NCBI RefSeq assembly: GCF_005871085.1
Contig: NZ_VAUP01000031.1
Span: forward strand, 310,001 to 374,000
Length of the DNA stretch: 64,000 nucleotides
Source of the DNA: Xanthobacter autotrophicus
GTDB taxonomy: Bacteria; Pseudomonadota; Alphaproteobacteria; Rhizobiales; Xanthobacteraceae
Direction of reading: 5' to 3'
The position numbers and the translations under genes are program-made. Shown one piece after another: positions 1 through 64,000 of this stretch. Position 1 is the stretch's first letter. Every line of letters starts with the position of its first letter. The notes under the pieces are model-generated. The model made no database searches. It had not been told where the DNA came from and saw only the letters and a program-made list of their open reading frames with translations.

Positions 1-3000
1 GATAGGCCAGACCATCCGCGCTCTGGAAGGACCTGAGGTCGATCTCGTTGATGGCGTAGCGCAGCAGCTTGGCCGAAAGCGGCGCCACCTTGATGAGACC
101 GAGGTCCAGTTCCTCCGTCTTGCCCTGACGCTGGAGCGCGGAGGTGGTGGCCCCCCGGGCGAAGCGGTCCGGCGTCTGCATGCCGCTGACGAAGAGCGCC
201 AGATAGGAGCCTTTGGCCACCAGATCGTCGTGCAGGTCGCCGTCGAGGAAGCAGAATTCGAACGGGGTGTAGACGAGGGCCCGGTTGAGCTGGTCCGACA
301 GCATCACGCCGAGCACGTCGAGATCGGCGACCGCCCCGCCGGGGGCGCGCAGCAGGGTGGAGCCGTGCACCCAGCCCACGAAGTTGTTCAGCCGGCGGTC
401 GGTCCGCATGGCCGCCGGGATGTTGAGGATCACGTCCTCCACCCCGCCGCGCACGGCGATGGCCTGGGCCACGGCGGCGTTGAGGAGCGAGGTCTCGGTG
501 ATGCCGATCCGGCGGGCGCGGGTCTGCACCCTTTCGTGCCCGGTGGCGTTGAGGAAGGCGAAGATCTCGCCGCCCGGACCGGCCTGGGTGCGGTCGAGGT
601 TGGGCGCGAGGCCCTTCGCCTTGCGGCCGAAATTCGGCAGCGGCGGCGGATTGGCCCCGTAAAGCTCGCGCACATAGGCTTCGCGCTCGGCCATGAAGAC
701 GGGGTCCGTCGCCCGGTCGAACTCGTTCACATACTGTTCGACGGTCATCTCGGGGGGGCCAAGCGGAATGCCGAGGAAGGCCTGGAACACTTCCTCCACG
801 AAGACACCCAGCGCCCAGCCGTCGAAGATGAGGTGATGGCCCTGAGCCACCACCACGTCGCCGTCTTCGCCGCCGCGCAGCACGGTGACGCGGTAAGGCG
901 CCTCCGCGAAGGGGTCGAGCGGGGAGTCCAGCAGGGCCGACAGGCGCGCCTGCACGGCCGCGGCATCGGCCCCGGGCATGTCCTCCACCACCAGGGGCGG
1001 CTCGCCGCACGGCAGGATGAGGGCGCGGGGTTGCCCGTCGTTGTCCACCACGAAGCGGGTGCGCAGGGATTCCTGCCGCTCCTCCACCAGCTTCAGGGCC
1101 CGGCGCAGGCGATCGATATCGGCGCGGGGGGCGATGCGGAAGGCGCGGCCGATGGACCAGAACACCCGGTAGGCGTGGTTGGTCCCCGGCTTCATCAGGG
1201 ACCGCAGAACGTTGTTCTGCTTGACGGAAAGCGGAACCTGCCGTTCGCCGGCGGGGGTCAGGCCGGGGGTCGCGGGGGCCGCCACGACGGGAGGCGGCAG
1301 GGGGGCCGCGGCCGCCGCGCGGCGGGCTGTTCCCGTGGATCCGTGCCAGGTGGCTGGTCCCATCGTCGCCGGCGTGCCGGAGAGCTCCGCCACGGCGGTG
1401 GCGATGGCGTCGAGGAGGGCGCGCCCGACTTCGGTCGGGAAGGCGGCGGTGTCGAGGGCGAGCCGCAGCTTGAGGCTTGCGCCGTCCGCCGTCGCGTCGA
1501 GCCGCAGCTCGTTGAACGGATCGGTGAGGGCCGCCAGCGGCTCGGCGATGCCGAGGGCCTTGGCCCGAGCCGCGCCGTCCGCGTCGATAAAGGCGAAGCC
1601 CACCTGTCGGAGCGCCGCGCCGGCGGCGTTGAGGCGGTCCGCCAGCAGGGCTTCCACGGCCGCCGTGTCCAGCGCCCGGTGGCTGCGCGCGGCGGCGAGC
1701 CGCTGGCGGGCCCGGCGGATCAGCCAGTCGGCGGGGGCGTCGAGGCGGTCCAGCAGCACCGGCATGCCCGTGCCCACGGGACCGATCAGGGTCGCGGGGA
1801 CCTCCCGCCGGGCTGGGTCATGGCATTCCACCAGCGCCCGGTCGATGCCGGAGCCGGCGGCCAGCGCACGGCCCAGCGCGGCGATGAGGAGCGCTTCCTG
1901 GTCCGGCGCGGACAGCGCGTCGAAGCCTGGTACGGTCAGGGTGGCGTCGAAATGGCCCACCGCGCCGCGATTGAGGCCGAAGCCCGTGGGCGCGGATGCG
2001 AGCGTGCGGCCAAGGCTCGGCAGGGCGGCCGGCGGGGTGCGCAGCATTTCCTTCCAGAAGGCCATGTGCCCGGCAAGGGCCATGGTGCCGTCCACGGGCC
2101 GTTCCGCCGCGGCGAAGGCGGCAAAGGGCGTGCCCGGCGCGGGCGTTGCCTTAGCCGCCGCCACGAGGGCGGCGAGCGCGAGGTGGGGCGAGAGGGAATC
2201 CGCCGCTGCGCGGTGGGCCCGCGCATGGAGCGTGAGGGCGCCGTCCGCCGCCTTGGAGAGCCCGAACCGCCAGAGCGGCCCCGGCTGGGTGACCGGGGCA
2301 AGGCCGGAGGCGTCGGTGATCCACTCGAGGTCCGGGGCTTCGCCGGCCACGATCTCACCCGACGCCGTGCCGGTGAGCTTGAGGGCGTCCTCGGCCGAAG
2401 CCAGGGCGGCGAGCGCCTGCGCCAGCGTCTCGAAATCGAGCGTGGGATCGATGGCGCGGGAGGCCGCGACCTCCAGCGCCGCGCGGGTGATGCCGGAGGT
2501 CATGGGCCGGCCGCCGAGGGCGATGACCGCCTCCTGCCTCACCAGCGGACGGAACACCGTGCCGCCGCCTGCGCCGCCGACGCCACCACCGCCGTCGGCC
2601 AGCGCGGCGGCGGTGGCGGCCCGGGCCTTCTGGGTGGCCTCGAAAGTGGCCGCCACCACGCCGGACAGGCCGGTGACGGTGGGGGTCTGGAGGAATTTGG
2701 CCACCGGGATGTTCACATCCACATGGGCCTCGATGCGGTTCTTCAATTCGAACGAGGACAAGGAGTCGAGGCCGAGTTCCGACAGGCGGCGGTCGGACGG
2801 GATGTCGTTGGGCGACACCTTCAGGACCTTCGCCACCTCGCCGCGGATAAGGTCGGCCAGCATGCCGTCCCACGCCTCGCGCGGGGCGGCGAGCAGCTCG
2901 GCCTGGATGCGCGAGCGACCGCCGGTGCGCTGGGCCAGAAGCGGCTTCACGCGGGCGGTTCCGGCGGTGCGCGCCAGAGCGCGCGAGATGGCCGCCCAGT

Positions 3001-6000
3001 CGGCGCGGGCGAAGCCGAGATTCTCGTCCTCGGCGCGCAGGAGCGTGCCGAGGGAGGCTGCGGCCTCCGTGTCCGGCACCGGCTTCATGCCGATGCTTTC
3101 AAGATAATTGCCCAGCGCTTCGGAGCGGGCGACGAAGCCCGAGCCGGCGATGGAACCCCAGGCCGCCGCCGAGCCGGCAAGGCCGCGGCTCTTGCGGAAC
3201 GAGCCCATGCCGTTGAGCACGGAATTGGCCGCCGTGTAATTGGCCTGTCCGGGGCTGCCGATGACCTGTGCCAGCGACGAGAAGCTGACGAAGAAGTCGA
3301 GGTCCGCCCCGTGCCGGGTCACCGCGCGGTGCAGGCTCCAGGCGCCGCCCGCCTTGGGGCGGATGACGCGGGAGATCTGGCCTTCGTCGAGCTGGCTGAC
3401 GAAGCCGTCCTGGATCACCGCCGCGCCGTGGACGATGCCCTTGAGCGGCTTGTCCGACTTGGCGTGGGCGGCGATCAGCGCGTCCACGGCGTCAGCGTCG
3501 GTCACGTCGAGGGCGATGGGGACGATTTCGGTGCCGCGCGCCGCGATGGCGGCGAGGACCGGCTCGGAATCCGCGTCGGGGGTGCCGTTGCGGCCGCACA
3601 GCAGCAACCGCCCGGCGCCCTGCCGGCTGAGGAAGTCCGCCACCGCCACGCCGAAGCCGCGCAGGCCGCCGGTGACGAGATAGCTCGCCTCCCCCGAGAA
3701 GCGCATGGTCTGGTTGAGGTCGACTTCCACCTCGATGGCGGGTTCGTCGAAGGTGAGCACCACCTTGCCCAGATGCTGCGCCTTGGAGAACAGGCGCATG
3801 GCCTCCGCCGCCCGGGACACCGGGAAGCGCGTGGCGACGAGGGGCCGATACAGGCCCTGCGCCACCTTGGCCTCCACCGCCCGCAGCAGGGACGACAGGC
3901 GCGCGGGGCGCTCGTCGGCGATGGTGGAGAGGTCGATGACCGAATAGGAGTTGTTGTAATAGAGCGACTTCAGCCCGATGGGCTTGTCCTGGGCGAGATC
4001 GCGCTTGCCGATTTCCACGAAGCGGCCGAAGGGCGCAAGGCACTCCAGCCCCTTGTCGATGCCGGCGCCCGACAAAGCGTTCAGCACCACATCCACGCCG
4101 CGCCCGCCGGTGGCGGCCCGGACGCCTTCGGAGAATTCGAGGCTGCGCGAGTTCATCACATGGGTGATGCCGAGGTCGCGCAGGAAGTTGCGCTTGGCGT
4201 CGGAGCCGGCGGAGGCGAGGATTTCGGCGCCGATGTCCCGCGCCACCTGGATGGCGGCAAGGCCCACGCCGCCGGTGGCGAGGTGCACCAGAACCTTCTC
4301 GTCGGGTTCGAGCCGGCCGATGTCCACCAGCGAATAATGGGCGGTCATGAAGGCGGCCGGCAGGGTGGCGGCGTCTTCCAGCGCCACGTCGTCGGGCACA
4401 TGCATGAGGAAGCGGGCGTCGGCGGCGGCGAACCGGCGCAGGAAGCCCTTGCCCATGCCCATCACCCGGTCGCCGACCTTGAAGGCGGTGATGGCTTCGC
4501 CGGTGGAGCGCACGGTGCCGGCGAATTCCAGGCCGAGATTGCGCCACCAGGCGCCTTCGCCCTCGGCCTCGTCCGGCAGGATGCCGGTGGCAGCCATGAT
4601 GTCGCGGAAGTTGAGGCCCACGGCGGCCACTTCCACCACCACCTCGCCCGCCTTGGGGGTCGGGTAGGGACACTCGCGCACCACCACATTGTCGATGAGG
4701 CCGGGGCTGGTCATCGTCACGGTGAAGTTGGCGGGGTCGGCGCTCTTGGTGATGGTGCGCCGGCGCGGCGCAAGGCTGTTGAGCGGGCCCTGCCGCAGGC
4801 GCGGCACGGTCCGTTCGGTGCCGCGCAGGATGATTTCCGCCTCGTCGCTCTCCTCCAGCACCGCCTGGGCCAGGGCCATGCCCTCGCTGAAGGCGGCGGC
4901 GTCGGCGTCCACATGGCGGACGGCGAATTCCGGGCACTCGTTGGCGAGCGTCCGCGACAGGCCGAGCAGGGCGGAATCGGCGAGGCCTTCCGTCGCCATG
5001 GGCCCGTCGCCGGGGATCAGGCGGCTGGCGCGGCCGATCACCACGAGGGCCGGCCGGCTGGGCGCGGTGCGCAGGCGGTCCAGCACCTGGCCCACCGTGA
5101 CGAGGCCGAAGGAGGCCGCTTCCACCGCCGCCACCAGGCGCTCGGTGGACAGCTCCGCCTCGGGTCCCAGCTCGACCCCCGCCGTCGCCGCATAGACGAT
5201 GCCGGTGAGGCCCTCGGGCGCGGCGAGCCGCTGTTCGATCAAGCGGGTGGCGTCCTCCGCCTGCATGGCGGTGAAGATGTCCGGTGCCAGGGTTTCCACG
5301 ATGGCGCCCGATGCCACGAGGGCGGAGGCGAGCGGCTCGGTGGTCGCTGGATCACCCGACAGCACCAGCCAGCGACCCAGCCTCACCGGGGTGTCGGCCT
5401 TGGGCGCCACGGTCTCGAAGGTTTCCTCGATCACCACGGAGCCGCCGTCACCGGCGTTCGCCTTCAGGGCGCCAAGGGTCTTGACCTTGAGGTTCTCCAC
5501 CGAGAGCAGCGGCGTGCCGTCGAGCGCGTAGACGCGGTAGATGCCGGTGTCGTCGGCGGGATCGGTGAAGAATTCGCAGATGACTTCCGGCGGCAGGGGG
5601 CCCGCCACCATCACCTTGCGGATGCCCACCGGCAGCATGAGCTTGTACTTGCCGGCGACGCTCTCCTCGTCGGGGAGCGGTTCGCCGGGGATCCACAGGC
5701 CAAGGTCCACGTCCTCCAGCACGAGGCCGGACTGGAGCACGCTGTCGAACAGGCCGGGGAAGGCGATGAAGCCGTCGCGTTTGGCGGCATCGGCGCTGGA
5801 GATGCGCGCCACCGCGTGGCGCGGCCCGGCGAGCCACAGGGCCTGCACGGCCTGGAAGGTCGGGCCGTAATCGAGCCCGTGGCGGGCGGTGAGGCGATAG
5901 AAATCCTCGCGCTCGATGGCCGGCCGGGTCGCGAGGATGGCCGGGTCGAAGCTGGCCGGCGGCACGGCGAAGGCATGCTGCCAGCCATAGGCCTCCACGC

Positions 6001-9000
6001 GCAGCCGCCAGTCTTCCTCGGTGTCGCGCTTCATGGAGGAGATGCGCAGCCGGCTGGTGGCGGGATCATACGAGGTGCGCAGCAGCACCACGTCGTCACC
6101 GCCGATGGACAGGGCCTCGTGGATGCGGAAGTCGCGCAGCTCCACCGGGGCTTCGCCGAACAGCTCGCGCAGGGCGCCCGTCATCATTTCCAGATAGCCG
6201 ACAGTCGGGAACAGGCAGTCCCCGCCGGGACGATGGTCGGCGAGATATTTGGCGCTCTTGAGGGTGATCTCGTTGGTCCAGGCCGGCTCCGGCCCGATCT
6301 CGCGCCAGCCCAGGAGCGGGTGGCGGTCGCTGTCGAACAGGAATTGCCGCGCTTCCAGCGGCAACTGCACCAGGCGCTCGTTCACCCACGGCCGACGCGG
6401 CAGGGGCAGATGTTCCTCGGCGCCGGTGTCGCTCTCGCTCCAGTCGAAGGATACGCCGTTCACATAGAGGCTCGCCAGCGAGCGGGCCATCACCAGGCGG
6501 TCGTCGCCCTGCCGCTCCAGCGAGGACACAGCCACCACGGAGGCGTTGCGCTCCTGGGCGATGCCGTGGATCAGCGGGGTAACGGTGCGGTGCGGCCCCA
6601 GTTCAAGAAAGGCATCGATGCCCAGATCCAGGCAAAAATCGATGGCTTTCTTGTAGCTTACCGCCTGGCGCAGGTTCTGCCACCAGTATTCGCTGTCGAA
6701 GCAGGTCTCCAGCATGCCGGTGACGGTGGAGACGATGGGGAAGGCCGGCGTCTTCCAGGAAATCTCGCCGAGGCCTTCGCGGAACTTCGCCTCGCAATCA
6801 TCGAGGTGGGGCGAATGCCAGCCGAAATCCATGGTGAGGCGGCGGGCGGTGACATCCGGATAAAGCCGCTTCACCTCTTCCAGCAACGCCACCACGGGCG
6901 CTTCCATGCCGGAGATGGTCTGGGCGGTGGGGCCATTATAGGCCGCGACCACCACGCTCTCGTCCGCCGGAAGCAGGGGGGCGAGCTGATCATAGGTGAC
7001 GCCGAGCGTCGCCATGGCGCCGCGCCGCGTGCTGCCGTGGGGGATGAGGCCGCGGTGATAAATGATTTTGGCGCAGGTATCGAGGTCAATGCAGCCGGCG
7101 ATATGGGTTGCCGCCACCTCGCCGAAGCTGTGGCCCACCAGCAGTTCCGGGGTGAGCCCGCGCTCCCGCCACATGCGGTAGAGGCCCACCTGGTTGGAGA
7201 AGATGGCGGCCTGGGTCACGTCCGCGTCGTTGATGCGGGTGGTGGCCTCGTCGCGGGTGATCTCCTCGATCACCGACCAGCCGGTATAGGGCTTCAGCGC
7301 CTCGTCGAAGGTCTCGACGAAGGCGCGGTAGGTCTTGTCTTCGGTGAGCAGCTTGCGGGCCATGGCCCACCACTGGCCGCCCTGGCCCGAGAAGGTGAAG
7401 GCGAGGCGCCGCGGCTTGGCGCGGCCGGTGATGATATAGGGCGCGATGGCCTCGTTGGCCGGCGCGTCGGCGCCCAGCGCGAGGGTGCGCAGCTTCAGCG
7501 GCAGATCCTGCGCCTGCGGATCGGCGAGGATCGCGGCCCGCTCGGTCAGGTGGTCGCGGCTGGTCTTGAGGGCGCTGGCCAGGGTCTCGTAGGGGACTTC
7601 GGCGAGGGTGCCGCCCTCATCCACCGCGTCGGCGAGTTCTTCCGCCCACAGGCCGAGGGCGGCCTTGCCGTTGGCCGAGAGCGGGATGAACACCGGGCCT
7701 TCGGCGGGTGCCGGCCGGGCGCGCAAGTCGGCACGCATGTCTGCACGGGGCCGCTTGCCGCCGTGGAAGCTTTCCACCGCCACCGAGGCATTGGTGCCGC
7801 CGAAGCCGAAGGAATTCACCACCGCGAGGCGTACGTCGTGCTCGCTCGAATAGGGGGTGGGCTCCACCGGGACGGACAGGCCCAGCGCATCGAACGGAAT
7901 GGTCGGGTTGGGGGTCTCGAAATTGAGGTTGGGCGGCACGATGCCGTGATGGGTGGACAGCACGATCTTGATCAGCCCGGCCACGCCGGAGGCGGATTCC
8001 AGATGGCCCAGATTGGGCTTGAACGAGCCCACCAGCACCGGCCGGTCCACGCGGCCGGCGCCGAACACGCGGCCGATGGCGCTGGCCTCGATGGGGTCGC
8101 CCACCGGGGTCCCGGTGCCGTGCGCCTCCACGTAGCCCACGTCTTCGGGATCGATGTTGGCGTGGCCCACCAGGCTTTCCAGCATGGCGGTCTGGGCCAC
8201 GTCGCTGGGGGCGGTGAGGGTGGGGGTGCGGCCGTCCTGGTTCACCGCGGAGCCGCGGATCACCGCATAGATGCGGTCGCCGTCGGCCACGGCGCGGGCC
8301 AGCGGCTTCAGTACCACGATGCCGCAGCCCTCGCCGCGCACGAAGCCGTCGGCGCGGGCGTCGAACGTATAGATCTTGCCGGTGGCCGACAGCATGTTGG
8401 CACTGGCGAAGGCCACGAACGGGCCGGGGTCCAGCATCAGGTTGACGCCGCCGGCCAGCGCCACGTCGCAGGTGCCCATGGCGAGGTGGCGCATGGCCTG
8501 GTCCACCGCCACCAGGGCCGAGGAGCAGGCGGTATCGAGCGCGATGCTCGGCCCCTTCAGGTCGAGCCGGTGGGAGATGCGGTTGGCCGCGATGGAATAG
8601 GCCGAGCCGGTGCCGGCGAAGATGTCGGTGGCGACCCGCCGGTAGCGCTGGCTGTAGCTGAAGTCGGAGGTGGAGATGCCCACGAACACGCCGGCGCGCT
8701 GGCGTTGCAGGGTGCGCAGCGGCACGCCGGAATCCTCGATGGATTCGTAAGCCACCTGCAGCAGCAGGCGCTGCTGGGGGTCCATCAGCATGACTTCGCG
8801 CGGGGCCATGTCGAAGAAGGCCGGATCGAAGTTGAAGACGTCGCCCGACAGGAATCCGCCCCACTTGGAATAGGAGCGCCCGGCGCTCTCGGGGTCTGGA
8901 TCGTAATAATTGCGGACATTCCAGCGGTCCGCCGGTATTTCGCGAATTCCGCATCGTTTTCCGAGCAGGAAGGACCAGTATCCGTCCGCGCTCGTGATGC

Positions 9001-9109
9001 CACCGGGGAAACGACAGCCGATTCCGATAACGGCAACAGCTTCGGGTTCTTGACCAAGGCCGTTTCCGACCGCCCGTGCCTGACCGTCCAGAAGATCCAA
9101 GCTATCCAT
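1..9109 (-). CDS. Large reducing type I polyketide synthase with tandem C-terminal condensation-like domains (C-terminus beyond window)
   Basis: One minus-strand frame is open from the ATG at 9109 to the left edge, giving at least 3,036 residues with the C-terminus outside the window. The domain order is: KS (Cys195 in DTACSSA, His330 in HGTGT, His369 in LGHLES); AT (Ser661 in GHSFG; specificity motif FGWH at 762-765 instead of HAFH or YASH); DH (His959 in an HxxxGxxxxP motif, Asp1122); ER (LVHLATGGVG near 1609); KR (Ser1945, Tyr1958); ACP (Ser2116 in GLDSL); a degenerate condensation-like domain (HRAAADS at 2299-2305); and an intact one (HHLIFDG from 2758). This is a complete reducing module of the iterative kind, so it probably makes a saturated chain. 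The terminal condensation domain probably releases it onto an amine or alcohol; that role is inference. No methyltransferase or thioesterase domain was seen. It shares a locus with peroxidase-like, dihaem and P450 genes. Confidence 0.95.
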   Translation of the reverse strand, partial: MDSLDLLDGQARAVGNGLGQEPEAVAVIGIGCRFPGGITSADGYWSFLLGKRCGIREIPADRWNVRNYYDPDPESAGRSYSKWGGFLSGDVFNFDPAFFDMAPREVMLMDPQQRLLLQVAYESIEDSGVPLRTLQRQRAGVFVGISTSDFSYSQRYRRVATDIFAGTGSAYSIAANRISHRLDLKGPSIALDTACSSALVAVDQAMRHLAMGTCDVALAGGVNLMLDPGPFVAFASANMLSATGKIYTFDARADGFVRGEGCGIVVLKPLARAVADGDRIYAVIRGSAVNQDGRTPTLTAPSDVAQTAMLESLVGHANIDPEDVGYVEAHGTGTPVGDPIEASAIGRVFGAGRVDRPVLVGSFKPNLGHLESASGVAGLIKIVLSTHHGIVPPNLNFETPNPTIPFDALGLSVPVEPTPYSSEHDVRLAVVNSFGFGGTNASVAVESFHGGKRPRADMRADLRARPAPAEGPVFIPLSANGKAALGLWAEELADAVDEGGTLAEVPYETLASALKTSRDHLTERAAILADPQAQDLPLKLRTLALGADAPANEAIAPYIITGRAKPRRLAFTFSGQGGQWWAMARKLLTEDKTYRAFVETFDEALKPYTGWSVIEEITRDEATTRINDADVTQAAIFSNQVGLYRMWRERGLTPELLVGHSFGEVAATHIAGCIDLDTCAKIIYHRGLIPHGSTRRGAMATLGVTYDQLAPLLPADESVVVAAYNGPTAQTISGMEAPVVALLEEVKRLYPDVTARRLTMDFGWHSPHLDDCEAKFREGLGEISWKTPAFPIVSTVTGMLETCFDSEYWWQNLRQAVSYKKAIDFCLDLGIDAFLELGPHRTVTPLIHGIAQERNASVVAVSSLERQGDDRLVMARSLASLYVNGVSFDWSESDTGAEEHLPLPRRPWVNERLVQLPLEARQFLFDSDRHPLLGWREIGPEPAWTNEITLKSAKYLADHRPGGDCLFPTVGYLEMMTGALRELFGEAPVELRDFRIHEALSIGGDDVVLLRTSYDPATSRLRISSMKRDTEEDWRLRVEAYGWQHAFAVPPASFDPAILATRPAIEREDFYRLTARHGLDYGPTFQAVQALWLAGPRHAVARISSADAAKRDGFIAFPGLFDSVLQSGLVLEDVDLGLWIPGEPLPDEESVAGKYKLMLPVGIRKVMVAGPLPPEVICEFFTDPADDTGIYRVYALDGTPLLSVENLKVKTLGALKANAGDGGSVVIEETFETVAPKADTPVRLGRWLVLSGDPATTEPLASALVASGAIVETLAPDIFTAMQAEDATRLIEQRLAAPEGLTGIVYAATAGVELGPEAELSTERLVAAVEAASFGLVTVGQVLDRLRTAPSRPALVVIGRASRLIPGDGPMATEGLADSALLGLSRTLANECPEFAVRHVDADAAAFSEGMALAQAVLEESDEAEIILRGTERTVPRLRQGPLNSLAPRRRTITKSADPANFTVTMTSPGLIDNVVVRECPYPTPKAGEVVVEVAAVGLNFRDIMAATGILPDEAEGEGAWWRNLGLEFAGTVRSTGEAITAFKVGDRVMGMGKGFLRRFAAADARFLMHVPDDVALEDAATLPAAFMTAHYSLVDIGRLEPDEKVLVHLATGGVGLAAIQVARDIGAEILASAGSDAKRNFLRDLGITHVMNSRSLEFSEGVRAATGGRGVDVVLNALSGAGIDKGLECLAPFGRFVEIGKRDLAQDKPIGLKSLYYNNSYSVIDLSTIADERPARLSSLLRAVEAKVAQGLYRPLVATRFPVSRAAEAMRLFSKAQHLGKVVLTFDEPAIEVEVDLNQTMRFSGEASYLVTGGLRGFGVAVADFLSRQGAGRLLLCGRNGTPDADSEPVLAAIAARGTEIVPIALDVTDADAVDALIAAHAKSDKPLKGIVHGAAVIQDGFVSQLDEGQISRVIRPKAGGAWSLHRAVTRHGADLDFFVSFSSLAQVIGSPGQANYTAANSVLNGMGSFRKSRGLAGSAAAWGSIAGSGFVARSEALGNYLESIGMKPVPDTEAAASLGTLLRAEDENLGFARADWAAISRALARTAGTARVKPLLAQRTGGRSRIQAELLAAPREAWDGMLADLIRGEVAKVLKVSPNDIPSDRRLSELGLDSLSSFELKNRIEAHVDVNIPVAKFLQTPTVTGLSGVVAATFEATQKARAATAAALADGGGGVGGAGGGTVFRPLVRQEAVIALGGRPMTSGITRAALEVAASRAIDPTLDFETLAQALAALASAEDALKLTGTASGEIVAGEAPDLEWITDASGLAPVTQPGPLWRFGLSKAADGALTLHARAHRAAADSLSPHLALAALVAAAKATPAPGTPFAAFAAAERPVDGTMALAGHMAFWKEMLRTPPAALPSLGRTLASAPTGFGLNRGAVGHFDATLTVPGFDALSAPDQEALLIAALGRALAAGSGIDRALVECHDPARREVPATLIGPVGTGMPVLLDRLDAPADWLIRRARQRLAAARSHRALDTAAVEALLADRLNAAGAALRQVGFAFIDADGAARAKALGIAEPLAALTDPFNELRLDATADGASLKLRLALDTAAFPTEVGRALLDAIATAVAELSGTPATMGPATWHGSTGTARRAAAAAPLPPPVVAAPATPGLTPAGERQVPLSVKQNNVLRSLMKPGTNHAYRVFWSIGRAFRIAPRADIDRLRRALKLVEERQESLRTRFVVDNDGQPRALILPCGEPPLVVEDMPGADAAAVQARLSALLDSPLDPFAEAPYRVTVLRGGEDGDVVVAQGHHLIFDGWALGVFVEEVFQAFLGIPLGPPEMTVEQYVNEFDRATDPVFMAEREAYVRELYGANPPPLPNFGRKAKGLAPNLDRTQAGPGGEIFAFLNATGHERVQTRARRIGITETSLLNAAVAQAIAVRGGVEDVILNIPAAMRTDRRLNNFVGWVHGSTLLRAPGGAVADLDVLGVMLSDQLNRALVYTPFEFCFLDGDLHDDLVAKGSYLALFVSGMQTPDRFARGATTSALQRQGKTEELDLGLIKVAPLSAKLLRYAINEIDLRSFQSADGLAY

Positions 9110-9532
9110 GGGAAGCGCCCTCTTCCGCAGAATTGCCGCAACGCAAACCTATGCGGACCGGCGCGGAGCTGTCACCTGATTTCTTCGAACTTTTTGCGAT
9201 TTGAAAGTAGATGCCTGCAAGTTAAGCAGAGTGAGGCATCATACTACCGGGTTTTGCTTGGACTCTTCAGAGCTTTTGCCTCACCACGGTGCGGACCAGT
9301 CGCCCAGGCTCATCCTCCTCATGATGCGCTGCAACTCGGGGGCGTCGTGACGTGGACCAGAAGATTCGCCGTCGCGGTGCGTCCGGCGGAAGGCGGGATC
9401 TGTCGTGTGAAGAAGAGCGCGCCGTACAATGAAACGGCCCCGGTCTTTGACCGGGGCCGGGAGGTTTTCCTAGGTCCGTGCGGAATTTATAAAGCTTAGC
9501 CGTTCGCGTGCGGTGTTGGCCCTGTCCAAAGG
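9110..9532. other. Intergenic region upstream of the PKS gene
   Basis: About 420 bases without a convincing gene. The stretch next to the PKS start is clearly richer in A and T than its surroundings and should hold the PKS promoter. An imperfect dyad with TGCCT and AGGCA arms is visible on the minus strand near 9210-9240. The far end holds the terminator of the peroxidase-like gene. The long plus-strand open frame across this region is a shadow of the PKS gene. Confidence 0.5.
9436..9458 (-). terminator. Intrinsic terminator of the peroxidase-like gene
   Basis: Perfect 10-bp GC stem (GGCCCCGGTC at 9436-9445, GACCGGGGCC at 9449-9458) with a three-base loop, 75 bases past the stop of the minus-strand peroxidase-like gene. 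The minus strand continues GTTTCATTGT, a weak T-rich tail. The hairpin insulates the PKS gene from upstream read-through. Confidence 0.7.
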
Positions 9533-11020
9533 TCAGAGCCGGTCCTCCTCCGCGGCGAGCAGGATGAGGTCGCCCAGGGAGAAGCGCGCGAAGTCGGGCA
9601 GGGTGCCCGGCGCGAGGATGGATGCATCCGAATGGCGGGCGAGCGTCCACAGGGCCTCGGCCACGATCCGGCTGCCCACCGGACCGAGGTGCCGGCCGGC
9701 GGGACCTTCGGGATCGCCGGCCTCCGCGAGAATGTAGAACCACAGCGGCGTTGCCTCGCAGAACGGCAGGGCGGCGACGCGCTGATGGTCCGGCAGGGCG
9801 GCGAGCAGGGTGTCGTCTTTCAGGGGCTTGAGGCCCATGTGTCGCGCCAGCGCCTGCCCGGTGGGCAGGCCGAGCCGGAAGCCGCGCAGGAGATGGCGGG
9901 TGGCGAGCGCTTCCACGCTTTCGGGCGCGCCGCAGATGAGGGTGTCGAGCCGCCGCGCCCGCTGCGGAGCCTCGGCGGCCAGGGGCAGGAAGCCCCCCCA
10001 GGAAATCACATGGTGCTCCGGCAGGGTCTCCGGCCCGTGCCGGCCGCCGGCGAGCACGTTGCGCGTCGCCAGCGCGCCGTGTTCCACGTTGCGGAAATGG
10101 ACATTGTAGTCATAGCTCGGCCGGCGCATGGACGGGGCCAGCACAAGGGCGGCGGCGGACAGTTCCACCGGCATGAACAGGGCGGCGGGGCGCTCCACGC
10201 GCCACAGCCGGGGGCCGTCTTCCATCACATTTTCGAGAACATCCGGCGCCACGAGCTTTGGCAGCAGGTCGAACAGCACCATCCACTGGAAGCGGCGGCG
10301 CAGTGCGCGCCGGGCCGCTTCGAACGACAGGCCGGAGGCGATGAGGGCGTTGTGGGCCTTGAGGAAGGCCACGTGCAGCTGGCTGAGAATCAGCTGCTCG
10401 TCGTTGCGGGCATCGCTCATGCGCGGGGCGCGGTCGCGGCCGGGTTCGGGGCTGCGGGGATGGCGCGGCAGGTCGTTGCCCGGGCCCGTGCGCGGCGGCC
10501 GCCCATGGGGGCAGTCCTTGGGCCTGGGCGACAGGGTGCCGACCAGCATGCGCCGCACCGCCTGGGGGTCGCGCGGGGCATCATAGACGCTGTCGAGGTC
10601 AAGCCCGCCCGAGCGTCGGTTCAAAAGGCCGGCGAGGGAGGAGAGCGGCGCGAGGGCATCGGGGCCAAGGCCCGCCTCGTCGGGCGTGCGCCGCTCCCAA
10701 ATGAGATCGTTGCGCAGGAATTCGACCAGATAGGTATAGGCGGCCGGCAGATCGCCATCGCCGGCCGACCGGACACGCGGCGGCGGTGGGCTGTCCTGGA
10801 GCGTGTCCTGCGGCTCGGCCATGACCGAGGCGAGGCGCGCGAGGTCCTTCAGGGTGCGCGGCTCCGGCGCCAGGCGATGGGCCGGCCCGCACAAGGCGGG
10901 AAACATGAAGCCGAAGCCGTGATCGGCGGGGCGGGCGCCCGATTCCAGCGCCAGGGCACGCACACGCTCCCCGATCGCCTCGTGGCGCGACGGGCGCGGA
11001 TCCTCTCCCCCCGCACACAT
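9533..11020 (-). CDS. Animal-haem-peroxidase family protein lacking both haem-site histidines
   Basis: About 495 residues with family hallmarks in order: LDLDSVY, RNDEQLILSQLH followed by FLKAHN, FMPVEL, and LGPVGSRIVAEAL near the end. The two haem motifs are altered. Where the family has QFIDHD, this protein has EFLRND (Glu100 and Asn104 replace the distal Gln and His). Where it has FGHSMVR, this protein has LAPSMRR (Pro296 replaces the proximal His). It may therefore be a pseudo-enzyme, a scaffold, or bind haem differently. Start choice: ATG at 11020 has GGAAGG nine bases upstream; ATGs at 11026 and 11044 are alternatives, and longer frames have no support. No signal peptide was seen. It lies upstream of and co-directional with the PKS, and divergent from the luxR gene. 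Confidence 0.85.
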   Translation of the reverse strand: MCAGGEDPRPSRHEAIGERVRALALESGARPADHGFGFMFPALCGPAHRLAPEPRTLKDLARLASVMAEPQDTLQDSPPPPRVRSAGDGDLPAAYTYLVEFLRNDLIWERRTPDEAGLGPDALAPLSSLAGLLNRRSGGLDLDSVYDAPRDPQAVRRMLVGTLSPRPKDCPHGRPPRTGPGNDLPRHPRSPEPGRDRAPRMSDARNDEQLILSQLHVAFLKAHNALIASGLSFEAARRALRRRFQWMVLFDLLPKLVAPDVLENVMEDGPRLWRVERPAALFMPVELSAAALVLAPSMRRPSYDYNVHFRNVEHGALATRNVLAGGRHGPETLPEHHVISWGGFLPLAAEAPQRARRLDTLICGAPESVEALATRHLLRGFRLGLPTGQALARHMGLKPLKDDTLLAALPDHQRVAALPFCEATPLWFYILAEAGDPEGPAGRHLGPVGSRIVAEALWTLARHSDASILAPGTLPDFARFSLGDLILLAAEEDRL

Positions 11021-11390
11021 TTCCATGGACCTTCCAAATGTCATTCGGTTCTTCACGCTGTTCTTGTTGCCCTTGCCCTTCTCCCTTAGGGCAGCATGGA
11101 GCCCCATGGGGCAGCATCCCGCGAATGGGGGATGACCCACCCATCCGCCGTCTTGCAGCCTGAGACGGTTGTGCAATGCTGCGATCAAGGAGCGTGACCG
11201 CTCCGGCGACGGCGGCATCGGGTGGCGTCTTGGGCGCTACCGTTCGCCCTCTTCCTTGCCTGTCGGCGAGAATTGAGGGTGCCAGCGCGCCTCTGGCTCT
11301 CGCGGGGATGAGCCATGGCGGTCCAACGGATCTGAGCGTTTCGTCCTTCCGGCCCGGCCGGACGCGGCGATGCGCGGAAATGGGACGGAC
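11021..11390. other. Divergent promoter region between the peroxidase-like and luxR-type genes
   Basis: About 370 bases with no convincing gene; frames crossing it are extensions or shadows of the flanking genes. It must hold the promoters of both divergent genes. It contains the dyad GGAGCG-N4-CGCTCC at 11189-11204, listed separately. Confidence 0.5.
11189..11204. promoter_or_regulatory. Candidate operator dyad GGAGCG-N4-CGCTCC
   Basis: A perfect 6-4-6 inverted repeat in the middle of the divergent intergenic region, next to a LuxR-family gene. LuxR-type proteins commonly bind dyads of about this size. Assignment to this regulator is inference, and I did not find the same dyad upstream of the PKS or cytochrome genes. 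Confidence 0.35.
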
Positions 11391-12527
11391 ATGGGCGATC
11401 TTGATCAATATTCCCGCCTCATCGGCGACGTGTACGAACTCAGCGGCGATCCCCAGCAGTGGGGCATCCTGCTGGAGGGGGTGACACGCTTCGTGGACGG
11501 CCGCGTCGGCCAGCTCGCGGTGTTCAGCCTCAAGCAGCAGCGCAAGCCCACCTGGCGCGTGTGGGGCCACGACCCGCAGGACTACAAGACCTTCCTGTAC
11601 CGCCACGCCACGGAAGACCCGCGCCTGTCGTACATCCTCTCCAACCCCGGCCGCATCATCTGCGGCGAGGACGGGGTGGACCCCGACCAGTTCCGCGCCA
11701 CCGCCATGTTCCGCGAGGTGGTGGAGCCCATGGACCTCGAACATTCGCTGGTCTCCTACTTCGCGCAGGAGGCGGACGTGATGGCCACCGTGTGCGCCAT
11801 GCGCGGGCGGGGGCAGGGGGCGTTCGGCGCGCCCGAGAAGCAGAAGCTGGGCCTCGTGGTGCCGCACCTGCGCCGGGCCTTTGAATTGTACGCGCTGCTC
11901 GACGAGGCGAAGGCCAAGGTGGGCGACATCGCCGCCGCACTCGACATCGTCGATGCCGGCATCTTCCTGGTGGACGCCGACATGCGCGTGGCCCACGTCA
12001 ACATGGCGGGCGACGCCATGGTGAAGGAGGGCGACATCGCCCTGCGCGGCGGCAAGCTCGCCTTCCGCGACGACCGCGCCTCGCGGCAGGTGGCGGCGGC
12101 GGTGGCGCTGGCGCTGGCCGCGGCCCGGGGCGAAGCGAACCTGCCCCACGCCGAGCACATGGAAGTGCCGCGCCCGAATTCGGACAGCGGCCCCTACCGG
12201 GTGTCGCTGCATCCGCTGCCGCTGGGCACGGGCAATGTGAAGCTCGCCACCCGCTCGCAGATCGCGGTGGTGGTGCGGGCACCGGGCCGCAGCGGTACCG
12301 ACGTGGCGCGCCGGCTGCAGACCACCTTCCGCCTCACCCCGTCGGAAGCCGCGCTCGGCGCAGCGCTGGCGGTGGGGGCCTCGCTCGCCGATTTCGCCCA
12401 GCAGCGCAGCGTGGCCATGTCCACGGTGCGCAGCCAGCTGAAGGCGCTGTACGAGAAGACCGACACCAACCGCCAGGGCGAGCTGGTGGCCCGCTTGCGC
12501 GAAAGTCTCGACCTGTCGCTGGTGTGA
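11391..12527 (+). CDS. LuxR-family transcriptional regulator with PAS-like sensor region
   Basis: 378 residues. The C-terminus (about 310-372) is a LuxR-type helix-turn-helix, with LTPSEAAL followed by a recognition helix around STVRSQLKALYEKT. The middle (about 180-240; GIFLVDADMRVAHVN) has a PAS-like pattern. I see no autoinducer-binding domain, so the ligand is unknown. ATG 11391 is preferred because GGGA lies five bases upstream and the protein then opens with MGDLDQYSRLIGD, as in relatives; ATG 11370 would add seven residues. It sits between the minus-strand peroxidase-like/PKS genes and the plus-strand cytochrome/P450 genes, so it is the obvious local regulator (inference). Confidence 0.9.
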   Translation: MGDLDQYSRLIGDVYELSGDPQQWGILLEGVTRFVDGRVGQLAVFSLKQQRKPTWRVWGHDPQDYKTFLYRHATEDPRLSYILSNPGRIICGEDGVDPDQFRATAMFREVVEPMDLEHSLVSYFAQEADVMATVCAMRGRGQGAFGAPEKQKLGLVVPHLRRAFELYALLDEAKAKVGDIAAALDIVDAGIFLVDADMRVAHVNMAGDAMVKEGDIALRGGKLAFRDDRASRQVAAAVALALAAARGEANLPHAEHMEVPRPNSDSGPYRVSLHPLPLGTGNVKLATRSQIAVVVRAPGRSGTDVARRLQTTFRLTPSEAALGAALAVGASLADFAQQRSVAMSTVRSQLKALYEKTDTNRQGELVARLRESLDLSLV

Positions 12528-12719
12528 GCCGGAGTGGGTGTGAGCTGTCGCTCGCCTGACATGCGGGCGCGCGAGGTTCTTGAGATCGGCGGCTGACGCC
12601 GGTCTCGATTGCGGACATTCTGCGCCGGCCGAGCTGAAGCTTCACGGGGGTGAGGCACCGGTTTCGGACCGGCGCATGTGCGGGCGTATGAAGACCCGCA
12701 ACAAGCTTTGGGGGAGAAG

Positions 12720-14459
12720 ATGCTGGGGCGAAAGGGTCTGTTCGTGCTCGCGGGCGTCGCGGGCTTTCTGGGCCTTGCGGCGGCCACCGACGCGATCATG
12801 TCGCGGAGGCAGGCGGTGGAGCAGGCCGGGCCGCCGAAGGTGCTCGACCAGGGCTGGTCGGACAGCCTGCGCGAGCAGTTCTACTATACCTCTCAGGGCT
12901 CGCAGCTCCTGCCCTATGTGTTCCTGCGGGCGCTGGAGCAGCCGCTCTCCGACAAGCTCTTCCTCGATCCGGCGCACATCGCCGAAATGGGCTTCCTGCC
13001 GGCGGACGGCCCCTCGCAGCTCAATCCGGACAGCTTGCCCATCGGCTTCGTGAAGGACCCGCGGCCCGGCGGAGCGCTGGGCCCCAGCGTGGGCATGACC
13101 TGCGCCGCCTGCCATACCGCCGATATCGAGGCCAATGGCGTGCGCATCCGCATCGATGGCGGCGCCGCCCTTGCCGACTACCAGCTGTTCATGAAGCGCC
13201 TGAGCCGCGCCCTCGACAATACCTTGGCCGATCCCGCCAAGTTCCAGCGCTTCGCCGCGCGCCTCGTGGCCGCCGATCCCAAGCAGATCCGCCCGGCGCT
13301 GGAGGCCACCGCCGCCGAGATCCGCCGGCTCGAGGCCGCGTCCTGGACGCCGGTGCCCTACGGGCGCGGCCGGCTCGACGCGTTCGGCCATATCCTCAAT
13401 GCGGTGGCCGCCGACGCCCTCGGCGAGCCCGCCAACTTCCGCATGCCCGACGCGCCGGTGAGCTATCCCTTCCTGTGGACCACCCCGGCCCAGCGCTACG
13501 TGCAGTGGAACGGCGTGGCCGGCAATCCGCTCGGGCGCAACCTGGGCGAGGTGCTGGGCGTGTTCGGCCACACCAGTTTTGCCAACGGCAATCCCGGCGC
13601 CTTCGCCTCCACCGCATTGCCCGGTAATCTGGTGGCGCTGGAGGCTTGGGTGGCGGACCTGAAGCCGCCGCCGTGGCCGGAAAAAGAGCTGGGCAAGGTG
13701 GACGCCGCCAAGGCGAAGCGCGGCGCCGAGCTGTTCAAGACCCATTGCTCCGGTTGCCATGGCGGTCCCGAGTATCGCTTCACCCCTGCCGCGGATACCG
13801 AGGGCGGGCGCCAGTGGCTGGCGGTCTCCATGGTGGACATCGCCAAGGTGAAGACCGACCCCAAGATGCTCACCAATTTCACCGGCCGCTTCGCCAAGCC
13901 CGGCGTGCTGGGCCCGCTGGTGGCCAACGCGCCGCACCTGTCCGACGGGCAGGTGCCGGCCGGCGCCGTGCTGCTGGCGGCGGTCACCGTCATCACCGAG
14001 AACAGCCTGCGCGCCCAGGGCATCACCGGAGATGCGCGCAAGCAGTGGTACGGCTGGCGCTTCGCCCCCGGCAGCACCGCGCCCCAGTCCGGCTGGCTGA
14101 CGCCCGCGAGCTACAAGGCCGGCCCGCTCGCCGGCGTGTGGGCGACGGGGCCGTTCCTGCACAATGGCTCGGTGCCCACCGTCTACGACCTGCTGTCGCC
14201 CGAGGACGAGCGGCCCGCCCGCTTCTATGTGGGCGCAAAACAGCTCGATACCCAGAAGCTGGGCTTCGTCTCCTCGCCCGACGCCTTCACCGAGAAGGAG
14301 CGCGAAGGCCTGTTCCTGTTCGACACCAACCTTGCGGGCAATTCCAACCGGGGCCACGCCTTCCCCGACCCCTCGGTGGCGAAGCTCTCGCCGGACGATC
14401 GCACCGCCATCATCGAATATCTCAAGATCCTGGAGGGGCCGGATGTCCGCCGCCACTGA
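12720..14459 (+). CDS. RoxA/BCCP-like dihaem c-type cytochrome
   Basis: 579 residues. A hydrophobic N-terminal segment (about 5-22) suggests export or a membrane anchor. Two c-type haem sites are seen: CAACH (Cys128, Cys131, His132) and CSGCH (Cys343, Cys346, His347). The C-terminal half carries FLHNGSVPTVYDLL, a motif typical of the cytochrome c peroxidase/RoxA-like superfamily. That superfamily includes periplasmic peroxidases and the rubber dioxygenase RoxA. Which activity this protein has cannot be decided by eye. ATG 12720 follows GGGGGAGAAG; an upstream in-frame extension has no signal. Its last codons overlap the start of the P450 gene, so the two are probably co-translated. About 190 bases separate it from the luxR-type gene. 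Confidence 0.88.
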   Translation: MLGRKGLFVLAGVAGFLGLAAATDAIMSRRQAVEQAGPPKVLDQGWSDSLREQFYYTSQGSQLLPYVFLRALEQPLSDKLFLDPAHIAEMGFLPADGPSQLNPDSLPIGFVKDPRPGGALGPSVGMTCAACHTADIEANGVRIRIDGGAALADYQLFMKRLSRALDNTLADPAKFQRFAARLVAADPKQIRPALEATAAEIRRLEAASWTPVPYGRGRLDAFGHILNAVAADALGEPANFRMPDAPVSYPFLWTTPAQRYVQWNGVAGNPLGRNLGEVLGVFGHTSFANGNPGAFASTALPGNLVALEAWVADLKPPPWPEKELGKVDAAKAKRGAELFKTHCSGCHGGPEYRFTPAADTEGGRQWLAVSMVDIAKVKTDPKMLTNFTGRFAKPGVLGPLVANAPHLSDGQVPAGAVLLAAVTVITENSLRAQGITGDARKQWYGWRFAPGSTAPQSGWLTPASYKAGPLAGVWATGPFLHNGSVPTVYDLLSPEDERPARFYVGAKQLDTQKLGFVSSPDAFTEKEREGLFLFDTNLAGNSNRGHAFPDPSVAKLSPDDRTAIIEYLKILEGPDVRRH

Positions 14460-15708
14460 GGGCAACAGGGCCTCGCCGACGCCCCTGCTCGACCGCCTCG
14501 CGGCCCTGCGGCCGGCCGAGCGCTGGCCGCTCGCCCGCGATTTCATCGCCAACGAGGCGCGCGCCTTCTTCGCCGAGCTGCGCGCCCACGCCCCCATCTA
14601 TGAGACCAGCGAGGTGACGCTGGTCGCCAAGCGCGCCGACGTGATCGAGGTGCTCTCGCTCCCCAAGGTGTTCACGGTGGATCTCTACAAGCCCAAGATG
14701 GGCGACTTCATGCTGGCCATGGACGAAACCATCGTGAATTACCGCGACAAGTCGGTGATGCGCGCCATCCTCGCCTGGGACGACCTGCCGAAGATCCGCG
14801 CCATCGCGGCGGAGGTGGCGGACACGGCGCTGGACGCCGCCGGCTGCGAGATCGAGGCAGTGCAGCAGCTCGCCCGCCACGTGCCCATGCGCATCGTGCA
14901 GCGCTGCTTCGGCATCCACGGGCCGGACCAGGACCTGCTCGACTGGTCCTATGCCAACCAGATGGACCAGTTCAACAACCTGCCCTACGACGACCGCCCC
15001 GACGCCGAGGCCATCCACCAGGCGGCGGAAGATTCGCGGGTGAAGCTGCGCACCCTGTTCGCCCAGCTGATCCCGGCGCGCATCGCCGAGATCAAGGCCG
15101 GCACCGCCCCCGACGACAGCCTGACCCGCATCCTGAGCCTGAACCTGCCGGCGGCCGACCATTTCGGCATGGACCGGGTGGTGATCAATGTGGGCGGACT
15201 GCTCATCGGCGCCATCGAGACCACGGCGGAAGCGGTCGTCAACGCCCTGGCCGAGCTGTTCGCCCGTCCCGAGGCGCTGGCCGGCGCGCGCGCGACGGCG
15301 GAAGCGGGGAACGATGCCGCCTTCGACGGTTATGTGTGGGAGGCGCTGCGCTTCTCGCCCATTGTCGCCTTCATGTTCCGGGAGGCGGCTTCCACCATCA
15401 CCATTGCCCAGGGCACCGACCGGGAGAAGGTGATCGGCAAGGGCACGGTGGTGCTGCCGCTGAGCCTGTCCGCCATGTTCGATCCCGACTTCGTGCCGGA
15501 CCCGGAGGCGTTCCGGCCCGACCGGCCGTTCCACACCTACCTGCATTTCGGCTACGGCCACCACGAGTGCCTCGGCCGCTATGTGGGCTCCGTGATGATC
15601 CCGGAGATCGTCAAACGGGTGCTGAAGCGCCCCGCCGCCCGGCCGCTGGCGCCGGTGGACATGGCCGGCACCCCGTTCCCCCAGAGCTACCGCATCGGGC
15701 TGGGGTGA
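14443..15708 (+). CDS. Cytochrome P450
   Basis: 421 residues, soluble, no membrane anchor. The haem-binding loop FGYGHHECLG is intact with Cys376 as thiolate ligand. The K-helix ExxR is present (EALR), and the I-helix reads GAIETT with Glu259 and Thr260 in the acid-alcohol positions. ATG 14443 has GGAGGGG four bases upstream and lies inside the cytochrome gene, a 17-base overlap. No ferredoxin or reductase gene is nearby, so electrons come from elsewhere or the enzyme uses a peroxide/hydroperoxide substrate. Likely substrate is the PKS-derived chain or a fatty acid (inference). Confidence 0.93.
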   Translation: MSAATEGNRASPTPLLDRLAALRPAERWPLARDFIANEARAFFAELRAHAPIYETSEVTLVAKRADVIEVLSLPKVFTVDLYKPKMGDFMLAMDETIVNYRDKSVMRAILAWDDLPKIRAIAAEVADTALDAAGCEIEAVQQLARHVPMRIVQRCFGIHGPDQDLLDWSYANQMDQFNNLPYDDRPDAEAIHQAAEDSRVKLRTLFAQLIPARIAEIKAGTAPDDSLTRILSLNLPAADHFGMDRVVINVGGLLIGAIETTAEAVVNALAELFARPEALAGARATAEAGNDAAFDGYVWEALRFSPIVAFMFREAASTITIAQGTDREKVIGKGTVVLPLSLSAMFDPDFVPDPEAFRPDRPFHTYLHFGYGHHECLGRYVGSVMIPEIVKRVLKRPAARPLAPVDMAGTPFPQSYRIGLG

Positions 15709-15740
15709 GGGGCCCGGCCCCGGCATGAGGCCAAAGAAAA

Positions 15741-15767
15741 CCCGCCGGCTCGCACCGGCGGGTTTTT
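15741..15767. terminator. Bidirectional intrinsic terminator between P450 and lytic transglycosylase genes
   Basis: 8-bp stem CCCGCCGG (15741-15748) with CCGGCGGG (15755-15762), followed by TTTTT on the plus strand and preceded by AAAA, so it can serve both convergent genes. Confidence 0.85.
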
Positions 15768-15791
15768 CGTTTCAGGGGAAGCGCGGGCCGC

Positions 15792-17147
15792 TCAGCGCCG
15801 CATCTGCTGGAGCAGTTGCAAGTCGGGGTAGCCGTCGGGCAGCGCGCCCGAGCGCACCTGATAATCCTGGATGGCCACGCGGGACTTCTGGCCCAGGATG
15901 CCGTCCACATTGCCGATGTCGTAGCCCATCTGGGCGAGGCGGGACTGGATTTCCTGCCGCTCGGCCTTGGAGAGGCCGCGCTCCTCCTTCGGCCAGGACT
16001 GGGCGAAGGTGCCGCCGCCCCGCAGCCGGTCCGCCAGGTGCCCGATGGCGAGGGCGTAGGCGTCGGCCGGGTTGTATTTCAGGATGGCGTCGAAATTCTT
16101 CATCATCAGGAACGCCGGGCCGTTGGCGCCGGCGGGCAACAGCAGGTAGGCGGTCTCCCCGGCGCGGGGGAAGGCGACGCCGCTGGGCCGGCGCAGGCCC
16201 ATGGAATTCCACTCGCCCAGCGTGCGCTTGATGGAGCGGTTGGCGTTGCGGTAGTCGAAGCCCTGCGGCAGCACCACCTCATAACCCCAGGCCTTGCCGA
16301 ACTCCCAGCCGTCCAGCTTCAGGTTGTTGGCGGTGGAGGCGATGATGTCGGGGATGGAATCCACCACGTTGCGCTTGCCGTCGCCGTCGAAGTCCACGGC
16401 GAAGCGCTGGAACGAGGTGGGCATGAACTGGGTGGGGCCGAACGCGCCGGCCCATGAGCCCTTCAGGTGGTCGTAGGGCACATCGTCCTTCTCCAGGATC
16501 TGGAGGGTGGCGATGAATTCGTCGCGGAAATAATCCTGCCGCCGGCCGATGCAGGCCAACGTGGCGGTGGAGTCCAGCACGTTGCGCCGGCCGATGCCGT
16601 CCGGGTCGCCATAGGTGGATTCGATGCCCCAGATGGCCGTCACCGCATAGCGGTCCACGCCATAGGCCTTTTCCATCCGGTCGAAGATGGGCTTGTAGCG
16701 CTCCAGGATCTCCCGGCCCTTCTTCACGCGCGTCTCGGTGACGAGCATGTTCACATAGGCGCCGATGGGCTTGGAGAATTCCGGCTGGCTGTCCATGAAC
16801 TCCATGATTTTCATCTGGGGTTCGAGGTTGGCCGTGTAGCGCTCGAAGGTACGCCGGGAGACGCCCTTCGACTGGGCCAGCGGCCACAGATTGGCGATGC
16901 AGGCGGGGAAATTGGCCTGGGCGTCCGCCAGCGCCTGGGGCGTCATCAGCGGATGGCCGCCGTTCGCCTGCGCCGCCTGGGGCTGGCTCAGCGGCGGGAA
17001 GCCGAAGATGGAGCCCGTGGTCTGGGCCTGCGCCCGTGCCGGCGTGATCAGCGCCGCGAGCGCGAGCGCGAGCCCGGCGACGCAGACGCCCTTGACGGTC
17101 CCGTTGAGGGCACCCTTCAGGGCACGCATGCAGGTCGTTTGAGCCAT
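15792..17147 (-). CDS. MltB-family lytic murein transglycosylase with C-terminal peptidoglycan-binding domain
   Basis: 451 residues. It has an N-terminal signal peptide ending near ARAQAQ, then an SLT_2/MltB catalytic domain with the catalytic Glu in IWGIESTYG and the GAFGPTQFMPTS motif. A C-terminal peptidoglycan-binding repeat (about 385-450) includes IGNVDGILGQKS. It cleaves peptidoglycan in the periplasm to leave anhydro-muropeptides. ATG 17147 has GGAGGAAGG seven bases upstream; an in-frame TTG two codons earlier is not needed. Monocistronic, convergent with the P450 gene. Confidence 0.95.
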   Translation of the reverse strand: MAQTTCMRALKGALNGTVKGVCVAGLALALAALITPARAQAQTTGSIFGFPPLSQPQAAQANGGHPLMTPQALADAQANFPACIANLWPLAQSKGVSRRTFERYTANLEPQMKIMEFMDSQPEFSKPIGAYVNMLVTETRVKKGREILERYKPIFDRMEKAYGVDRYAVTAIWGIESTYGDPDGIGRRNVLDSTATLACIGRRQDYFRDEFIATLQILEKDDVPYDHLKGSWAGAFGPTQFMPTSFQRFAVDFDGDGKRNVVDSIPDIIASTANNLKLDGWEFGKAWGYEVVLPQGFDYRNANRSIKRTLGEWNSMGLRRPSGVAFPRAGETAYLLLPAGANGPAFLMMKNFDAILKYNPADAYALAIGHLADRLRGGGTFAQSWPKEERGLSKAERQEIQSRLAQMGYDIGNVDGILGQKSRVAIQDYQVRSGALPDGYPDLQLLQQMRR

Positions 17148-17550
17148 GGCCAAGCCTTCCTCCCCGGCGCGCGTCCTTCTGCCGCCGCCTCACCTCACCG
17201 ATAGGCCTCTACTGGGCGGCAATATGGTTGCGTCGCGGTTAATGGATGGCAAGTTTCCCGTGGACGCCCCGCGGCCGGGACAGGGCTACCTGCGCCGGCG
17301 CCGCTCCCCCGTTGTGGCGGCCGGGTTACCATGCCCAGATTTATTTGGTGCGACGCAGCGTAGCTGAGTTGCAATGCAGCGCAGCCTGTGACGGTGTGCT
17401 AGAGCAAATCGCTGGCCGGCATGCATCGCAAGCCGGTCCATCCGCGTTCTCTATTCTGGGGAGAGGCGGCTCCGATCCGGTCGGTGGGGCCCACCTGATC
17501 GGAACCGGCTCTGCAAGACCCGACGGCCTGGCAAAGAAGGGGCAGAATTG
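17148..17550. other. Intergenic region upstream of galU
   Basis: About 400 bases between divergent genes. It should hold the promoters for the transglycosylase and galU. I see no convincing gene, hairpin or known regulatory motif; an open frame at 17246-17551 has no coding features. Confidence 0.4.
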
Positions 17551-18438
17551 ATGCGTCAACCCATTCGTAAGGCGATCCTTCCTGTCGCGGGTCTCGGCAC
17601 CCGCTTCCTACCGGCCACCAAGGCGGTGCCGAAGGAAATGCTCACCGTCGTGGACCGTCCGGTGGTCCAGCACGTGGTGGACGAGGCGCGCGCCGCCGGC
17701 ATCGAGCACATCGTGTTCGTCACCGGCCGCAACAAGGCGGTGATCGAGGATCATTTCGACCGCCAGTTCGAGCTGGAGCGCACCCTCGAGGAGCGCGGCA
17801 AGACCAAGGAGCTGGCGCAGCTCGACCGCGACACGCCGAAGCCCGGCACCACCTCCTTCACCCGCCAGCAGCTGCCGCTGGGCCTTGGCCATGCGGTGTG
17901 GTGCGCCCGCGAGATCATCGGCGACGAGCCGTTCGCGCTGCTTTTGCCCGACATGCTGCACATGCCGAAGAATGGCCAGGGATGCCTCGGCTCCATGGTA
18001 GAAGCCTATAATGAAACCGGGGGCAATCTGGTCGCAGTCTACGAGGTGCCGGACGACCAGACCCACCAGTATGGCATCGTCGGCGTCGGCGAGGAGAAGG
18101 CCAAGGGCGCCAAGGCCATCACCCAGATGGTGGAAAAGCCCAAGGCCGGCACCGCGCCGAGCAACCTCGCCATTTCCGGCCGCTACATCCTCCAGCCGGC
18201 CATCTTCGAGCTGCTCGCCAAGCAGGAGCGCGGCGCCGGCAACGAGATCCAGCTCACCGATTCCATGCTGAAGCTGAAGGAAACCGACCCGTTCTTCGCG
18301 GTGCGCTTCGACGGCGCCATCTATGATTGCGGCTCGAAGATCGGCTTCCTCATGGCGAACGTCGCCTATGCCCTGTCCCGCCCGGACATCGAGGCGGAGT
18401 TCCGCGCCGAGCTGAACGCCATGCTCGCCGCCAACTGA
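17551..18438 (+). CDS. galU: UTP--glucose-1-phosphate uridylyltransferase
   Basis: 295 residues, normal length for bacterial GalU. It makes UDP-glucose for exopolysaccharide, LPS and glucan synthesis. The N-terminus has the nucleotidyltransferase signature [15 protein letters not shown] and then [14 protein letters not shown] 18438-proximal frame starts at 17551 after GAAGGGGCAG; a TTG one codon earlier is ignored. It is followed by a strong terminator. UDP-glucose is also the substrate of the OpgH-like enzyme encoded further along this window. Confidence 0.97.
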
Positions 18439-18461
18439 GCTCGCCGGCAACTGAACCCTGA

Positions 18462-18496
18462 CGTTTCAGGGGCCGGCGCGTCCGGCCCCTGAAACG
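18462..18496. terminator. Strong bidirectional terminator hairpin
   Basis: Perfect 15-bp stem (CGTTTCAGGGGCCGG at 18462-18476, complement at 18482-18496) with a five-base loop, between the convergent galU and indolepyruvate oxidoreductase genes. The stem carries GTTT/AAAC at its base instead of a long T-run. Confidence 0.8.
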
Positions 18497-18563
18497 GCTT
18501 CCTCTGCCCCGACGCTTCGGTGCAGTCGGTCGGGAAGCTCCCCACCGTCCGCTTGTCCGCCGC

Positions 18564-21500
18564 CTATTCCGCCGCTACGGCAGGCGCCTGCGGCGGGGCG
18601 CGGAAGCGGGCGAGAAGCTCGGCTTCCTCCGCCTGCACCGCCGCCAGATTGCGCGCCTTCACAGGACCGAAGCCGCGGATCTTCTCCGGCAGCGCCGCGA
18701 TGGCGACCGCGACGGCATGGCTTGCGCCATCGAGGCCGGCGATCAATTCCTCCACCGTCTTCTCATAGGCGCCGATGAGCGCGCGCTCGGTGCGCCGTTC
18801 CGCGGTGTAGCCGAACGGGTCGAACGGCGTGCCGCGCAGCCCCTTCAGCTTGGCCAGCAGACCGAAGGCCCGCATCATCCAGGGACCCAGCGTCATCTTC
18901 CGCGGCTCGCCGGTGACGGGATCGTGCCGGGCCAGCAGCGGAGGCGCGAGGTGGAACTCGAAGGTGAGGTCCCCGTCGAAGGCGGCTGCGGCCTGGGCCT
19001 GGAAGGCACCGTCCGCATAGAGCCGGGAGACCTCGTATTCGTCCTTATAGGCCATGAGCTTGAACAGGTTTTTCGCCACCGCCTCGGTCAGCCCGCCCCG
19101 TCCCGGAGCCTTCTGCGCCTCGGCGGCGCGCACCTTCTCCACCAGCCGGGCATAGCGCTGCCCATAGGTGGCATCCTGATAGAGGGTCAGCTCAGCGACG
19201 CGGCGGGCGATCACCTCTTCGAGGCTGGCCGAGAGGCGGCGGGCGTCGCTGGCGGTCTCGCCCTTCGGCGTCGCCACTTGTTCCACCGCCGCCGGATCAT
19301 GGGCGGCGCGGCGTCCCCACAGGAAGGCGGTCTTGTTCATGGCCACCGCCTCGCCGTTCAGCTCGATGGCCCGCTCGATGGCCTCCGCCGACAGGGGCAG
19401 GGCGCCGAACTGGTAGGCATAGCCCACCATGAAGATGTTCTGCGCCAAGGCGTTGCCGAACAGGGCCTGGGCCAGTCGGCTGGCCTCGATGAAATGGGTC
19501 ATCTCGCTGCCCGCGAGGTCGCGAATGGTGCGCTTGATGCGCTCGGTGGGCAGCGAATAATCGGCGTTGCGGGTGAAATCGCCCGGCAGCACCTCATGGG
19601 TATTCACCACCACGATGGTCTTGCCGGGCTTCACCGCCGCCAGCACCTTCTTGGTGCCCGCCACCACCAGGTCGCCGCCCAGCACCACGTCCGCCCCGCG
19701 CGCCGGCACGCGGATGGCGGTGATGTCGGCGGGGTCGTTAGCAAGGCGGATGTGGCTGTAGACCGCGCCGCCCTTCTGGGCGAGGCCGGCCATGTCGATC
19801 ATGCCGCAGGCCTTGCCTTCCAGATGCGCCGCCATGCCGAGGATGGCGCCGATGGTGACCACGCCGGTGCCGCCGACGCCCGTGGCGATGATGCCGTAGG
19901 TGCCATGGATCTCAGGATGGGCCGGCTCCGGCAGCGCCGGCCAGTCCCCCGCCACGCCGGCAGCCCCGGCCGCCTTTTTGGGCTTGGCCCCCTTCACGGT
20001 GACGAAGGAGGGGCAGAAGCCGTTCACGCAGGAGAAGTCCTTGTTGCAGGAGGACTGGTCGATCTCCCGTTTGCGGCCCCACTCGGTCTCCAGCGGCTGC
20101 ACCGAGACACAATTGGATTTCACGCCGCAATCGCCGCAGCCCTCGCATACCCGCTCATTGATGAGAACCCGCTTGTCCGGGTCGGGATACTGGCCGCGCT
20201 TCCGGCGGCGGCGCTTCTCGGAGGCGCAGGTCTGGTCGTAGATCAGCACGGTGACGCCGGGGATGGCCGCCAGCTCCCGCTGCACCGCATCCAGCTCGTC
20301 CCGGTGGTGGATGGTGAGGCCGGTGGGCCACAGGGTGGTCGGCGCGTATTTGCCCGGCTCGTCGGTGACCACCACGACCCGCTCGACACCCTCCGCCGCC
20401 ACCTGACGGGCGATGACCGGAACGGTGAGGTCGCCGTCGTGCTTCTGGCCGCCGGTCATGGCCACAGCGTCGTTGAACAGGATCTTGTAGGTAACATTCA
20501 CCTTGGCCGCGCACGCGGCGCGCAGGGCGAGGTAGCCCGAATGGTTGTAGGTGCCGTCGCCGAGATTCTGGAAGACGTGGGGGCGTTTGGAGAAGGAGGA
20601 TTCCCCGATCCAGTTGGCGCCCTCGCCGCCCATCTGGGTGAAGCCGGTGGTCTCCCGGTCCATCCACTGCACCATGTAGTGGCAGCCGATGCCGGCATAA
20701 GCGCGCATGCCTTCCGGAACCTTGGTGGAGGAATTGTGCGGGCAGCCGGAGCAGAAATAGGGGATGCGGGTGGCCACGTCCGAGGTGGCGGCCAGCACGC
20801 GCTGGGCCTCCTCCAGCTCGGCGACACGGGCCGCGATGTCCGGGATGTCGCCATAGGCGAGCAGCCGGCGGCCGAGCTGGATGGCGATGTCGTTGGGGTC
20901 CAGCGCCCCCTTCACCGGGAACAGCCAGCGGCCCTCCTCGTCCTTCTTGCCGATGCAGACCGGCTGGTTGGCGGTGCCGTACAGCTCCTCGCGCACCTGC
21001 ACCTCGATGAGGGAGCGCTTCTCCTCCACCACCATGATGAGGTCGAGGCCGCGGGCAAACTCCTTCAGGCCCTCCGTCTCCAGCGGCCAAGGGCAGGCCA
21101 CTTTCCAGATGCGCAGGCCGAGATCGTTGGCGCGCACTTCGTCGATGCCCAGCTCGTCCAGCGCGAGCCGCACGTCCAGATAGGACTTGCCCACGGTGGC
21201 GATGCCGATGCGCGGCCGCGATCCGCCCGAGGTGATGAACCGATTAAGCCGATTGGCGCGCAGGAAGTGCAGCACCGCGTCGCGCTTGTATTCCTGAAGC
21301 CGCTCCTCCTGTGCCAGCGGCGTGTCGCCGAGGCGGATGTTGAGCCCGCCCGGGGGCATCTGGAACCCCAGCGCCGGCTCGATGCGCACCCGGTCCAGCC
21401 GCCCGTCCACGATGCCGGTGCTCTCGATGGTGTCCTTCACCGCCTTCAGGCCCACCCAGGCGCCGGAGAAGCGGGACAGGGCCCAGCCATAGAGGCCGTA

Positions 21501-22043
21501 GTCGATGATCTCCTGCACCCCGGCCGGGTTCAGCACGGGGATCATCACGTCGACGAAATGAAATTCGCTCTGGTGGGCGGTAGTGGATGATTCGCAGGTG
21601 TGGTCGTCGCCCATGAGGGCGAGCACGCCGCCATGGCGGGAGGTGCCCGCATTATTGGCATGGCGGAACACGTCGCCGGAGCGGTCCACCCCCGGCCCCT
21701 TGCCGTACCAGAGGCCGAAAACGCCATCATACTTGCCTTCGCCCCGAAGTTCGGCCTGCTGGGAGCCCCAAAGGGCCGTTGCGGCAAGGTCTTCGTTGAG
21801 GCCGGACTGGAACTTGATGTCGTTGATGTTCAGGAGCTTCTCGGCCCTCAGGAACTGCTGGTCGAGCCCGCCCAGCGGCGAGCCGCGGTAGCCGGTGACA
21901 TAGCCTGCGGTATTGAGGCCGGCGCGGCGGTCGCGCTCCTTCTGCATCAAGGCGAGGCGCACCAGCGCTTGCGTCCCCGAGACGAAGACGCGGTCCTGGG
22001 TGAGGTCGTATTTGTCGTCGAGCGAGACCGGCGTCAGGGCCAT
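18564..22043 (-). CDS. Indolepyruvate:ferredoxin oxidoreductase, fused alpha-beta form
   Basis: 1,159 residues, joining what many archaea encode as separate IorA and IorB subunits. The N-terminal part has the pyrimidine/TPP domains of 2-oxoacid oxidoreductases (GYRGSPLGGLDQQ near the start, IGCHYMVQW and MGGEGANW in the middle). A cysteine-rich iron-sulphur segment follows (CEGCGDC from residue 633, then CNKDFSCVNGFCPS). The last third begins with the POR-gamma motif ATGVGGTGVVTIG. It oxidatively decarboxylates aryl-pyruvates to acyl-CoA with ferredoxin, in amino acid catabolism. ATG 22043 has GGAGG five bases upstream. Monocistronic. Confidence 0.95.
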   Translation of the reverse strand: MALTPVSLDDKYDLTQDRVFVSGTQALVRLALMQKERDRRAGLNTAGYVTGYRGSPLGGLDQQFLRAEKLLNINDIKFQSGLNEDLAATALWGSQQAELRGEGKYDGVFGLWYGKGPGVDRSGDVFRHANNAGTSRHGGVLALMGDDHTCESSTTAHQSEFHFVDVMIPVLNPAGVQEIIDYGLYGWALSRFSGAWVGLKAVKDTIESTGIVDGRLDRVRIEPALGFQMPPGGLNIRLGDTPLAQEERLQEYKRDAVLHFLRANRLNRFITSGGSRPRIGIATVGKSYLDVRLALDELGIDEVRANDLGLRIWKVACPWPLETEGLKEFARGLDLIMVVEEKRSLIEVQVREELYGTANQPVCIGKKDEEGRWLFPVKGALDPNDIAIQLGRRLLAYGDIPDIAARVAELEEAQRVLAATSDVATRIPYFCSGCPHNSSTKVPEGMRAYAGIGCHYMVQWMDRETTGFTQMGGEGANWIGESSFSKRPHVFQNLGDGTYNHSGYLALRAACAAKVNVTYKILFNDAVAMTGGQKHDGDLTVPVIARQVAAEGVERVVVVTDEPGKYAPTTLWPTGLTIHHRDELDAVQRELAAIPGVTVLIYDQTCASEKRRRRKRGQYPDPDKRVLINERVCEGCGDCGVKSNCVSVQPLETEWGRKREIDQSSCNKDFSCVNGFCPSFVTVKGAKPKKAAGAAGVAGDWPALPEPAHPEIHGTYGIIATGVGGTGVVTIGAILGMAAHLEGKACGMIDMAGLAQKGGAVYSHIRLANDPADITAIRVPARGADVVLGGDLVVAGTKKVLAAVKPGKTIVVVNTHEVLPGDFTRNADYSLPTERIKRTIRDLAGSEMTHFIEASRLAQALFGNALAQNIFMVGYAYQFGALPLSAEAIERAIELNGEAVAMNKTAFLWGRRAAHDPAAVEQVATPKGETASDARRLSASLEEVIARRVAELTLYQDATYGQRYARLVEKVRAAEAQKAPGRGGLTEAVAKNLFKLMAYKDEYEVSRLYADGAFQAQAAAAFDGDLTFEFHLAPPLLARHDPVTGEPRKMTLGPWMMRAFGLLAKLKGLRGTPFDPFGYTAERRTERALIGAYEKTVEELIAGLDGASHAVAVAIAALPEKIRGFGPVKARNLAAVQAEEAELLARFRAPPQAPAVAAE

Positions 22044-22240
22044 GGGCGCCTCCAGGCGGGCGCGGCGCGGACGGGGGCAAACCGTCGCAGCCGTTCGACC
22101 TTAGGCTGGCACGGAGTGTCGCACCCGGCAATTTCGTTGTTCTAAGTCAAGGCGCAACGAAATTGCTTAAAAGACGGGCGTGGCGAATTTTGGCGCAATG
22201 CGGCATCTGCCTCACGGCGATGCAGCATGGTTATGCTGGC

Positions 22241-23278
22241 TCAGCCCGGCAGCAGCCGCTCGCTCTGGAGATAGCCGGTGAGCAGGGCGAAGCCGAAGGC
22301 CATCACCAGGATCGCCGCCCCCAGTTCCACGCCGAGGCGCAGCAGCACCGCGCGCCGGTCGTCGCGGCCGGCGAGCCGCACTGCGAGGCGCTTGCCATAG
22401 ACCGCGATGGCGGCGATGGCCGTCACCATCAGCGCGGTGCCGAGGCCCATGGCGAAGGCGGAGGCGACGCCGCTCATGAACACGCCCTGCGCGAGGGCGA
22501 AAGTCAGCACCAGGATGGCGCCCGAGCACGGCCGCGCGCCGGCGGACACCACCGCCACCGCCGCCCGCTTCCAGCCGCCCTTGCCCTCCAGCAGGGCTGG
22601 ATCGGGGGCGTGGATATCGCCGCAGTCGCAATCGGCGCCGTGGACGTGGGCGCTCTCGCCCCGCGCCGCAGCAACCAGCGCCCGGCCTTTCACGATCGCG
22701 AGATAAAGGCCGAACACGCCGATGCCGCCATAGGCCACGATCTCCACCCAGTTCATGGCCTGCGCCATGGACACGGCGGTGGCGTTCAGCGCCAGCGCCA
22801 GCACGCCGACGAAGGCAATGGCGACGATGGCCTGCACCATGCCCGAGGCCAGCGCCAGCACCGCGCCGCGCTTCAGCGTGCCGCCATCGGCCAGCAGGTA
22901 GGAGGAGATGACCGCCTTGCCGTGGCCGGGGCCGGCGGCATGGAACACGCCATAGGCGAAGGACAGGCCGGCAAGGAGGAAGGTGGCGTTGCCGTCCTGC
23001 TTGCTGGCGCGCACCGCCTGCACCAGCGCGCGGTAGAATTCCGCCTGCTTGGCGAGGATGAAGCCGGCAATGCCGGTGGGCTGGGCGCCGCCGCCGAGGC
23101 CGAAGGGCGTCGCCTTGGGGGCCGGGCCGAAGCCCTGCGCGAAGGCGAGGTCCGGATACAGCACCAGCGCCGCCAGCAAGGCAAAGGCGAGGGCGGCGGT
23201 CAGGCCCAGCAGCAGCACGGCGATCCGGCGCAGGGGCCGTCCAGCCCCGGCCGGCGCTTTCACGGTGATATCGCTCAC
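22241..23278 (-). CDS. NicO/RcnA-family nickel/cobalt transporter
   Basis: About 345 residues with an N-terminal hydrophobic leader and five to six membrane segments. Signature FHAAGPGHGKAVISSYLLA is the conserved NicO motif. A cytoplasmic loop is rich in His, Cys and Asp (HVHGADCDCGDIHAPD), a likely metal-sensing or binding loop, and GARPCSGAIL follows. The GTG at 23278 overlaps the upstream stop as GTGA, the usual translational coupling; a GTG at 23284 is an alternative. It is coupled to the DUF1007 gene, the standard partner of NicO transporters. Nickel, cobalt or zinc cannot be told apart by sequence. Confidence 0.9.
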   Translation of the reverse strand: MSDITVKAPAGAGRPLRRIAVLLLGLTAALAFALLAALVLYPDLAFAQGFGPAPKATPFGLGGGAQPTGIAGFILAKQAEFYRALVQAVRASKQDGNATFLLAGLSFAYGVFHAAGPGHGKAVISSYLLADGGTLKRGAVLALASGMVQAIVAIAFVGVLALALNATAVSMAQAMNWVEIVAYGGIGVFGLYLAIVKGRALVAAARGESAHVHGADCDCGDIHAPDPALLEGKGGWKRAAVAVVSAGARPCSGAILVLTFALAQGVFMSGVASAFAMGLGTALMVTAIAAIAVYGKRLAVRLAGRDDRRAVLLRLGVELGAAILVMAFGFALLTGYLQSERLLPG

Positions 23279-23925
23279 GGGCACTTCACCGTGATCTTGT
23301 CGGCGAACTGGGCGCCATAGGTGCTGGCCGAGGTGAGATTGGAGAAGAAGGCCTCGTTCAGCGTCCCACTCGCCGGCGGCTCCGGGGAGATCACCTCCTG
23401 GGTGCAGCCGGCCGGAGCGGCCACCAGCTTTACCGGATCCTTCTCGTTGAAGGAGAAGGAGACGAAGGCGGTGGGATCGTAGATCTCAAGGGAGGTTGTC
23501 CCCTTCGCCGCCACCGGCTTTTCCAGCGGCAGGGTGAAATGAAGGGTGAGCAGCTCATTCTCGTAGGTCAGGAAATAATCGATGGGGTCCTTGAAGGCGA
23601 GCTTGGCCGTCGCAGTCTTGCCCACGACGAAATAATTGTATTCCTTCAGGGACGTGACGTTCACCTCGGCGAGGGGCTTGAGCACATCGTCGCCGTAGCT
23701 GCCGTCCTTCTGCTTATCCATGCCCTGCAAAGCGAAGGCGGAGAAGGCATCGTCGAAGGTCCAGATCTGTTTCACCCCGGTGAGGCGGCCGCTGGCGTCA
23801 TAGACCAGCTCGCTCTTCATGGTGACCCACACATGGGGATGCGCCTGCGCCGGGCGCGGCGCCAGAGCGGCGAACAGGAGCGCGGTCACAAGGCTCAGGG
23901 CGACCGTCACGGTGCGCGGCGTCAT
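23275..23925 (-). CDS. DUF1007 exported protein, partner of NicO transporter
   Basis: 216 residues with a signal peptide (about 1-28, ending RPAQA), then HPHVWV, the characteristic DUF1007 start in which the new N-terminal His and nearby His probably bind metal. Fits a periplasmic metal-binding partner of the NicO transporter encoded next. ATG 23925 has GAGGA nine bases upstream; a TTG two codons earlier is not needed. First gene of a two-gene operon. Confidence 0.9.
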   Translation of the reverse strand: MTPRTVTVALSLVTALLFAALAPRPAQAHPHVWVTMKSELVYDASGRLTGVKQIWTFDDAFSAFALQGMDKQKDGSYGDDVLKPLAEVNVTSLKEYNYFVVGKTATAKLAFKDPIDYFLTYENELLTLHFTLPLEKPVAAKGTTSLEIYDPTAFVSFSFNEKDPVKLVAAPAGCTQEVISPEPPASGTLNEAFFSNLTSASTYGAQFADKITVKCP

Positions 23926-24023
23926 CGGCAATCGTCCTCATTCACCGGTCCGTCGATGCCGCCTGTGCGGGCGCATCGGCGAATCCGATCCGGCTATCAC
24001 CTCGCCCCGGACTTCGGCGGAAG

Positions 24024-24044
24024 AGTGGCACGCCCCAGTGGCAC
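24024..24044. promoter_or_regulatory. Direct repeat AGTGGCAC upstream of DUF1007-nicO
   Basis: Two exact copies of AGTGGCAC at 24024-24031 and 24037-24044, 13 bases apart, in the promoter region of the metal-transport operon. Possible operator for a metal-responsive regulator; function is inference. Confidence 0.25.
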
Positions 24045-24137
24045 AGTTTCTTGCCGGTGGCGTGACAGCGGCGCCTGCCGCTACGGCGGCGGCTCGGTTA
24101 TCCCCTTGCCCGGCTTCAGCTGTGTCAGCTCTGCTCG

Positions 24138-25079
24138 TCAGCTCTGCTCGTGCTTGGGCTTTTCGGCGGCGCGACGGCCGAAATCAGGGGCGGCGGTCTC
24201 CTGGCCCTGCTCGATGATGGAGCGGCGGATGGCCCTCGTGCGGGTGAAATGCTCGAACAGGGCGTCGCCGTCGCCATAGCGGATGGCGCGCTGGAGGGCG
24301 GTGAGGTCTTCCGTGAAGCGGCCGAGCATCTCCAGCACGGCCTCGCGGTTGGAGAGGAACACGTCGCGCCACATGGTGGGGTCGGACGAGGCGATGCGGG
24401 TGAAGTCGCGGAAGCCGCCGGCCGAGAACTTGATCACCTCGGAGGTCAGCGTCTCCTCCAGCTCCGCCGCCGTGCCCACGATGTTGTAGGCGATGAGGTG
24501 CGGCACATGGCTGGTGATGGCGAGCACCAGGTCATGGTGCTGGGCGCTCATGGTCTCCACGTTCGCTCCAGCCGCTCGCCACAGGGCGACGATGCGGTCC
24601 ACCGCGGCGGGATCGGCCCCCTCCGGCGGGGTGACGATGCACCAGCGGTTCTCGAACAGGGCGGCAAAGCCGGCGTCCGGGCCGGAAAACTCCGTGCCCG
24701 CCACGGGATGGGCCGGCACCAGATGGGCATGGGCCGGCACGAAGGGGGCCATGGCCTCCACCACCGACGCCTTCACCGAGCCCACGTCCGAGAGGATGGC
24801 GCCCGGCTTCAGGTGCGGCCCCACCTCGGCCGCCACCGCGCCGGAGGCGCCCACGGGCACGCAGGCGATGACGATGTCGGCGTCCCTGGCGGCCTCGGCG
24901 GCGCTCTGGGTCACCTCGTCGGCAAAGCCCAGTTCGCGCACGCGGGCGCAGACGGCGGCGTCCCGATCGGCCACCACGATGGTGCCGGCGAGATGCTTCT
25001 CACGCGCCGCGCGGGCCAGCGACGAGCCGATGAGCCCCGCCCCGATGATGGCGAGGCGGGGAACGAGCGGGCGGATCAC
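24138..25079 (-). CDS. tyrC: Prephenate/arogenate dehydrogenase
   Basis: 313 residues. N-terminal Rossmann motif [14 protein letters not shown], then [11 protein letters not shown] and the C-terminal helical prephenate dehydrogenase domain ([10 protein letters not shown]). It oxidatively decarboxylates prephenate or arogenate in tyrosine synthesis. The GTG at 25079 overlaps the hisC stop as GTGA, so the longer frame to 25364 is rejected. Third gene of the chorismate mutase-hisC-tyrC operon, an arrangement common in this bacterial order. A 13-bp tandem duplication lies at its stop codon. Confidence 0.93.
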
Positions 25080-26239
25080 TTGTTCTTGCCCCCGGTTTCC
25101 TGCCCCGCCGGCCCGTTGCCCGACATGAAGTCCGCGAGGGCGGCCACCACCAGGTGGTTGGCCTCCTCCGTGCCCACCGTCATGCGCAGGGCGTGTGGCA
25201 GGCCGTAGGACGCCACTTGCCGCAGCACCAGGCCCCGCTTCATCAGGAAGGCATCCGCCTCCTTCGCCGTGCGGCCGGGGGTGTCGGGGAAGTGGATGAG
25301 CAGGAAGTTGGCGACCGAGGGCGTGACCTTCAGGCCCAGCCCCTCGATCTGCTCCGTCAGCCACGGCAGCCAGCGCGCATTGTGCGCCACCGCCTTTTCC
25401 ACGTGGGCGGCATCCGCGATGGCGGCGGCGCCGGCGAGCAGGGCCGGGGTGTTCATGTTGAACGGGCCGCGCACCCGGTTCATGGCGTCGATCACATGGG
25501 CCGGGCCCACCGCCCAGCCGATGCGCAGGGCAGCAAGGCCGTGGATCTTGGAGAAGGTCCGGCTCATCAGCACGTTGTCTGCGGTGAGCGCCAGTTCGAG
25601 CCCGGTCTCGTAGTCGTTGCGGCGGACATATTCGGCATAGGCCGCGTCCAGCACCAGGAGCACGTTGGCGGGCAGGCCGGCGTGCAGGCGGCGCACTTCG
25701 TCGAACGGCAGGTAGGTGCCGGTGGGATTGTTGGGGTTGGCAAGGAAGACGAGCCGCGTCTGCGGCGTCACCAGCGCGAGGATGGCGTCCACGTCGGCGG
25801 TGAGGTCGCGCTCCTTCGCCACCACAGGGGTGCCGCCGGAGGCCAGCGTCGCGATCTTGTAGACGAGGAAGCCGTGCTCGCTGAAGATCACCTCGTCGCC
25901 CGGCCCCACATAGGTGTGGGCCACGAGGTTCAGGATTTCGTCGGATCCGGCGCCGCAGATGATGCGCGCGGGATCGAGCCCGTAGGCCGTGGCGATGGCC
26001 TGACGCAGCACGGTGGCGGAGCCGTCCGGATAGTCTTCCAGCTTGCGGCCGGCTTCGGCGAAGGCGGCGAGCGCCTTCTCGCTCGGGCCGAGCGGGGTCT
26101 CGTTGGAGGAGAGCTTGAAGACCTTGTCCACCCCGGGGGCGTGGCTCTTGCCGGGCACATAGGCCTCGATGGCGAGCACGCCGGGCCGCGGCTCGGGGCG
26201 GCCGGGAGCGGGGATCGGGTCTTTCAGCACGGCGGTCAT
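25076..26239 (-). CDS. hisC: Histidinol-phosphate aminotransferase
   Basis: 387 residues, class I/II PLP aminotransferase of HisC type. Seen: [12 protein letters not shown] near the start, [23 protein letters not shown], and the PLP-lysine in [17 protein letters not shown]. Beside tyrC it may also work as an aromatic aminotransferase, as this family does in related bacteria. ATG 26239; coupled to tyrC by a GTGA overlap. Confidence 0.95.
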
Positions 26240-26298
26240 CTCAACATACTCCAGAACCTGACGGATCGGGCCGCCCGGCGGCCCTTGGCAGTCTACCC

Positions 26299-27144
26299 TT
26301 ACGTTTCCGCCCCCACCCTGTGGATGGCGGCGTGGCTGCCGACCTCAGCGACGGCGCGGACGCCGGCACCGGCCTCGGTGAGGGCGGTGATCACCTCGTC
26401 CACCCCATGGCCGGGGGGCAGCGAAGCGAGGAGCGCCGCGCCGTCTAGCGCTTCATCGGGCGCCACCACCACTTCGGCGAAGGCGGGTATGCCACGGCCC
26501 GCCGCCGCGCTCCATCCGGTGACGCGCAGCGAATAGACGCGGACCTCGCGCACGGCGGCATCATCGATGGGGTGGGAGACCACGAACACCGGCAACCCGG
26601 CGGGATGGTCCGCGCGCTCCACGAACGGCAGGCGGGCGATGATCTTGGGGGCGCCCTCCGCCTCCAGCGCCGTCCACCACGGGTCCCCGGCGCCGGGGGC
26701 GACGGCGGCGATGAGGCCGAGGTCGCCCTTGGAGGACTTCACCGCGTCGATCACCCCCCGCGCACCCATGTGGGGTACGAACGGCACGGTGAAGCCGAAA
26801 TGGAAGCGGGCGCTGTCGCGCATGGCTGGCTCGCCCACGGCAAGGTCGGCATGGACCGAATAAGGCGCCTGCACATAGGTGAAGGTGGCGATGATGACGC
26901 GCCAGATGCTCTCCACCGTGTCGAGGGGCAAGAGGCCGTGGTGGCGCTCCACCAGCCGGCGCATCATGTCGGCTTCGCGGGCCGGGCGGAAGGCCGAGCC
27001 GCTTTCCGCGCCTGCGGTGCGCTTCACCTGCACCAGGCGGTCAATGATCGCGCTGCGCTCCATGAGGAGGCGGTGCATGGCCTCGTCGATGCGGTCGATC
27101 TCGGAGCGCAGGTCGGCGAGCGAAAGCGGGGGTTGAGTTTGCAT
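26299..27144 (-). CDS. Chorismate mutase (AroQ type) with C-terminal extension
   Basis: 281 residues. The first ~90 are an AroQ helical chorismate mutase ([19 protein letters not shown], with VKR and the [10 protein letters not shown] region). The remaining ~190 lack a recognisable complete prephenate dehydratase motif set, so the enzyme is called only a chorismate mutase. It converts chorismate to prephenate, the substrate of the downstream dehydrogenase. ATG 27144 is chosen because the mutase domain begins a few residues later; upstream alternatives are proline-rich and unlikely. Confidence 0.85.
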
Positions 27145-27237
27145 CTTGGCGTTCGCGCGGCTGGGAGGGGGAGCCTTAGCCGGAACGGGGCGCGGAATCA
27201 AAGGATTGTTGGGAGGCCGCCCGGCCGGTGCGCCTCG

Positions 27238-27759
27238 TCATGCCGCCGGGGGTGGCAGTTCGGGCTGGGGTGGCGGTGGAGGAAGTCGCCCCGCCCGCTC
27301 GGCCGGCGACCGCAGGATCGGCTTGAAAAAGCCGGCGGTGGAGCCGGCCACCAGCCAGTAGGCGAGCCCCGCCGCAAGGCCGGCGGCCACCACGTAGAAC
27401 GGGTCGGAGGCCACGGCCGGCGTGCCGTCGGCGGGGGCGAAAAGCTGCGATCCGATCCAGGCGGAGACCACGCCATTGGCGGCATGGAACATCCAGGAGC
27501 GCACCGCGAAGGCCTCGGAGAACAGGATGCCCACCGCCGCCACCAGCCACATGAGGGACAGGAGCACCACCAGCACCGTGGCCGAGGCGACGATGGCGAT
27601 GACGAAGCCCAGCGCCGCCGCATCCGGCTGGGTCGCCTCGAACAGGGTGCCGATGCGCCATTCGCCGATGAGAATGACAGCCGAGCCCGCCATCACCGCG
27701 GCGAGATAGCCGACCGGTACCAGAATGAGGCGCAGCAACAGGCGGGCGAAATTGTCCAT
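27238..27759 (-). CDS. Integral membrane protein of unknown function
   Basis: 173 residues with about four hydrophobic segments (near 5-30, 45-75, 78-95 and 118-140) and a proline-rich C-terminal tail ending PPPAA. I do not recognise the family. ATG 27759, ten bases after the VOC gene stop, so the two are probably co-transcribed. Confidence 0.75.
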   Translation of the reverse strand: MDNFARLLLRLILVPVGYLAAVMAGSAVILIGEWRIGTLFEATQPDAAALGFVIAIVASATVLVVLLSLMWLVAAVGILFSEAFAVRSWMFHAANGVVSAWIGSQLFAPADGTPAVASDPFYVVAAGLAAGLAYWLVAGSTAGFFKPILRSPAERAGRLPPPPPQPELPPPAA

Positions 27760-27769
27760 ACAGGTTCCG

Positions 27770-28147
27770 TCATTCCGGAAGGTGGCAGACGGCTTCCACG
27801 TTGAGGCCGTCGGGATCAAAGACGAAGGCACCGTAATAATGCGGGTGATAATGGGGCCGCAGCCCCGGTGCGCCGTTGTCGCGCCCGCCGTTGGCAAGCG
27901 CCGCTGCGTAAAAGGCGTCCACCGCCGCCCTGCTCGTGGCGGCAAATGCTACGTGCAGATGTCCGGTGGCGATGGGCGCGTCGCCGATCCAGAATTCCGG
28001 CTTGCCGGCGCCGAAGCCCACATAGGCATGGCCGCCCGGCGGGTTCGCCTCCATGACGATGCCGTAGCCGAGGGGGGCGAGGACGGCGAGGTAGAAGGCG
28101 CGCGAGCGCTCCATATCGCGCACGGAAATGCCCACATGGTCCAGCAT
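27770..28147 (-). CDS. VOC (glyoxalase/bleomycin resistance) family protein
   Basis: 125 residues, a single VOC unit. His4 in MLDHVGISVRD, His in GHLHVAF and the Glu in LNVEAV are the expected metal ligands. Substrate unknown; relatives include lactoylglutathione lyases and small dioxygenases. ATG 28147. Confidence 0.88.
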   Translation of the reverse strand: MLDHVGISVRDMERSRAFYLAVLAPLGYGIVMEANPPGGHAYVGFGAGKPEFWIGDAPIATGHLHVAFAATSRAAVDAFYAAALANGGRDNGAPGLRPHYHPHYYGAFVFDPDGLNVEAVCHLPE

Positions 28148-28223
28148 GATGGTCTCCTCAGCCTGTTTGCCCGGCCCGCGCGGAGCCTATCGGCTTCGCG
28201 CGACAAGGTCCCGACGGGCCGGC

Positions 28224-29474
28224 CTATTCGTCCTGCGCCATCATGGCGCGCAAGGCGAGGCGCTCGCGGGCCGAAAGCTTCTCGCTCTCGCTCTTCAGCT
28301 GGCCGCAGGCGGCAAGGATGTCGCGGCCGCGCGGCGTGCGCACCGGGCTCGCATAGCCGGCGCGGAACACGATGTCCGAGAAGCGCTCAATGGTCTCCCA
28401 GTCGGAGCATTCATACTGCGTGCCCGGCCAGGGGTTGAAGGGGATCAGGTTGATCTTGGCCGGCACCCCTTCCAGCAGCTTCACCAGCGCCCTGGCGTCG
28501 GCGGGGCTGTCGTTCACGCCCTTGAGCATGACGTATTCGAAGGTGATCCGCTTGGCGTTGGAGGCGGCGGGATAGGTGCGGCACGCCTCCATCAGCTCGG
28601 CGATGGGGTATTTCTTGTTGATGGGCACCAGTTCGTCGCGCAGCTTGTCCCGCACCGCATGGAGCGAGATGGCGAGCATGGGGCCGACCTCGGCGCCCAG
28701 CCGCTCGATCTCCGGCACCACGCCGGAGGTGGACACCGTGATGCGCCGCCGGCCGAGGCCGAGGCCATCGCCGTCCGACAGGGTCTCGATGGCTTCCTTC
28801 ACGCTGTCATAGGCATAGAGCGGCTCGCCCATGCCCATGAAGACGATGTTGGTGACCAGCCGATCGCCCTCGGTGGGCAGGCCGGGACCCACCGCGCGGT
28901 CGCGGCCGGGATAGTCGCCGAGGCGGTCGCGGGCCACCATCACCTGCGCCACGATCTCGGCCGCGGTGAGGTTGCGCACCAGCCGCTGGGTGCCGGTGTG
29001 GCAGAACGAGCAGTTGAGCGTGCAGCCCACCTGGCTGGAGACGCAGAGCGTGCCGCGATCACTTTCGGGGATGTAGACGGTCTCGATGTCATGGGGCCGC
29101 TCGCCCGGATGGTCGGCCGGAAAGCGCAGCAGCCACTTGCGGGTGCCGTCCTGGGACACCTGCTCCATCACGATCTCCGGCCGCGCCAGCGAGTAGGCGG
29201 CGGCGAGATCGGCGCGCAGGTGCTTGGAGACGTTGGTCATCTCCGCAAAGTCGGTGGCGCCGCGCAGGTAGATCCAGTGCCAGAGCTGGTTCACCCGCAT
29301 GCGCCGGTCGGAGCCGCGCACGCCAATAGCGTCGAGCGCCGCGCCCAGCTTGTCCCGGTCGAGGCCGATGAGGGAGGGCAGGGGCGCAGGCGCGCCGATC
29401 ACCGGCATGGGCGCAGCTTCGGGCGTGGTGGCGTCGGGCGCGGTCTCGGAAGTGGACATCATGGCGTCACACAT
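28224..29474 (-). CDS. rlmN: Dual-specificity 23S rRNA/tRNA adenine-C2 methyltransferase
   Basis: 416 residues, radical SAM enzyme methylating A2503 of 23S rRNA and A37 of some tRNAs. Seen: the CxxxCxxC cluster motif [17 protein letters not shown], the substrate-side [14 protein letters not shown] with its catalytic Cys, and an N-terminal accessory domain. The first ~30 residues are Ala/Pro-rich and variable. ATG 29474 has GAAGG close upstream; ATGs a few codons later are possible. Confidence 0.96.
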
Positions 29475-29577
29475 AATGCCTTCGGCTCGCGCTTTCCACT
29501 TGGAGTTCCACCTTGAAGATGCAGGGCTGCTCCCGGATTCACGCGGGGTGCCCCAAGGTCCGTCGCTGGCTGGGGCT

Positions 29578-30510
29578 TCAGTGCGGCCGCATGCCCTCGT
29601 GGATGGCGCGGGGAATGATGGCGCCCCGGTGCATGATCACCTCCGCGGCGAGGCGATGGCCGGCGCGGGCGGCCTCCTCGGGGCGGGCGCCCTGCAGGCG
29701 GGCGGAGAGATAGCCTGCATTGAAGCTGTCGCCGGCGCCGGTGGTGTCGAGAGGGGCGACCGCGCGCTCCACCGGCACCTCCACCGTGCGCCCATCCGCA
29801 TGGACAAGGGCGCCGGCTGCTCCGTTCTTCACCACCACTTCGGTCAGGCCATACGTGGTCATGCGCTCGATGGTGGCGGCGGGGGAGGCATCGCCCCACA
29901 GGGCTACCTCGTCCTCGAAGGTGGGCAGGGCCATGGACGAGCGCTTCAGCGCCTCGGCGAACACGGTGCGCGCGCGGTTGAGGTCGCCGCCCCAGTTGCG
30001 CGGGCGGAAATTGCCGTCGAAGACCTGCAGTCGCCGACCCTGGGTGGTGCTGCCAGCCATTTCCAGCGCCGCGAGGAAGCGGCCGAGGCCCTGGTTTGAA
30101 TAAAGCGACAGGGTGATGCCGGAGAAATAGACGGCGCGCGCATCCACCAGCGCCGCCGCCACCTGCTGCCAGCCCTCGGCCTCGAACAGGGTTCGGGCGG
30201 GGGCGGTGTCGCGCCAGTAATTGAAGCTACGCTCGCCGGCATCGTCGGTGGTGATGAGATAGAGCCCCGGCACCCGGCCCCTGAGGCGGGGCACGAGACT
30301 CATGTCCACCGCTTCCGCGGCGCCGAGGGCAAGAATTTCGGAGGAGAAGGGGTCGTCCCCGAGCGCGGTGGCATAGGCCACGTCCACACCGGCGCGGGCG
30401 AGATAGACCGCCGTGTTGAAGGTGTCGCCGCCATAAGCAAGGCCGAAGCGCCCGTCGGACCCGCGGGCCAGCTCCACCATGACCTCACCCACGCAAACCA
30501 CCTTGGACAC
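29578..30510 (-). CDS. kdgK: PfkB-family carbohydrate kinase, probable 2-keto-3-deoxygluconate kinase
   Basis: 310 residues, ribokinase fold. Start GEVMVEL and [16 protein letters not shown] resemble KdgK; the C-terminal PfkB signature [14 protein letters not shown] contains the catalytic Asp. Likely phosphorylates KDG for the Entner-Doudoroff route; the exact sugar is inference. The start is GTG 30510, with GGAGG five bases upstream. The upstream region is AT-rich with a promoter-like element and a palindrome. Confidence 0.88.
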
Positions 30511-30547
30511 GAGCGCCTCCGCCGATTTTTCCCCACCTGACGGGGCG

Positions 30548-30575
30548 ACCCTAGCAACACCTGAGCGGCGATCAA
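30548..30575 (-). promoter_or_regulatory. Candidate sigma-70-like promoter of the kdgK gene
   Basis: On the minus strand TTGATC (30575-30570) and TAGGGT (30553-30548) are 16 bases apart, about 40 bases ahead of the GTG start. Prediction by eye only. Confidence 0.35.
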
Positions 30576-30586
30576 ATCGTTTTTAT

Positions 30587-30600
30587 TGTATTTTAATACA
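30587..30600. promoter_or_regulatory. 14-bp palindrome TGTATT-TT-AATACA upstream of kdgK
   Basis: Perfect 6-2-6 dyad in an unusually AT-rich patch just upstream of the candidate promoter. It looks like an operator for a GntR- or LacI-type sugar regulator, but no regulator gene is adjacent. Confidence 0.35.
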
Positions 30601-30719
30601 TCCGCGAGGGGCGAGAGCGCCGGTCTTTCCCCGCCCGCGACGTGTCGGCGTGTTGCTGGTAAATCCGTGTGGCACCAAGGGAAACGCACTTCCGTTAGGT
30701 CAATGGCCCGCGTGGGCGG

Positions 30720-31439
30720 CTATTCCGCCAGCGGGGGTACGGTGTGGGTCCAGGTTCCCGGGCGGTCCTGGGGGCCCTGCGCAAGAGCCGCCGCGCCGCC
30801 GGGTGCCGGCGGACGGCCGTAGCGGGCGCGCAGCTCGCCGGCACGGCGAGTGTTGGCCTCCATGAGGCACAGGGCGCGCTGCTCGAAATTGCCGATGCCG
30901 CGCGGCCCCTCGAACGGGGCGACGCTCTGGCAGTCGAAATTGCGGTAGAGCAGGAAGCGCGACTGGGCCTCATCCAGCATGGTCTTCCACCGCGCGCGCT
31001 GGACGCCCTGGAGGTCGTTCCGCGCCTCGATCACGGTGAAGGCGTTGGCAAGCTCGGCCTCCAGTGCCTGCTCGGAGGTGCGGGTGGCCTCGAACAGGCA
31101 GCGGTTGTACTGCCCGCCCGAAATCTTCTCCTTCGGACAGGCCGGCGAGCCGGACCAGCGTTCAGGGGCGGGCGCAGCGGCGCCGCGGCCGGCGGACGGG
31201 GCGGGGGCGTGCACCGCTTCAGCCGCCTCGGGGGCTGCCTGAACGATCGATGCCGGATCCTCTGACAAGGCGGGAGCGGACATGGTGTCGACCGCGCTGT
31301 CCGCCGGTGCGGGCTCGGTCAGTCCTGGCGCGACAGGCGGATCCGGCGGTGGGGCGATGGCGAGCATGATCAACGGGCTCAGCGCGAGCGCGAGGACGGC
31401 CAGGCCAAGCCAGCGCCCCCGCGCGGTGCGCGCCGCCAC
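30720..31439 (-). CDS. Membrane-anchored or exported LprI-like (DUF1311) protein
   Basis: 239 residues. One N-terminal hydrophobic segment (about 10-28), a Pro/Ala-rich linker to about 95, then a Cys-containing domain of the DUF1311/LprI type (CLFEATRTSEQALEAELANA, FDCQSVA, FEQRALCLM). LprI relatives inhibit lysozyme, but function here is unknown. GTG start at 31439, three bases past the aminotransferase stop, with AAGGTGG nine bases upstream. Probably co-transcribed with the aminotransferase. Confidence 0.75.
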   Translation of the reverse strand: MAARTARGRWLGLAVLALALSPLIMLAIAPPPDPPVAPGLTEPAPADSAVDTMSAPALSEDPASIVQAAPEAAEAVHAPAPSAGRGAAAPAPERWSGSPACPKEKISGGQYNRCLFEATRTSEQALEAELANAFTVIEARNDLQGVQRARWKTMLDEAQSRFLLYRNFDCQSVAPFEGPRGIGNFEQRALCLMEANTRRAGELRARYGRPPAPGGAAALAQGPQDRPGTWTHTVPPLAE

Positions 31440-31442
31440 GCC

Positions 31443-32630
31443 TCAGGCCACCTTGCGGTTGGCGGCGAGGAAGTCGCCCATGCGCGCCAGCGCCGCCGTG
31501 ATATTCTCCCGCGAGGTGGCATAGGACAGCCGGAGATAGCCTTCGCCATAAACGCCGAAATCCGGCCCGCCGATGACCGCCACGCCGGCCTCCTCCAGCA
31601 GGGCGGAGGCAAGCTTCTTGGCTTCGCTCCAGCCGGCGCCGGACACGTTGGGGAAGGCGTAGAAGGCGCCCTTGGGCGTCGCGCAGCGCACGCCCGGCAG
31701 GGCGTTCAGCCCTTCCACGACGATGCGGCGGCGGGCGTCGAACTCGGCCGTCATGGCCTCCACAGCATCCTGCGGGCCTTCAAGGGCGGCGATGCCGGCA
31801 TATTGGGTGGCGGCGTTCACGCAGCTCCAGCAATTGACCGCCAGCTTGCGCACCTTGTCGTAGAGGTCCTTCGGCCAGATGGAATAGCCGAGGCGCCAGC
31901 CGGTCATGGCATACGTCTTGGACCAGCCGTTGAGCAGGATCAGCCGGTCGCGGATCTGCGGATAGGCCAGAAGGGTGCGGTGTTCCTCGCAGTCGAACAG
32001 GAAGCGGTCGTAGATCTCATCTGACATCACCGCCACATGGGGGTGGGCGGCAAGGCCCTTCACCAGCTTGTCGATCTCGGCTGCCGGGGTGACGCCGCCG
32101 GTGGGATTGGCCGGCGAGTTGATGATGAGCAGGCGCGTGCGCGGGGTGATCAGCGCCAGCGTCTCCTCCGCCGAGAAGGCGAAGCCGTTGGCCTCGCGGA
32201 TCGGCACCGGGACGGGGGTGGCGCCGGTATGCTCGATCATGGAGCGGTAGATGGGGAAGCCGGGGTCCGGATAGAGGATCTCCGCCCCCGGCTCGCCGAA
32301 CAGGCGGATGGCCGCATACATGGTGACCTTGCCGCCTGGCATGATCATGACCAGGTCCGGGTCAACCTCCACGCCGTAGCGGCGGTTGAGGTCGGCGGCC
32401 ACCGCCTCGCGCAGGGGCAGGATGCCCACCGAGGGCGTATAGCCGTGCTGGCCGTCGCGCAGCGCCTTCACGGCGGCCTCGACGACGTGGTCCGGGGTGC
32501 GGAAGTCCGGCTGGCCGATGCCCAGGTTGAGGATGGACCGCCCTTGCCCGGCCAGCGCCGTGGCGCGCGCCAGCACGGCGAAGGCGTTCTCCTCGCCGAT
32601 GCGGTCGAAGGGGGCGGTGGTGGTCAGCAT
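31443..32630 (-). CDS. Class I PLP-dependent aminotransferase
   Basis: 395 residues, AspC/AAT-I fold: GIGQPDF, NSPANPTGG, SDEIYDRF, and the PLP-lysine in NGWSKTYAMTGWRLGY. An aspartate or aromatic/branched aminotransferase; substrate not certain. ATG 32630 has GAGGAG eight bases upstream, so the 22-residue longer frame is rejected. Confidence 0.92.
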   Translation of the reverse strand: MLTTTAPFDRIGEENAFAVLARATALAGQGRSILNLGIGQPDFRTPDHVVEAAVKALRDGQHGYTPSVGILPLREAVAADLNRRYGVEVDPDLVMIMPGGKVTMYAAIRLFGEPGAEILYPDPGFPIYRSMIEHTGATPVPVPIREANGFAFSAEETLALITPRTRLLIINSPANPTGGVTPAAEIDKLVKGLAAHPHVAVMSDEIYDRFLFDCEEHRTLLAYPQIRDRLILLNGWSKTYAMTGWRLGYSIWPKDLYDKVRKLAVNCWSCVNAATQYAGIAALEGPQDAVEAMTAEFDARRRIVVEGLNALPGVRCATPKGAFYAFPNVSGAGWSEAKKLASALLEEAGVAVIGGPDFGVYGEGYLRLSYATSRENITAALARMGDFLAANRKVA

Positions 32631-32890
32631 GGCGTGGCTCCTCGGGATAACGGCCCCACGCCCGGCGTCTGGCGCGCCGCTCGGCGGGGGAGGCACTGGA
32701 TAGCAAAGATGTCAGGGGGAGGGGAGAGGCATGAAGGGCCGTCCCCGGCACGCCCGCTCAGGGCCGGTGGGATTTCCGGCCCGATGATGCGATGCGATGG
32801 CGGTAATTGTGCACGGTGCCACCTTCTGGTTTATATGCACCCATCTGTCTGCGCGTCAGCCGCACCACTCCGGGGGATAAAGCGCGCGCC

Positions 32891-35494
32891 ATGGGACCTC
32901 AGGACCGGAAGCTGCTGAACTGGCGCGCGGGCGCGGTGGCGGCGGCGATCTTCGCCGCGGGCCTTGCGGCGACGTGGGCGGCCGGGTCGCTGGCACGGCA
33001 CATCATCCACTCCAATACCCAGGGCCGGTTTTCGGCCGATACCGCCGAGATGGCCTCGGCCGTTGGCGAGCGGGTGCGGGCCCACGCCGAAGTGCTGGTG
33101 AGCATGCAGGGGCTCTATGCCTCGGTGGGACGCATCGACCGCGCCCAGTTCCAGCGCTATGTGGACGTGCTCGACCTGGTGCGGCGCTATCCGGGCTTCG
33201 AGGCGCTCCAGGTGCTGCGCCACGTGACGCCGGAAGGCCTCGACGCCTTCATCGCCGAGACGCGCACAGACACCAGCGTCGATCCGCGCGGCCAGCCGAG
33301 TTACACCGTCCATCCGGCCGGGCCGCGCCCAGTCTACAATGTCATCCAGTTCGTGGAGCCCATGCGGGGCAATGAGCGGGTGCTGGGCTTCGACGTGGGC
33401 TCCAACCCGGCGCAGCTCGACAGCCTGGTGCGCGGCGGGGACACCGGGCGCATCGTCGCCACGCCCCCGGTCAAGCTGTTGCAGGACGAGAGCGGCGGGC
33501 TCGGCTTCATCCTGCGCGCGCCGCTCTACAAGGCGGGGGAGCTGACCGCCACCGTGGACCAGCGCCGCAACGCCCTGCTGGGCTTTGCCGCCGCCGTCTA
33601 TCGCGCCAACGATCTCATGCGCGGCGTGCTCGATGCCCGCACCCTCCAGCAGATGAATGTGCGGGTACTCGATCGCGGCTATGCCCGCGTGACCTCGGAA
33701 GGCGCTGTCACTGCCGAGCCGGCGGACCCGTCCGCCACCGCCGTGCTGCTGTTCGACAGCCGTGAGCCGAACCTGCAGGTGGTGACCCCTGTGGCGGAGG
33801 TGCCGATCGGCATCGCCGCCGAACGGTCCCTGGTGGTGGGCGACCGGCTGTGGCTGCTGCATTTCGCGGCGCGGGCGGGATCGAGCTACGCGGCCGACCC
33901 GACCATTCCAACCGTGGTGCTGGCGAGCGGCTCGGTCATCAGCCTGCTTTTGGCCGGCATGGCGCTGTCGCTCATGCGCGCGGGCCGGCTGTCCCGCAGC
34001 CTCGGCGCGCTCGATGCCGAGCAGCGGGCGCTGGTGGAAAATCCGCTCGCGGGCATCCTGTTCACCCGCGGGCGGACGGTGGTGCGCGGCAATCACCGCA
34101 TGGGAGACCTGTGCGGTCGCCCGCCTGAAGCCCTGGCCGGTCTCGACCTCGCAGATCTCGCGGCGCGACCGGAGGATGCCGCTGCCTTCGAGGCGGCCCT
34201 CGCCGCCATCGCCGCGGGCGGCACTGCCGCGCTGGAACTGCACCTCAAATGTCCCGATCGCCCGCCCGTGGTGGTGGATGCGTTCGGGCGTCCCTTGTTC
34301 CTCCAGGGGCGCCGGGGCGACGGGGAGGTGTTGTGGGTGATGCAGGACAAGACCGACGCGCTCGCCGTGGAGGCCGAGCGGCGCGGCCATGAGCAGGCGC
34401 TGCACGAGGCCAATGCCCATCTCATCCGTCTCGTCGATGCCGCCGAGGCGCGCACCATGGAGATCACCCTCCTCGCCGAGCTGAGCTCCATCCTGCAATC
34501 CTGCCAGTCCATGGACGAGGTCTTCGCCTCGGTCCAGGCCTATGCGGCGCGGCTGTTCCCGGACGAGGCCGGCGCCGTCTATGTGCTCAACCGCAAGCGG
34601 GCCCAGGTGGTGCGCGGCGGCCGCTGGGGCGTTCCCCGCGCCGATCTGGCCTCCTTTGCCCCTGACGCATGCTGGGCGCTGCGCCGGGGACAGGCCTTCC
34701 CCGTCTCCGAGGCGAGCCGAGGCCTCGTCTGCGACCATGTGGCGGGGGCCGTCGGCGAGGGCGGCGTCCCGAATCATGTGTGCCAGCCGCTGATCGCGCG
34801 CAATCGTCTTCTGGGTCTGCTCTATCGCGAACCGGCGGCGGAGGGGGCCAGCGCCTCGGCCTTGCAGCTTGCCACCATGCTGGCCGAGCAGGTGTCCCTC
34901 GCCCTCGCCAATATCGATCTGCGCGAGCAATTGCGCGGCCAGGCCCTGCGTGATCCGCTCACCGGCCTCGGAAACCGCCGCTTCGTGGAGGACGCGTTGG
35001 CGTTGCAGATTGCCGGCATCGCGGGGGACGGGCGGCCGCTGTCGGTGGCGCTCATCGACCTCGACCATTTCAAGCAGATCAACGACACCCACAGCCACGA
35101 GGCCGGGGACGCGGTGCTGCGCGCCATCGGCGACGTGCTGCGCGCCAACACCCGTCAGAGCGACATCATCGCCCGCTACGGCGGCGAGGAATTCCTGCTG
35201 CTGCTGCCCAATACCGGGCCGGACGGGGCGCTCGCGGTGGCGAACCACCTGCTCCAGGCGGTGCGCAGCCTGCGCGTGCTCTGGTCGGGCGGAGTGCTGG
35301 ACGGCATCACCGCCTCCATCGGCATCGCAGCCTTTCCCGACCACGTCAGCCGGCCGGACGACCTGATCGTCGCCGCCGACGCGGCGCTCTACCGCGCCAA
35401 GGCGGTGGGACGCGACCAGGTGGTGGTGAGCGCCGCCGCGCCCGATTTGGCCGGACAGCAGCCGGACATGTCGACCCTGCACGCCGTGGAGTGA
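32891..35494 (+). CDS. CHASE-PAS-GAF-GGDEF diguanylate cyclase
   Basis: 867 residues. Membrane segment at about 15-35, periplasmic CHASE sensor domain (about 70-300), second membrane segment (about 335-358), PAS-like region (about 375-480), GAF-like region (about 530-680), and a C-terminal GGDEF domain. The active motif is GGEEF at 764-768. RQSD five residues upstream is the product-inhibition I-site. It should make cyclic di-GMP in response to an extracellular ligand. No EAL domain was seen. ATG 32891; the in-frame TTG upstream is not supported. Confidence 0.92.
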   Translation: MGPQDRKLLNWRAGAVAAAIFAAGLAATWAAGSLARHIIHSNTQGRFSADTAEMASAVGERVRAHAEVLVSMQGLYASVGRIDRAQFQRYVDVLDLVRRYPGFEALQVLRHVTPEGLDAFIAETRTDTSVDPRGQPSYTVHPAGPRPVYNVIQFVEPMRGNERVLGFDVGSNPAQLDSLVRGGDTGRIVATPPVKLLQDESGGLGFILRAPLYKAGELTATVDQRRNALLGFAAAVYRANDLMRGVLDARTLQQMNVRVLDRGYARVTSEGAVTAEPADPSATAVLLFDSREPNLQVVTPVAEVPIGIAAERSLVVGDRLWLLHFAARAGSSYAADPTIPTVVLASGSVISLLLAGMALSLMRAGRLSRSLGALDAEQRALVENPLAGILFTRGRTVVRGNHRMGDLCGRPPEALAGLDLADLAARPEDAAAFEAALAAIAAGGTAALELHLKCPDRPPVVVDAFGRPLFLQGRRGDGEVLWVMQDKTDALAVEAERRGHEQALHEANAHLIRLVDAAEARTMEITLLAELSSILQSCQSMDEVFASVQAYAARLFPDEAGAVYVLNRKRAQVVRGGRWGVPRADLASFAPDACWALRRGQAFPVSEASRGLVCDHVAGAVGEGGVPNHVCQPLIARNRLLGLLYREPAAEGASASALQLATMLAEQVSLALANIDLREQLRGQALRDPLTGLGNRRFVEDALALQIAGIAGDGRPLSVALIDLDHFKQINDTHSHEAGDAVLRAIGDVLRANTRQSDIIARYGGEEFLLLLPNTGPDGALAVANHLLQAVRSLRVLWSGGVLDGITASIGIAAFPDHVSRPDDLIVAADAALYRAKAVGRDQVVVSAAAPDLAGQQPDMSTLHAVE

Positions 35495-35729
35495 CGGCTT
35501 TCGTTATGGGCTAAGGCCGGCCCACAAAGGCGCTCCGGCGTACCTGGCAAGCGGTCTGCCGGAGCCGCCGTCCCCATAGTCACCGTCCGTTGTGTGATGT
35601 CGCGGCGGGGTCCCACTCACCACCGCTCCCGCTGCGCCTGCAACTGCGCGGCCCCCGTCCATGCGTGGCGGCCCATGCGTGGGATGGGAGGAGGATTGCG
35701 CGGATGGTGTATGGGAAATCAGAGGTATG

Positions 35730-35806
35730 TGGTAGCAGCGGGCGGATTTGAACCGCCGACCTCCGGGTTATGAATCCGGCGCTCTCACCAACTGAGCTAC
35801 GCTGCC
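35730..35806 (-). tRNA. tRNA-Met (CAT), elongator type
   Basis: 77 nt. Acceptor GGCAGCG pairs with CGCTGCT (first pair G-U), discriminator A and encoded CCA at 35732-35730. The D-arm has AGCTCAGTTGG, and the T-arm is GGCGG-TTCAAAT-CCGCC. Anticodon CAT lies at 35772-35770 in a TTCATAA loop. The G1-U72 pair and T-A-GCTCAG start fit elongator tRNA-Met rather than initiator; tRNA-Ile2 (CAT, lysidine) is less likely. Confidence 0.93.
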
Positions 35807-35921
35807 ACGCGGAGAGACGCGCATATAGGGGCGGTGTGGCGCGGGTGTCAAGAAAGCGGAGGGCGCGGAACGATGCCCCGCACCCGATTTCCACCGCTGC
35901 ACCGCTCCCGCTGAGGCCGGA

Positions 35922-36566
35922 TCAGCGCGCCCGTTTCTTGATGCGCACCAGCTTGAAGAAGCCCACCGGGAATACCGGCGAAATCTCGATCACTTCCATG
36001 TCGGGATAGCGCGCCGCCCAGTTGCGCAGGCGGCTGGCCTTGAAGGCGATGCTCCAGCCCACCTTCTTCACCAGCGGGGCGAGCGCCGCCTCGATATGCA
36101 TGGTGGCGCCCTCGTCCGCCCCGAGCTTGGAAGCGATCACGATCTCTCCGCCGGGCTTCAGCACCCGGTACATCTCGTCGAGCGCGCCTTCCGGGTCCGG
36201 CACCAGGGTGATGACGAAGGGCACGGTGACGGCGTTGAAGCTTTCGTCGGCAAAGCCGAGATTGCAGGCGTCCATGGCGGCGAGCAGGCCGACCTGGGAC
36301 AGGCCGCGCTCCACCTTCTTGTCCACCGCCTTCTGCAGCATGTGGAACGACAGGTCGATGCCGGTCACCTGCGTGCCCTTGGGATAATAGGGCAGGACCA
36401 GCCCGGTGCCCACGCCCACTTCCAGGATGCGCGGGCCGCAGGCGGCGGCGGCGGCGGCGGCCTTGCGCTGGGCGTCCGCCAGCAGCTTCACATAGACCTT
36501 GTCATAGATGGGCGCCCACTTGGCGTAGGCGCGCTTCTGTCCCTCAAGATCGTACTGGACCGCCAT
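35922..36566 (-). CDS. pmtA: Phosphatidylethanolamine N-methyltransferase, Rhodobacter type
   Basis: 214 residues, class I SAM methyltransferase. Seen: YAKWAPIYDKVY, the SAM motif ILEVGVGTGLVLPYYP, GIDLSF, and PEGALDEMYRVLKPGG. This pattern is typical of the R. sphaeroides PmtA family, which makes phosphatidylcholine by three methylations at the membrane; other small-molecule methyltransferases share the fold. ATG 36566 with GGGAGAG upstream; the longer frame is rejected. Confidence 0.82.
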   Translation of the reverse strand: MAVQYDLEGQKRAYAKWAPIYDKVYVKLLADAQRKAAAAAAACGPRILEVGVGTGLVLPYYPKGTQVTGIDLSFHMLQKAVDKKVERGLSQVGLLAAMDACNLGFADESFNAVTVPFVITLVPDPEGALDEMYRVLKPGGEIVIASKLGADEGATMHIEAALAPLVKKVGWSIAFKASRLRNWAARYPDMEVIEISPVFPVGFFKLVRIKKRAR

Positions 36567-36609
36567 TCTCAGTCTCTCCCGGCTCAAGGCCCGCCTTGCG
36601 GCGTTTGCC

Positions 36610-37779
36610 TCAGGCCACTTCGGCGACGCTCTTCGCCACCCGTTCCGCCCGCACGATGGTGCCGCCGCCCAGAAGGCGCGCAGCCGCTCCGGCGTCATCG
36701 TAGAGCACGCAGGCCTGTCCCGGCGCAACGCCCTCTTCGCCTACCGCCAGATGCACCTCCGGGGACCCATCCGCCGCGCGTGCAAGATGCGCCGGCACCG
36801 GGGGGCGGGTTGACCGGACCTTCACATAAACGTCGGCCTCTCGCGCCAGCGCCTCGGCGAAGGGCATGTCGCCCAGCCAGTTCACGTCGTCGATGGCGAT
36901 GGCGCTGACCGTGAGCGCCGCGCGCGGGCCGACCCGAACTTCCTGCCGCCCCGCATCGATGGCGATCACATAGAGCGGCTCCGGCGTGGCGATGCCGAGG
37001 CCCTTCCGCTGGCCGATCGTGTAATGCATGACGCCGCGATGGCGGCCGAGTACGCGGCCGTCCAGATGCACGATGTCGCCGGGCTCGGCGGCCTCGGGTC
37101 GCAGGCGCTGCACCACCTGGGCGTAATCGCCGCCGGGCACGAAGCAGATGTCCTGGCTGTCGGGCTTGTCCGCCACCGGCAGGCCGAATTCGACCGCCAG
37201 CGCCCGAACGTCCGCCTTGCGCATCTCGCCGAGGGGGAAGCGCAGGCGCTCCAGCTGGGCGGCGGTGGTGGCATAGAGAAAATAGGACTGGTCGCGCGCC
37301 TCTTCCGCTGCGCGGTAGAGGCCGCGCCGCCCGTCCGGCAGCGCGCGGCTCGCCACATAATGGCCGGTGGCGAGGTAGCGCGCGCCCAATTCCTCGGCGG
37401 TGGCGAGCAGGTCGCGGAACTTCACCGTGCGGTTGCAGTCCACGCAGGGAATGGGGGTGACGCCCGAGGCATAGCTGGCGGCGAAGCGGTCGATCACCTC
37501 TTCCTTGAAGCGGCTTTCATAATCCAGCACGTAGTGGGGAATACCCAGGGTGCGGGCGACCTCACTGGCGTCGTAGATGTCCTGCCCCGCGCAGCAGGCG
37601 CCGCGCCGGTGGGCGGCCTCGCCATGGTCGTAGAGCTGGAGGGTGACGCCCACCACGTCATATCCGGCGCGGGCATAGAGGCCGGCGACCACGGACGAAT
37701 CCACCCCGCCCGACATGGCCACCACCACGCGGGTGGAGGCGGGGTCGCCGTCGGTGTCGAGAAGGGGAAGGTCGGTCAT
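36610..37779 (-). CDS. mnmA: tRNA-specific 2-thiouridylase
   Basis: 389 residues. ATP-PPi loop [14 protein letters not shown] near the start, [13 protein letters not shown], catalytic Cys in [12 protein letters not shown], the [18 protein letters not shown] region, and the second Cys in [13 protein letters not shown]. Thiolates U34 of tRNA-Lys, -Glu and -Gln. ATG 37779; 43 bases upstream of pmtA and probably co-transcribed with it. Confidence 0.97.
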
Positions 37780-37881
37780 GGTCGTGTGATGCTCGCCCGG
37801 CTGCGGCTGACGCAGGTTAGGCTGCGCGGGATGAAGGTGCAAATGGCTCGCATCCTTCAGGCCACGGGAGCAAGGCGAAAT

Positions 37882-37915
37882 CGGGGCCGGTGCGGTTCGA
37901 ACGCGCCCGGCCCCG
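37882..37915 (-). terminator. Terminator of the IalB-family gene
   Basis: Stem CGGGGCCGG (37882-37890) with CCGGCCCCG (37907-37915) and an inner GCG/CGC extension, 52 bases past the IalB-family stop; the minus strand continues ATTTCG. Confidence 0.6.
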
Positions 37916-37966
37916 TCATATGTGCTGCCGTGTCACCCTTGCACCGGCGTTGCTCTCAACCCGGCG

Positions 37967-38488
37967 TCACTTGCACTCCTGCGCCGCCCGGTCGAGGGCC
38001 TGACCGAGGCCGGTCAGGGAATATTTGTCAGTGGTGGGATTGCCGCGCAGCGAGGTGGAGACGACCTGGAGGTCCTTGCCGCGCCGCATGGCATCCACCA
38101 GCTTGGCCTCGTCCGCCACGTTGCGCACCCAGGCGCCTTCGTTCTTGGTGTAGAGCTGCAGCGTCATGCTACCGACGGTGAGTGTCGCGTCGGAGCCCTC
38201 CTTCAGCGGGAAGCCCATGGTGACGGTCACCTCGTTCTTCACGTTCTCGCTGGGGCGGGTGGAGACGAAGAAGAACGCCGGATCGCGCTTGAGGCCTTCC
38301 GGCGCGCGGGTCTTGGGCTGGGAGATGGCGTAGCACACCTTCGGGCTGACGGTGGAGACGTAGACGCTCCAATCCCCGAACTGCGCCACGGACTTGGACT
38401 GGGGCTGTCCCTGCGCAGCGGCGGGGGCCGCGAGCGCGCAGGTGAGAAACACGCCCAGGAGCGTCGGATGGACACGAGGAAGCGTCAT
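37967..38488 (-). CDS. Invasion-associated locus B (IalB) family exported protein
   Basis: 173 residues. Signal peptide (about 1-26, ending APAAAQ), then the IalB core with SVAQFGDWSVYVS, CYAISQPK, and a C-terminal CK. IalB proteins are widespread in Hyphomicrobiales, with a described role in Bartonella invasion; in free-living species the role is unclear. ATG 38488 has AGGAGAA upstream. Monocistronic. Confidence 0.9.
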   Translation of the reverse strand: MTLPRVHPTLLGVFLTCALAAPAAAQGQPQSKSVAQFGDWSVYVSTVSPKVCYAISQPKTRAPEGLKRDPAFFFVSTRPSENVKNEVTVTMGFPLKEGSDATLTVGSMTLQLYTKNEGAWVRNVADEAKLVDAMRRGKDLQVVSTSLRGNPTTDKYSLTGLGQALDRAAQECK

Positions 38489-38894
38489 GGCTTCTCCTAT
38501 TTCACCAAGGCCCTTCAGGCGAGCCGGACGAGAGCGCGGTTGGTCTAAGCGGAAATGGTTCCGATTCTTTCCAGACGCATCCGGCTCACAAGCGTGGCCG
38601 CCATCGGGTAGCGGCCCAGACAGTCAAAAACGTGGCGGTCGAAAAATGGCAGCTACGTCTTGCGTTTTCATAAACCAGAGGCTCCGCTCCGCCTAAGGCG
38701 ACTGTCCTGCCGCGCAATGATTCGAAGCGGCATGGGGCTTTGCGCGGGAAGGCCGCCCGGCGATCCCGCGGCGGGGGTCATGCTCGAAGTCATGAACCTG
38801 CCGCTGGGGAATGGATGTGTATCCAGAGCTTTTGCGTCTCGGGGTTAAATTTTGGTAACCCGTCGCCCGATCCACCGTGACAGAAGGTGAGCCC
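38489..38894. other. Intergenic region between IalB-family and quinone reductase genes
   Basis: About 400 bases between divergent genes, including both promoters. Small open frames here lack coding features. No hairpin or operator of note was seen. Confidence 0.4.
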
Positions 38895-39875
38895 ATGAAA
38901 GCGGTCGTCTGCGTGCGCCATGGTCCCCCCGACGCCCTCGAAATTCAGGATCTGCCTGATCCCGTACCGGGGCCTGGCGAGGTCGTGGTTGCTGTTTCTG
39001 CCATCGGCCTCAACTTCTTCGACACGCTGATCATCCGCGATCTCTACCAGGTGAAGCCCGGCCTGCCGTTCTCGCCCGGTGCCGAGTTCGCCGGCCATGT
39101 GGCGGCGCTGGGGGCGGGCGTCACCAGCTTCGCCGTGGGCGAGCGGGTGTGCGGCTATGTCACCCACGGCGCCGCGCGGGAAAAGGTGGTGGTGGAGGCC
39201 CAGTTCCTGGCGCGCGTGCCCGACGACCTCGATCTCGTGAAGGCCGCCGGCCTCATCGTCACTTATGGCACGTCGCTCTATGCCTTGCGCGAGCGGGGCA
39301 ACCTCAAGGCTGGCGAGAGCCTGGCCGTGCTTGGGGCCTCGGGCGGGGTCGGGCTCGCGGCGGTGGAGATCGGGCGCATCATGGGCGCGCGGATCCTCGC
39401 CTGCGCCTCGTCCGCCGAGAAGGTGGCCTTCGCCAGGGCCCACGGCGCGGACGAAGGCTTCGACTATGCCCAGGGCGACCTCAAGCTCGCGCTCAAGGCG
39501 TTTGGCGGGTCCAAGGGCCTCGACGTGGTCTATGACCCGGTGGGTGGTGACATGGCCGAGCAGGCGTTGCGGGCGCTCGGCTCCCTCGGCCGCTTTCTGG
39601 TGGTGGGGTTCGCTGCCGGCGAGATTCCGAAAATCCCGCTCAACCTGCTGCTGCTGAAAAATTGCGACGCACGGGGCGTGGCCTTCGGCACGGTGGCGCG
39701 CAGCGATCCAGCCTGGCTTGCCGGCGTGGTGGCCGAACTGATGGAGCATGCGCGCACAGGTCGCATCTCCGCACATGTGGACAAGACCTTCCCGCTGGAG
39801 CGCTGCGTCGATGCGCTGGGGGAAATCGCCGGGCGGCGCGTCAGGGGCAAGGTGGTGCTCACCACCGGCCGGTGA
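38895..39875 (+). CDS. NADPH:quinone oxidoreductase, MDR superfamily (zinc-independent)
   Basis: 326 residues. GroES-like N-terminal domain (VSAIGLNFFDTLIIRDLY), then a Rossmann domain with VLGASGGVGLAAVEIG and VYDPVGGD. No structural- or catalytic-zinc Cys set, which fits the quinone oxidoreductase/crotonase-like branch. ATG 38895 has GAAGGTGA upstream. Monocistronic. Confidence 0.92.
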   Translation: MKAVVCVRHGPPDALEIQDLPDPVPGPGEVVVAVSAIGLNFFDTLIIRDLYQVKPGLPFSPGAEFAGHVAALGAGVTSFAVGERVCGYVTHGAAREKVVVEAQFLARVPDDLDLVKAAGLIVTYGTSLYALRERGNLKAGESLAVLGASGGVGLAAVEIGRIMGARILACASSAEKVAFARAHGADEGFDYAQGDLKLALKAFGGSKGLDVVYDPVGGDMAEQALRALGSLGRFLVVGFAAGEIPKIPLNLLLLKNCDARGVAFGTVARSDPAWLAGVVAELMEHARTGRISAHVDKTFPLERCVDALGEIAGRRVRGKVVLTTGR

Positions 39876-39928
39876 CGGGGCGGCGCCAAAGCGTTGACAC
39901 GGGTGGACCGGCGTCGTGCCCGCCAAGC

Positions 39929-40339
39929 TCAGTCCGTCTCGTCCTTGAGACGGGTCAGGGCGTCGCGGGCGGTGGTGTAGTGGTCGGGCGTCACATGGCC
40001 GGACAGCAGCTTCAGCGCGGCCATCAGCACCGCCGCGTCGTCGGTGAAGCCGATGATGGGGAAGATGTCCGGCATCACGTCGAGCGGCAGCACGAAATAG
40101 GCGAGCGCAACCATCAACGTCGCGCGCACCCTCAGCGGCGTCTTGCGGTCGAACGCGGCGTAATAGCTCGCGACGGCATCTTCCGCGAAGGGGATGCGAG
40201 CAGCGGTGGCCTTGATCTTGGTCCAGAAGCCACGGCGCACGCTCTGTTCGTTGCGCGCCGCCTTCTCCCGCTCGTCAGGGGACAGGCCGTCAGGCCCCGA
40301 CGCATCGTCACGCAGGGTGGTGCTGGTCATGGTCAACAT
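39929..40339 (-). CDS. YkvA family (DUF1232) protein
   Basis: About 136 residues. The DUF1232 core is clear: TLMVALAYFVLPLDVMPD followed by FTDDAAVLMAAL. Function unknown; a short membrane-associated protein. Start uncertain among ATG 40330, ATG 40339 and GTG 40354, none with a strong ribosome site. Confidence 0.85.
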   Translation of the reverse strand: MLTMTSTTLRDDASGPDGLSPDEREKAARNEQSVRRGFWTKIKATAARIPFAEDAVASYYAAFDRKTPLRVRATLMVALAYFVLPLDVMPDIFPIIGFTDDAAVLMAALKLLSGHVTPDHYTTARDALTRLKDETD

Positions 40340-40384
40340 TTGGGAAGGCTTCACGCTCCCGCAAGGCCTCCGCAGGATTCGTAC

Positions 40385-40915
40385 TCACAGCAGCGGATAG
40401 GCCGCTTCCACCAAATAGGGGCCGCCGCCGACCGAATCGCGTGACGAGAACAGGACGAACCGCGGCACGTGAAAGGTCGGGCTGCGGTAGGGTCCGCGCA
40501 TGGCGAGATAATCGGCCACCTGACGCGAGGAGGCGTCCCGCAGGCGGGCCAGGGTGACATGGGGCTTGAAGTTGCGTTCCGCGCCCAGGCCGAGGCGCTG
40601 CATGATGCGCTCCTGCTCGGCCTGCAGCTCCATGAGGGCCGCGCTGGCCTTCACCGCCGCGAACACCGCGCGGGGCTTGTGGCCGCCGAACTGGTCGATG
40701 CCGTCCAGGGTCAGGTCGAAGGCGGGCCGGCGCACCTGGCCCAGCATCAGCATGATGTCGCGGGCGGTAGCGTCGTCCACGTCGCCCACGAAGCGCAGGG
40801 TGACATGGTAATTCTCGGGATCGATCCAGCGGGCACCGGAGAGCCCGCCGCGCAGCAGCGACAGGCCCAGCCCGACATCGGGGGGGATCTCGATGGCGGT
40901 GAACAGTCGCGGCAT
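40385..40915 (-). CDS. thpR: RNA 2',3'-cyclic phosphodiesterase
   Basis: 176 residues. Two HxTx motifs of the 2H phosphoesterase fold: HVTLRF (His37) and HVTLAR near residue 118. Hydrolyses 2',3'-cyclic RNA ends and shows ligase activity in vitro in relatives. ATG 40915 has GGAGG five bases upstream, so the frame to 41053 is rejected. Confidence 0.92.
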   Translation of the reverse strand: MPRLFTAIEIPPDVGLGLSLLRGGLSGARWIDPENYHVTLRFVGDVDDATARDIMLMLGQVRRPAFDLTLDGIDQFGGHKPRAVFAAVKASAALMELQAEQERIMQRLGLGAERNFKPHVTLARLRDASSRQVADYLAMRGPYRSPTFHVPRFVLFSSRDSVGGGPYLVEAAYPLL

Positions 40916-41040
40916 GAAACCCTCCGCGATCGGCGGACCCGCTGCGACGGGTCGGCTCTGGCAGCGCCGGCGCCGGGGCGGAACCGCCCGGTGGAGCGAC
41001 GATGCCCCAAGTGAAGAAGATTCGCACCGGGAAGAAAAGA

Positions 41041-41064
41041 GAGGCGGCCCCATGAGGCCGCCTC
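41041..41064 (-). terminator. Intrinsic terminator of the DUF3300 gene
   Basis: 9-bp stem GAGGCGGCC (41041-41049) with GGCCGCCTC (41056-41064), followed on the minus strand by TCTTTTCTTC. Confidence 0.75.
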
Positions 41065-41122
41065 CGTTGTGTTGGCCGGTGCGCGAGGCACCGCTTTTTC
41101 CGCCGTGCCGAAGGCGCGGGTC

Positions 41123-42679
41123 TCAGCGGCGGCGATCACCGCCGCCACCACCCTGCGGGCGGGCCCGGTTCTGCTGCTGGGGCCGGGCATTGTGCTGCGG
41201 CCTCACGTTCTGCTGCGGACGAGCCCGCTGCTGGGGCCGCGCATTCTGCTGGGGCCGGGCTCGCTGCTGCGGCGGCCTTGCATTCTGCTGCGGACGGGGC
41301 CGGGCATTCTGCTGAGGCCGGCTCTGCTGCGGACGCTTCTGCCCCGCATTCGGCCGCTGACTGGGCCGTTGCGCATTCGGTCGCTGGCTCGGGCGGCTCT
41401 GCCCTGCACCGGGCCGGTTCGGACGATCCGCACCTGCACCGGGCCGATCCGGTCGGTTGGAACCCGCGCCGGGACGGTCGGGACGATCCGGCCGATTGGG
41501 GCCCGCGCCGGGGCGGTCGGGGAGACCGGGACGATTCGGACCGCCGGGCCGATCCGGCACGCCGGGCCGGCTGGGCCCCGCGCCGGGGCGATCGGGGAAG
41601 CCGGGCCGGTTCGGACCGCCGGGGCGATCGGGGAAACCGGGACGATTCGGGCCGCCGGGCCGATCCACGATGGGTCGGTCAGGCTGGCCGGGCTGCCAGC
41701 CCGGCGGGCGGCCGGGACGCCACGGACCCGGACCCCAGGCCGGCGGACGACCGCCGCCACCCCATCCCGGACCCCAGTGCGGCGGCTGGTGCCAGCCGGG
41801 CGGGGTCACCCACACAGTGTTCCAGCCGCGGTTGTTCCAGCCCCAGCGGTTGTTCCACGACGACCCCACCAGCACGCCGGTGCCGAACAGCAGGGCGCCG
41901 GTGGCGAAGGTGGTGAACACGTCGGAGCTGTCATAGACCGGTACATAGACCCGCTCGGGGTTGGCCGGCTGGATGTAGATGGTGCGCTGGCCGCCGTCCT
42001 CGCGGGTGGTGACCACCTGCTGGGGCGTGGTCTTCAGGTTGCCGACGCTCTGCGCCTTGGCCCGCAGCATCTGGATGGTGTTGGACACGTCCTGCGGCTG
42101 GGTCGAGAAGGCAAGGCCGAGGGATTCCGTCCATTCCATGTGATCATGGAGCTGGCGGATCACATCGGGGAAGCGGATCAGGGCCTTGACCGAGCTGTCC
42201 CAGTCCTTGGCATCGATGGCCGCGAAGTTGCGGGCCTGCACCCGGCGCGGATTGGCCTCGATCCAGTTATAGGCGTCCACGATCTGCTCGGGGAACAGGG
42301 TGGCCGGGAACAGGATCGCCAGCAGCGGATCGGGATATAGCGCCAGCGGGCCGAGGAGATATTCGAGGTCCGAGATGGAATAGATGGGCGCGGTGTTCGC
42401 CGGCTGGGTCGGCGCGGCAGGAAGCGGCGCCTGGACCGTGCCGGGGGGCGGGGCCACGGGCTGAGGGGCGATCGCCGGGGCCGGCTGCACCTCGGGGGCC
42501 GGCTGTACCGGCGGTGTTGGCTGGGCCTGGGGAACGGGCTGGACCTGAGGGTCGGCCGGCGGGCTCTGCGCCAACACCGGATAGACCGCCGTGGACCACC
42601 CGAACACTGCCGCCACGGCAACACGGGACCAGTTCCCGGCACGGCCTTTAACGCACGTTCTGACGGATACTCCTGGCAT
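41123..42679 (-). CDS. Exported DUF3300 protein with long Pro/Arg/Gln-rich repeat tail
   Basis: 518 residues. Signal-like N-terminus ending LAQ near residue 38, a Pro/Gln/Val linker, then a DUF3300 domain (about 95-265; LEYLLGPLALYPDPLLA, PEQIVDAYNWI). A Trp/Gly/Pro-rich section is followed by a tail of RPG(F/V/L)PDRPG and GPNRP units, then many QQNARP units. The tail is strongly basic and likely disordered, so it may bind peptidoglycan or acidic polysaccharide (inference). Function of DUF3300 is unknown. ATG 42679 has AGGAG six bases upstream. Confidence 0.88.
   Translation of the reverse strand: MPGVSVRTCVKGRAGNWSRVAVAAVFGWSTAVYPVLAQSPPADPQVQPVPQAQPTPPVQPAPEVQPAPAIAPQPVAPPPGTVQAPLPAAPTQPANTAPIYSISDLEYLLGPLALYPDPLLAILFPATLFPEQIVDAYNWIEANPRRVQARNFAAIDAKDWDSSVKALIRFPDVIRQLHDHMEWTESLGLAFSTQPQDVSNTIQMLRAKAQSVGNLKTTPQQVVTTREDGGQRTIYIQPANPERVYVPVYDSSDVFTTFATGALLFGTGVLVGSSWNNRWGWNNRGWNTVWVTPPGWHQPPHWGPGWGGGGRPPAWGPGPWRPGRPPGWQPGQPDRPIVDRPGGPNRPGFPDRPGGPNRPGFPDRPGAGPSRPGVPDRPGGPNRPGLPDRPGAGPNRPDRPDRPGAGSNRPDRPGAGADRPNRPGAGQSRPSQRPNAQRPSQRPNAGQKRPQQSRPQQNARPRPQQNARPPQQRARPQQNARPQQRARPQQNVRPQHNARPQQQNRARPQGGGGGDRRR
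41190..41680. repeat. In-gene tandem repeats coding for the DUF3300 tail
   Basis: DNA-level repetition in the 3' half of the DUF3300 gene: about 36- to 48-base units coding GPNRPGFPDRPG-like blocks (about 41470-41670) and shorter units coding PQQNARP (about 41190-41330). Such stretches are prone to copy-number change and misassembly. Confidence 0.7.
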
Positions 42680-42831
42680 TCAATGCTCCTGACGCAGGGG
42701 TTCAGGCCCCTGCCATTATTGCCCTTGATGCGTTCCGATTGGCATGCGGGGGTGTCGCCGCGCGCACACTGACGTTTGGGTAGTAACCTACTTCCAGTGC
42801 GAAACTGTGATGCACCCCAATCAAAGAACCG

Positions 42832-43512
42832 TTACGGAACCGGTACCAGGATATCGATGGTCAGTGCTTCGGGAGAGCCGGTGACGATGTCGGTCCGGTA
42901 CTGCTCGATATACATGTCGTTCTGCTCGACGTTCTTCTCGTCGAGATAATTGGCGATCTGCTCGTAGGTGTTGTCCATGTCGGAGAAGGAGCCGGTATGG
43001 GTGAATTTCAGCACCTTGCCCGCGTGGGAGCCGCCGAGCTTCATGCCGTCGCCGGGCTTCTGGATGGTGGTGCCGGAGAAGGGGACCTGGATCTCATATT
43101 CGAAGCTCAGGTCGTCGCTCGAGGTGTAGACGATGAAGGTGTCGCCTGCGCGCGCCAGCCCGAGGCGCTTCAGCTCGGCGTCCGCCTGCTTCACGCTTGC
43201 CACCAGCTTCTCGAACGCCTCTTCCCAGGTGGCCGAGCCCGCGAGCGTCAGCACCGGCACCGGGGAAAGCGTGACCTCCTGTGGCGCGAAGGTGCGCGCG
43301 GCGGGGGCGACGGGGGTTGTCTCCACCTTCTTGGGGTCCACCACCGGCGGCGGAGTCAAAGCCCCGCCGCCACCCTGGGCGGCGGGGGGCTGGCCCTGTG
43401 CCGCGGCGGGCAGGGTCGCCAGCGCCGGGAGGGCGCTCAAAACGGCGCTCAGGAGGGCGCCTGACGCGGCCCTCCTCATCCTGTCGAGGCTGACCCAACG
43501 CAATCCGGCCAT
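42832..43512 (-). CDS. Exported effector-binding-domain-like protein
   Basis: 226 residues. Signal peptide (to AAAQG), Pro/Ala linker, then about 150 residues resembling the GyrI-like/AraC effector-binding fold (FIVYTSSDDLSFEYEIQVPF, YEQIANYLDEKN, DIVTGSPEALTIDILVPV). An exported version of this usually cytoplasmic ligand-binding domain is a known but uncharacterised type. ATG 43512 has GGGAG nine bases upstream; the frame to 43680 is rejected. Confidence 0.8.
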   Translation of the reverse strand: MAGLRWVSLDRMRRAASGALLSAVLSALPALATLPAAAQGQPPAAQGGGGALTPPPVVDPKKVETTPVAPAARTFAPQEVTLSPVPVLTLAGSATWEEAFEKLVASVKQADAELKRLGLARAGDTFIVYTSSDDLSFEYEIQVPFSGTTIQKPGDGMKLGGSHAGKVLKFTHTGSFSDMDNTYEQIANYLDEKNVEQNDMYIEQYRTDIVTGSPEALTIDILVPVP

Positions 43513-43831
43513 TGATCTTTCTCCCGCCCCGCCGAAGCAGTGGAGCACCGTTTCTAGCATGTTCTCGGGCGGCGGCGAGGCCGCACTTCGGCGGCTTTGC
43601 GGCGATCCCCACGCCCCCTCGCGCACCCCTGCGGCAACCTTGCCGCGCGAGGGGTGGTGTCGACGGCGGATCGGGGCCATATAGACGGCAGTTTCAACGC
43701 GCGTGGATCACCCGGTCCGGACGGCCTGTCTGTTTCGGATCATTGATCCGCTCGATCAATGCTTTGTGGCTCGACCGCGACAGCTGGATCCCACCTGTCG
43801 CGGTCGAGCCATCAGGAAGACCCGGCCTGTC
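43513..43831. other. Intergenic region upstream of dapF, with stacked dyads
   Basis: About 320 bases. The half near dapF holds two inverted repeats: ATTGATC/GATCAAT (43742-43760) and a 17-bp stem-loop (43767-43811), listed separately. The other half holds the promoter for the exported effector-binding-like gene; I see nothing else in it. Confidence 0.5.
43767..43811 (+). promoter_or_regulatory. 17-bp stem-loop just upstream of the dapF ribosome site
   Basis: Perfect inverted repeat: TGGCTCGACCGCGACAG at 43767-43783 and its complement at 43795-43811, loop of 11 bases. It ends three bases before AGGAAGA, the likely dapF ribosome site, and has no T-run. Could be an RNA control element or a dyad-type operator. 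Confidence 0.6.
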
Positions 43832-44689
43832 GTGAACCCGCTCGCAAACCGCCCCTTCGTCAAGATGAATGGCCTTGGCAACGAGATCCTCGTGCTCGAC
43901 CTGCGCGCCGATCCCGTGGAGGTGCCCGCCGCCGCCGCGCGTGCGCTGGCGCGTCCCTCCGTGCTGCCGTTCGACCAGGCGATGGTGCTCTATCCGCCCC
44001 GGCGGGAGGGCACGGCGGCCTTCGTGCGCATCCTGAATTCCGACGGCTCCATCTCAGCTGCCTGCGGCAACGGCACCCGCTGCATCGCCGCGCTGGAGGC
44101 CGAGCGCACCGGCGCTGCCCACACCCTGTTCGAGAGCGAGGCCGGCCTTCTGGATTGCCACGTGCGCCCGGATGGGCAGGTGCAAGTGGACATGGGCGCG
44201 CCGCGCTTCGACTGGCGTGAGATCCCGCTCGCCCGCGATGTGGGCGATACCGGCCAGGTGATCATTCCGGGCTTCGAGGCGCTGGGGCCGGCCAGTCTTC
44301 TCAGCATGGGCAATCCCCACGCCGTATTCTTCGTTCCCGACGCGAATGCATTGGATGTGGAACAGTTGGGCGCCGCGCTGGAGCACCACCCACTGTTTCC
44401 CGAGCGCGCCAACATTTCCTTCGCCAGCCTCACCGCGCCCGACCGGATCCTGCTGCATGTGTGGGAGCGCGGCGCCGGGCGCACCCGCGCCTGCGGCACC
44501 GCCGCCTGCGCCACCGGCGTTTCCGCCGTCCGCACCGGGCGGACCGGGCGCACCGTGACTGTGACGCTGCCGGGCGGCGACCTTCAGATTTCCTGGCGCG
44601 AGGCCGACGGTCACGTGCTGATGATCGGCCCGGTGGAGCGCGAATTTTCCGGCACCCTCTCCACCGCCATGCTGGAGGAGGCCGCCTGA
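43832..44689 (+). CDS. dapF: Diaminopimelate epimerase
   Basis: 285 residues. Both catalytic cysteines are visible: Cys78 in SAACGNGTRC and Cys221 in RACGTAACATG. The N-terminal KMNGLGNEILVLD is typical. Interconverts LL- and meso-diaminopimelate for lysine and peptidoglycan. GTG start at 43832 gives the usual length; longer frames cross the hairpin. The stop overlaps the next start (TGATG). Confidence 0.95.
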   Translation: MNPLANRPFVKMNGLGNEILVLDLRADPVEVPAAAARALARPSVLPFDQAMVLYPPRREGTAAFVRILNSDGSISAACGNGTRCIAALEAERTGAAHTLFESEAGLLDCHVRPDGQVQVDMGAPRFDWREIPLARDVGDTGQVIIPGFEALGPASLLSMGNPHAVFFVPDANALDVEQLGAALEHHPLFPERANISFASLTAPDRILLHVWERGAGRTRACGTAACATGVSAVRTGRTGRTVTVTLPGGDLQISWREADGHVLMIGPVEREFSGTLSTAMLEEAA

Positions 44690-45987
44690 TGGCGGCTTCA
44701 TCGGCGGCGCCCGCAGCGCCGGGCACGGCCGTGCGTGTCCTCTCCTTCGGCTGCCGGCTCAATGCGCTGGAAGGCGACGGCATCGCCCGCGCCGCCACCG
44801 CCGAGGGGCTGGAGCGCACCCTCGTGGTCAACACCTGCGCCGTCACCGGCGAGGCGGTGCGGCAGGCGCGGCAGGCTATCCGCCGGGCGCGGCGGGAGGA
44901 CCCGGACCTGCGCGTCATCGTCACCGGCTGCGCTGCCCAGACCGACCCCCAGGCCTTCGCCCGCATGGGTGAGGTGGATCTCGTGCTGGGCAATGGGGAA
45001 AAGACCCGTCCCGCCACCTGGGCCACGACCCGCGCCGCCCTCGATTTCGGCATCGGCTCCGAGCAGAAGGTGCGGGTGCAGGACATCTCGGCGGTGCGCG
45101 CGGCCACCCCCCATCTTGCCGACCGGTTCGAGGGGCACACCCGCGCCTTCGTGGAGGTGCAGAACGGCTGCGACCACCGCTGCACCTTCTGCATCATCCC
45201 GTTCGGTCGTGGCCCGTCGCGTTCCGTGCCCATGGGCGCGGTGGTGGATCAGGTGCGGCATCTGGTGGCGAACGGCCACCGCGAGGTGGTGCTCACCGGC
45301 GTCGACCTCACCGCCTACGGCGCCGACCTGCCCGGCGCACCCACCCTTGGCCGGCTGGTGCGCGCGGTGCTCAACGGCGTGCCGGACCTTGCCCGACTGC
45401 GCCTCTCCTCCATCGACGCGGTGGAGGCCGACGACGAGCTGATGCGGGCGCTGGCTGAGGAAGAGCGGCTGATGCCGCACCTCCACCTCTCGCTCCAGGC
45501 CGGCGATGACCTCATCCTGAAGCGCATGAAGCGCCGGCATTCCCGCGCGCAGGCGCTGGACTTCATCGCCGCCCTGCGCCGGGCGCGGCCGGACGTGGTG
45601 CTGGGCGCCGACATCATCGCCGGCTTTCCCACCGAGACCGAGGAGCAGGCCCGCGCCAGCCGCGCCTTCCTGGACGAGGCGGGCCTTGCCTTCGTCCACG
45701 TCTTCCCATTCTCGGCGCGGCCCGGCACCGCCGCCGCCCGCATGCCGCAGCTTAACGCCGGCGTGGTGGCGGAGCGCGCGCGCCGGTTGCGGGAGACCGC
45801 CGTCGAGTTGTTGCGCCGCCATCTCGCGAGCGAGGTGGGCCGGAGCCGGCAGGTGCTGGTGGAGGCCGGCGGGCGCGGCCATACGGAACATTTCACCCCG
45901 GTGCGGCTGACATGGCCGGCCGAGCGCGGCAGCCTCACGGCGCTGCGCATCGCCGGACATGACGGCGCGCGCCTGATCGCGGCGTGA
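44689..45987 (+). CDS. mtaB: tRNA t6A37 methylthiotransferase
   Basis: 432 residues. N-terminal MTTase domain with Cys in SFGCRLNALEGD, NTCAVTGEA and VTGCAAQTD. The radical SAM cluster CDHRCTFC and a C-terminal TRAM-like region follow. Adds methylthio to t6A37 in tRNA decoding ANN codons. ATG 44689 overlaps the dapF stop by one base. Co-transcribed with dapF and ftsY, a conserved order in this group. Confidence 0.95.
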   Translation: MAASSAAPAAPGTAVRVLSFGCRLNALEGDGIARAATAEGLERTLVVNTCAVTGEAVRQARQAIRRARREDPDLRVIVTGCAAQTDPQAFARMGEVDLVLGNGEKTRPATWATTRAALDFGIGSEQKVRVQDISAVRAATPHLADRFEGHTRAFVEVQNGCDHRCTFCIIPFGRGPSRSVPMGAVVDQVRHLVANGHREVVLTGVDLTAYGADLPGAPTLGRLVRAVLNGVPDLARLRLSSIDAVEADDELMRALAEEERLMPHLHLSLQAGDDLILKRMKRRHSRAQALDFIAALRRARPDVVLGADIIAGFPTETEEQARASRAFLDEAGLAFVHVFPFSARPGTAAARMPQLNAGVVAERARRLRETAVELLRRHLASEVGRSRQVLVEAGGRGHTEHFTPVRLTWPAERGSLTALRIAGHDGARLIAA

Positions 45988-46015
45988 TCTCTTTTTCAAG
46001 GAACGGCAGGCAGCC

Positions 46016-47413
46016 ATGAGCCAAGAGGACCCCAAGAACCAGGCTCCCAAGAACGAGGCTCCCAAGAAGAAGCGTGGCCTGTGGGGCTGGCTGACCGGCG
46101 GCTCTTCGGATGAGGCGGCGCCTTCCGCCGCACCGGCGGAGCCGGAGCTCGTCGAGGCCCCCGAGCCGCTGCCGGTCGAGGCAGAGCTTTCGTTGCCTGA
46201 GCCGGTTGTGGACGTGCCGGAGGGGCTGGTCCCCATGGAGGGGGCCGCTGCTGCCAACACCCCGACGCCGCCCGAGGCGCTGGTGGAGCCCGTGCCGATT
46301 GAGGTCGAGCCGTCCCCGCCCGAGGCGCCTGAAATCCCTGCCGCTCCGGAAGCGCCGTCCTCGGAGCCGGAACCCACCGACCCCGAACCCGCAGCGCCGG
46401 TGGAGCCGGAGCCTGCGCCGGAGCCGCTCGCCCTTGTCGAGGTTGTTCCCGAACCGTCCGTTCCCGTGACGCCACTCGGGAAGGACGAACAGGCGAAGAA
46501 GGGCTTCTGGAGCCGGCTCGCTTCGGGTCTGGCGCGCACGGCGTCCAGCCTCGGGCAGGGCATCACCGACCTCGTCTCCAAGCGCAAGCTCGATGCCGAT
46601 ACGCTGGAGGAACTGGAGGATGTGCTCATCCGCGCCGACCTGGGCGTGGAGACCTCCATGCGCATCGTGGAAACCGTGGGCAAGGGCCGGCATGACAAGA
46701 TGATCTCCCCCGAGGAGGTGAAGAACCTCATCGCGGAGGAGGTCGAGCGCATCCTCATTCCCGTGGCCAAGCCGCTGGTGGTGGACACGGCGCACAAGCC
46801 CTTCGTGGTGTTGATGGTGGGGGTGAACGGCTCGGGCAAGACCACCACCATCGGCAAGCTTGCCGCCCAGTGGCGCACCGAGGGCAAGAAGGTGGTGCTC
46901 GCCGCCGGCGACACCTTCCGCGCCGCCGCCATCGAGCAACTGAAGGTATGGGGCGCCCGGACCGGCGCCACCGTCATCGCCCGGGAGCAGGGCTCGGATG
47001 CCGCTGGCGTCGCCCATGAGGCGGTGGTGGAGGCGCGTGCGGCCGGGGCCGACATCCTCATGGTGGACACCGCCGGCCGGCTCCAGAACCGCACCGAACT
47101 GATGGCGGAGCTGGAAAAGGTGGTGCGCGTCATCAAGAAGCTCGAGCCCTCGGCGCCCCACGCGGTGCTGCTGGTGCTCGACGCCACGGTGGGCCAGAAC
47201 GCCCTGTCGCAGGTGGAAGCCTTCACCCGCATCGCCGGGGTGACCGGGCTGGTCATGACCAAGCTCGACGGCACGGCGCGGGGCGGCATCCTGGTGGCCA
47301 TCGCCGCCAAGCATAAGCTGCCGGTGCATCTGATCGGCGTGGGCGAGGCGGCCGAGGACCTCCAGCCCTTCGCCGCCCGCGACTTCGCCCGCGCCATCGC
47401 CGGATTGAACTGA
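46016..47413 (+). CDS. ftsY: Signal recognition particle receptor
   Basis: 465 residues. N-terminal acidic, Pro/Glu/Ala-rich A-domain (about 30-155), then N domain and GTPase G domain with GVNGSGKTTTIGKLA, GDTFRAAA, DTAGRLQ, TKLDGTARGG. Targets SRP-ribosome complexes to the Sec translocon. ATG 46016, 28 bases after mtaB. Confidence 0.97.
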   Translation: MSQEDPKNQAPKNEAPKKKRGLWGWLTGGSSDEAAPSAAPAEPELVEAPEPLPVEAELSLPEPVVDVPEGLVPMEGAAAANTPTPPEALVEPVPIEVEPSPPEAPEIPAAPEAPSSEPEPTDPEPAAPVEPEPAPEPLALVEVVPEPSVPVTPLGKDEQAKKGFWSRLASGLARTASSLGQGITDLVSKRKLDADTLEELEDVLIRADLGVETSMRIVETVGKGRHDKMISPEEVKNLIAEEVERILIPVAKPLVVDTAHKPFVVLMVGVNGSGKTTTIGKLAAQWRTEGKKVVLAAGDTFRAAAIEQLKVWGARTGATVIAREQGSDAAGVAHEAVVEARAAGADILMVDTAGRLQNRTELMAELEKVVRVIKKLEPSAPHAVLLVLDATVGQNALSQVEAFTRIAGVTGLVMTKLDGTARGGILVAIAAKHKLPVHLIGVGEAAEDLQPFAARDFARAIAGLN

Positions 47414-47444
47414 GAACGGCGGGAGCAGCCGCTCGCCGCTGCGT

Positions 47445-48299
47445 TCACTCGCGCGGTGTCGCCAGAAGGTCCAGATGGCCGATGGCGCAGGCTTCGGCCT
47501 CGGCGCGGTGGCGGGACCAATCCTGTGCCGTCGCCGCATCGACGTGGCCGCTTTCTGTCGCCGCTGCCGCGGTGCCGGCGGCGAGCTTGCGGATCAGCGC
47601 CCGGTCACCGGGGACGAGGTGCCACGGGCTCTGCGCCTGCCCCACCTCGTAGCCCGCCCGCGCCAGCGCGGCGCCAAGCACCTGAGTGGCGTCGGGGCCG
47701 AGCGCGGGGCCGAAGCCCTTGTCGATGCCCTGATGGGCACGAAAGCCGGTCGCGATGGCGGCATCGGCTGCGTGGGGGGGCGCCCAGGCATCCCGCCCGT
47801 CGCAGGTGAGGGCGGCGTGGACGAGGATGCCCGAGCCAGCCATCCCTTGCGCAAAACCTTCGCACCAGTCCGCCGAGACCAGGTCATGGAACGCCGAGGC
47901 GGTGACCAGATGCGGCGCGAAGGCGCGCGGGGCGGCGGGATCGCGGGCAAGGTCCGCGATGGCGAATTCCACCCGGATCTCCCGCGCGCCCAGGGTGAGG
48001 AGCAGCGTTTCGCCCGCCTCCCACCAATTGTCCGCGAAGGTCTTCAGGCGGGTGCGGGCGGCCTCGGCGAGGGCGCCGTCGTGATCCATCAGCACCCAGT
48101 GCTGGCGCGGCCCAAGGCGCGGCGCCAGCGCCCGGAGGTTCGATCCGGAGCCGGCGCCGAGATCGACGATGCGCTGCTCCTCCACGTCTTCCAGCTGGCG
48201 CGCCAGCTCCGCCTCCAGCGCCATGTTGCGGGAGCGGTGGTCGGCCGGCTCGCGCAGGGAGAGCCAGTCGTCGGAGAAGGTGGCGGGGGAGGGGGTCAC
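47445..48299 (-). CDS. Class I SAM-dependent methyltransferase
   Basis: 284 residues. SAM motif VDLGAGSGSNLRAL with MDHD and a further motif AHDLVSADW-like region; the family is typical of small-molecule methyltransferases found beside GT4 and PTPS-like genes in alphaproteobacteria. GTG start at 48299 overlaps the glycosyltransferase stop as GTGA. Last gene of the four-gene minus operon. Substrate unknown, probably the glycosylated product of the pathway (inference). Confidence 0.85.
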   Translation of the reverse strand: MTPSPATFSDDWLSLREPADHRSRNMALEAELARQLEDVEEQRIVDLGAGSGSNLRALAPRLGPRQHWVLMDHDGALAEAARTRLKTFADNWWEAGETLLLTLGAREIRVEFAIADLARDPAAPRAFAPHLVTASAFHDLVSADWCEGFAQGMAGSGILVHAALTCDGRDAWAPPHAADAAIATGFRAHQGIDKGFGPALGPDATQVLGAALARAGYEVGQAQSPWHLVPGDRALIRKLAAGTAAAATESGHVDAATAQDWSRHRAEAEACAIGHLDLLATPRE

Positions 48300-49339
48300 G
48301 TGTGGCTCGTTTTCGCCAGCACCCGGCCGATGGTGGCGGCGGTGTCGGCCCAGGACGGCAGTTGCTGCCCAGCGGCGAAGGCCGCGTCGGCAAAGGCCCG
48401 GCGGCGGGCCGGGTCGGCGATGAGGCTGCGCAGCGCCTCCGCGAAGGCTACGGCATCGCCGGGGGGCACCTTCTGGCCGGCGCCATCCGGCACCGTCTCG
48501 CCTGCCGCTCCGCCGGTGGTGCACACCACGGGCAGGCCGCGCCGCATGGCTTCGGCCAGCACCATGCCATAGCCCTCATAAAGCGAGGGATGCACGAAGA
48601 TGTCCGCCTCCCCATAGGCGGCATCGAGATCGGCGCGATCGAGCTGGCCCAGCAAGCGGACATTTCCGCGCGGAGCCGCCGCCGCCCGTGCTGCGACCAT
48701 CTCCGCCGTGGGGGGATCGAGATGGGTGGCGCCGGCGATGGCGAGGGAGAAGTCGAGGTCGGCGATAAGGTCGAGGGCATCGAACAGGATGTCGTAGCCC
48801 TTGCGCGGGGTCAGCGAGCCCACGGCGATGAGGCGCGGCGGCTCGCCATCGGCGGGTACGCGGGCCATGGGCTCGGTGCCGGGCACCGCGAGGGTCAGGC
48901 GCTCGGGGTCAACGCCATAGCGCGCCACCAGGGTGCGGCCGGTCTCGGGGCTCACGGTGATGACCGCATCGGCGGCGTTCAGAACCGCCTTCTCGCTCTG
49001 GAACAGGTGTTCGGCCAGATCCGCAGACAGCCCCGTCTCCAGCGCGAGCGGATGATGCACCAGGGCGACGAGGCGCCGGCCCAGCCCCTGCAGCCGGTCC
49101 GCCGGAAGGGCGCCGAAGGCGAGGCCGTCGCCCAGCAGGATGGTGTCCGGCGGTGTCGCCGCGAGCCGGGCCAGGGCCGCGTCCACCTCGGCCCCGGTCG
49201 GAGTGGGGAAGGCGCCGTCGAGGCTCAGGGGCGCGATGTCGAGGCCTGAGGCCTGAAGCTCGGCGATGACGCGGCGGTCGTAGGCATAGCCTCCGGTGGG
49301 CGTGTCCAGCGGGCCGGGGTGGACGAAGGCGACGGGCAT
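48296..49339 (-). CDS. GT4-family glycosyltransferase
   Basis: 347 residues. N-terminal acceptor domain (HPGPLDTPTGGYAYDRRV), then GSLTPRKGYDILFDAL and the nucleotide-sugar motif HPSLYEGYGMVLAEAM with its Glu pair. A soluble retaining glycosyltransferase. Starts six bases after the PTPS-like stop and is coupled to the methyltransferase by GTGA, so these three form one operon. Confidence 0.92.
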   Translation of the reverse strand: MPVAFVHPGPLDTPTGGYAYDRRVIAELQASGLDIAPLSLDGAFPTPTGAEVDAALARLAATPPDTILLGDGLAFGALPADRLQGLGRRLVALVHHPLALETGLSADLAEHLFQSEKAVLNAADAVITVSPETGRTLVARYGVDPERLTLAVPGTEPMARVPADGEPPRLIAVGSLTPRKGYDILFDALDLIADLDFSLAIAGATHLDPPTAEMVAARAAAAPRGNVRLLGQLDRADLDAAYGEADIFVHPSLYEGYGMVLAEAMRRGLPVVCTTGGAAGETVPDGAGQKVPPGDAVAFAEALRSLIADPARRRAFADAAFAAGQQLPSWADTAATIGRVLAKTSHT

Positions 49340-49345
49340 AAGATT

Positions 49346-49777
49346 TCAGGACAGGAGCTGGAGGGAGGCGTCGTCGGCGGCAAGGTCCGCCTCGTACCAG
49401 GCGCGGGCCACGTGGGATTCGTGCAGGGTCACGCGGATGCGGGCGAGCGCCTCGCTACCCGCGCCCAGCTCGCCGGCGCGCGCCGCCTGCGCCATCTTGT
49501 CGAAGACGTGCCGGCACAGCACTTCCGTGGTGGTGTTGCGGCCTGCGAAGTCCGGCACCTCGTCGAGATTCTTGTAGTTGAGCGGGCCGAGCACGGCCTT
49601 GAGCGCATCATGGGCGCGGGCGATGTCCACCACCACGCCCTCCACCGTCAGCTCCCGGCGATAGAAGGCCACGTCCACCACGAAGGTTGCGCCATGCAGC
49701 GCCTGGGCCGGGCCGAACAGGTCGCCCTTGAAGCTGTGAGCGATCATGATGTGGTCCCGCACCTCTACCGCATACAT
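49346..49777 (-). CDS. PTPS/QueD-like protein with altered zinc site
   Basis: 143 residues, 6-pyruvoyl/6-carboxytetrahydropterin synthase fold. His14 (IAHSF) and His28 (LHGATF) match two zinc ligands, but the third is Ala30 where the family has LHGH. The usual catalytic Cys ahead of this motif is absent. TLHESH near the end keeps the conserved His-Glu. The reaction is therefore uncertain, though a pterin or related substrate is likely. ATG 49777; 55 bases after the MDR gene. Confidence 0.85.
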   Translation of the reverse strand: MYAVEVRDHIMIAHSFKGDLFGPAQALHGATFVVDVAFYRRELTVEGVVVDIARAHDALKAVLGPLNYKNLDEVPDFAGRNTTTEVLCRHVFDKMAQAARAGELGAGSEALARIRVTLHESHVARAWYEADLAADDASLQLLS

Positions 49778-49832
49778 GCGTAACTCCCTTGGTGGGTTTC
49801 AGGGCCGGGCCGCGTGGCGCCTGCCGTCGGCG

Positions 49833-50837
49833 TCACTTGTAGCGCACCACCGTGGCGATGCCTGCCGCTCCGTCCGCAAGGATACGCGGCAGAGCCTGCG
49901 GCAGATCGTCGAAGGCCACCTCTTCGGTGATCAGCGCGTCGAAGGCGGGGTCGGTGAGAAGCGCCAGCGCCTTCTCCAGCCGGCGCCGGTGGCTCCAGCG
50001 CGGGCGGCGGCCGGGGCTGACCATGCCCACCTGCGAGGAGAGGATCTGCAGGCGCCGGTGGTGGAAGGCGCCGCCGAGCTGCGTATTCACCCCCTTGTCG
50101 CCATACCAGCTCATCTCCACCACGCGGGCTTCCTCGCCGCAGCAGGCCAGCGCGGTTGCCAGCCCAGCGCCGCTGCCGCTGGTGTGGAAGACAAGGTCGG
50201 CATCGGCAACCCCTTCGCCCGTGGTCGCGAAGGCGGCGCCGAAGGAGCGCGCCAGACCGGCTCGGCTCTCATCCGGATCGATGACGGTGACCTCCGCCCC
50301 CGGCAGGCGGGCGGCGAGATAGGTGATGAGCAGGCCCACGAGGCCCGCCCCCACCACGACGATGCGGTCGCCGGGGCCGGCGCCCCCATCCCACAGGGCG
50401 TTGAGGGCGGTTTCCATGTTGGCGGCCAGCGTCGCGCGACGGGGCGGCAGGCCTTCAGGCAAAGGCGTCAGTATGGATACGGGGGCGTTGAAGCGGGTCT
50501 GGTGCGGGGCGAGGGCGAAGACGAGCCGGCCGTCCAGAGTTTCGTGGCCCGCCTCAACCCGGCCGACCGCGCAATAACCGTATTTGACCGGGAAGGGGAA
50601 GTCGCCCTGCTGCAACGGCGCGCGCATGCGCTCGCGGTGGACGGGATCGGTGAGGCCCTGAAACACGAGGCGTTCCGTGCCGCGGCTGATGGCGCTCCAC
50701 AAGGTGGCGACCCGCGCCTCGTCGGGGGCGGGGGGCGCAAGCTGTTCCGCGCGCAGGGTCGCGGTGCCGGGGCCGACGGTCCAAAGCGCCCGGCTCTCGC
50801 TGGATTTGAGACATTTTGACGCATCAAGGGCGGTCAT
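49833..50837 (-). CDS. MDR-superfamily dehydrogenase
   Basis: 334 residues. N-terminal GroES-like part (LWSAISRGTERLVFQG, KYGYCAVGRVE), Rossmann motif VVGAGLVGLLITYLAA, then VIDPDESRAGLA. Annotated in relatives as zinc-binding alcohol dehydrogenase, but no clear zinc-ligand Cys cluster is seen. First gene of the operon with the PTPS-like, GT4 and methyltransferase genes; divergent from the opgH-like gene. Substrate unknown. Confidence 0.85.
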   Translation of the reverse strand: MTALDASKCLKSSESRALWTVGPGTATLRAEQLAPPAPDEARVATLWSAISRGTERLVFQGLTDPVHRERMRAPLQQGDFPFPVKYGYCAVGRVEAGHETLDGRLVFALAPHQTRFNAPVSILTPLPEGLPPRRATLAANMETALNALWDGGAGPGDRIVVVGAGLVGLLITYLAARLPGAEVTVIDPDESRAGLARSFGAAFATTGEGVADADLVFHTSGSGAGLATALACCGEEARVVEMSWYGDKGVNTQLGGAFHHRRLQILSSQVGMVSPGRRPRWSHRRRLEKALALLTDPAFDALITEEVAFDDLPQALPRILADGAAGIATVVRYK

Positions 50838-50942
50838 GCCGTCGCTTTCGTATAGCGCTTCAGGGTTCTGCCGCGGCGCTGCCGGCGGCGGGTGCGGGAT
50901 GCGTTTTCAGCCTTGAGCCGGGTCCGGCAGTTGGAGCTATGC

Positions 50943-52763
50943 ATGTCTTCGAGGTCCGGTCCACCGCCTGAAGTGAACCCCGCCGCCGATTTCACCCCGG
51001 CCCTGCTCCAGCCGATGGCGGCGCTGGCCCGGCGCCGCCTGTTCATGTTGGCGGTGAACGCGGTGACGCTGCTGTTGGTTCTCGCCGGCGTCGCCGCGCT
51101 GGGCGCCCATGGCGGATTTACCGTGGTGGATGGCCTCATCCTCCTGTGCGCCCTCGCAATAACGCCGTGGAACGCCATCGGGTTCTGGAACGCGATCACC
51201 GGGCTCGTGCTGCTGCACGCCCGCCGGCGCGGGGTGGAGGCGGCAGCGCCGTTCCTCGCCCCGGAGCCGCAGGGGCCGCTCACCGTGCGCACCGCCATCC
51301 TCCTCACCGTGCGCAACGAGGATCCGGCGCGGGCGCTGGCGCGCCTCAGGGCGGTGAAGGCTGACCTTGATGCCAGCGGCCAGGGCGGCCTGTTCGATTT
51401 CCATGTGCTGAGCGACACCTCGCGCCCCGAGATCGCGGCGGCGGAAGAGGCGGCGGTGGCGGCGTGGCGGAGCGAGGAGGGGGCGTCCCGCATCTTCTAT
51501 CGCCGCCGGGCGGAGAACACCGATTTCAAGGCCGGCAACATCCGCGATTTCTGCCTTGCCGCCGGCACGCGCTACGATTTCATGCTGCCGCTGGATGCCG
51601 ACAGCCTCATGGGCGCCGCAACCATCCTGCGCATGGCGCGCTTGATGGCGGCCCACCCGCGCCTTGGCATCCTCCAGAGCCTGGTGGTGGGGCTGCCGGC
51701 GCAGAGTGCCTTCGCCCGCATGTTCCAGTTCGGGATGCGTCACGGCATGCGCTGCTACACGCTCGGCGCCTCCTGGTGGGCCGGGGAGTGCGGGCCGTTC
51801 TGGGGCCATAACGCGCTGATCCGCATCGCCCCGTTCCGTGCCTTCTGCCATCTTCCGCACCTGCCCGGCGCCCCGCCCTTGGGCGGGCCGATCCTCTCCC
51901 ACGACCAGGTGGAAGCCGCCCTGATGCGCCGCGCCGGCTATGAGGTGCGGGTGCTGCCGGTGGAAAGCGAGAGCTACGAGGAGAACCCGCCGGCCGTCAC
52001 CGACTTCGTGTCACGCGACCTGCGCTGGTGCCTTGGCAACCTGCAATATCTGCGGCTGCTCGCCCAGCCCGGCTTTGCCGCCAGCCTCCAGCCCATGAGC
52101 CGGTTCCAGTTGGTGTGGGCCATCCTCATGTTCGTGACAGTGCCGGCCCATCCGCTGCTGATCGCGCTTCTGCCGTTCGCGGCGGTGCAGGCGGCGGGAC
52201 TGCAGGATTATCCCGCCAGCCTCGCCATGGCTCTTTATGGCGGCATGCTGCTGATGGCGCTGGCGCCGAAGCTTGCCGGCGTCGCCGACGTGGCGCTGAC
52301 GCCGGGGGGCGTGGCGCGCTATGGCGGGGCAGGGCGCTTTGCGGCGTCGGTGGCGGTGGAACTGGTGTTCTCGTTCCTGCTCTCGGCCATCACCGCGCTG
52401 GCGGTGACGGTGGAAATCGGCCGCCTGGTGTTGGGCCGCGCGCGCTCCGGCTGGATGGCGCAGGCCCGGGACGGGCATGGGGTGAGCTGGACTGCGGCCA
52501 CGCGGGCCTTCTGGCCGCAAACGGTGTTCGGTCTTGCGGTGACGGCGGGGCTCGCCGTGGTGTCTCCAGGCCTGATCGCTTGGGCGGCGCCGGTGCTGGC
52601 GGGCTATGTGCTCGCCGTTCCGTTCACTGTCGTCACCGCCGATCCCCGGTTCGCCCGCTTCGCGGTCAAAGCCCGCCTGTGCGCCGTGCCGGAGGAGTTC
52701 GCGCCGAGCGAGGTGCAGCGCATCCTGTCCGGCGAAACCCAGCGCGAGCGCGCCGCCGCCTGA
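50943..52763 (+). CDS. OpgH-like glucans biosynthesis glucosyltransferase
   Basis: 606 residues, GT2 membrane enzyme. Two N-terminal membrane segments (about 35-80), then the GT2 domain: ILLTVRNEDPA, DADS, SHDQVEAALMRRAGY with the catalytic Asp, and RDLRW in place of QxxRW. Several C-terminal membrane segments follow (about 385-570). Uses UDP-glucose to make osmoregulated periplasmic glucans. No opgG gene is adjacent. ATG 50943 with TTGGAG upstream. Confidence 0.9.
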   Translation: MSSRSGPPPEVNPAADFTPALLQPMAALARRRLFMLAVNAVTLLLVLAGVAALGAHGGFTVVDGLILLCALAITPWNAIGFWNAITGLVLLHARRRGVEAAAPFLAPEPQGPLTVRTAILLTVRNEDPARALARLRAVKADLDASGQGGLFDFHVLSDTSRPEIAAAEEAAVAAWRSEEGASRIFYRRRAENTDFKAGNIRDFCLAAGTRYDFMLPLDADSLMGAATILRMARLMAAHPRLGILQSLVVGLPAQSAFARMFQFGMRHGMRCYTLGASWWAGECGPFWGHNALIRIAPFRAFCHLPHLPGAPPLGGPILSHDQVEAALMRRAGYEVRVLPVESESYEENPPAVTDFVSRDLRWCLGNLQYLRLLAQPGFAASLQPMSRFQLVWAILMFVTVPAHPLLIALLPFAAVQAAGLQDYPASLAMALYGGMLLMALAPKLAGVADVALTPGGVARYGGAGRFAASVAVELVFSFLLSAITALAVTVEIGRLVLGRARSGWMAQARDGHGVSWTAATRAFWPQTVFGLAVTAGLAVVSPGLIAWAAPVLAGYVLAVPFTVVTADPRFARFAVKARLCAVPEEFAPSEVQRILSGETQRERAAA

Positions 52764-52781
52764 CGCGGAGGCGCGTCTTCC

Positions 52782-53291
52782 TCAGGCCGCCGCCTGTTCC
52801 CGCTGGAAGATGATGAGATCCAGCGAGGGGGCAGCATTCCGGCCGCCGATGCTGGTGAGAAGGGCGTGAACCTGTCCGCGATGGTGGGTCTGGTGGTTGA
52901 AGAAGTGGTCCAGCGCGCTCGCAAGGCTCTGCTGGAAGGTTTGGCCCGACGTGTTGGCGTAGCTGATCTCGGCTGACAGGCTCTGTGCGTCCTGCGCGGC
53001 GATGAAGGCGATGATGCGTGCATCTTCCGCCACCCGCAGCGGCTCGAGGTCCGCCAGCCGGGGCGCGAGGATGGTATCGAGCTTCAGGGCCGGCGGCGCG
53101 CTGCCCTCGAAGCGGGAGAGCCAGATGCGGTCGCCCACCAGGAGGTGGTTGAGGGTCGCCGTCACCGAGCCGAAGAACGCGCCGGCGGAGCGCGAGCAGG
53201 CCTCTTCGCCCTGGGCGCGGGCGGCGGCATAGAGGTGCGCGTTGGCCCACGCGTTATAGGCCGCGAAGGTGGCGTAGCTGCGCAGTGGCAT
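52782..53291 (-). CDS. DinB-family protein
   Basis: 169 residues, four-helix DinB/YfiT fold. Conserved metal-site His residues: His49 in LNHLLVGDRIW and the C-terminal HQTHHRGQVHALL. Role unknown; relatives include thiol S-transferases. ATG 53291 has AGGGAA upstream; the frame to 53441 is rejected. Confidence 0.9.
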   Translation of the reverse strand: MPLRSYATFAAYNAWANAHLYAAARAQGEEACSRSAGAFFGSVTATLNHLLVGDRIWLSRFEGSAPPALKLDTILAPRLADLEPLRVAEDARIIAFIAAQDAQSLSAEISYANTSGQTFQQSLASALDHFFNHQTHHRGQVHALLTSIGGRNAAPSLDLIIFQREQAAA

Positions 53292-53353
53292 GGTGGTTCC
53301 CTGATCGGACCGGAAGAGGGCGAGCCCCGGCGCAAAAGAGCGGGGTCGCAGAT

Positions 53354-53398
53354 CGCGTGCGCCGATCAGGCTGCGTCGCAGTCTGATCGGCGCACGCG
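53354..53398. terminator. 45-bp near-perfect palindrome, probable terminator or repeat element
   Basis: CGCGTGCGCCGATCAG (53354-53369) pairs with 53383-53398 over 16 bases. A G-T pair and then CTGCG/CGCAG (53371-53375, 53377-53381) extend the arms almost to the centre. It lies between the large exported protein gene and the DinB gene, both minus strand. It has no adjacent T-run, so terminator function is not certain. Confidence 0.55.
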
Positions 53399-53453
53399 TT
53401 GTCTGTCCTGGAGTCGATGGACGGGCGCGTCCCCGGCCCACCCGTCCGTAACC

Positions 53454-55967
53454 TCAGCGTCGGAAGCCGCCGCCGAAACCGCCGCCCCGGAAGCCGCCCC
53501 CGCCGAACCGGTCACCACCGCCGAAGCCACCGAAGCTCCGGTCGAAGCCGCCCGAGCCGTAATGGTCGCCGCCATAGCCGCCGCCGTAGCCACCACCGAA
53601 GTGCTCGCCACCGCCGCCACCATAGCTCGACACCCGCTGCTGGCTCACCGAGCGGGCGTTCTCCTCGGCGTCCAGGCGGCTGGTGTCGGCGGCACGGTCT
53701 ACGTTCTGCCAGCCCGAGCCGGTATTCTTGGCCCAGCCGGTATCGGTGTGCTGGTAGACGTTGCCGTCATGGTCCACGGCCACATGGCCGTTGTTCCAGG
53801 CCACCGCATTGCCGGTCTTGACGTTGCCGGCGACGCCGCGGCTGTCCACGCTCACCTTGCCGTTGGTATCGGTGACGGCGGTCTGGGAGGCGTGGCCGGT
53901 GCCGGTAGTGGGGTTGAAGCCCGCCGATTCCCGGCCGGCGGCGGCATTGCCCGTATAGGCGTTGCCTTCCACCCCGGCGCGGGATTCGCCCCGGGCGCCG
54001 GTAGTGGGATTGTAGCGGGCATTCTCGGCCCCGGCGGCGTAATTGCCCGTGTAGGGATTGAAGCCGGCGGCGGAGCGACCGGTGAAGCCGGTGCCGCCCG
54101 CCGTGGTGCCGTGCCAGTCGCGGCCGGACCATTCGGTGCCGTTCCAGGTGGTGCCCCAGGCGTGGTTCACCGTGGCGCCGCCGCCCCAGCGGCCATAGAG
54201 GTTGGCCTGGTTGATGTTGGTGTAGCCCCAGTGGCCGCCCCATGGTCCAGCGTAGGGACCATAGCCGACACCCCAGTACGGACCCCAATAGGGCGTCACC
54301 GCCGCGCCCCAGGGCCAGCCCGCGGCGAAGCCGAAGGCAAAACCGTCGGCCACGCCCAGGGCGAAGCCGGCGCCGAGGCCATAGGTGACCGGGCAGGAGT
54401 ACCAATAGGCGCCCACATAGCCCGGGCAGGTATAGCCTGTGCCGTAGACCACCGTGCCACCTGGCGCGACGACTACGCCCATGTAGCCCGGCGTGTAGCC
54501 CACCACCACCGCTTCAGGCGTGGTGGCATAGATCCGCACGTAGGTGACGTAGTGGAGCGGCGAGGACACCGGGATCGTGTAGATCGCGTCCGGCACCACG
54601 TCGGCCACGCGCCACGGGCCTGTGGCGGTTTCGGCGACGAACCAGATGCCGTTGTTCACCGCATAATAGCGCTCGGTGTCGAGCTGGATCACCGGCGTTG
54701 CGGTGTTGATGGCGTAGTTCAGCCCGGTGCCGGGGATGGGCTCGAAGCGCGGCGTGCCGTCGAAGGCGACTTTCAGGGGCACGTCCCGCTTCACCGTCGC
54801 CGTTTGCGGGATGGTGGCGGCGATCACCGCCTCCTTGGCCTGCGGCGTGCCGGCCACCGAGACCAGCACGTTGGCCTTGGGATCATTGGGCGAGATCTTC
54901 GCGAAATCCTTCGGCAGCGCATTGCTGGCCACAAAGGTCCAGGGCCCCTTGAGGTCGGGGGCCCGGAACCAGCGGCCGGAGAGCAGGATGTAATAGCTGT
55001 TGGAGGTGGTCTCCATGAACACCGCGTGGTCCGCGTTGTTCATGGACAGCAGGTTGGTGCCGGCCACCGGCAGCATCTGCGGCGGGCCATTGGACTGGAT
55101 CAGCTCGGCCGGCTGGGTGGCGACGAGGATGGCAGGCGCCGGGTTGATGGGCTTGCCCTTGGCGTCGAGCAGGGGATCGGCGGCCTGGTCCTGGAGGGCG
55201 GCCTTGGCGGCGGCGGAGAGCGCATCCGAAATCTGCGGCGTCAGGATCCAGGTGCCGGTGAGGCTGGGGCTTTCATACCAGTGGCCGCCGGCCTCCAGAT
55301 GATAGGTGCCGGCCTCGTCGAGCAGCATCAGCGGGCGGGTGTTGACCACGCGCTGGAAGGTGGGGGCACCCGCGATGGGTCGCAGCACCGGCGTTCCGGC
55401 CACGGGGACCAGCACGGTGGTGGTGGTGGCGAAGAGGATCTGCGGCGGCGTGTTGTCTACCGGCTGGGACTTGAGCTTGGCCAGCTCCTGGTTCACCGCG
55501 TAGCTCGCCTGCAACTGGTCAAGCGGGACGGTCATGCCGCTGGCCGGCAGGCGCGACTGGAGGGTCGAGCGGATGAGGGAGGCCTTGGCCGGCTCGGTGG
55601 GCACCTCCACCCCATCGATGGAGATGGTGGCGAGGTGGACGAGGCCAGCCGGCTTGTCGACGGCGACACGGGTCGAGAATAGCACCATGCCGTAGGTGGG
55701 CGTGCCGGACTTGGGCCCGATGGCCACCGCCGCGCGGCCGGACATCACGTCACCGGTCCAGCTGTCGACCTGGGGCTGGTAGAGCTGGAGCAACTGGTCG
55801 CCTGCGAGGGCAAAATCCCGCGGCCACGGCAGCGGTGCTTGTTGGCCCGTTGCATCCTGCCCCGGCGCGGCTGCTGCGGGCAGGGCCTGCTGGGCCTGGG
55901 CGCTCGCGCTCCAGAGCAGGGCGGCGGAGAGGACGGCAGCCGAGACGCCGGTCCAAAGTCGCTTCAT
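53454..55967 (-). CDS. Large exported repeat protein of unknown function
   Basis: 837 residues. Signal peptide to about residue 25 (SASAQA). The body (about 45-560) has repeated blocks with W/Y-containing strands such as WYESPSLTGTW, WFRAPDLKGPW, and WFVAETATGPW, suggesting a beta-rich multi-domain surface or periplasmic protein. A Gly/Trp/Tyr-rich section follows, then repeats around NPTTGARGES/NPTTGTGHAS, and a final Gly/Phe/Arg-rich tail ending GGGFRR. Not recognised as an enzyme. ATG 55967. Paired in style with the DUF3300 protein of this window, but not homologous by eye. Confidence 0.82.
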   Translation of the reverse strand: MKRLWTGVSAAVLSAALLWSASAQAQQALPAAAAPGQDATGQQAPLPWPRDFALAGDQLLQLYQPQVDSWTGDVMSGRAAVAIGPKSGTPTYGMVLFSTRVAVDKPAGLVHLATISIDGVEVPTEPAKASLIRSTLQSRLPASGMTVPLDQLQASYAVNQELAKLKSQPVDNTPPQILFATTTTVLVPVAGTPVLRPIAGAPTFQRVVNTRPLMLLDEAGTYHLEAGGHWYESPSLTGTWILTPQISDALSAAAKAALQDQAADPLLDAKGKPINPAPAILVATQPAELIQSNGPPQMLPVAGTNLLSMNNADHAVFMETTSNSYYILLSGRWFRAPDLKGPWTFVASNALPKDFAKISPNDPKANVLVSVAGTPQAKEAVIAATIPQTATVKRDVPLKVAFDGTPRFEPIPGTGLNYAINTATPVIQLDTERYYAVNNGIWFVAETATGPWRVADVVPDAIYTIPVSSPLHYVTYVRIYATTPEAVVVGYTPGYMGVVVAPGGTVVYGTGYTCPGYVGAYWYSCPVTYGLGAGFALGVADGFAFGFAAGWPWGAAVTPYWGPYWGVGYGPYAGPWGGHWGYTNINQANLYGRWGGGATVNHAWGTTWNGTEWSGRDWHGTTAGGTGFTGRSAAGFNPYTGNYAAGAENARYNPTTGARGESRAGVEGNAYTGNAAAGRESAGFNPTTGTGHASQTAVTDTNGKVSVDSRGVAGNVKTGNAVAWNNGHVAVDHDGNVYQHTDTGWAKNTGSGWQNVDRAADTSRLDAEENARSVSQQRVSSYGGGGGEHFGGGYGGGYGGDHYGSGGFDRSFGGFGGGDRFGGGGFRGGGFGGGFRR

Positions 55968-56111
55968 GAAGTCACTTCCTTCCGATCCGTCGGGGCGGCG
56001 GGAGGACTAGCATGTTCGCGGGCAAGCGTCAGCGGTACCTTGCGGTGGGGCCGGCCGGGAGTCCTTCACATGTCGGTGGGGCCCGGCCCGGGCGGCCGGA
56101 GCATTGTCCGG

Positions 56112-56381
56112 TCAGGTCGGGGCCGAGCAGGCGCGCTGCCACTTGAGCCGGGGACCGTCCCACGACACCGACAGGGTCTTGCGGAAGGGGCAGGGGCCGT
56201 TGGTGCCGGACGGCTCGGCGGTTGTTGTGCTCCAGTAGCCCTGCCACCGGTAAGGCGAATTGCTGCTGGCAACCGCGGCGTCCGGCTCGCTGGCCGGGAA
56301 CGCCCGGACGAGGTCGCCGCCGAACACGCTCCCTGCGATGAGCGTGGCGCCGACCATGGCGATGATGGAAGACCGTTTCAT
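56112..56381 (-). CDS. Small exported hypothetical protein
   Basis: 89 residues. Signal peptide (about 1-27, ending VRA), then a short domain with WQGYWSTTTAEP, CPFRKTL and a C-terminal CSAPT. Two Cys could form a disulphide. Family not recognised. ATG 56381. Confidence 0.6.
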   Translation of the reverse strand: MKRSSIIAMVGATLIAGSVFGGDLVRAFPASEPDAAVASSNSPYRWQGYWSTTTAEPSGTNGPCPFRKTLSVSWDGPRLKWQRACSAPT

Positions 56382-56918
56382 GGCTGTCTCTCGAATAGTC
56401 TTGTCAGAGGGCGGATCGACCGGTCCTGGCCCCCTGGCCCGGCCGATCCCGTCCGTCGTATTGCCGCGTTTGCCGACCCGAATCGCTACCCGTTTCGCAT
56501 GGCACCGCTCTGGATTTTCCAGATCCCAGCGTGTCGTTGCGCCGGGCTTAGGACGGTCCGGGCTCCCGGTCGTCCCCCCAACAGAGGATGCGTTCTTGTG
56601 TCTTACGCCTAGCGACCTGAACCGGGTGCATCCGGTTGGTCAGGATTTGTTCATCTTTCCGCGAGCGGGCGGCGGATCCGTGCCGGGCACCATGCACGCC
56701 GAAAGATGCGGTGGAGAGTTGGGGTGTTTTCCGGTTGCGGACTTGATCTTAACCACGATGAGGATTTCGCTGGGTGAGGCGCATGCGTGGTGAGAAATTG
56801 CGCACCGGAGCTGGATCCGATGTAGGCCTTGGCCTTGCGGGGTGAAACAGCTCCAAATGTGGGAAAGCGCGCACGAGGGCCTTGGCCGGCATCCGGTGCG
56901 CCGTTTGGAGGGCTTGGG
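56382..56918. other. Intergenic region upstream of aqpZ
   Basis: About 540 bases with no convincing gene; a 177-codon plus frame through it is Arg/Pro-rich noise. The half near aqpZ is more AT-rich and should carry its promoter. No hairpin or known motif seen. Confidence 0.4.
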
Positions 56919-57608
56919 ATGAACAAATATGTGGCCGAGTTCATCGGCACCGCCGTTCTGGTGCTGTTCGGGTGTGGTTCGGCGGTGCTGACGGGCTATG
57001 GCTCGGCACCCATCGGCATGCTTGCCATTGCCTTTGCCTTCGGCCTTGCGGTCACTTCCATGGCCTATGGCATCGGCCACGTGTCGGGGTGCCACATCAA
57101 TCCCGCGGTCACCATCGGCGTCTGGGCTGCGGGGCGCCTGCCCACCTCCGAGGTGCCCATGTACATCATCGCCCAGGTTCTGGGCGGCATCGCCGGCGCC
57201 GCCATCCTCTTCGTCATCGCTTCGGGCAAGCTTGCGGGCTTCGATGTCGCCACCTCCGGCCTTGGCCAGAACGGCTGGGGCGAGGGCTATATCGGCGGCT
57301 ACGGGCTCGGCGCGGCCATCGTGGCGGAGCTGGTGGGCACCTTCGTGTTCCTGGTGGTGATCCTCGGCTCCACCTCCAAGGCCGGCATCACCCAGGCGGC
57401 GGGCCTCGCCATCGGCCTGTCGCTGGTGATGATCCACATCGTGTTCATCCCGGTCACCGGCGTGTCGGTGAACCCGGCCCGCTCTATCGGTCCGGCCCTG
57501 TTCGCCGGCGGCAAGGCCATCGGCCAGCTCTGGCTGTTCATCGTGGTGCCGCTGGTGGGCGCCTATCTGGCCGGCCTGCTGTTCAAGCTGAAGGTGCTGG
57601 AGGACTGA
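56919..57608 (+). CDS. aqpZ: Aquaporin Z
   Basis: 229 residues, six membrane segments. Both NPA boxes are present: HINPAVTIG and SVNPARSIG. Residues near the selectivity filter (His and Arg) fit a water channel rather than a glycerol facilitator. ATG 56919 has GGAGGG seven bases upstream, so the 30-codon longer frame is rejected. Followed by a tandem repeat. Confidence 0.96.
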   Translation: MNKYVAEFIGTAVLVLFGCGSAVLTGYGSAPIGMLAIAFAFGLAVTSMAYGIGHVSGCHINPAVTIGVWAAGRLPTSEVPMYIIAQVLGGIAGAAILFVIASGKLAGFDVATSGLGQNGWGEGYIGGYGLGAAIVAELVGTFVFLVVILGSTSKAGITQAAGLAIGLSLVMIHIVFIPVTGVSVNPARSIGPALFAGGKAIGQLWLFIVVPLVGAYLAGLLFKLKVLED

Positions 57609-57621
57609 GCCTCCCCGCCCA

Positions 57622-57790
57622 AGCCCGCGCGGCGTTTGAGCGTAAACGCGAGGAGCCCGCGCGGCGTTTGAGCGTAAACGCGAGGAGCCCGCGCGGCGCT
57701 TGAGCGAAAGCGACGTTCAGCCCGGGCAGCGCCGGAGCGAAAGCAACGCTCAACCAGCCCGCGCGGCGCCTGAGCGTAGTGCCACTCAAT
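57622..57790. repeat. 32-bp tandem repeat with decaying copies
   Basis: Two identical 32-base units at 57622-57653 and 57654-57685 (each with the core GCGCGGCG-TTTGAGCG). A diverged third copy follows at 57686-57717 and at least two further shortened copies to about 57790. Noncoding, between aqpZ and the katA terminator. Confidence 0.85.
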
Positions 57791-57812
57791 CCGCGCGGGG
57801 CATCCACAAAGT

Positions 57813-57841
57813 AAAAAGGGGATGGGCCGGAGCCCATCCCC
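57813..57841 (-). terminator. Intrinsic terminator of katA
   Basis: 10-bp stem GGGGATGGGC (57818-57827) with GCCCATCCCC (57832-57841), loop CGGA, followed on the minus strand by TTTTTAC. Confidence 0.92.
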
Positions 57842-57896
57842 TTCCGGACGCCGGGCGGCGCGAACCACCCGACCTCCCCCGCACCTTTCCGGCCGC

Positions 57897-59402
57897 TCAC
57901 TCGGCGGCGACGGGACCCGACGGATTCTTCTGCTGCTGGGCGGTCTCGGCCGCCTTCTGGCGGGTTTCGTGCTCGAGCGCCGCGCGCACCCCCGCCCCGT
58001 ATTCCGGGTGGACCTGCGCAAACAGCGCGATCTGCCGGTCCGCGATCTCCTGCGGGATGCCATACATGCCCGCCGCAAGGTTGGAGAACAGGCGCGCCCG
58101 CTGGCCGGCGTCGAACAGCTCGAACAACGCTCGCGGCTGGGAAAAGTCGTCATTGCCGATGCGGTGGTTGTAGCGCTCGGCATCGCCGGAGATCTTGAGC
58201 GGCGGCTCGGCGTATTTGGCATCCTCCTTCGCGCCGCTGAACGAGTTGGGCTCGTAATAGGCGTCGGTGCTGCCCGTCAGCTGCGGGAAGAACCGCATGG
58301 CGCCGTCCTTGTGATAATGGTGGACGGGGCACTTGGGGGCGTTCACCGGCAGGTGCTCGTAATGGGTGCCGATGCGGTGGCGGTGCGCATCCGCGTAAGA
58401 GAAGATGCGGGCCTGCAGCATCTTGTCCGGCGAGAACGAGATGCCGGGCACGATGTTGGACGGCGAGAAGGCCGCCTGCTCGATCTCCGCGAAATAATTC
58501 TCCGGATTGCGGTTCAGCTCCATCACGCCGATGTCGATGGGGGGATACTCGCCGTGGGGCCACACCTTGGTGAGGTCGAACGGATTGTAGGAGGTCTTCT
58601 CCGCATCCAGCTCCGGCATGATCTGGACCTGCACCTTCCATTTGGGAAAGTCGCCGGCCTCGATGGCGCCGAACAGGTCCTCCTGCGTGGATTCGCGGGT
58701 GCGGCCCACCACTTCGGTGGCCTCGTGGTTGGTCCAGTGCTTGTGGCCCTGCAGTGTCTTGAAGTGGAACTTCACCCAGAACCGCTCGCCGGCCGCGTTG
58801 ATGAAGGAATAGGTGTGCGAGCCATAGCCGTTCATGTTCCGCACGCCCACGGGCAGGCCGCGGTCGGAGAACAGGATGGTGACCTGATGCAGGCTCTCCG
58901 GCGACAGGGACCAGAAGTCCCACATGGCGGTGGGCGAGCGCAGGTTGGTCTTGGGGTGCCGCTTCTGGGTGTGGATGAAGTCCGGGAACTTGTAGGGGTC
59001 GCGGACGAAGAACACCGGAGTGTTGTTGCCCACCAGGTCCCAGTTGCCCTCCGGCGTATAGAATTTGAGGGCGAAGCCGCGCACGTCGCGCTCGGCATCC
59101 GCCGCGCCCAGCTCGCCGGCCACGGTGGAGAAGCGGGCGATCATGGGGGTCTGCGCGCCGGGCTGGAGCGCCGCCGCCTTGGTGTATTTCGAGATGTCGC
59201 CGGTGATGGTGAGGGTGCCGTGGGCGCCCCAGCCCTTGGCATGCACCACGCGCTCTGGGATGCGCTCGCGGTTCTGGTGCGCCAGCTTCTCAAGCAGCTG
59301 GTAGTCCTGCATCAGCACCGGGCCGCGCTCGCCGGCGGTCAGCGAATTCTGGTTGTCGGCGATGGGGTTGCCGGCCGTGGTGGTGAGTGTGGGTCGCGTC
59401 AT
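57897..59402 (-). CDS. katA: Monofunctional haem catalase
   Basis: 501 residues, small-subunit clade. Catalytic His in [12 protein letters not shown], Asn in the [11 protein letters not shown] region, and the haem Tyr in [14 protein letters not shown]. Breaks down hydrogen peroxide. ATG 59402 has AGGGAG eight bases upstream. Divergent from oxyR, its likely regulator; the shared intergenic region holds a 17-bp palindrome. Confidence 0.97.
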
Positions 59403-59497
59403 GAATGGGCTCCCTGAAAAGGCCCGGAGGGCGAAAATCACGAGCGCAGAATGGGCGCCTCCTGGACTGACTACAAATCAGATTGCGTTCAAAAATC

Positions 59498-59514
59498 GAT
59501 CAGATAATCTGATC
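59498..59514. promoter_or_regulatory. Palindrome in the katA-oxyR intergenic region
   Basis: GATCAGAT (59498-59505) and ATCTGATC (59507-59514) are a perfect dyad around one A, only two bases from the oxyR ATG. It includes GATAAT (59503-59508), a good -10 box for oxyR. Likely OxyR-bound and autoregulatory (inference). Confidence 0.65.
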
Positions 59515-59516
59515 AT

Positions 59517-60413
59517 ATGCTCTCCACCCGTCAACTGCGCTATTTCGATGCCATTGCCCGGCATCGCCATTTTGGCCGGGCGGCGGAAGACTGCGCGGTG
59601 ACCCAGCCGGCCTTGTCCATGCAGATCCGCGAGATGGAGGAGATGCTCGGCGTGCGCCTTTTGGAGCGGGGGCGCGGCGGGGTACGCCTTACCCCGGTGG
59701 GGGAAGAGGCCGCCGCCCGCGCCCGGGGCGTGCTCGCAGCGCTGGCCGACATGGAACGCACCATCCGCGACAGCGGCCGCCTGCTGGAGGGCCGGCTGCG
59801 GCTCGGGGTCATCGCCTCTATCGCCCCCTACCTGCTACCGCGCCTGCTGCCGGAGATGGCGCGGCGCTATCCGGGCCTCGAAATCGCGCTGCGGGAGAGC
59901 CAGACCGAGCATCTGGTGGCGGAACTCGTCCAGGGCGACCTCGACCTCGTCATCTTGAGCCTGCCGGTGGAGCATCCTGCGCTCGACGCCATGGCCCTGT
60001 TCGAGGATCGCTTCGTTCTTGCGGTGCCGGAGGCGTCGGCCGACTTCCCGGGGCCGCAGGCCTCCGCCGACAGCATCCTCGCCGCCGACCTGCTGCTGCT
60101 GGAGGACGGCCATTGCCTGCGCGACCAGGCGCTGAACGTCTGCCACAAGGCGGATGCGCGGCAATTGCGCCGCTTCGGCGCCTCCAGCCTCGCCACCCTG
60201 GCGCAGCTGGTGGCGAACGGGCAGGGCATCACCCTGCTGCCGGACCTGTTCGTGCGTGCGGAGGGCGGCCGGATGGAGGGGATCCGCCTGCTGCCGTTTC
60301 CCGATCCCGTGCCCGCGCGCACCATCGGCCTGGTCTGGCGCCGCACCCTGCCGTACCGGGAGGACGTGGAGGCGGTGGCGGATATGGTGAAGGCCTGCCG
60401 GCCGGGGGTGTGA
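59517..60413 (+). CDS. oxyR: Peroxide-sensing LysR-type regulator OxyR
   Basis: 298 residues. LysR helix-turn-helix (MLSTRQLRYFDAIARHRHFGR) at the start and substrate domain from about 90. Redox cysteines Cys200 (EDGHCLRDQ) and Cys209 (LNVCHK) match the peroxide-sensing pair of OxyR. Divergent from katA, the classical target. The start codon is ATG 59517; no ribosome site is visible upstream, and a -10-like box ends nine bases before it, so the mRNA may be leaderless. Confidence 0.95.
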   Translation: MLSTRQLRYFDAIARHRHFGRAAEDCAVTQPALSMQIREMEEMLGVRLLERGRGGVRLTPVGEEAAARARGVLAALADMERTIRDSGRLLEGRLRLGVIASIAPYLLPRLLPEMARRYPGLEIALRESQTEHLVAELVQGDLDLVILSLPVEHPALDAMALFEDRFVLAVPEASADFPGPQASADSILAADLLLLEDGHCLRDQALNVCHKADARQLRRFGASSLATLAQLVANGQGITLLPDLFVRAEGGRMEGIRLLPFPDPVPARTIGLVWRRTLPYREDVEAVADMVKACRPGV

Positions 60414-60523
60414 TCAGGGGGTGAAAACCGGGGGCATGACCCGGCGCGCATGGTCCCGTTGCGCGCCCTGCCTTGCTTTGCCCCGCATTCAAAGCTAAGC
60501 CCCGCGCCAGATACGAGGACCTC

Positions 60524-61597
60524 ATGGCTCAGGACGGACTTTCCTACCGCGACGCGGGCGTGGACATCGATGCGGGCAACCGCCTGGTCGATCTCATCAA
60601 GCCGTTGGTGAAGGCCACGGCGCGCCCCGGCGCCGACGCGGACATCGGCGGATTCGGCGGGGTGTTCGACCTGAAGGCGGCCGGCTTTGCCGATCCCCTC
60701 CTCATCGCCACCACGGATGGCGTGGGCACCAAGCTCAAGATCGCCATCGACACCGGCGTGCACGACACCATCGGCATCGACCTTGTCGCCATGTGCGTGA
60801 ACGACCTGGTGGTGCAGGGCGCCGAGCCGCTGCTGTTCCTTGACTATTTCGCCACCGGCCGGCTGGCGCCGGAAGTGGGTGCCCATATCGTCGCCGGCAT
60901 CGCCCGGGCCTGCAAGGACGCCGGCTGCGCCCTCATCGGCGGCGAGACCGCCGAGATGCCGGGCATGTACAAGGATGGCGATTACGACCTCGCCGGCTTC
61001 TCCCTTGGCGCGGTGGAACGTGGCGACCTGCTGCCCCGCAAGGACGTGGGGCCGGGCGACGTGATCCTGGGCCTCGCCTCCGCCGGGGTGCATTCCAACG
61101 GCTATTCGCTGGTGCGCCGCGTGGTCGAGCGCTCGGGCCTCGCCTGGTCCGACCCCGCGCCGTTCGAGGCGGGCCAGACGCTGGGCGCGGCCCTGCTCAC
61201 CCCCACCCGGCTCTATGTGAAGAGCGTGCTGTCGGTGATCCGTTCCACCGGCTCCGTGAAGGCGCTGGCCCACATCACCGGCGGCGGCATCACCGAGAAT
61301 TTGCCGCGGGTGCTGCCCAAGGGCACGCTGGCCCGCATCGACCTCACCAACCTCATGGTGCCGCCGGTGTTCCGCTGGCTCGCCACCGTGGGCGCCGTGG
61401 CGCCGGAGGAGATGCTGCGCGCCTTCAACTGCGGCGTCGGCATGGCCGTGGTGGTGCCGGCCGAGGACGAGGAGACCGTGGCCGATGCCTTCGCCGATGC
61501 CGGCGAATGCGTCATCCGCCTCGGCGTCATCGAGCCCGGCGAGGGCGCTCCCCACGTCGCATACGAGGGCTCCACCCATTTCGGATTCGCGTCGTGA
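60524..61597 (+). CDS. purM: Phosphoribosylformylglycinamidine cyclo-ligase
   Basis: 357 residues, AIR synthetase. Seen: [38 protein letters not shown]. Makes AIR from FGAM in purine synthesis. ATG 60524 has GAGGA five bases upstream; the frame to 60473 is rejected. Its stop overlaps the purN start (GTGA). Confidence 0.97.
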
Positions 61598-62262
61598 GCG
61601 CAGGGTCGAGCGAGGCGCCGCGCCGCACCGCGGTCCTCATTTCCGGCCGGGGCTCGAACATGGCGGCCCTGGTGAGCGCGGCCGAGCAGGAGGATTTTCC
61701 CGCCGAGATCGCTTTGGTGCTCTCCAACCGCGCCGATGCGGCCGGGCTGGAGTTTGCCAAGGCGCATGGTGTCCCGACCCTGGTGCTCTCCCACAAGGGC
61801 TATTCCGACCGCCTCGCCTTCGATGCGGCGCTGGATGCGCACCTGAAGGCGGAGGGCATCGAGATCGTCTGCCTCGCCGGCTTCATGCGCCTGCTCACCC
61901 CGTGGCTGGTGGAGCGCTGGCGCAACCGCATGATCAACGTGCACCCCTCGCTCCTGCCGAGCTTCAAGGGCCTGCACACCCATGAGCGGGCGCTTGAGGC
62001 GGGGGTGCGGGTGCACGGCTGCACCGTGCATTTCGTGCGCGCGGAGATGGATGAGGGGCCGATCATCCTGCAAGCCGTGGTCCCCATCGAGCCCGGCGAC
62101 ACGCCGGATGTGCTCGCAGACCGGGTGCTGGAGCAGGAACACATCATCTACCCCAAGGGCCTGGAACTCCTGGCCGCCGGCCGGCTGACGGTCGTGGACG
62201 AGCGGGTCGCCATCGAAGGCGCCAAGGGCGGTCTTGCTCCGCTGGTGGTGCCGGCGGTGTGA
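61594..62262 (+). CDS. purN: Phosphoribosylglycinamide formyltransferase
   Basis: 222 residues. Seen: [34 protein letters not shown] with catalytic Asn and His, and [17 protein letters not shown]. Transfers formyl from 10-formyl-THF to GAR. GTG 61594 overlaps the purM stop by GTGA. Confidence 0.97.
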
Positions 62263-62267
62263 GGCGC

Positions 62268-62291
62268 CCCCTCTCCGAGAGCGGAGAGGGG
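62268..62291. terminator. Hairpin between convergent purN and molybdopterin oxidoreductase genes
   Basis: 10-bp stem CCCCTCTCCG (62268-62277) with CGGAGAGGGG (62282-62291), loop AGAG; no T-run. Confidence 0.7.
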
Positions 62292-62301
62292 CTGTTCGAA
62301 G

Positions 62302-64000
62302 TCAGTCCTCCAGCTTCTCCACCCGCACCCGGTTGTCGTGGAATGCCGCGCCGCCCACCGGGGCCACCGGATCGGCGCCCGTCAGCGTGTTGATGCCGCG
62401 GCCCTCGCGGTGGGCCCGTGCCGGCTGGATCTGCTCCGACACCACCACCCCCCGCAGTACGCCGTCGAACAGGCGCGCCTTCAGCACCACGCGCCCGCGC
62501 GGGTTTTCCACCGCCACGAAGTCGCCGGTGACGATGCCCAGCGCCGCCGCGTCCTCCGGATGGATCAGCAGGGAAGGCTCTCCCTCCCGCGCCACGGAGG
62601 TGGGGGTCTCGGTGAAGGAGGAATTGAGGAAATTGCGCGCCGGCGCGGTCACCAGGCGAAACGGGTGCTCGGGCGTCGCCTCCTCGATCACCGCCCAGTG
62701 GTCGGGCAGGGACGGCATGTCCGCCACCGGGCCGAACTTGGCTGGGGCCGGAAAGCCGAGGTTGGCCCAGTCCACGGCGAAGTGGAAGCGCTTGTCGCGG
62801 TGGCCGAAGCCATTGAGGAAGTGCGCATCCTCGAAGCTCTGCGCCACCTCGATGAAGCGCGCCTTCTCCAGTTCGTCGACGGGCGCGCGGCCGCTCTCGC
62901 GCAGGGTCCAGTCGATGAGGTCGCGCGGGCTCATGGCGAAGCCGGGGTGCTCCGCGCCCAGTCGCTGCGCCAGGGCGGCGATCACCTCATGGTTGGAGCG
63001 GCACTCGCCCGGCGGCTCCACCAGCTTCGGCCCGAGCTGGATGTGGGGGTGCCCGCCCGCCTGGTAGAGGTCTTCATGCTCGGTGAACATGGTGGCGGGC
63101 AGCACGATGTCCGCCATCTGCGCCGTGTCGGTCATGAACTGCTCGTGCACGGCTACGAACAGATCTTCGCGCAGGAAGCCCGCCCGCACCTTGTCCTGTT
63201 CCGGGGCGATGGCCACCGGATTTGTGTTCTGGATGAACAGGGCCTTGACCGGGCCGCCGCCGGCCAGCGCATCCTCCTCCCCCATCAGGATGGGGCCGAT
63301 GCGGGACTGGTCGAGCTGGCGGGTTCTGGGATCGAGCTTGTCCAGCCCTTCGATCATCTTCTTGCGCCAGCCATAGGTGCCCGACAGGGAATGCAGCGCC
63401 CCGCCGCCCTCATGCTGCCATGAGCCCGCCACCACGGGTATGGAGGCCACCGCATGCATGTTCAGCGCCCCGTTGCGGGAGCGGGAGAAGCCGTAGCCGA
63501 TGCGGAAGAAGGCGCGAGGCGTGGTGCCCACGAGACGCGCATAGGCCTCGATCTCCTCCACCGCGAGCCCGCAGATGGGGGCGGCCCACTCCGGCGCGCG
63601 GGTTTTCAGGTGCTCTTCCAGCGCGGCGCTGTCGCGGGCGTAGCGGTCGAGATAGGCGCGGTCGGCGTGGCCGTCGCGGAACAGCACGTGCATGACCGCG
63701 CAGGCCAGCGCCCCATCGGTGCCGGGCCGGATGAGGAGCGGAATGTCCGCCTGCTCCATGGTGGGGGTGCGATAGACATCCACCACCGCCACCTTCGCCC
63801 CGCGGTCCTTGCGGGCGCGCATGGCGTGGGTCATCACATTGACCTGGGTGGACACCGCATTGGTGCCCCACAGGGTGATGAGGTCGGAGGCCGCCATCTC
63901 GCGCGGGTCCACGCCGGCGATGCGCCCGGCGCCCGCCATGTAGCCGCTCCAGGCCGGGTTCACGCAGATGGTGGCGAAGAAGCGCGAATAGCCCTTGGCA
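62302..64000 (-). CDS. Molybdopterin-dependent oxidoreductase (5' part beyond window)
   Basis: At least 566 residues; the open frame continues past the right edge (upstream residues AKGYSRFFATIC are in frame), so the N-terminus with any iron-sulphur site is missing. Seen: DLITLWGTNAV, GTDGALACAVMHVLF, a molybdopterin-binding region with NTNPVAIAPEQ, and ADIVLPATMFTEHEDLYQAGG. The C-terminal dinucleotide-binding domain is seen at LLIHPEDAAALGI. DMSO-reductase superfamily; substrate unknown. Confidence 0.92.
   Translation of the reverse strand, partial: AKGYSRFFATICVNPAWSGYMAGAGRIAGVDPREMAASDLITLWGTNAVSTQVNVMTHAMRARKDRGAKVAVVDVYRTPTMEQADIPLLIRPGTDGALACAVMHVLFRDGHADRAYLDRYARDSAALEEHLKTRAPEWAAPICGLAVEEIEAYARLVGTTPRAFFRIGYGFSRSRNGALNMHAVASIPVVAGSWQHEGGGALHSLSGTYGWRKKMIEGLDKLDPRTRQLDQSRIGPILMGEEDALAGGGPVKALFIQNTNPVAIAPEQDKVRAGFLREDLFVAVHEQFMTDTAQMADIVLPATMFTEHEDLYQAGGHPHIQLGPKLVEPPGECRSNHEVIAALAQRLGAEHPGFAMSPRDLIDWTLRESGRAPVDELEKARFIEVAQSFEDAHFLNGFGHRDKRFHFAVDWANLGFPAPAKFGPVADMPSLPDHWAVIEEATPEHPFRLVTAPARNFLNSSFTETPTSVAREGEPSLLIHPEDAAALGIVTGDFVAVENPRGRVVLKARLFDGVLRGVVVSEQIQPARAHREGRGINTLTGADPVAPVGGAAFHDNRVRVEKLED

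Follow-up and report, generated by a model that had tools for sequence, protein, structure and literature searches.

The window is a 64,000-nucleotide stretch of Xanthobacter autotrophicus DNA (contig NZ_VAUP01000031.1, positions 310,001 to 374,000), and its first part contains genes for a reducing PKS, an animal-haem-peroxidase homologue (POX), a LuxR-type regulator, a RoxA-like dihaem protein (CYT), and a cytochrome P450. The initial annotation proposed that these five genes form one system. All five are present; however, the grouping is two neighbouring units in Xanthobacter, A and B, and the PKS lies outside the conserved one. Unit B comprises POX and, divergent from it, LuxR-CYT-P450. Unit A comprises the PKS and exporter genes beyond the window edge, which are given in the coordinates of locus L002 (L002 position minus 14000 equals window position). 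The features are as follows.

About L002:10711-11424 (outside the window), minus strand: ABC ATPase
L002:11448-12593 (outside the window), minus strand: MacB/FtsX permease (DevC 42.9 bits against an NCBIfam cut-off of 290.35)
L002:12618-13925 (outside the window), minus strand: HlyD-type adaptor, overlapping the PKS end (RND_mfp 175.4 against a cut-off of 94.9)
1..9109, minus strand: type I reducing PKS, 3081 aa (Pfam domains, full ORF), with the last 137 bases of the gene outside the window
9435..9459, minus strand: terminator-like hairpin between POX and PKS, with an 11-pair stem, a 3-base loop, and the tail TTTCATTGTA (a consensus match)
9533..11044, minus strand: POX (start at 11044 or 11026), with distal DHD replaced by RND and proximal GHS by APS
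11115..11134, no strand assigned: operator-like dyad CATCCCGCGAATGGGGGATG between the divergent POX and LuxR genes
11153..11181, plus strand: conserved promoter-like TTGCAG-N17-ATGCTG downstream of the dyad, read from the sequences; candidate LuxR promoter
11391..12527, plus strand: LuxR-type regulator with a PAS-like domain (PAS_4 23.4 bits against 23.1)
12720..14459, plus strand: CYT, a RoxA-like dihaem c-type protein whose N-terminus is hydrophobic (GTG at 12678 as an alternative start)
14443..15708, plus strand: cytochrome P450, 421 aa, with no N-terminal hydrophobic segment, overlapping the CYT gene by 17 bases

The reducing PKS, the PAS/LuxR-like regulator, the RoxA-like dihaem cytochrome, and the P450 named in the initial annotation were confirmed at these positions, as was the animal-peroxidase homologue, which is very divergent. 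The reported absence of a transporter proved to be an edge artefact, as the adaptor, permease, and ATPase lie 3' of the PKS beyond the window, and the count of three haem-fold proteins was overstated because the peroxidase homologue lacks haem ligands. The gene order POX/LuxR-CYT-P450 is retained in 12 of the 14 Xanthobacter genomes examined, which indicates that this grouping is not due to chance. The suggested co-occurrence of all five families thus holds for POX, LuxR, CYT, and P450 and fails for the PKS. Two plus-strand ORFs were discarded: the one at 9632-11089, considered as a peroxidase, is antisense, matches no family, and has PDB matches only at E 0.72 or worse, and the one over the PKS has no Pfam match.

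POX scores 16.7 bits against the Pfam An_peroxidase cut-off of 25. Its distal haem histidine is replaced by Asn in all 12 Xanthobacter loci and is His in the 8 other loci examined, and its proximal haem histidine is replaced by Pro in 10 and by Arg in 1 of the 11 Xanthobacter loci in which the motif was found (the motif was not located in L044). With both haem histidines gone, POX was rejected as an active haem enzyme. For the same reason the window POX is not a Ppo-type dioxygenase, and the catalytic Tyr-x-x-His of that type is absent from it. A decaying pseudogene was also rejected, since dN/dS ranges from 0.14 to 0.27 (11 pairs) and the frames are intact in 12 of 12 loci. POX homologues are sparse in the class-wide sample (13 of 289 genomes, own genome included). 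Methylobacterium crusticola has the same POX/LuxR-CYT-P450 order as Xanthobacter, and both histidines are intact in its peroxidase homologue. AlphaFold models POX poorly (pLDDT 48), with myeloperoxidases as the best Foldseek matches at E 0.09 or worse. POX may persist as a haem-free protein, perhaps structural or lipid-binding, and such a conserved pseudoperoxidase poses the question of what role a peroxidase fold plays without haem.

The C-terminus of the regulator shows weak NCBIfam similarity to BagY/FevT (1.8e-4), and no GerE-type HTH was listed by Pfam at E ≤1. Its kin adjoin CYT or P450 genes in other genomes, and it aligns at 24% over 360 residues with a CYT-linked regulator. The dyad CATCCCGCGAATGGGGGATG is a single site in the 5.0-Mb genome at ≤3 mismatches and occurs in the LuxR/POX region of all 12 Xanthobacter loci, where its mean pairwise identity is 0.86 against 0.41 and 0.42 in the ungapped 60-base flanks (8 loci). 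No sigma-70 match was found in the LuxR promoter region by the consensus scan. The LuxR protein would bind the dyad and control transcription in both directions. The Xanthobacter-type dyad was not found 5' of the LuxR-like genes of L143, L145-L149, L235, and L239; a shorter dyad, TCATCCATTTGGATGA, lies upstream of the LuxR-like gene of L147.

CYT carries the motifs CAACH, CSGCH, and PFLHNGSVP and passes the NF040606 model (di-heme cytochrome c peroxidase) with 549.2 bits against a curated cut-off of 150. Its closest solved structure is RoxA (4b2n; profile match, E 3.2e-28), and it falls below the NCBIfam cut-offs for RoxA, RoxB, and RoxC (69.1, 78.1, and 69.2 bits against 1000, 900, and 900). 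Two CxxCH motifs are present in all 75 CYT ORFs of the 79 loci described below, and an HNGSVP-type motif is present in 73 of the 75. An invariant Trp between the haem motifs (W267; W253 in A5 numbering) is a candidate counterpart of RoxA W302, which bridges the haems. Although the CYT model is good (pTM 0.80), RoxA was not returned by Foldseek, so the fold adds nothing and the link to RoxA rests on the sequence profile. According to PMC4496055, PA2077 of Pseudomonas is a RoxA-type dihaem fatty-acid 10S-dioxygenase (10S-DOX), and the values published there give haem-motif histidine spacings of 245 residues for PA2077, 235 for PA2078, and 199 for RoxA, compared with 215 in CYT. CYT resembles RoxA and the FadCcp proteins (the 10S-DOX PA2077 and the 7,10-diol synthase PA2078) in its two CxxCH motifs, PxxHNGSVP motif, similar size, and N-terminal export or anchor segment; the FadCcp motif is the MauG-type PYFHNGSVP, and PFLHNGSVP is its counterpart in CYT. 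Unlike these proteins, CYT is partnered with a P450 rather than with a second dihaem protein.

The P450 contains the expected ExxR, haem Cys-loop, and I-helix motifs (WEALRF, FGYGHHECLG, and GAIETT). Strict ExxR, Cys-loop, and acid-alcohol patterns are matched by 77, 64, and 76 of the 79 P450 relatives, respectively, and the listed exceptions to the first two are variants that keep the E, R, and Cys. The acid-alcohol pair E259-T260, retained in 12 of 12 aligned P450s, fits an enzyme that hydroxylates with O2 better than a hydroperoxide isomerase of the Ppo kind. Many P450s were matched in the PDB at E 2.5e-13 or worse, with no close one, and no ferredoxin or P450 reductase was found among the neighbouring genes scanned (ORFs ≥100 aa). 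Compared by description with the fungal Ppo/linoleate diol synthases, the locus likewise places a haem oxygenase beside a P450, and the HHECLG motif corresponds to the HxCxG Cys pocket of the fungal CYP partners as given in PMC13049297. However, the dioxygenase and P450 genes are separate ORFs here, POX lacks haem ligands, the candidate oxygenase is a dihaem c-type protein, and the P450 keeps its acid-alcohol pair.

The CYT-P450 pairing extends well beyond Xanthobacter. Among 79 selected loci, drawn from several phyla, CYT adjoins the P450 gene (gap ≤400 bases) in 67, with the two genes running the same way in 60 of them and converging in 7; the 79 loci are the best-scoring of 270 P450 relatives, so the proportion does not describe a random sample. 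No CYT was found in the fetched flank of 9 of the 79 loci, and in one of these, L155, the contig begins 520 bases upstream. The largest ORF clusters among the 79 loci are P450 (79) and CYT (70); the next lie antisense to P450, CYT, or LuxR, as judged by position, and the largest remaining ones cover 17 loci (beside Nitrosomonas-type P450s) and 15 loci (LuxR). P450 and CYT distances are correlated (r 0.85, permutation maximum 0.33), with shared species history still included. The pair is common in Nitrosomonas and Nitrosospira. Six Methylobacterium loci other than that of M. crusticola have LuxR with P450, with or without CYT; in L146, L147, and L149, LuxR is present and no CYT was found in the flank. 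In a control of 20 loci around weaker P450 matches, one of which (L275) had no P450 re-detected, homologues of CYT, COX-like proteins, POX, or catalase occurred in none. However, a DyP homologue lies about 1 to 2.2 kb away in 3 of the 20 (L256, L257, and L271) and 1.5 to 2.2 kb away in the further second-tier loci L247-L249, so the DyP association extends by degrees into the weaker relatives and the control is not clean for DyP. In less selected samples, CYT adjoins the P450 in four and DyP in two of six genomes from outside the genus (P450 E ≤1e-40), and a DyP homologue accompanies the P450 in all three such genomes of the 289-genome sample; an ORF separates the two in one case, and the DyP homologue of L245 scores 26.7 bits against a cut-off of 27.5. 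Of nine plasmid records, the eight checked (all but H37) comprise three with an adjacent COX-like gene, one with an adjacent CYT, and four from Methylobacterium with CYT about 1.4 kb away (CYT-regulator-P450 by annotation in one, by coordinates in three); the P450 of G037 and that of the Bradyrhizobium barranii plasmid are identical in sequence, so these two are not independent.

The partner of this P450 family is not always CYT. In Rhizobium etli, Sinorhizobium medicae, and Rhizobium gallicum plasmids, a COX-like dioxygenase adjoins a same-family P450 in place of CYT. These partners carry YRWH and LTDGF motifs, and that of R. etli matches PGHS-2 at E 4.7e-57. The COX-paired rhizobial P450s form a clade (100/99) that is sister to a CYT-paired clade (100/97). 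The analogy with Ppo drawn in the initial annotation therefore finds its counterpart in these three P450 relatives with COX-like YRWH neighbours and not in the window POX, which has lost its haem histidines. To our knowledge, bacterial oxylipin enzymes are represented by few cases, such as Pseudomonas Ods and Nostoc 10S-DOX. The Nostoc 10S-DOX and its catalase-related hydroperoxide lyase follow the same split two-gene logic, and the T-D-x-F distal motif is common to 10S-DOX and the rhizobial partners, whose LTDGF is close to the FtdsF given for Nostoc in PMC13049297. In contrast to the Nostoc pair, the partner here is a P450, and the dioxygenase candidate in the window is the dihaem protein. 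In P. yeei and M. currus, COX-like genes adjoin catalase-family genes. More distant P450 family members adjoin a DyP peroxidase. Lipase-like genes also occur nearby: a patatin-like gene 3' of CYT in NGR234 (26.0 bits against a Pfam cut-off of 27.7) and an LCAT-like lipase 3' of the DyP-P450 pair in G127 (37.8 against 21). None of the CYT-P450, COX-P450, and DyP-P450 pairs is described among the literature matches listed, which come mostly from outside subscription journals.

Comparison provides the genes, their order, the shared dyad, the CYT and P450 haem motifs, and the loss of the POX histidines. On this basis, the reading we prefer, with confidence about evenly balanced for and against, is that of two units, with B a locally regulated, modular lipid-oxygenation cassette and A a different pathway. 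Membrane-anchored CYT, with its haems in the periplasm, would add O2 to an unsaturated fatty acid, a role assigned because its homologue PA2077 does so and RoxA adds O2 to rubber. The P450 would then hydroxylate or rearrange the CYT product. Because CYT is predicted to lie in the periplasm and the P450 in the cytoplasm, any substrate common to both would have to cross the membrane. The DyP partners of distant family members argue against a lipid cassette, as we know of no fixed link of DyP peroxidases to lipids. They favour a rather unlikely alternative, in which CYT and P450 work as a pair in electron transfer or in the handling of peroxide, with the P450 acting on something other than a lipid. 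CYT would then remove H2O2 or organic peroxides as a dihaem peroxidase, as the name of NF040606 implies, or move electrons, and the DyP neighbours and the intact-histidine peroxidase homologue of M. crusticola may all use peroxide as well. However, the separate compartments predicted for CYT and P450 count against this alternative, and the COX-like partners and lipase-like neighbours point to lipids.

Within the preferred lipid-oxygenation reading, a broader proposal is made tentatively and is more doubtful than the cassette itself. The P450 family may be the fixed component of a modular bacterial oxylipin machinery whose partner is exchanged among unrelated haem enzymes, mostly dihaem RoxA-type, COX/10S-DOX-type in rhizobia, and DyP-type, and which is the unfused counterpart of the fungal Ppo fusions. 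The Xanthobacter POX may be a frozen trace of such an exchange, with its place and purifying selection kept, because the M. crusticola counterpart in the same gene order has both histidines. If so, there would be a testable oxygenated-lipid pathway in cultured Nitrosomonas, Methylobacterium, rhizobia, and Xanthobacter. An ancestral dioxygenase-P450 association has been postulated for the fungal fusions, according to PMC13049297, and a P450 family with three kinds of haem partner would be a concrete bacterial candidate for it.

The PKS shows a different distribution from unit B. Strong matches to its C-terminus were found in 10 of the 14 Xanthobacter genomes; it adjoins POX in 9, and in these nine genomes PKS, POX, LuxR, CYT, and P450 are syntenic, a neighbourhood that may be meaningful. 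In addition, POX and PKS are both on the minus strand with a gap of 423 bases, and in the window the PKS start is preceded, at a distance of about 220 bases, by a short CATC-N8-GATG dyad, CATCATGAGGAGGATG. These observations favour a single pathway in which a PKS lipid chain is oxidised by the P450 and the dihaem protein under LuxR control, which we nevertheless consider improbable. No such PKS was found in Xanthobacter tagetidis (G007), Xanthobacter agilis (G013), and an uncultured Xanthobacter (G010), all three of which retain POX, LuxR, CYT, and P450, with contig ends limiting the locus in the last two and G010 93% complete. Conversely, in G076, from another family, the PKS occurs with an exporter and no adjoining unit B gene, and in G005 it lies on a short contig in a genome only 88% complete with no P450 or POX match. 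Among the 79 P450 loci, a PKS homologue occurs in the Xanthobacter ones only. The terminator-like hairpin separates POX from PKS (three terminator-like sites in the region against a mean of 0.6, sd 0.9, in shuffles), and a search upstream of the PKS did not find the conserved 20-base dyad. The four remaining sequences in the alignment do not conserve the CATCATGAGGAGGATG dyad. Units A and B are probably transcribed separately. A loose form of the dyad pattern was also matched upstream of the PKS in L037, L038, and L039. A further reading, which we consider highly improbable, makes CYT a dioxygenase that, like RoxA, cleaves its substrate, here an isoprenoid or carotenoid, and leaves a fragment for the P450 to hydroxylate. 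In its favour, RoxA is the closest solved structure, and Xanthobacter and Methylobacterium make carotenoids. Against it, CYT scores far below the RoxA, RoxB, and RoxC cut-offs, and Nitrosomonas and Nitrosospira are not known to make carotenoids.

In the preferred two-unit reading, the reducing PKS of unit A would build a fatty-acid-like chain, its condensation domain would transfer the chain to an acceptor, and the adjacent ABC system would export the product. The initial annotation recognised the reducing PKS correctly; however, it missed the C-terminal condensation domain and the continuation of the gene past the window edge. The domain order is KS-AT-DH-(structural KR region)-ER-KR-ACP, followed by the condensation domain (Pfam 1.1e-25), in which the motif HHLIFDG is read from the sequence and which also matches NRPS PCP-C didomain structures. 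The mycobacterial Pks2-type lipid PKS is the best NCBIfam match (residues 25-2138, 1167 bits); however, the window PKS is under the 2400-bit cut-off and has a condensation domain fused to it. By kind, the arrangement resembles that of the cyanobacterial heterocyst glycolipid PKS and DevBCA, with a reducing PKS followed by an adaptor, a DevC/MacB-like permease, and an ATPase, whereas here the permease is far below the DevC cut-off and a condensation domain closes the PKS. Ahead of this domain, another stretch (HRAAADS) that resembles a degenerate condensation domain was noted by eye.

The first 16 kb of the window hold two units: unit A, a reducing polyketide synthase (PKS) whose exporter genes lie beyond the window edge, and unit B, in which POX, an animal-haem-peroxidase homologue, is divergent from genes for a PAS/LuxR-like regulator (LuxR), a RoxA-like dihaem c-type protein (CYT) and a P450. 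Their features are as follows.

9109 to 137 bases past the left window edge, minus strand: PKS, an ORF of 3081 aa
9533 to ~11044, minus strand: POX, 5' of the PKS and codirectional with it, with 423 bases between them
11115-11134, POX/LuxR intergenic region: dyad CATCCCGCGAATGGGGGATG
11391-12527, divergent from POX: LuxR
12720-14459, divergent from POX: CYT
14443-15708, divergent from POX: P450

The CYT and P450 genes share 17 overlapping bases. CYT belongs to NF040606 (549 bits) and is a homologue of RoxA (4b2n at an E value of 3.2e-28 in a profile search), with two CxxCH motifs, the sequence PFLHNGSVP and a hydrophobic N-terminus. Typical motifs are present in the P450, which lacks an N-terminal anchor and whose closest relatives among the best 79 of 270 loci in a scan of named genomes are from X. 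oligotrophicus and X. autotrophicus.

The PKS contains KS, AT, DH, ER, KR and ACP domains followed by a C-terminal condensation domain, which resembles those of NRPSs and retains HHxxxDG; a large plus-strand frame overlying the gene gave no domain match. By eye only, approximately residues 2190 to 2600, ahead of the condensation domain, resemble a degenerate second one, with HRAAADS for HHxxxDG. The initial annotation proposed a five-part system of PKS, peroxidase, dihaem cytochrome, P450 and LuxR with no transporter. An exporter is present, since genes for an HlyD-type adaptor, a MacB/FtsX-type permease and an ABC ATPase directly follow the PKS just outside the window; the gene cluster is real but was mis-drawn at the window edge. 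A single pathway of the PKS and unit B would accord with the adjacency of PKS and POX in nine of 14 Xanthobacter genomes. Of the 14, 12 have POX, 12 have the P450, 13 have a CYT orthologue (with G005, an incomplete genome, giving a distant match) and 10 have strong matches to the PKS C-terminus. All four unit B genes are kept in X. tagetidis, X. agilis and one uncultured Xanthobacter, in which the PKS C-terminus has no match of its kind (a contig end lies nearby in the latter two, and X. agilis has two weak, generic matches). In a genome of another family (G076), the PKS, adaptor, permease and ATPase occur in the same order, with exporter identities of 56 to 73%, and no unit B genes adjoin this locus. 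A terminator-like hairpin also lies between POX and the PKS. Together, the unit B genomes lacking the PKS, the G076 locus and the hairpin argue against a single pathway. The five-part system is not supported, and the grouping of POX divergent from LuxR, CYT and P450 is supported as a four-gene cassette.

The match of POX to the Pfam animal haem peroxidase family is below the cut-off. In eight POX homologues of other genera, the distal site reads GQF[IV]DHD, and the proximal site, in those where the motif was located, reads FGHSM or LGHSM. In POX of all 12 Xanthobacter loci, the distal HD is changed to ND, and the proximal histidine is replaced by proline (10 loci) or arginine (1 locus) in the 11 in which the motif was located; Xanthobacter POX has no haem ligands. 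The reading frames are intact in 12 of 12 loci, and dN/dS ranges from 0.14 to 0.27 (11 pairs), with a mean slightly above those of CYT and the P450; POX is under purifying selection. Methylobacterium crusticola has the same gene order as Xanthobacter and keeps both POX histidines. Most simply, a once active peroxidase homologue would have lost haem along the Xanthobacter lineage yet stayed useful.

Allowing up to 3 mismatches, the dyad CATCCCGCGAATGGGGGATG has one site in the window (0.07 expected) and one in the whole 5.0-Mb genome. Each of the 12 Xanthobacter loci carries a dyad of this type, with a mean pairwise identity of 0.86 compared with 0.41 and 0.42 in the 60-base flanks (eight diverged loci, ungapped). 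The POX/LuxR intergenic region of M. crusticola carries CCTCCCCAAAAGTGGGGAGG, and in G090 CTACCCCCAAATGGGGGTGG lies upstream of a LuxR-related regulator (24% identity to LuxR over 360 residues) whose gene adjoins a CYT gene. The dyad was not found upstream of LuxR in Methylobacterium loci L143 and L145 to L149. No conserved dyad was seen upstream of the PKS, CYT or P450 in Xanthobacter; a loose pattern gave matches 5' of the PKS in L037, L038 and L039 and 5' of CYT in L041, and the window carries, ahead of the PKS, a shorter CATCATGAGGAGGATG that is absent from the other sequences aligned there. The dyad is a candidate shared operator and a putative binding site of the LuxR protein.

In the P450 family, sampled as the same best 79 of 270 loci, CYT directly adjoins the P450 in 67 (60 upstream and codirectional, 7 convergent), is separated from it by LuxR in 3 and was not found nearby in 9. 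The CYT ORFs of these loci have two CxxCH motifs in 75 of 75 and HNGSV in 73 of 75. P450 and CYT distances over 68 pairs (the 67 loci and the window) correlate with an r of 0.85, to which common species history contributes; the highest value among 1000 permutations was 0.33. The P450s of G037 and B. barranii are identical in sequence. In Methylovulum (L166, 9953-13098), a multicopper oxidase gene comes after a P450 of the family, and the flank contains no CYT.

Other partners of the P450 family and rows of related genes are as follows.

L236 5908-8810, L237 5935-8852, L250 5001-7849: rhizobial plasmid tandems of P450 and a COX-like (prostaglandin-synthase-like) gene
L252 3033-5617, L254 5073-7641: COX-like gene adjoining a small catalase-family gene, Paracoccus yeei and Methylobacterium currus
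L238 2766-8819: pNGR234a row of catalase-family, hypothetical, dihaem CYT homologue and patatin-like genes
L244 392-4635: DyP homologue, P450 and LCAT-like lipase, codirectional and spaced by 57 and 11 bases

On plasmids of R. etli, S. medicae and R. gallicum, a peroxidase-family gene comes right after the P450: 20 bases downstream in R. etli, overlapping by 52 bases in the annotation of S. medicae, and in R. gallicum with 62 bases between the aligned portions. The R. etli COX-like protein matches prostaglandin synthase 2 (E value of 4.7e-57) and has YRWH where COX has YHWH; its distal LTDGF is near the FtdsF reported for Nostoc 10S-DOX (PMC13049297) and unlike the FthqF of COX. The three COX-partnered rhizobial P450s form a clade (100/99) whose sister is a CYT-paired P450 (100/97); as drawn, the tree places them within the CYT-paired rows (midpoint root, long branches flagged). 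In the more distant members G096, G108, G127 and G226, a DyP-type peroxidase homologue adjoins the P450, and in G267 it is one ORF away; all of these homologues have the GxxDG motif. The DyP-P450 pair of G127 has an LCAT-like lipase after it. No CYT is present in an Actinomycetota MAG (L202), where both a COX-like gene and a homologue of POX lie a few kilobases from the P450. The proposed analogy with the peroxidase-P450 pairing of fungal Ppo enzymes fails for POX, which has no haem ligands, and unexpectedly revives through P450 relatives with COX-like partners.

PA2077 from Pseudomonas, a dihaem enzyme of RoxA type, is a 10S-dioxygenase acting on oleic acid; overexpressing it was toxic unless PA2078 was co-expressed (PMC4496055). 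Nostoc 10S-DOX, of the COX superfamily, forms 10S-hydroperoxides that pass to a catalase-related lyase (PMC13049297). CYT and the COX-like protein, the two partners of this P450 family, thus have unrelated folds, and for each a characterised homologue forms 10-hydroperoxy fatty acids. The pairs in P. yeei and M. currus recall the Nostoc dioxygenase and lyase; the catalase-family proteins from P. yeei and NGR234 score weakly in Pfam, under the cut-off, and so does the patatin-like protein. By company and homology, the neighbouring genes would fit interchangeable oxygenase and hydroperoxide-handling parts, and the P450 family may be linked to lipids. Since the P450 retains the acid-alcohol pair, which PMC13049297 discusses for a conventional hydroxylase, its predicted step could be hydroxylation rather than isomerisation.

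Upstream of the left edge of the window (5983-10565 of L002, the locus spanning that edge), a MarR regulator is divergent from genes encoding a flavin reductase, an HpaB-type monooxygenase, a cupin-like protein and an amidase. Within the window, 18564-22043 encodes an indolepyruvate-ferredoxin-oxidoreductase-like protein of 1159 aa (TPP, POR and DUF6537), and 22241-23931 encodes a NicO nickel-transport protein whose gene overlaps a DUF1007 gene.
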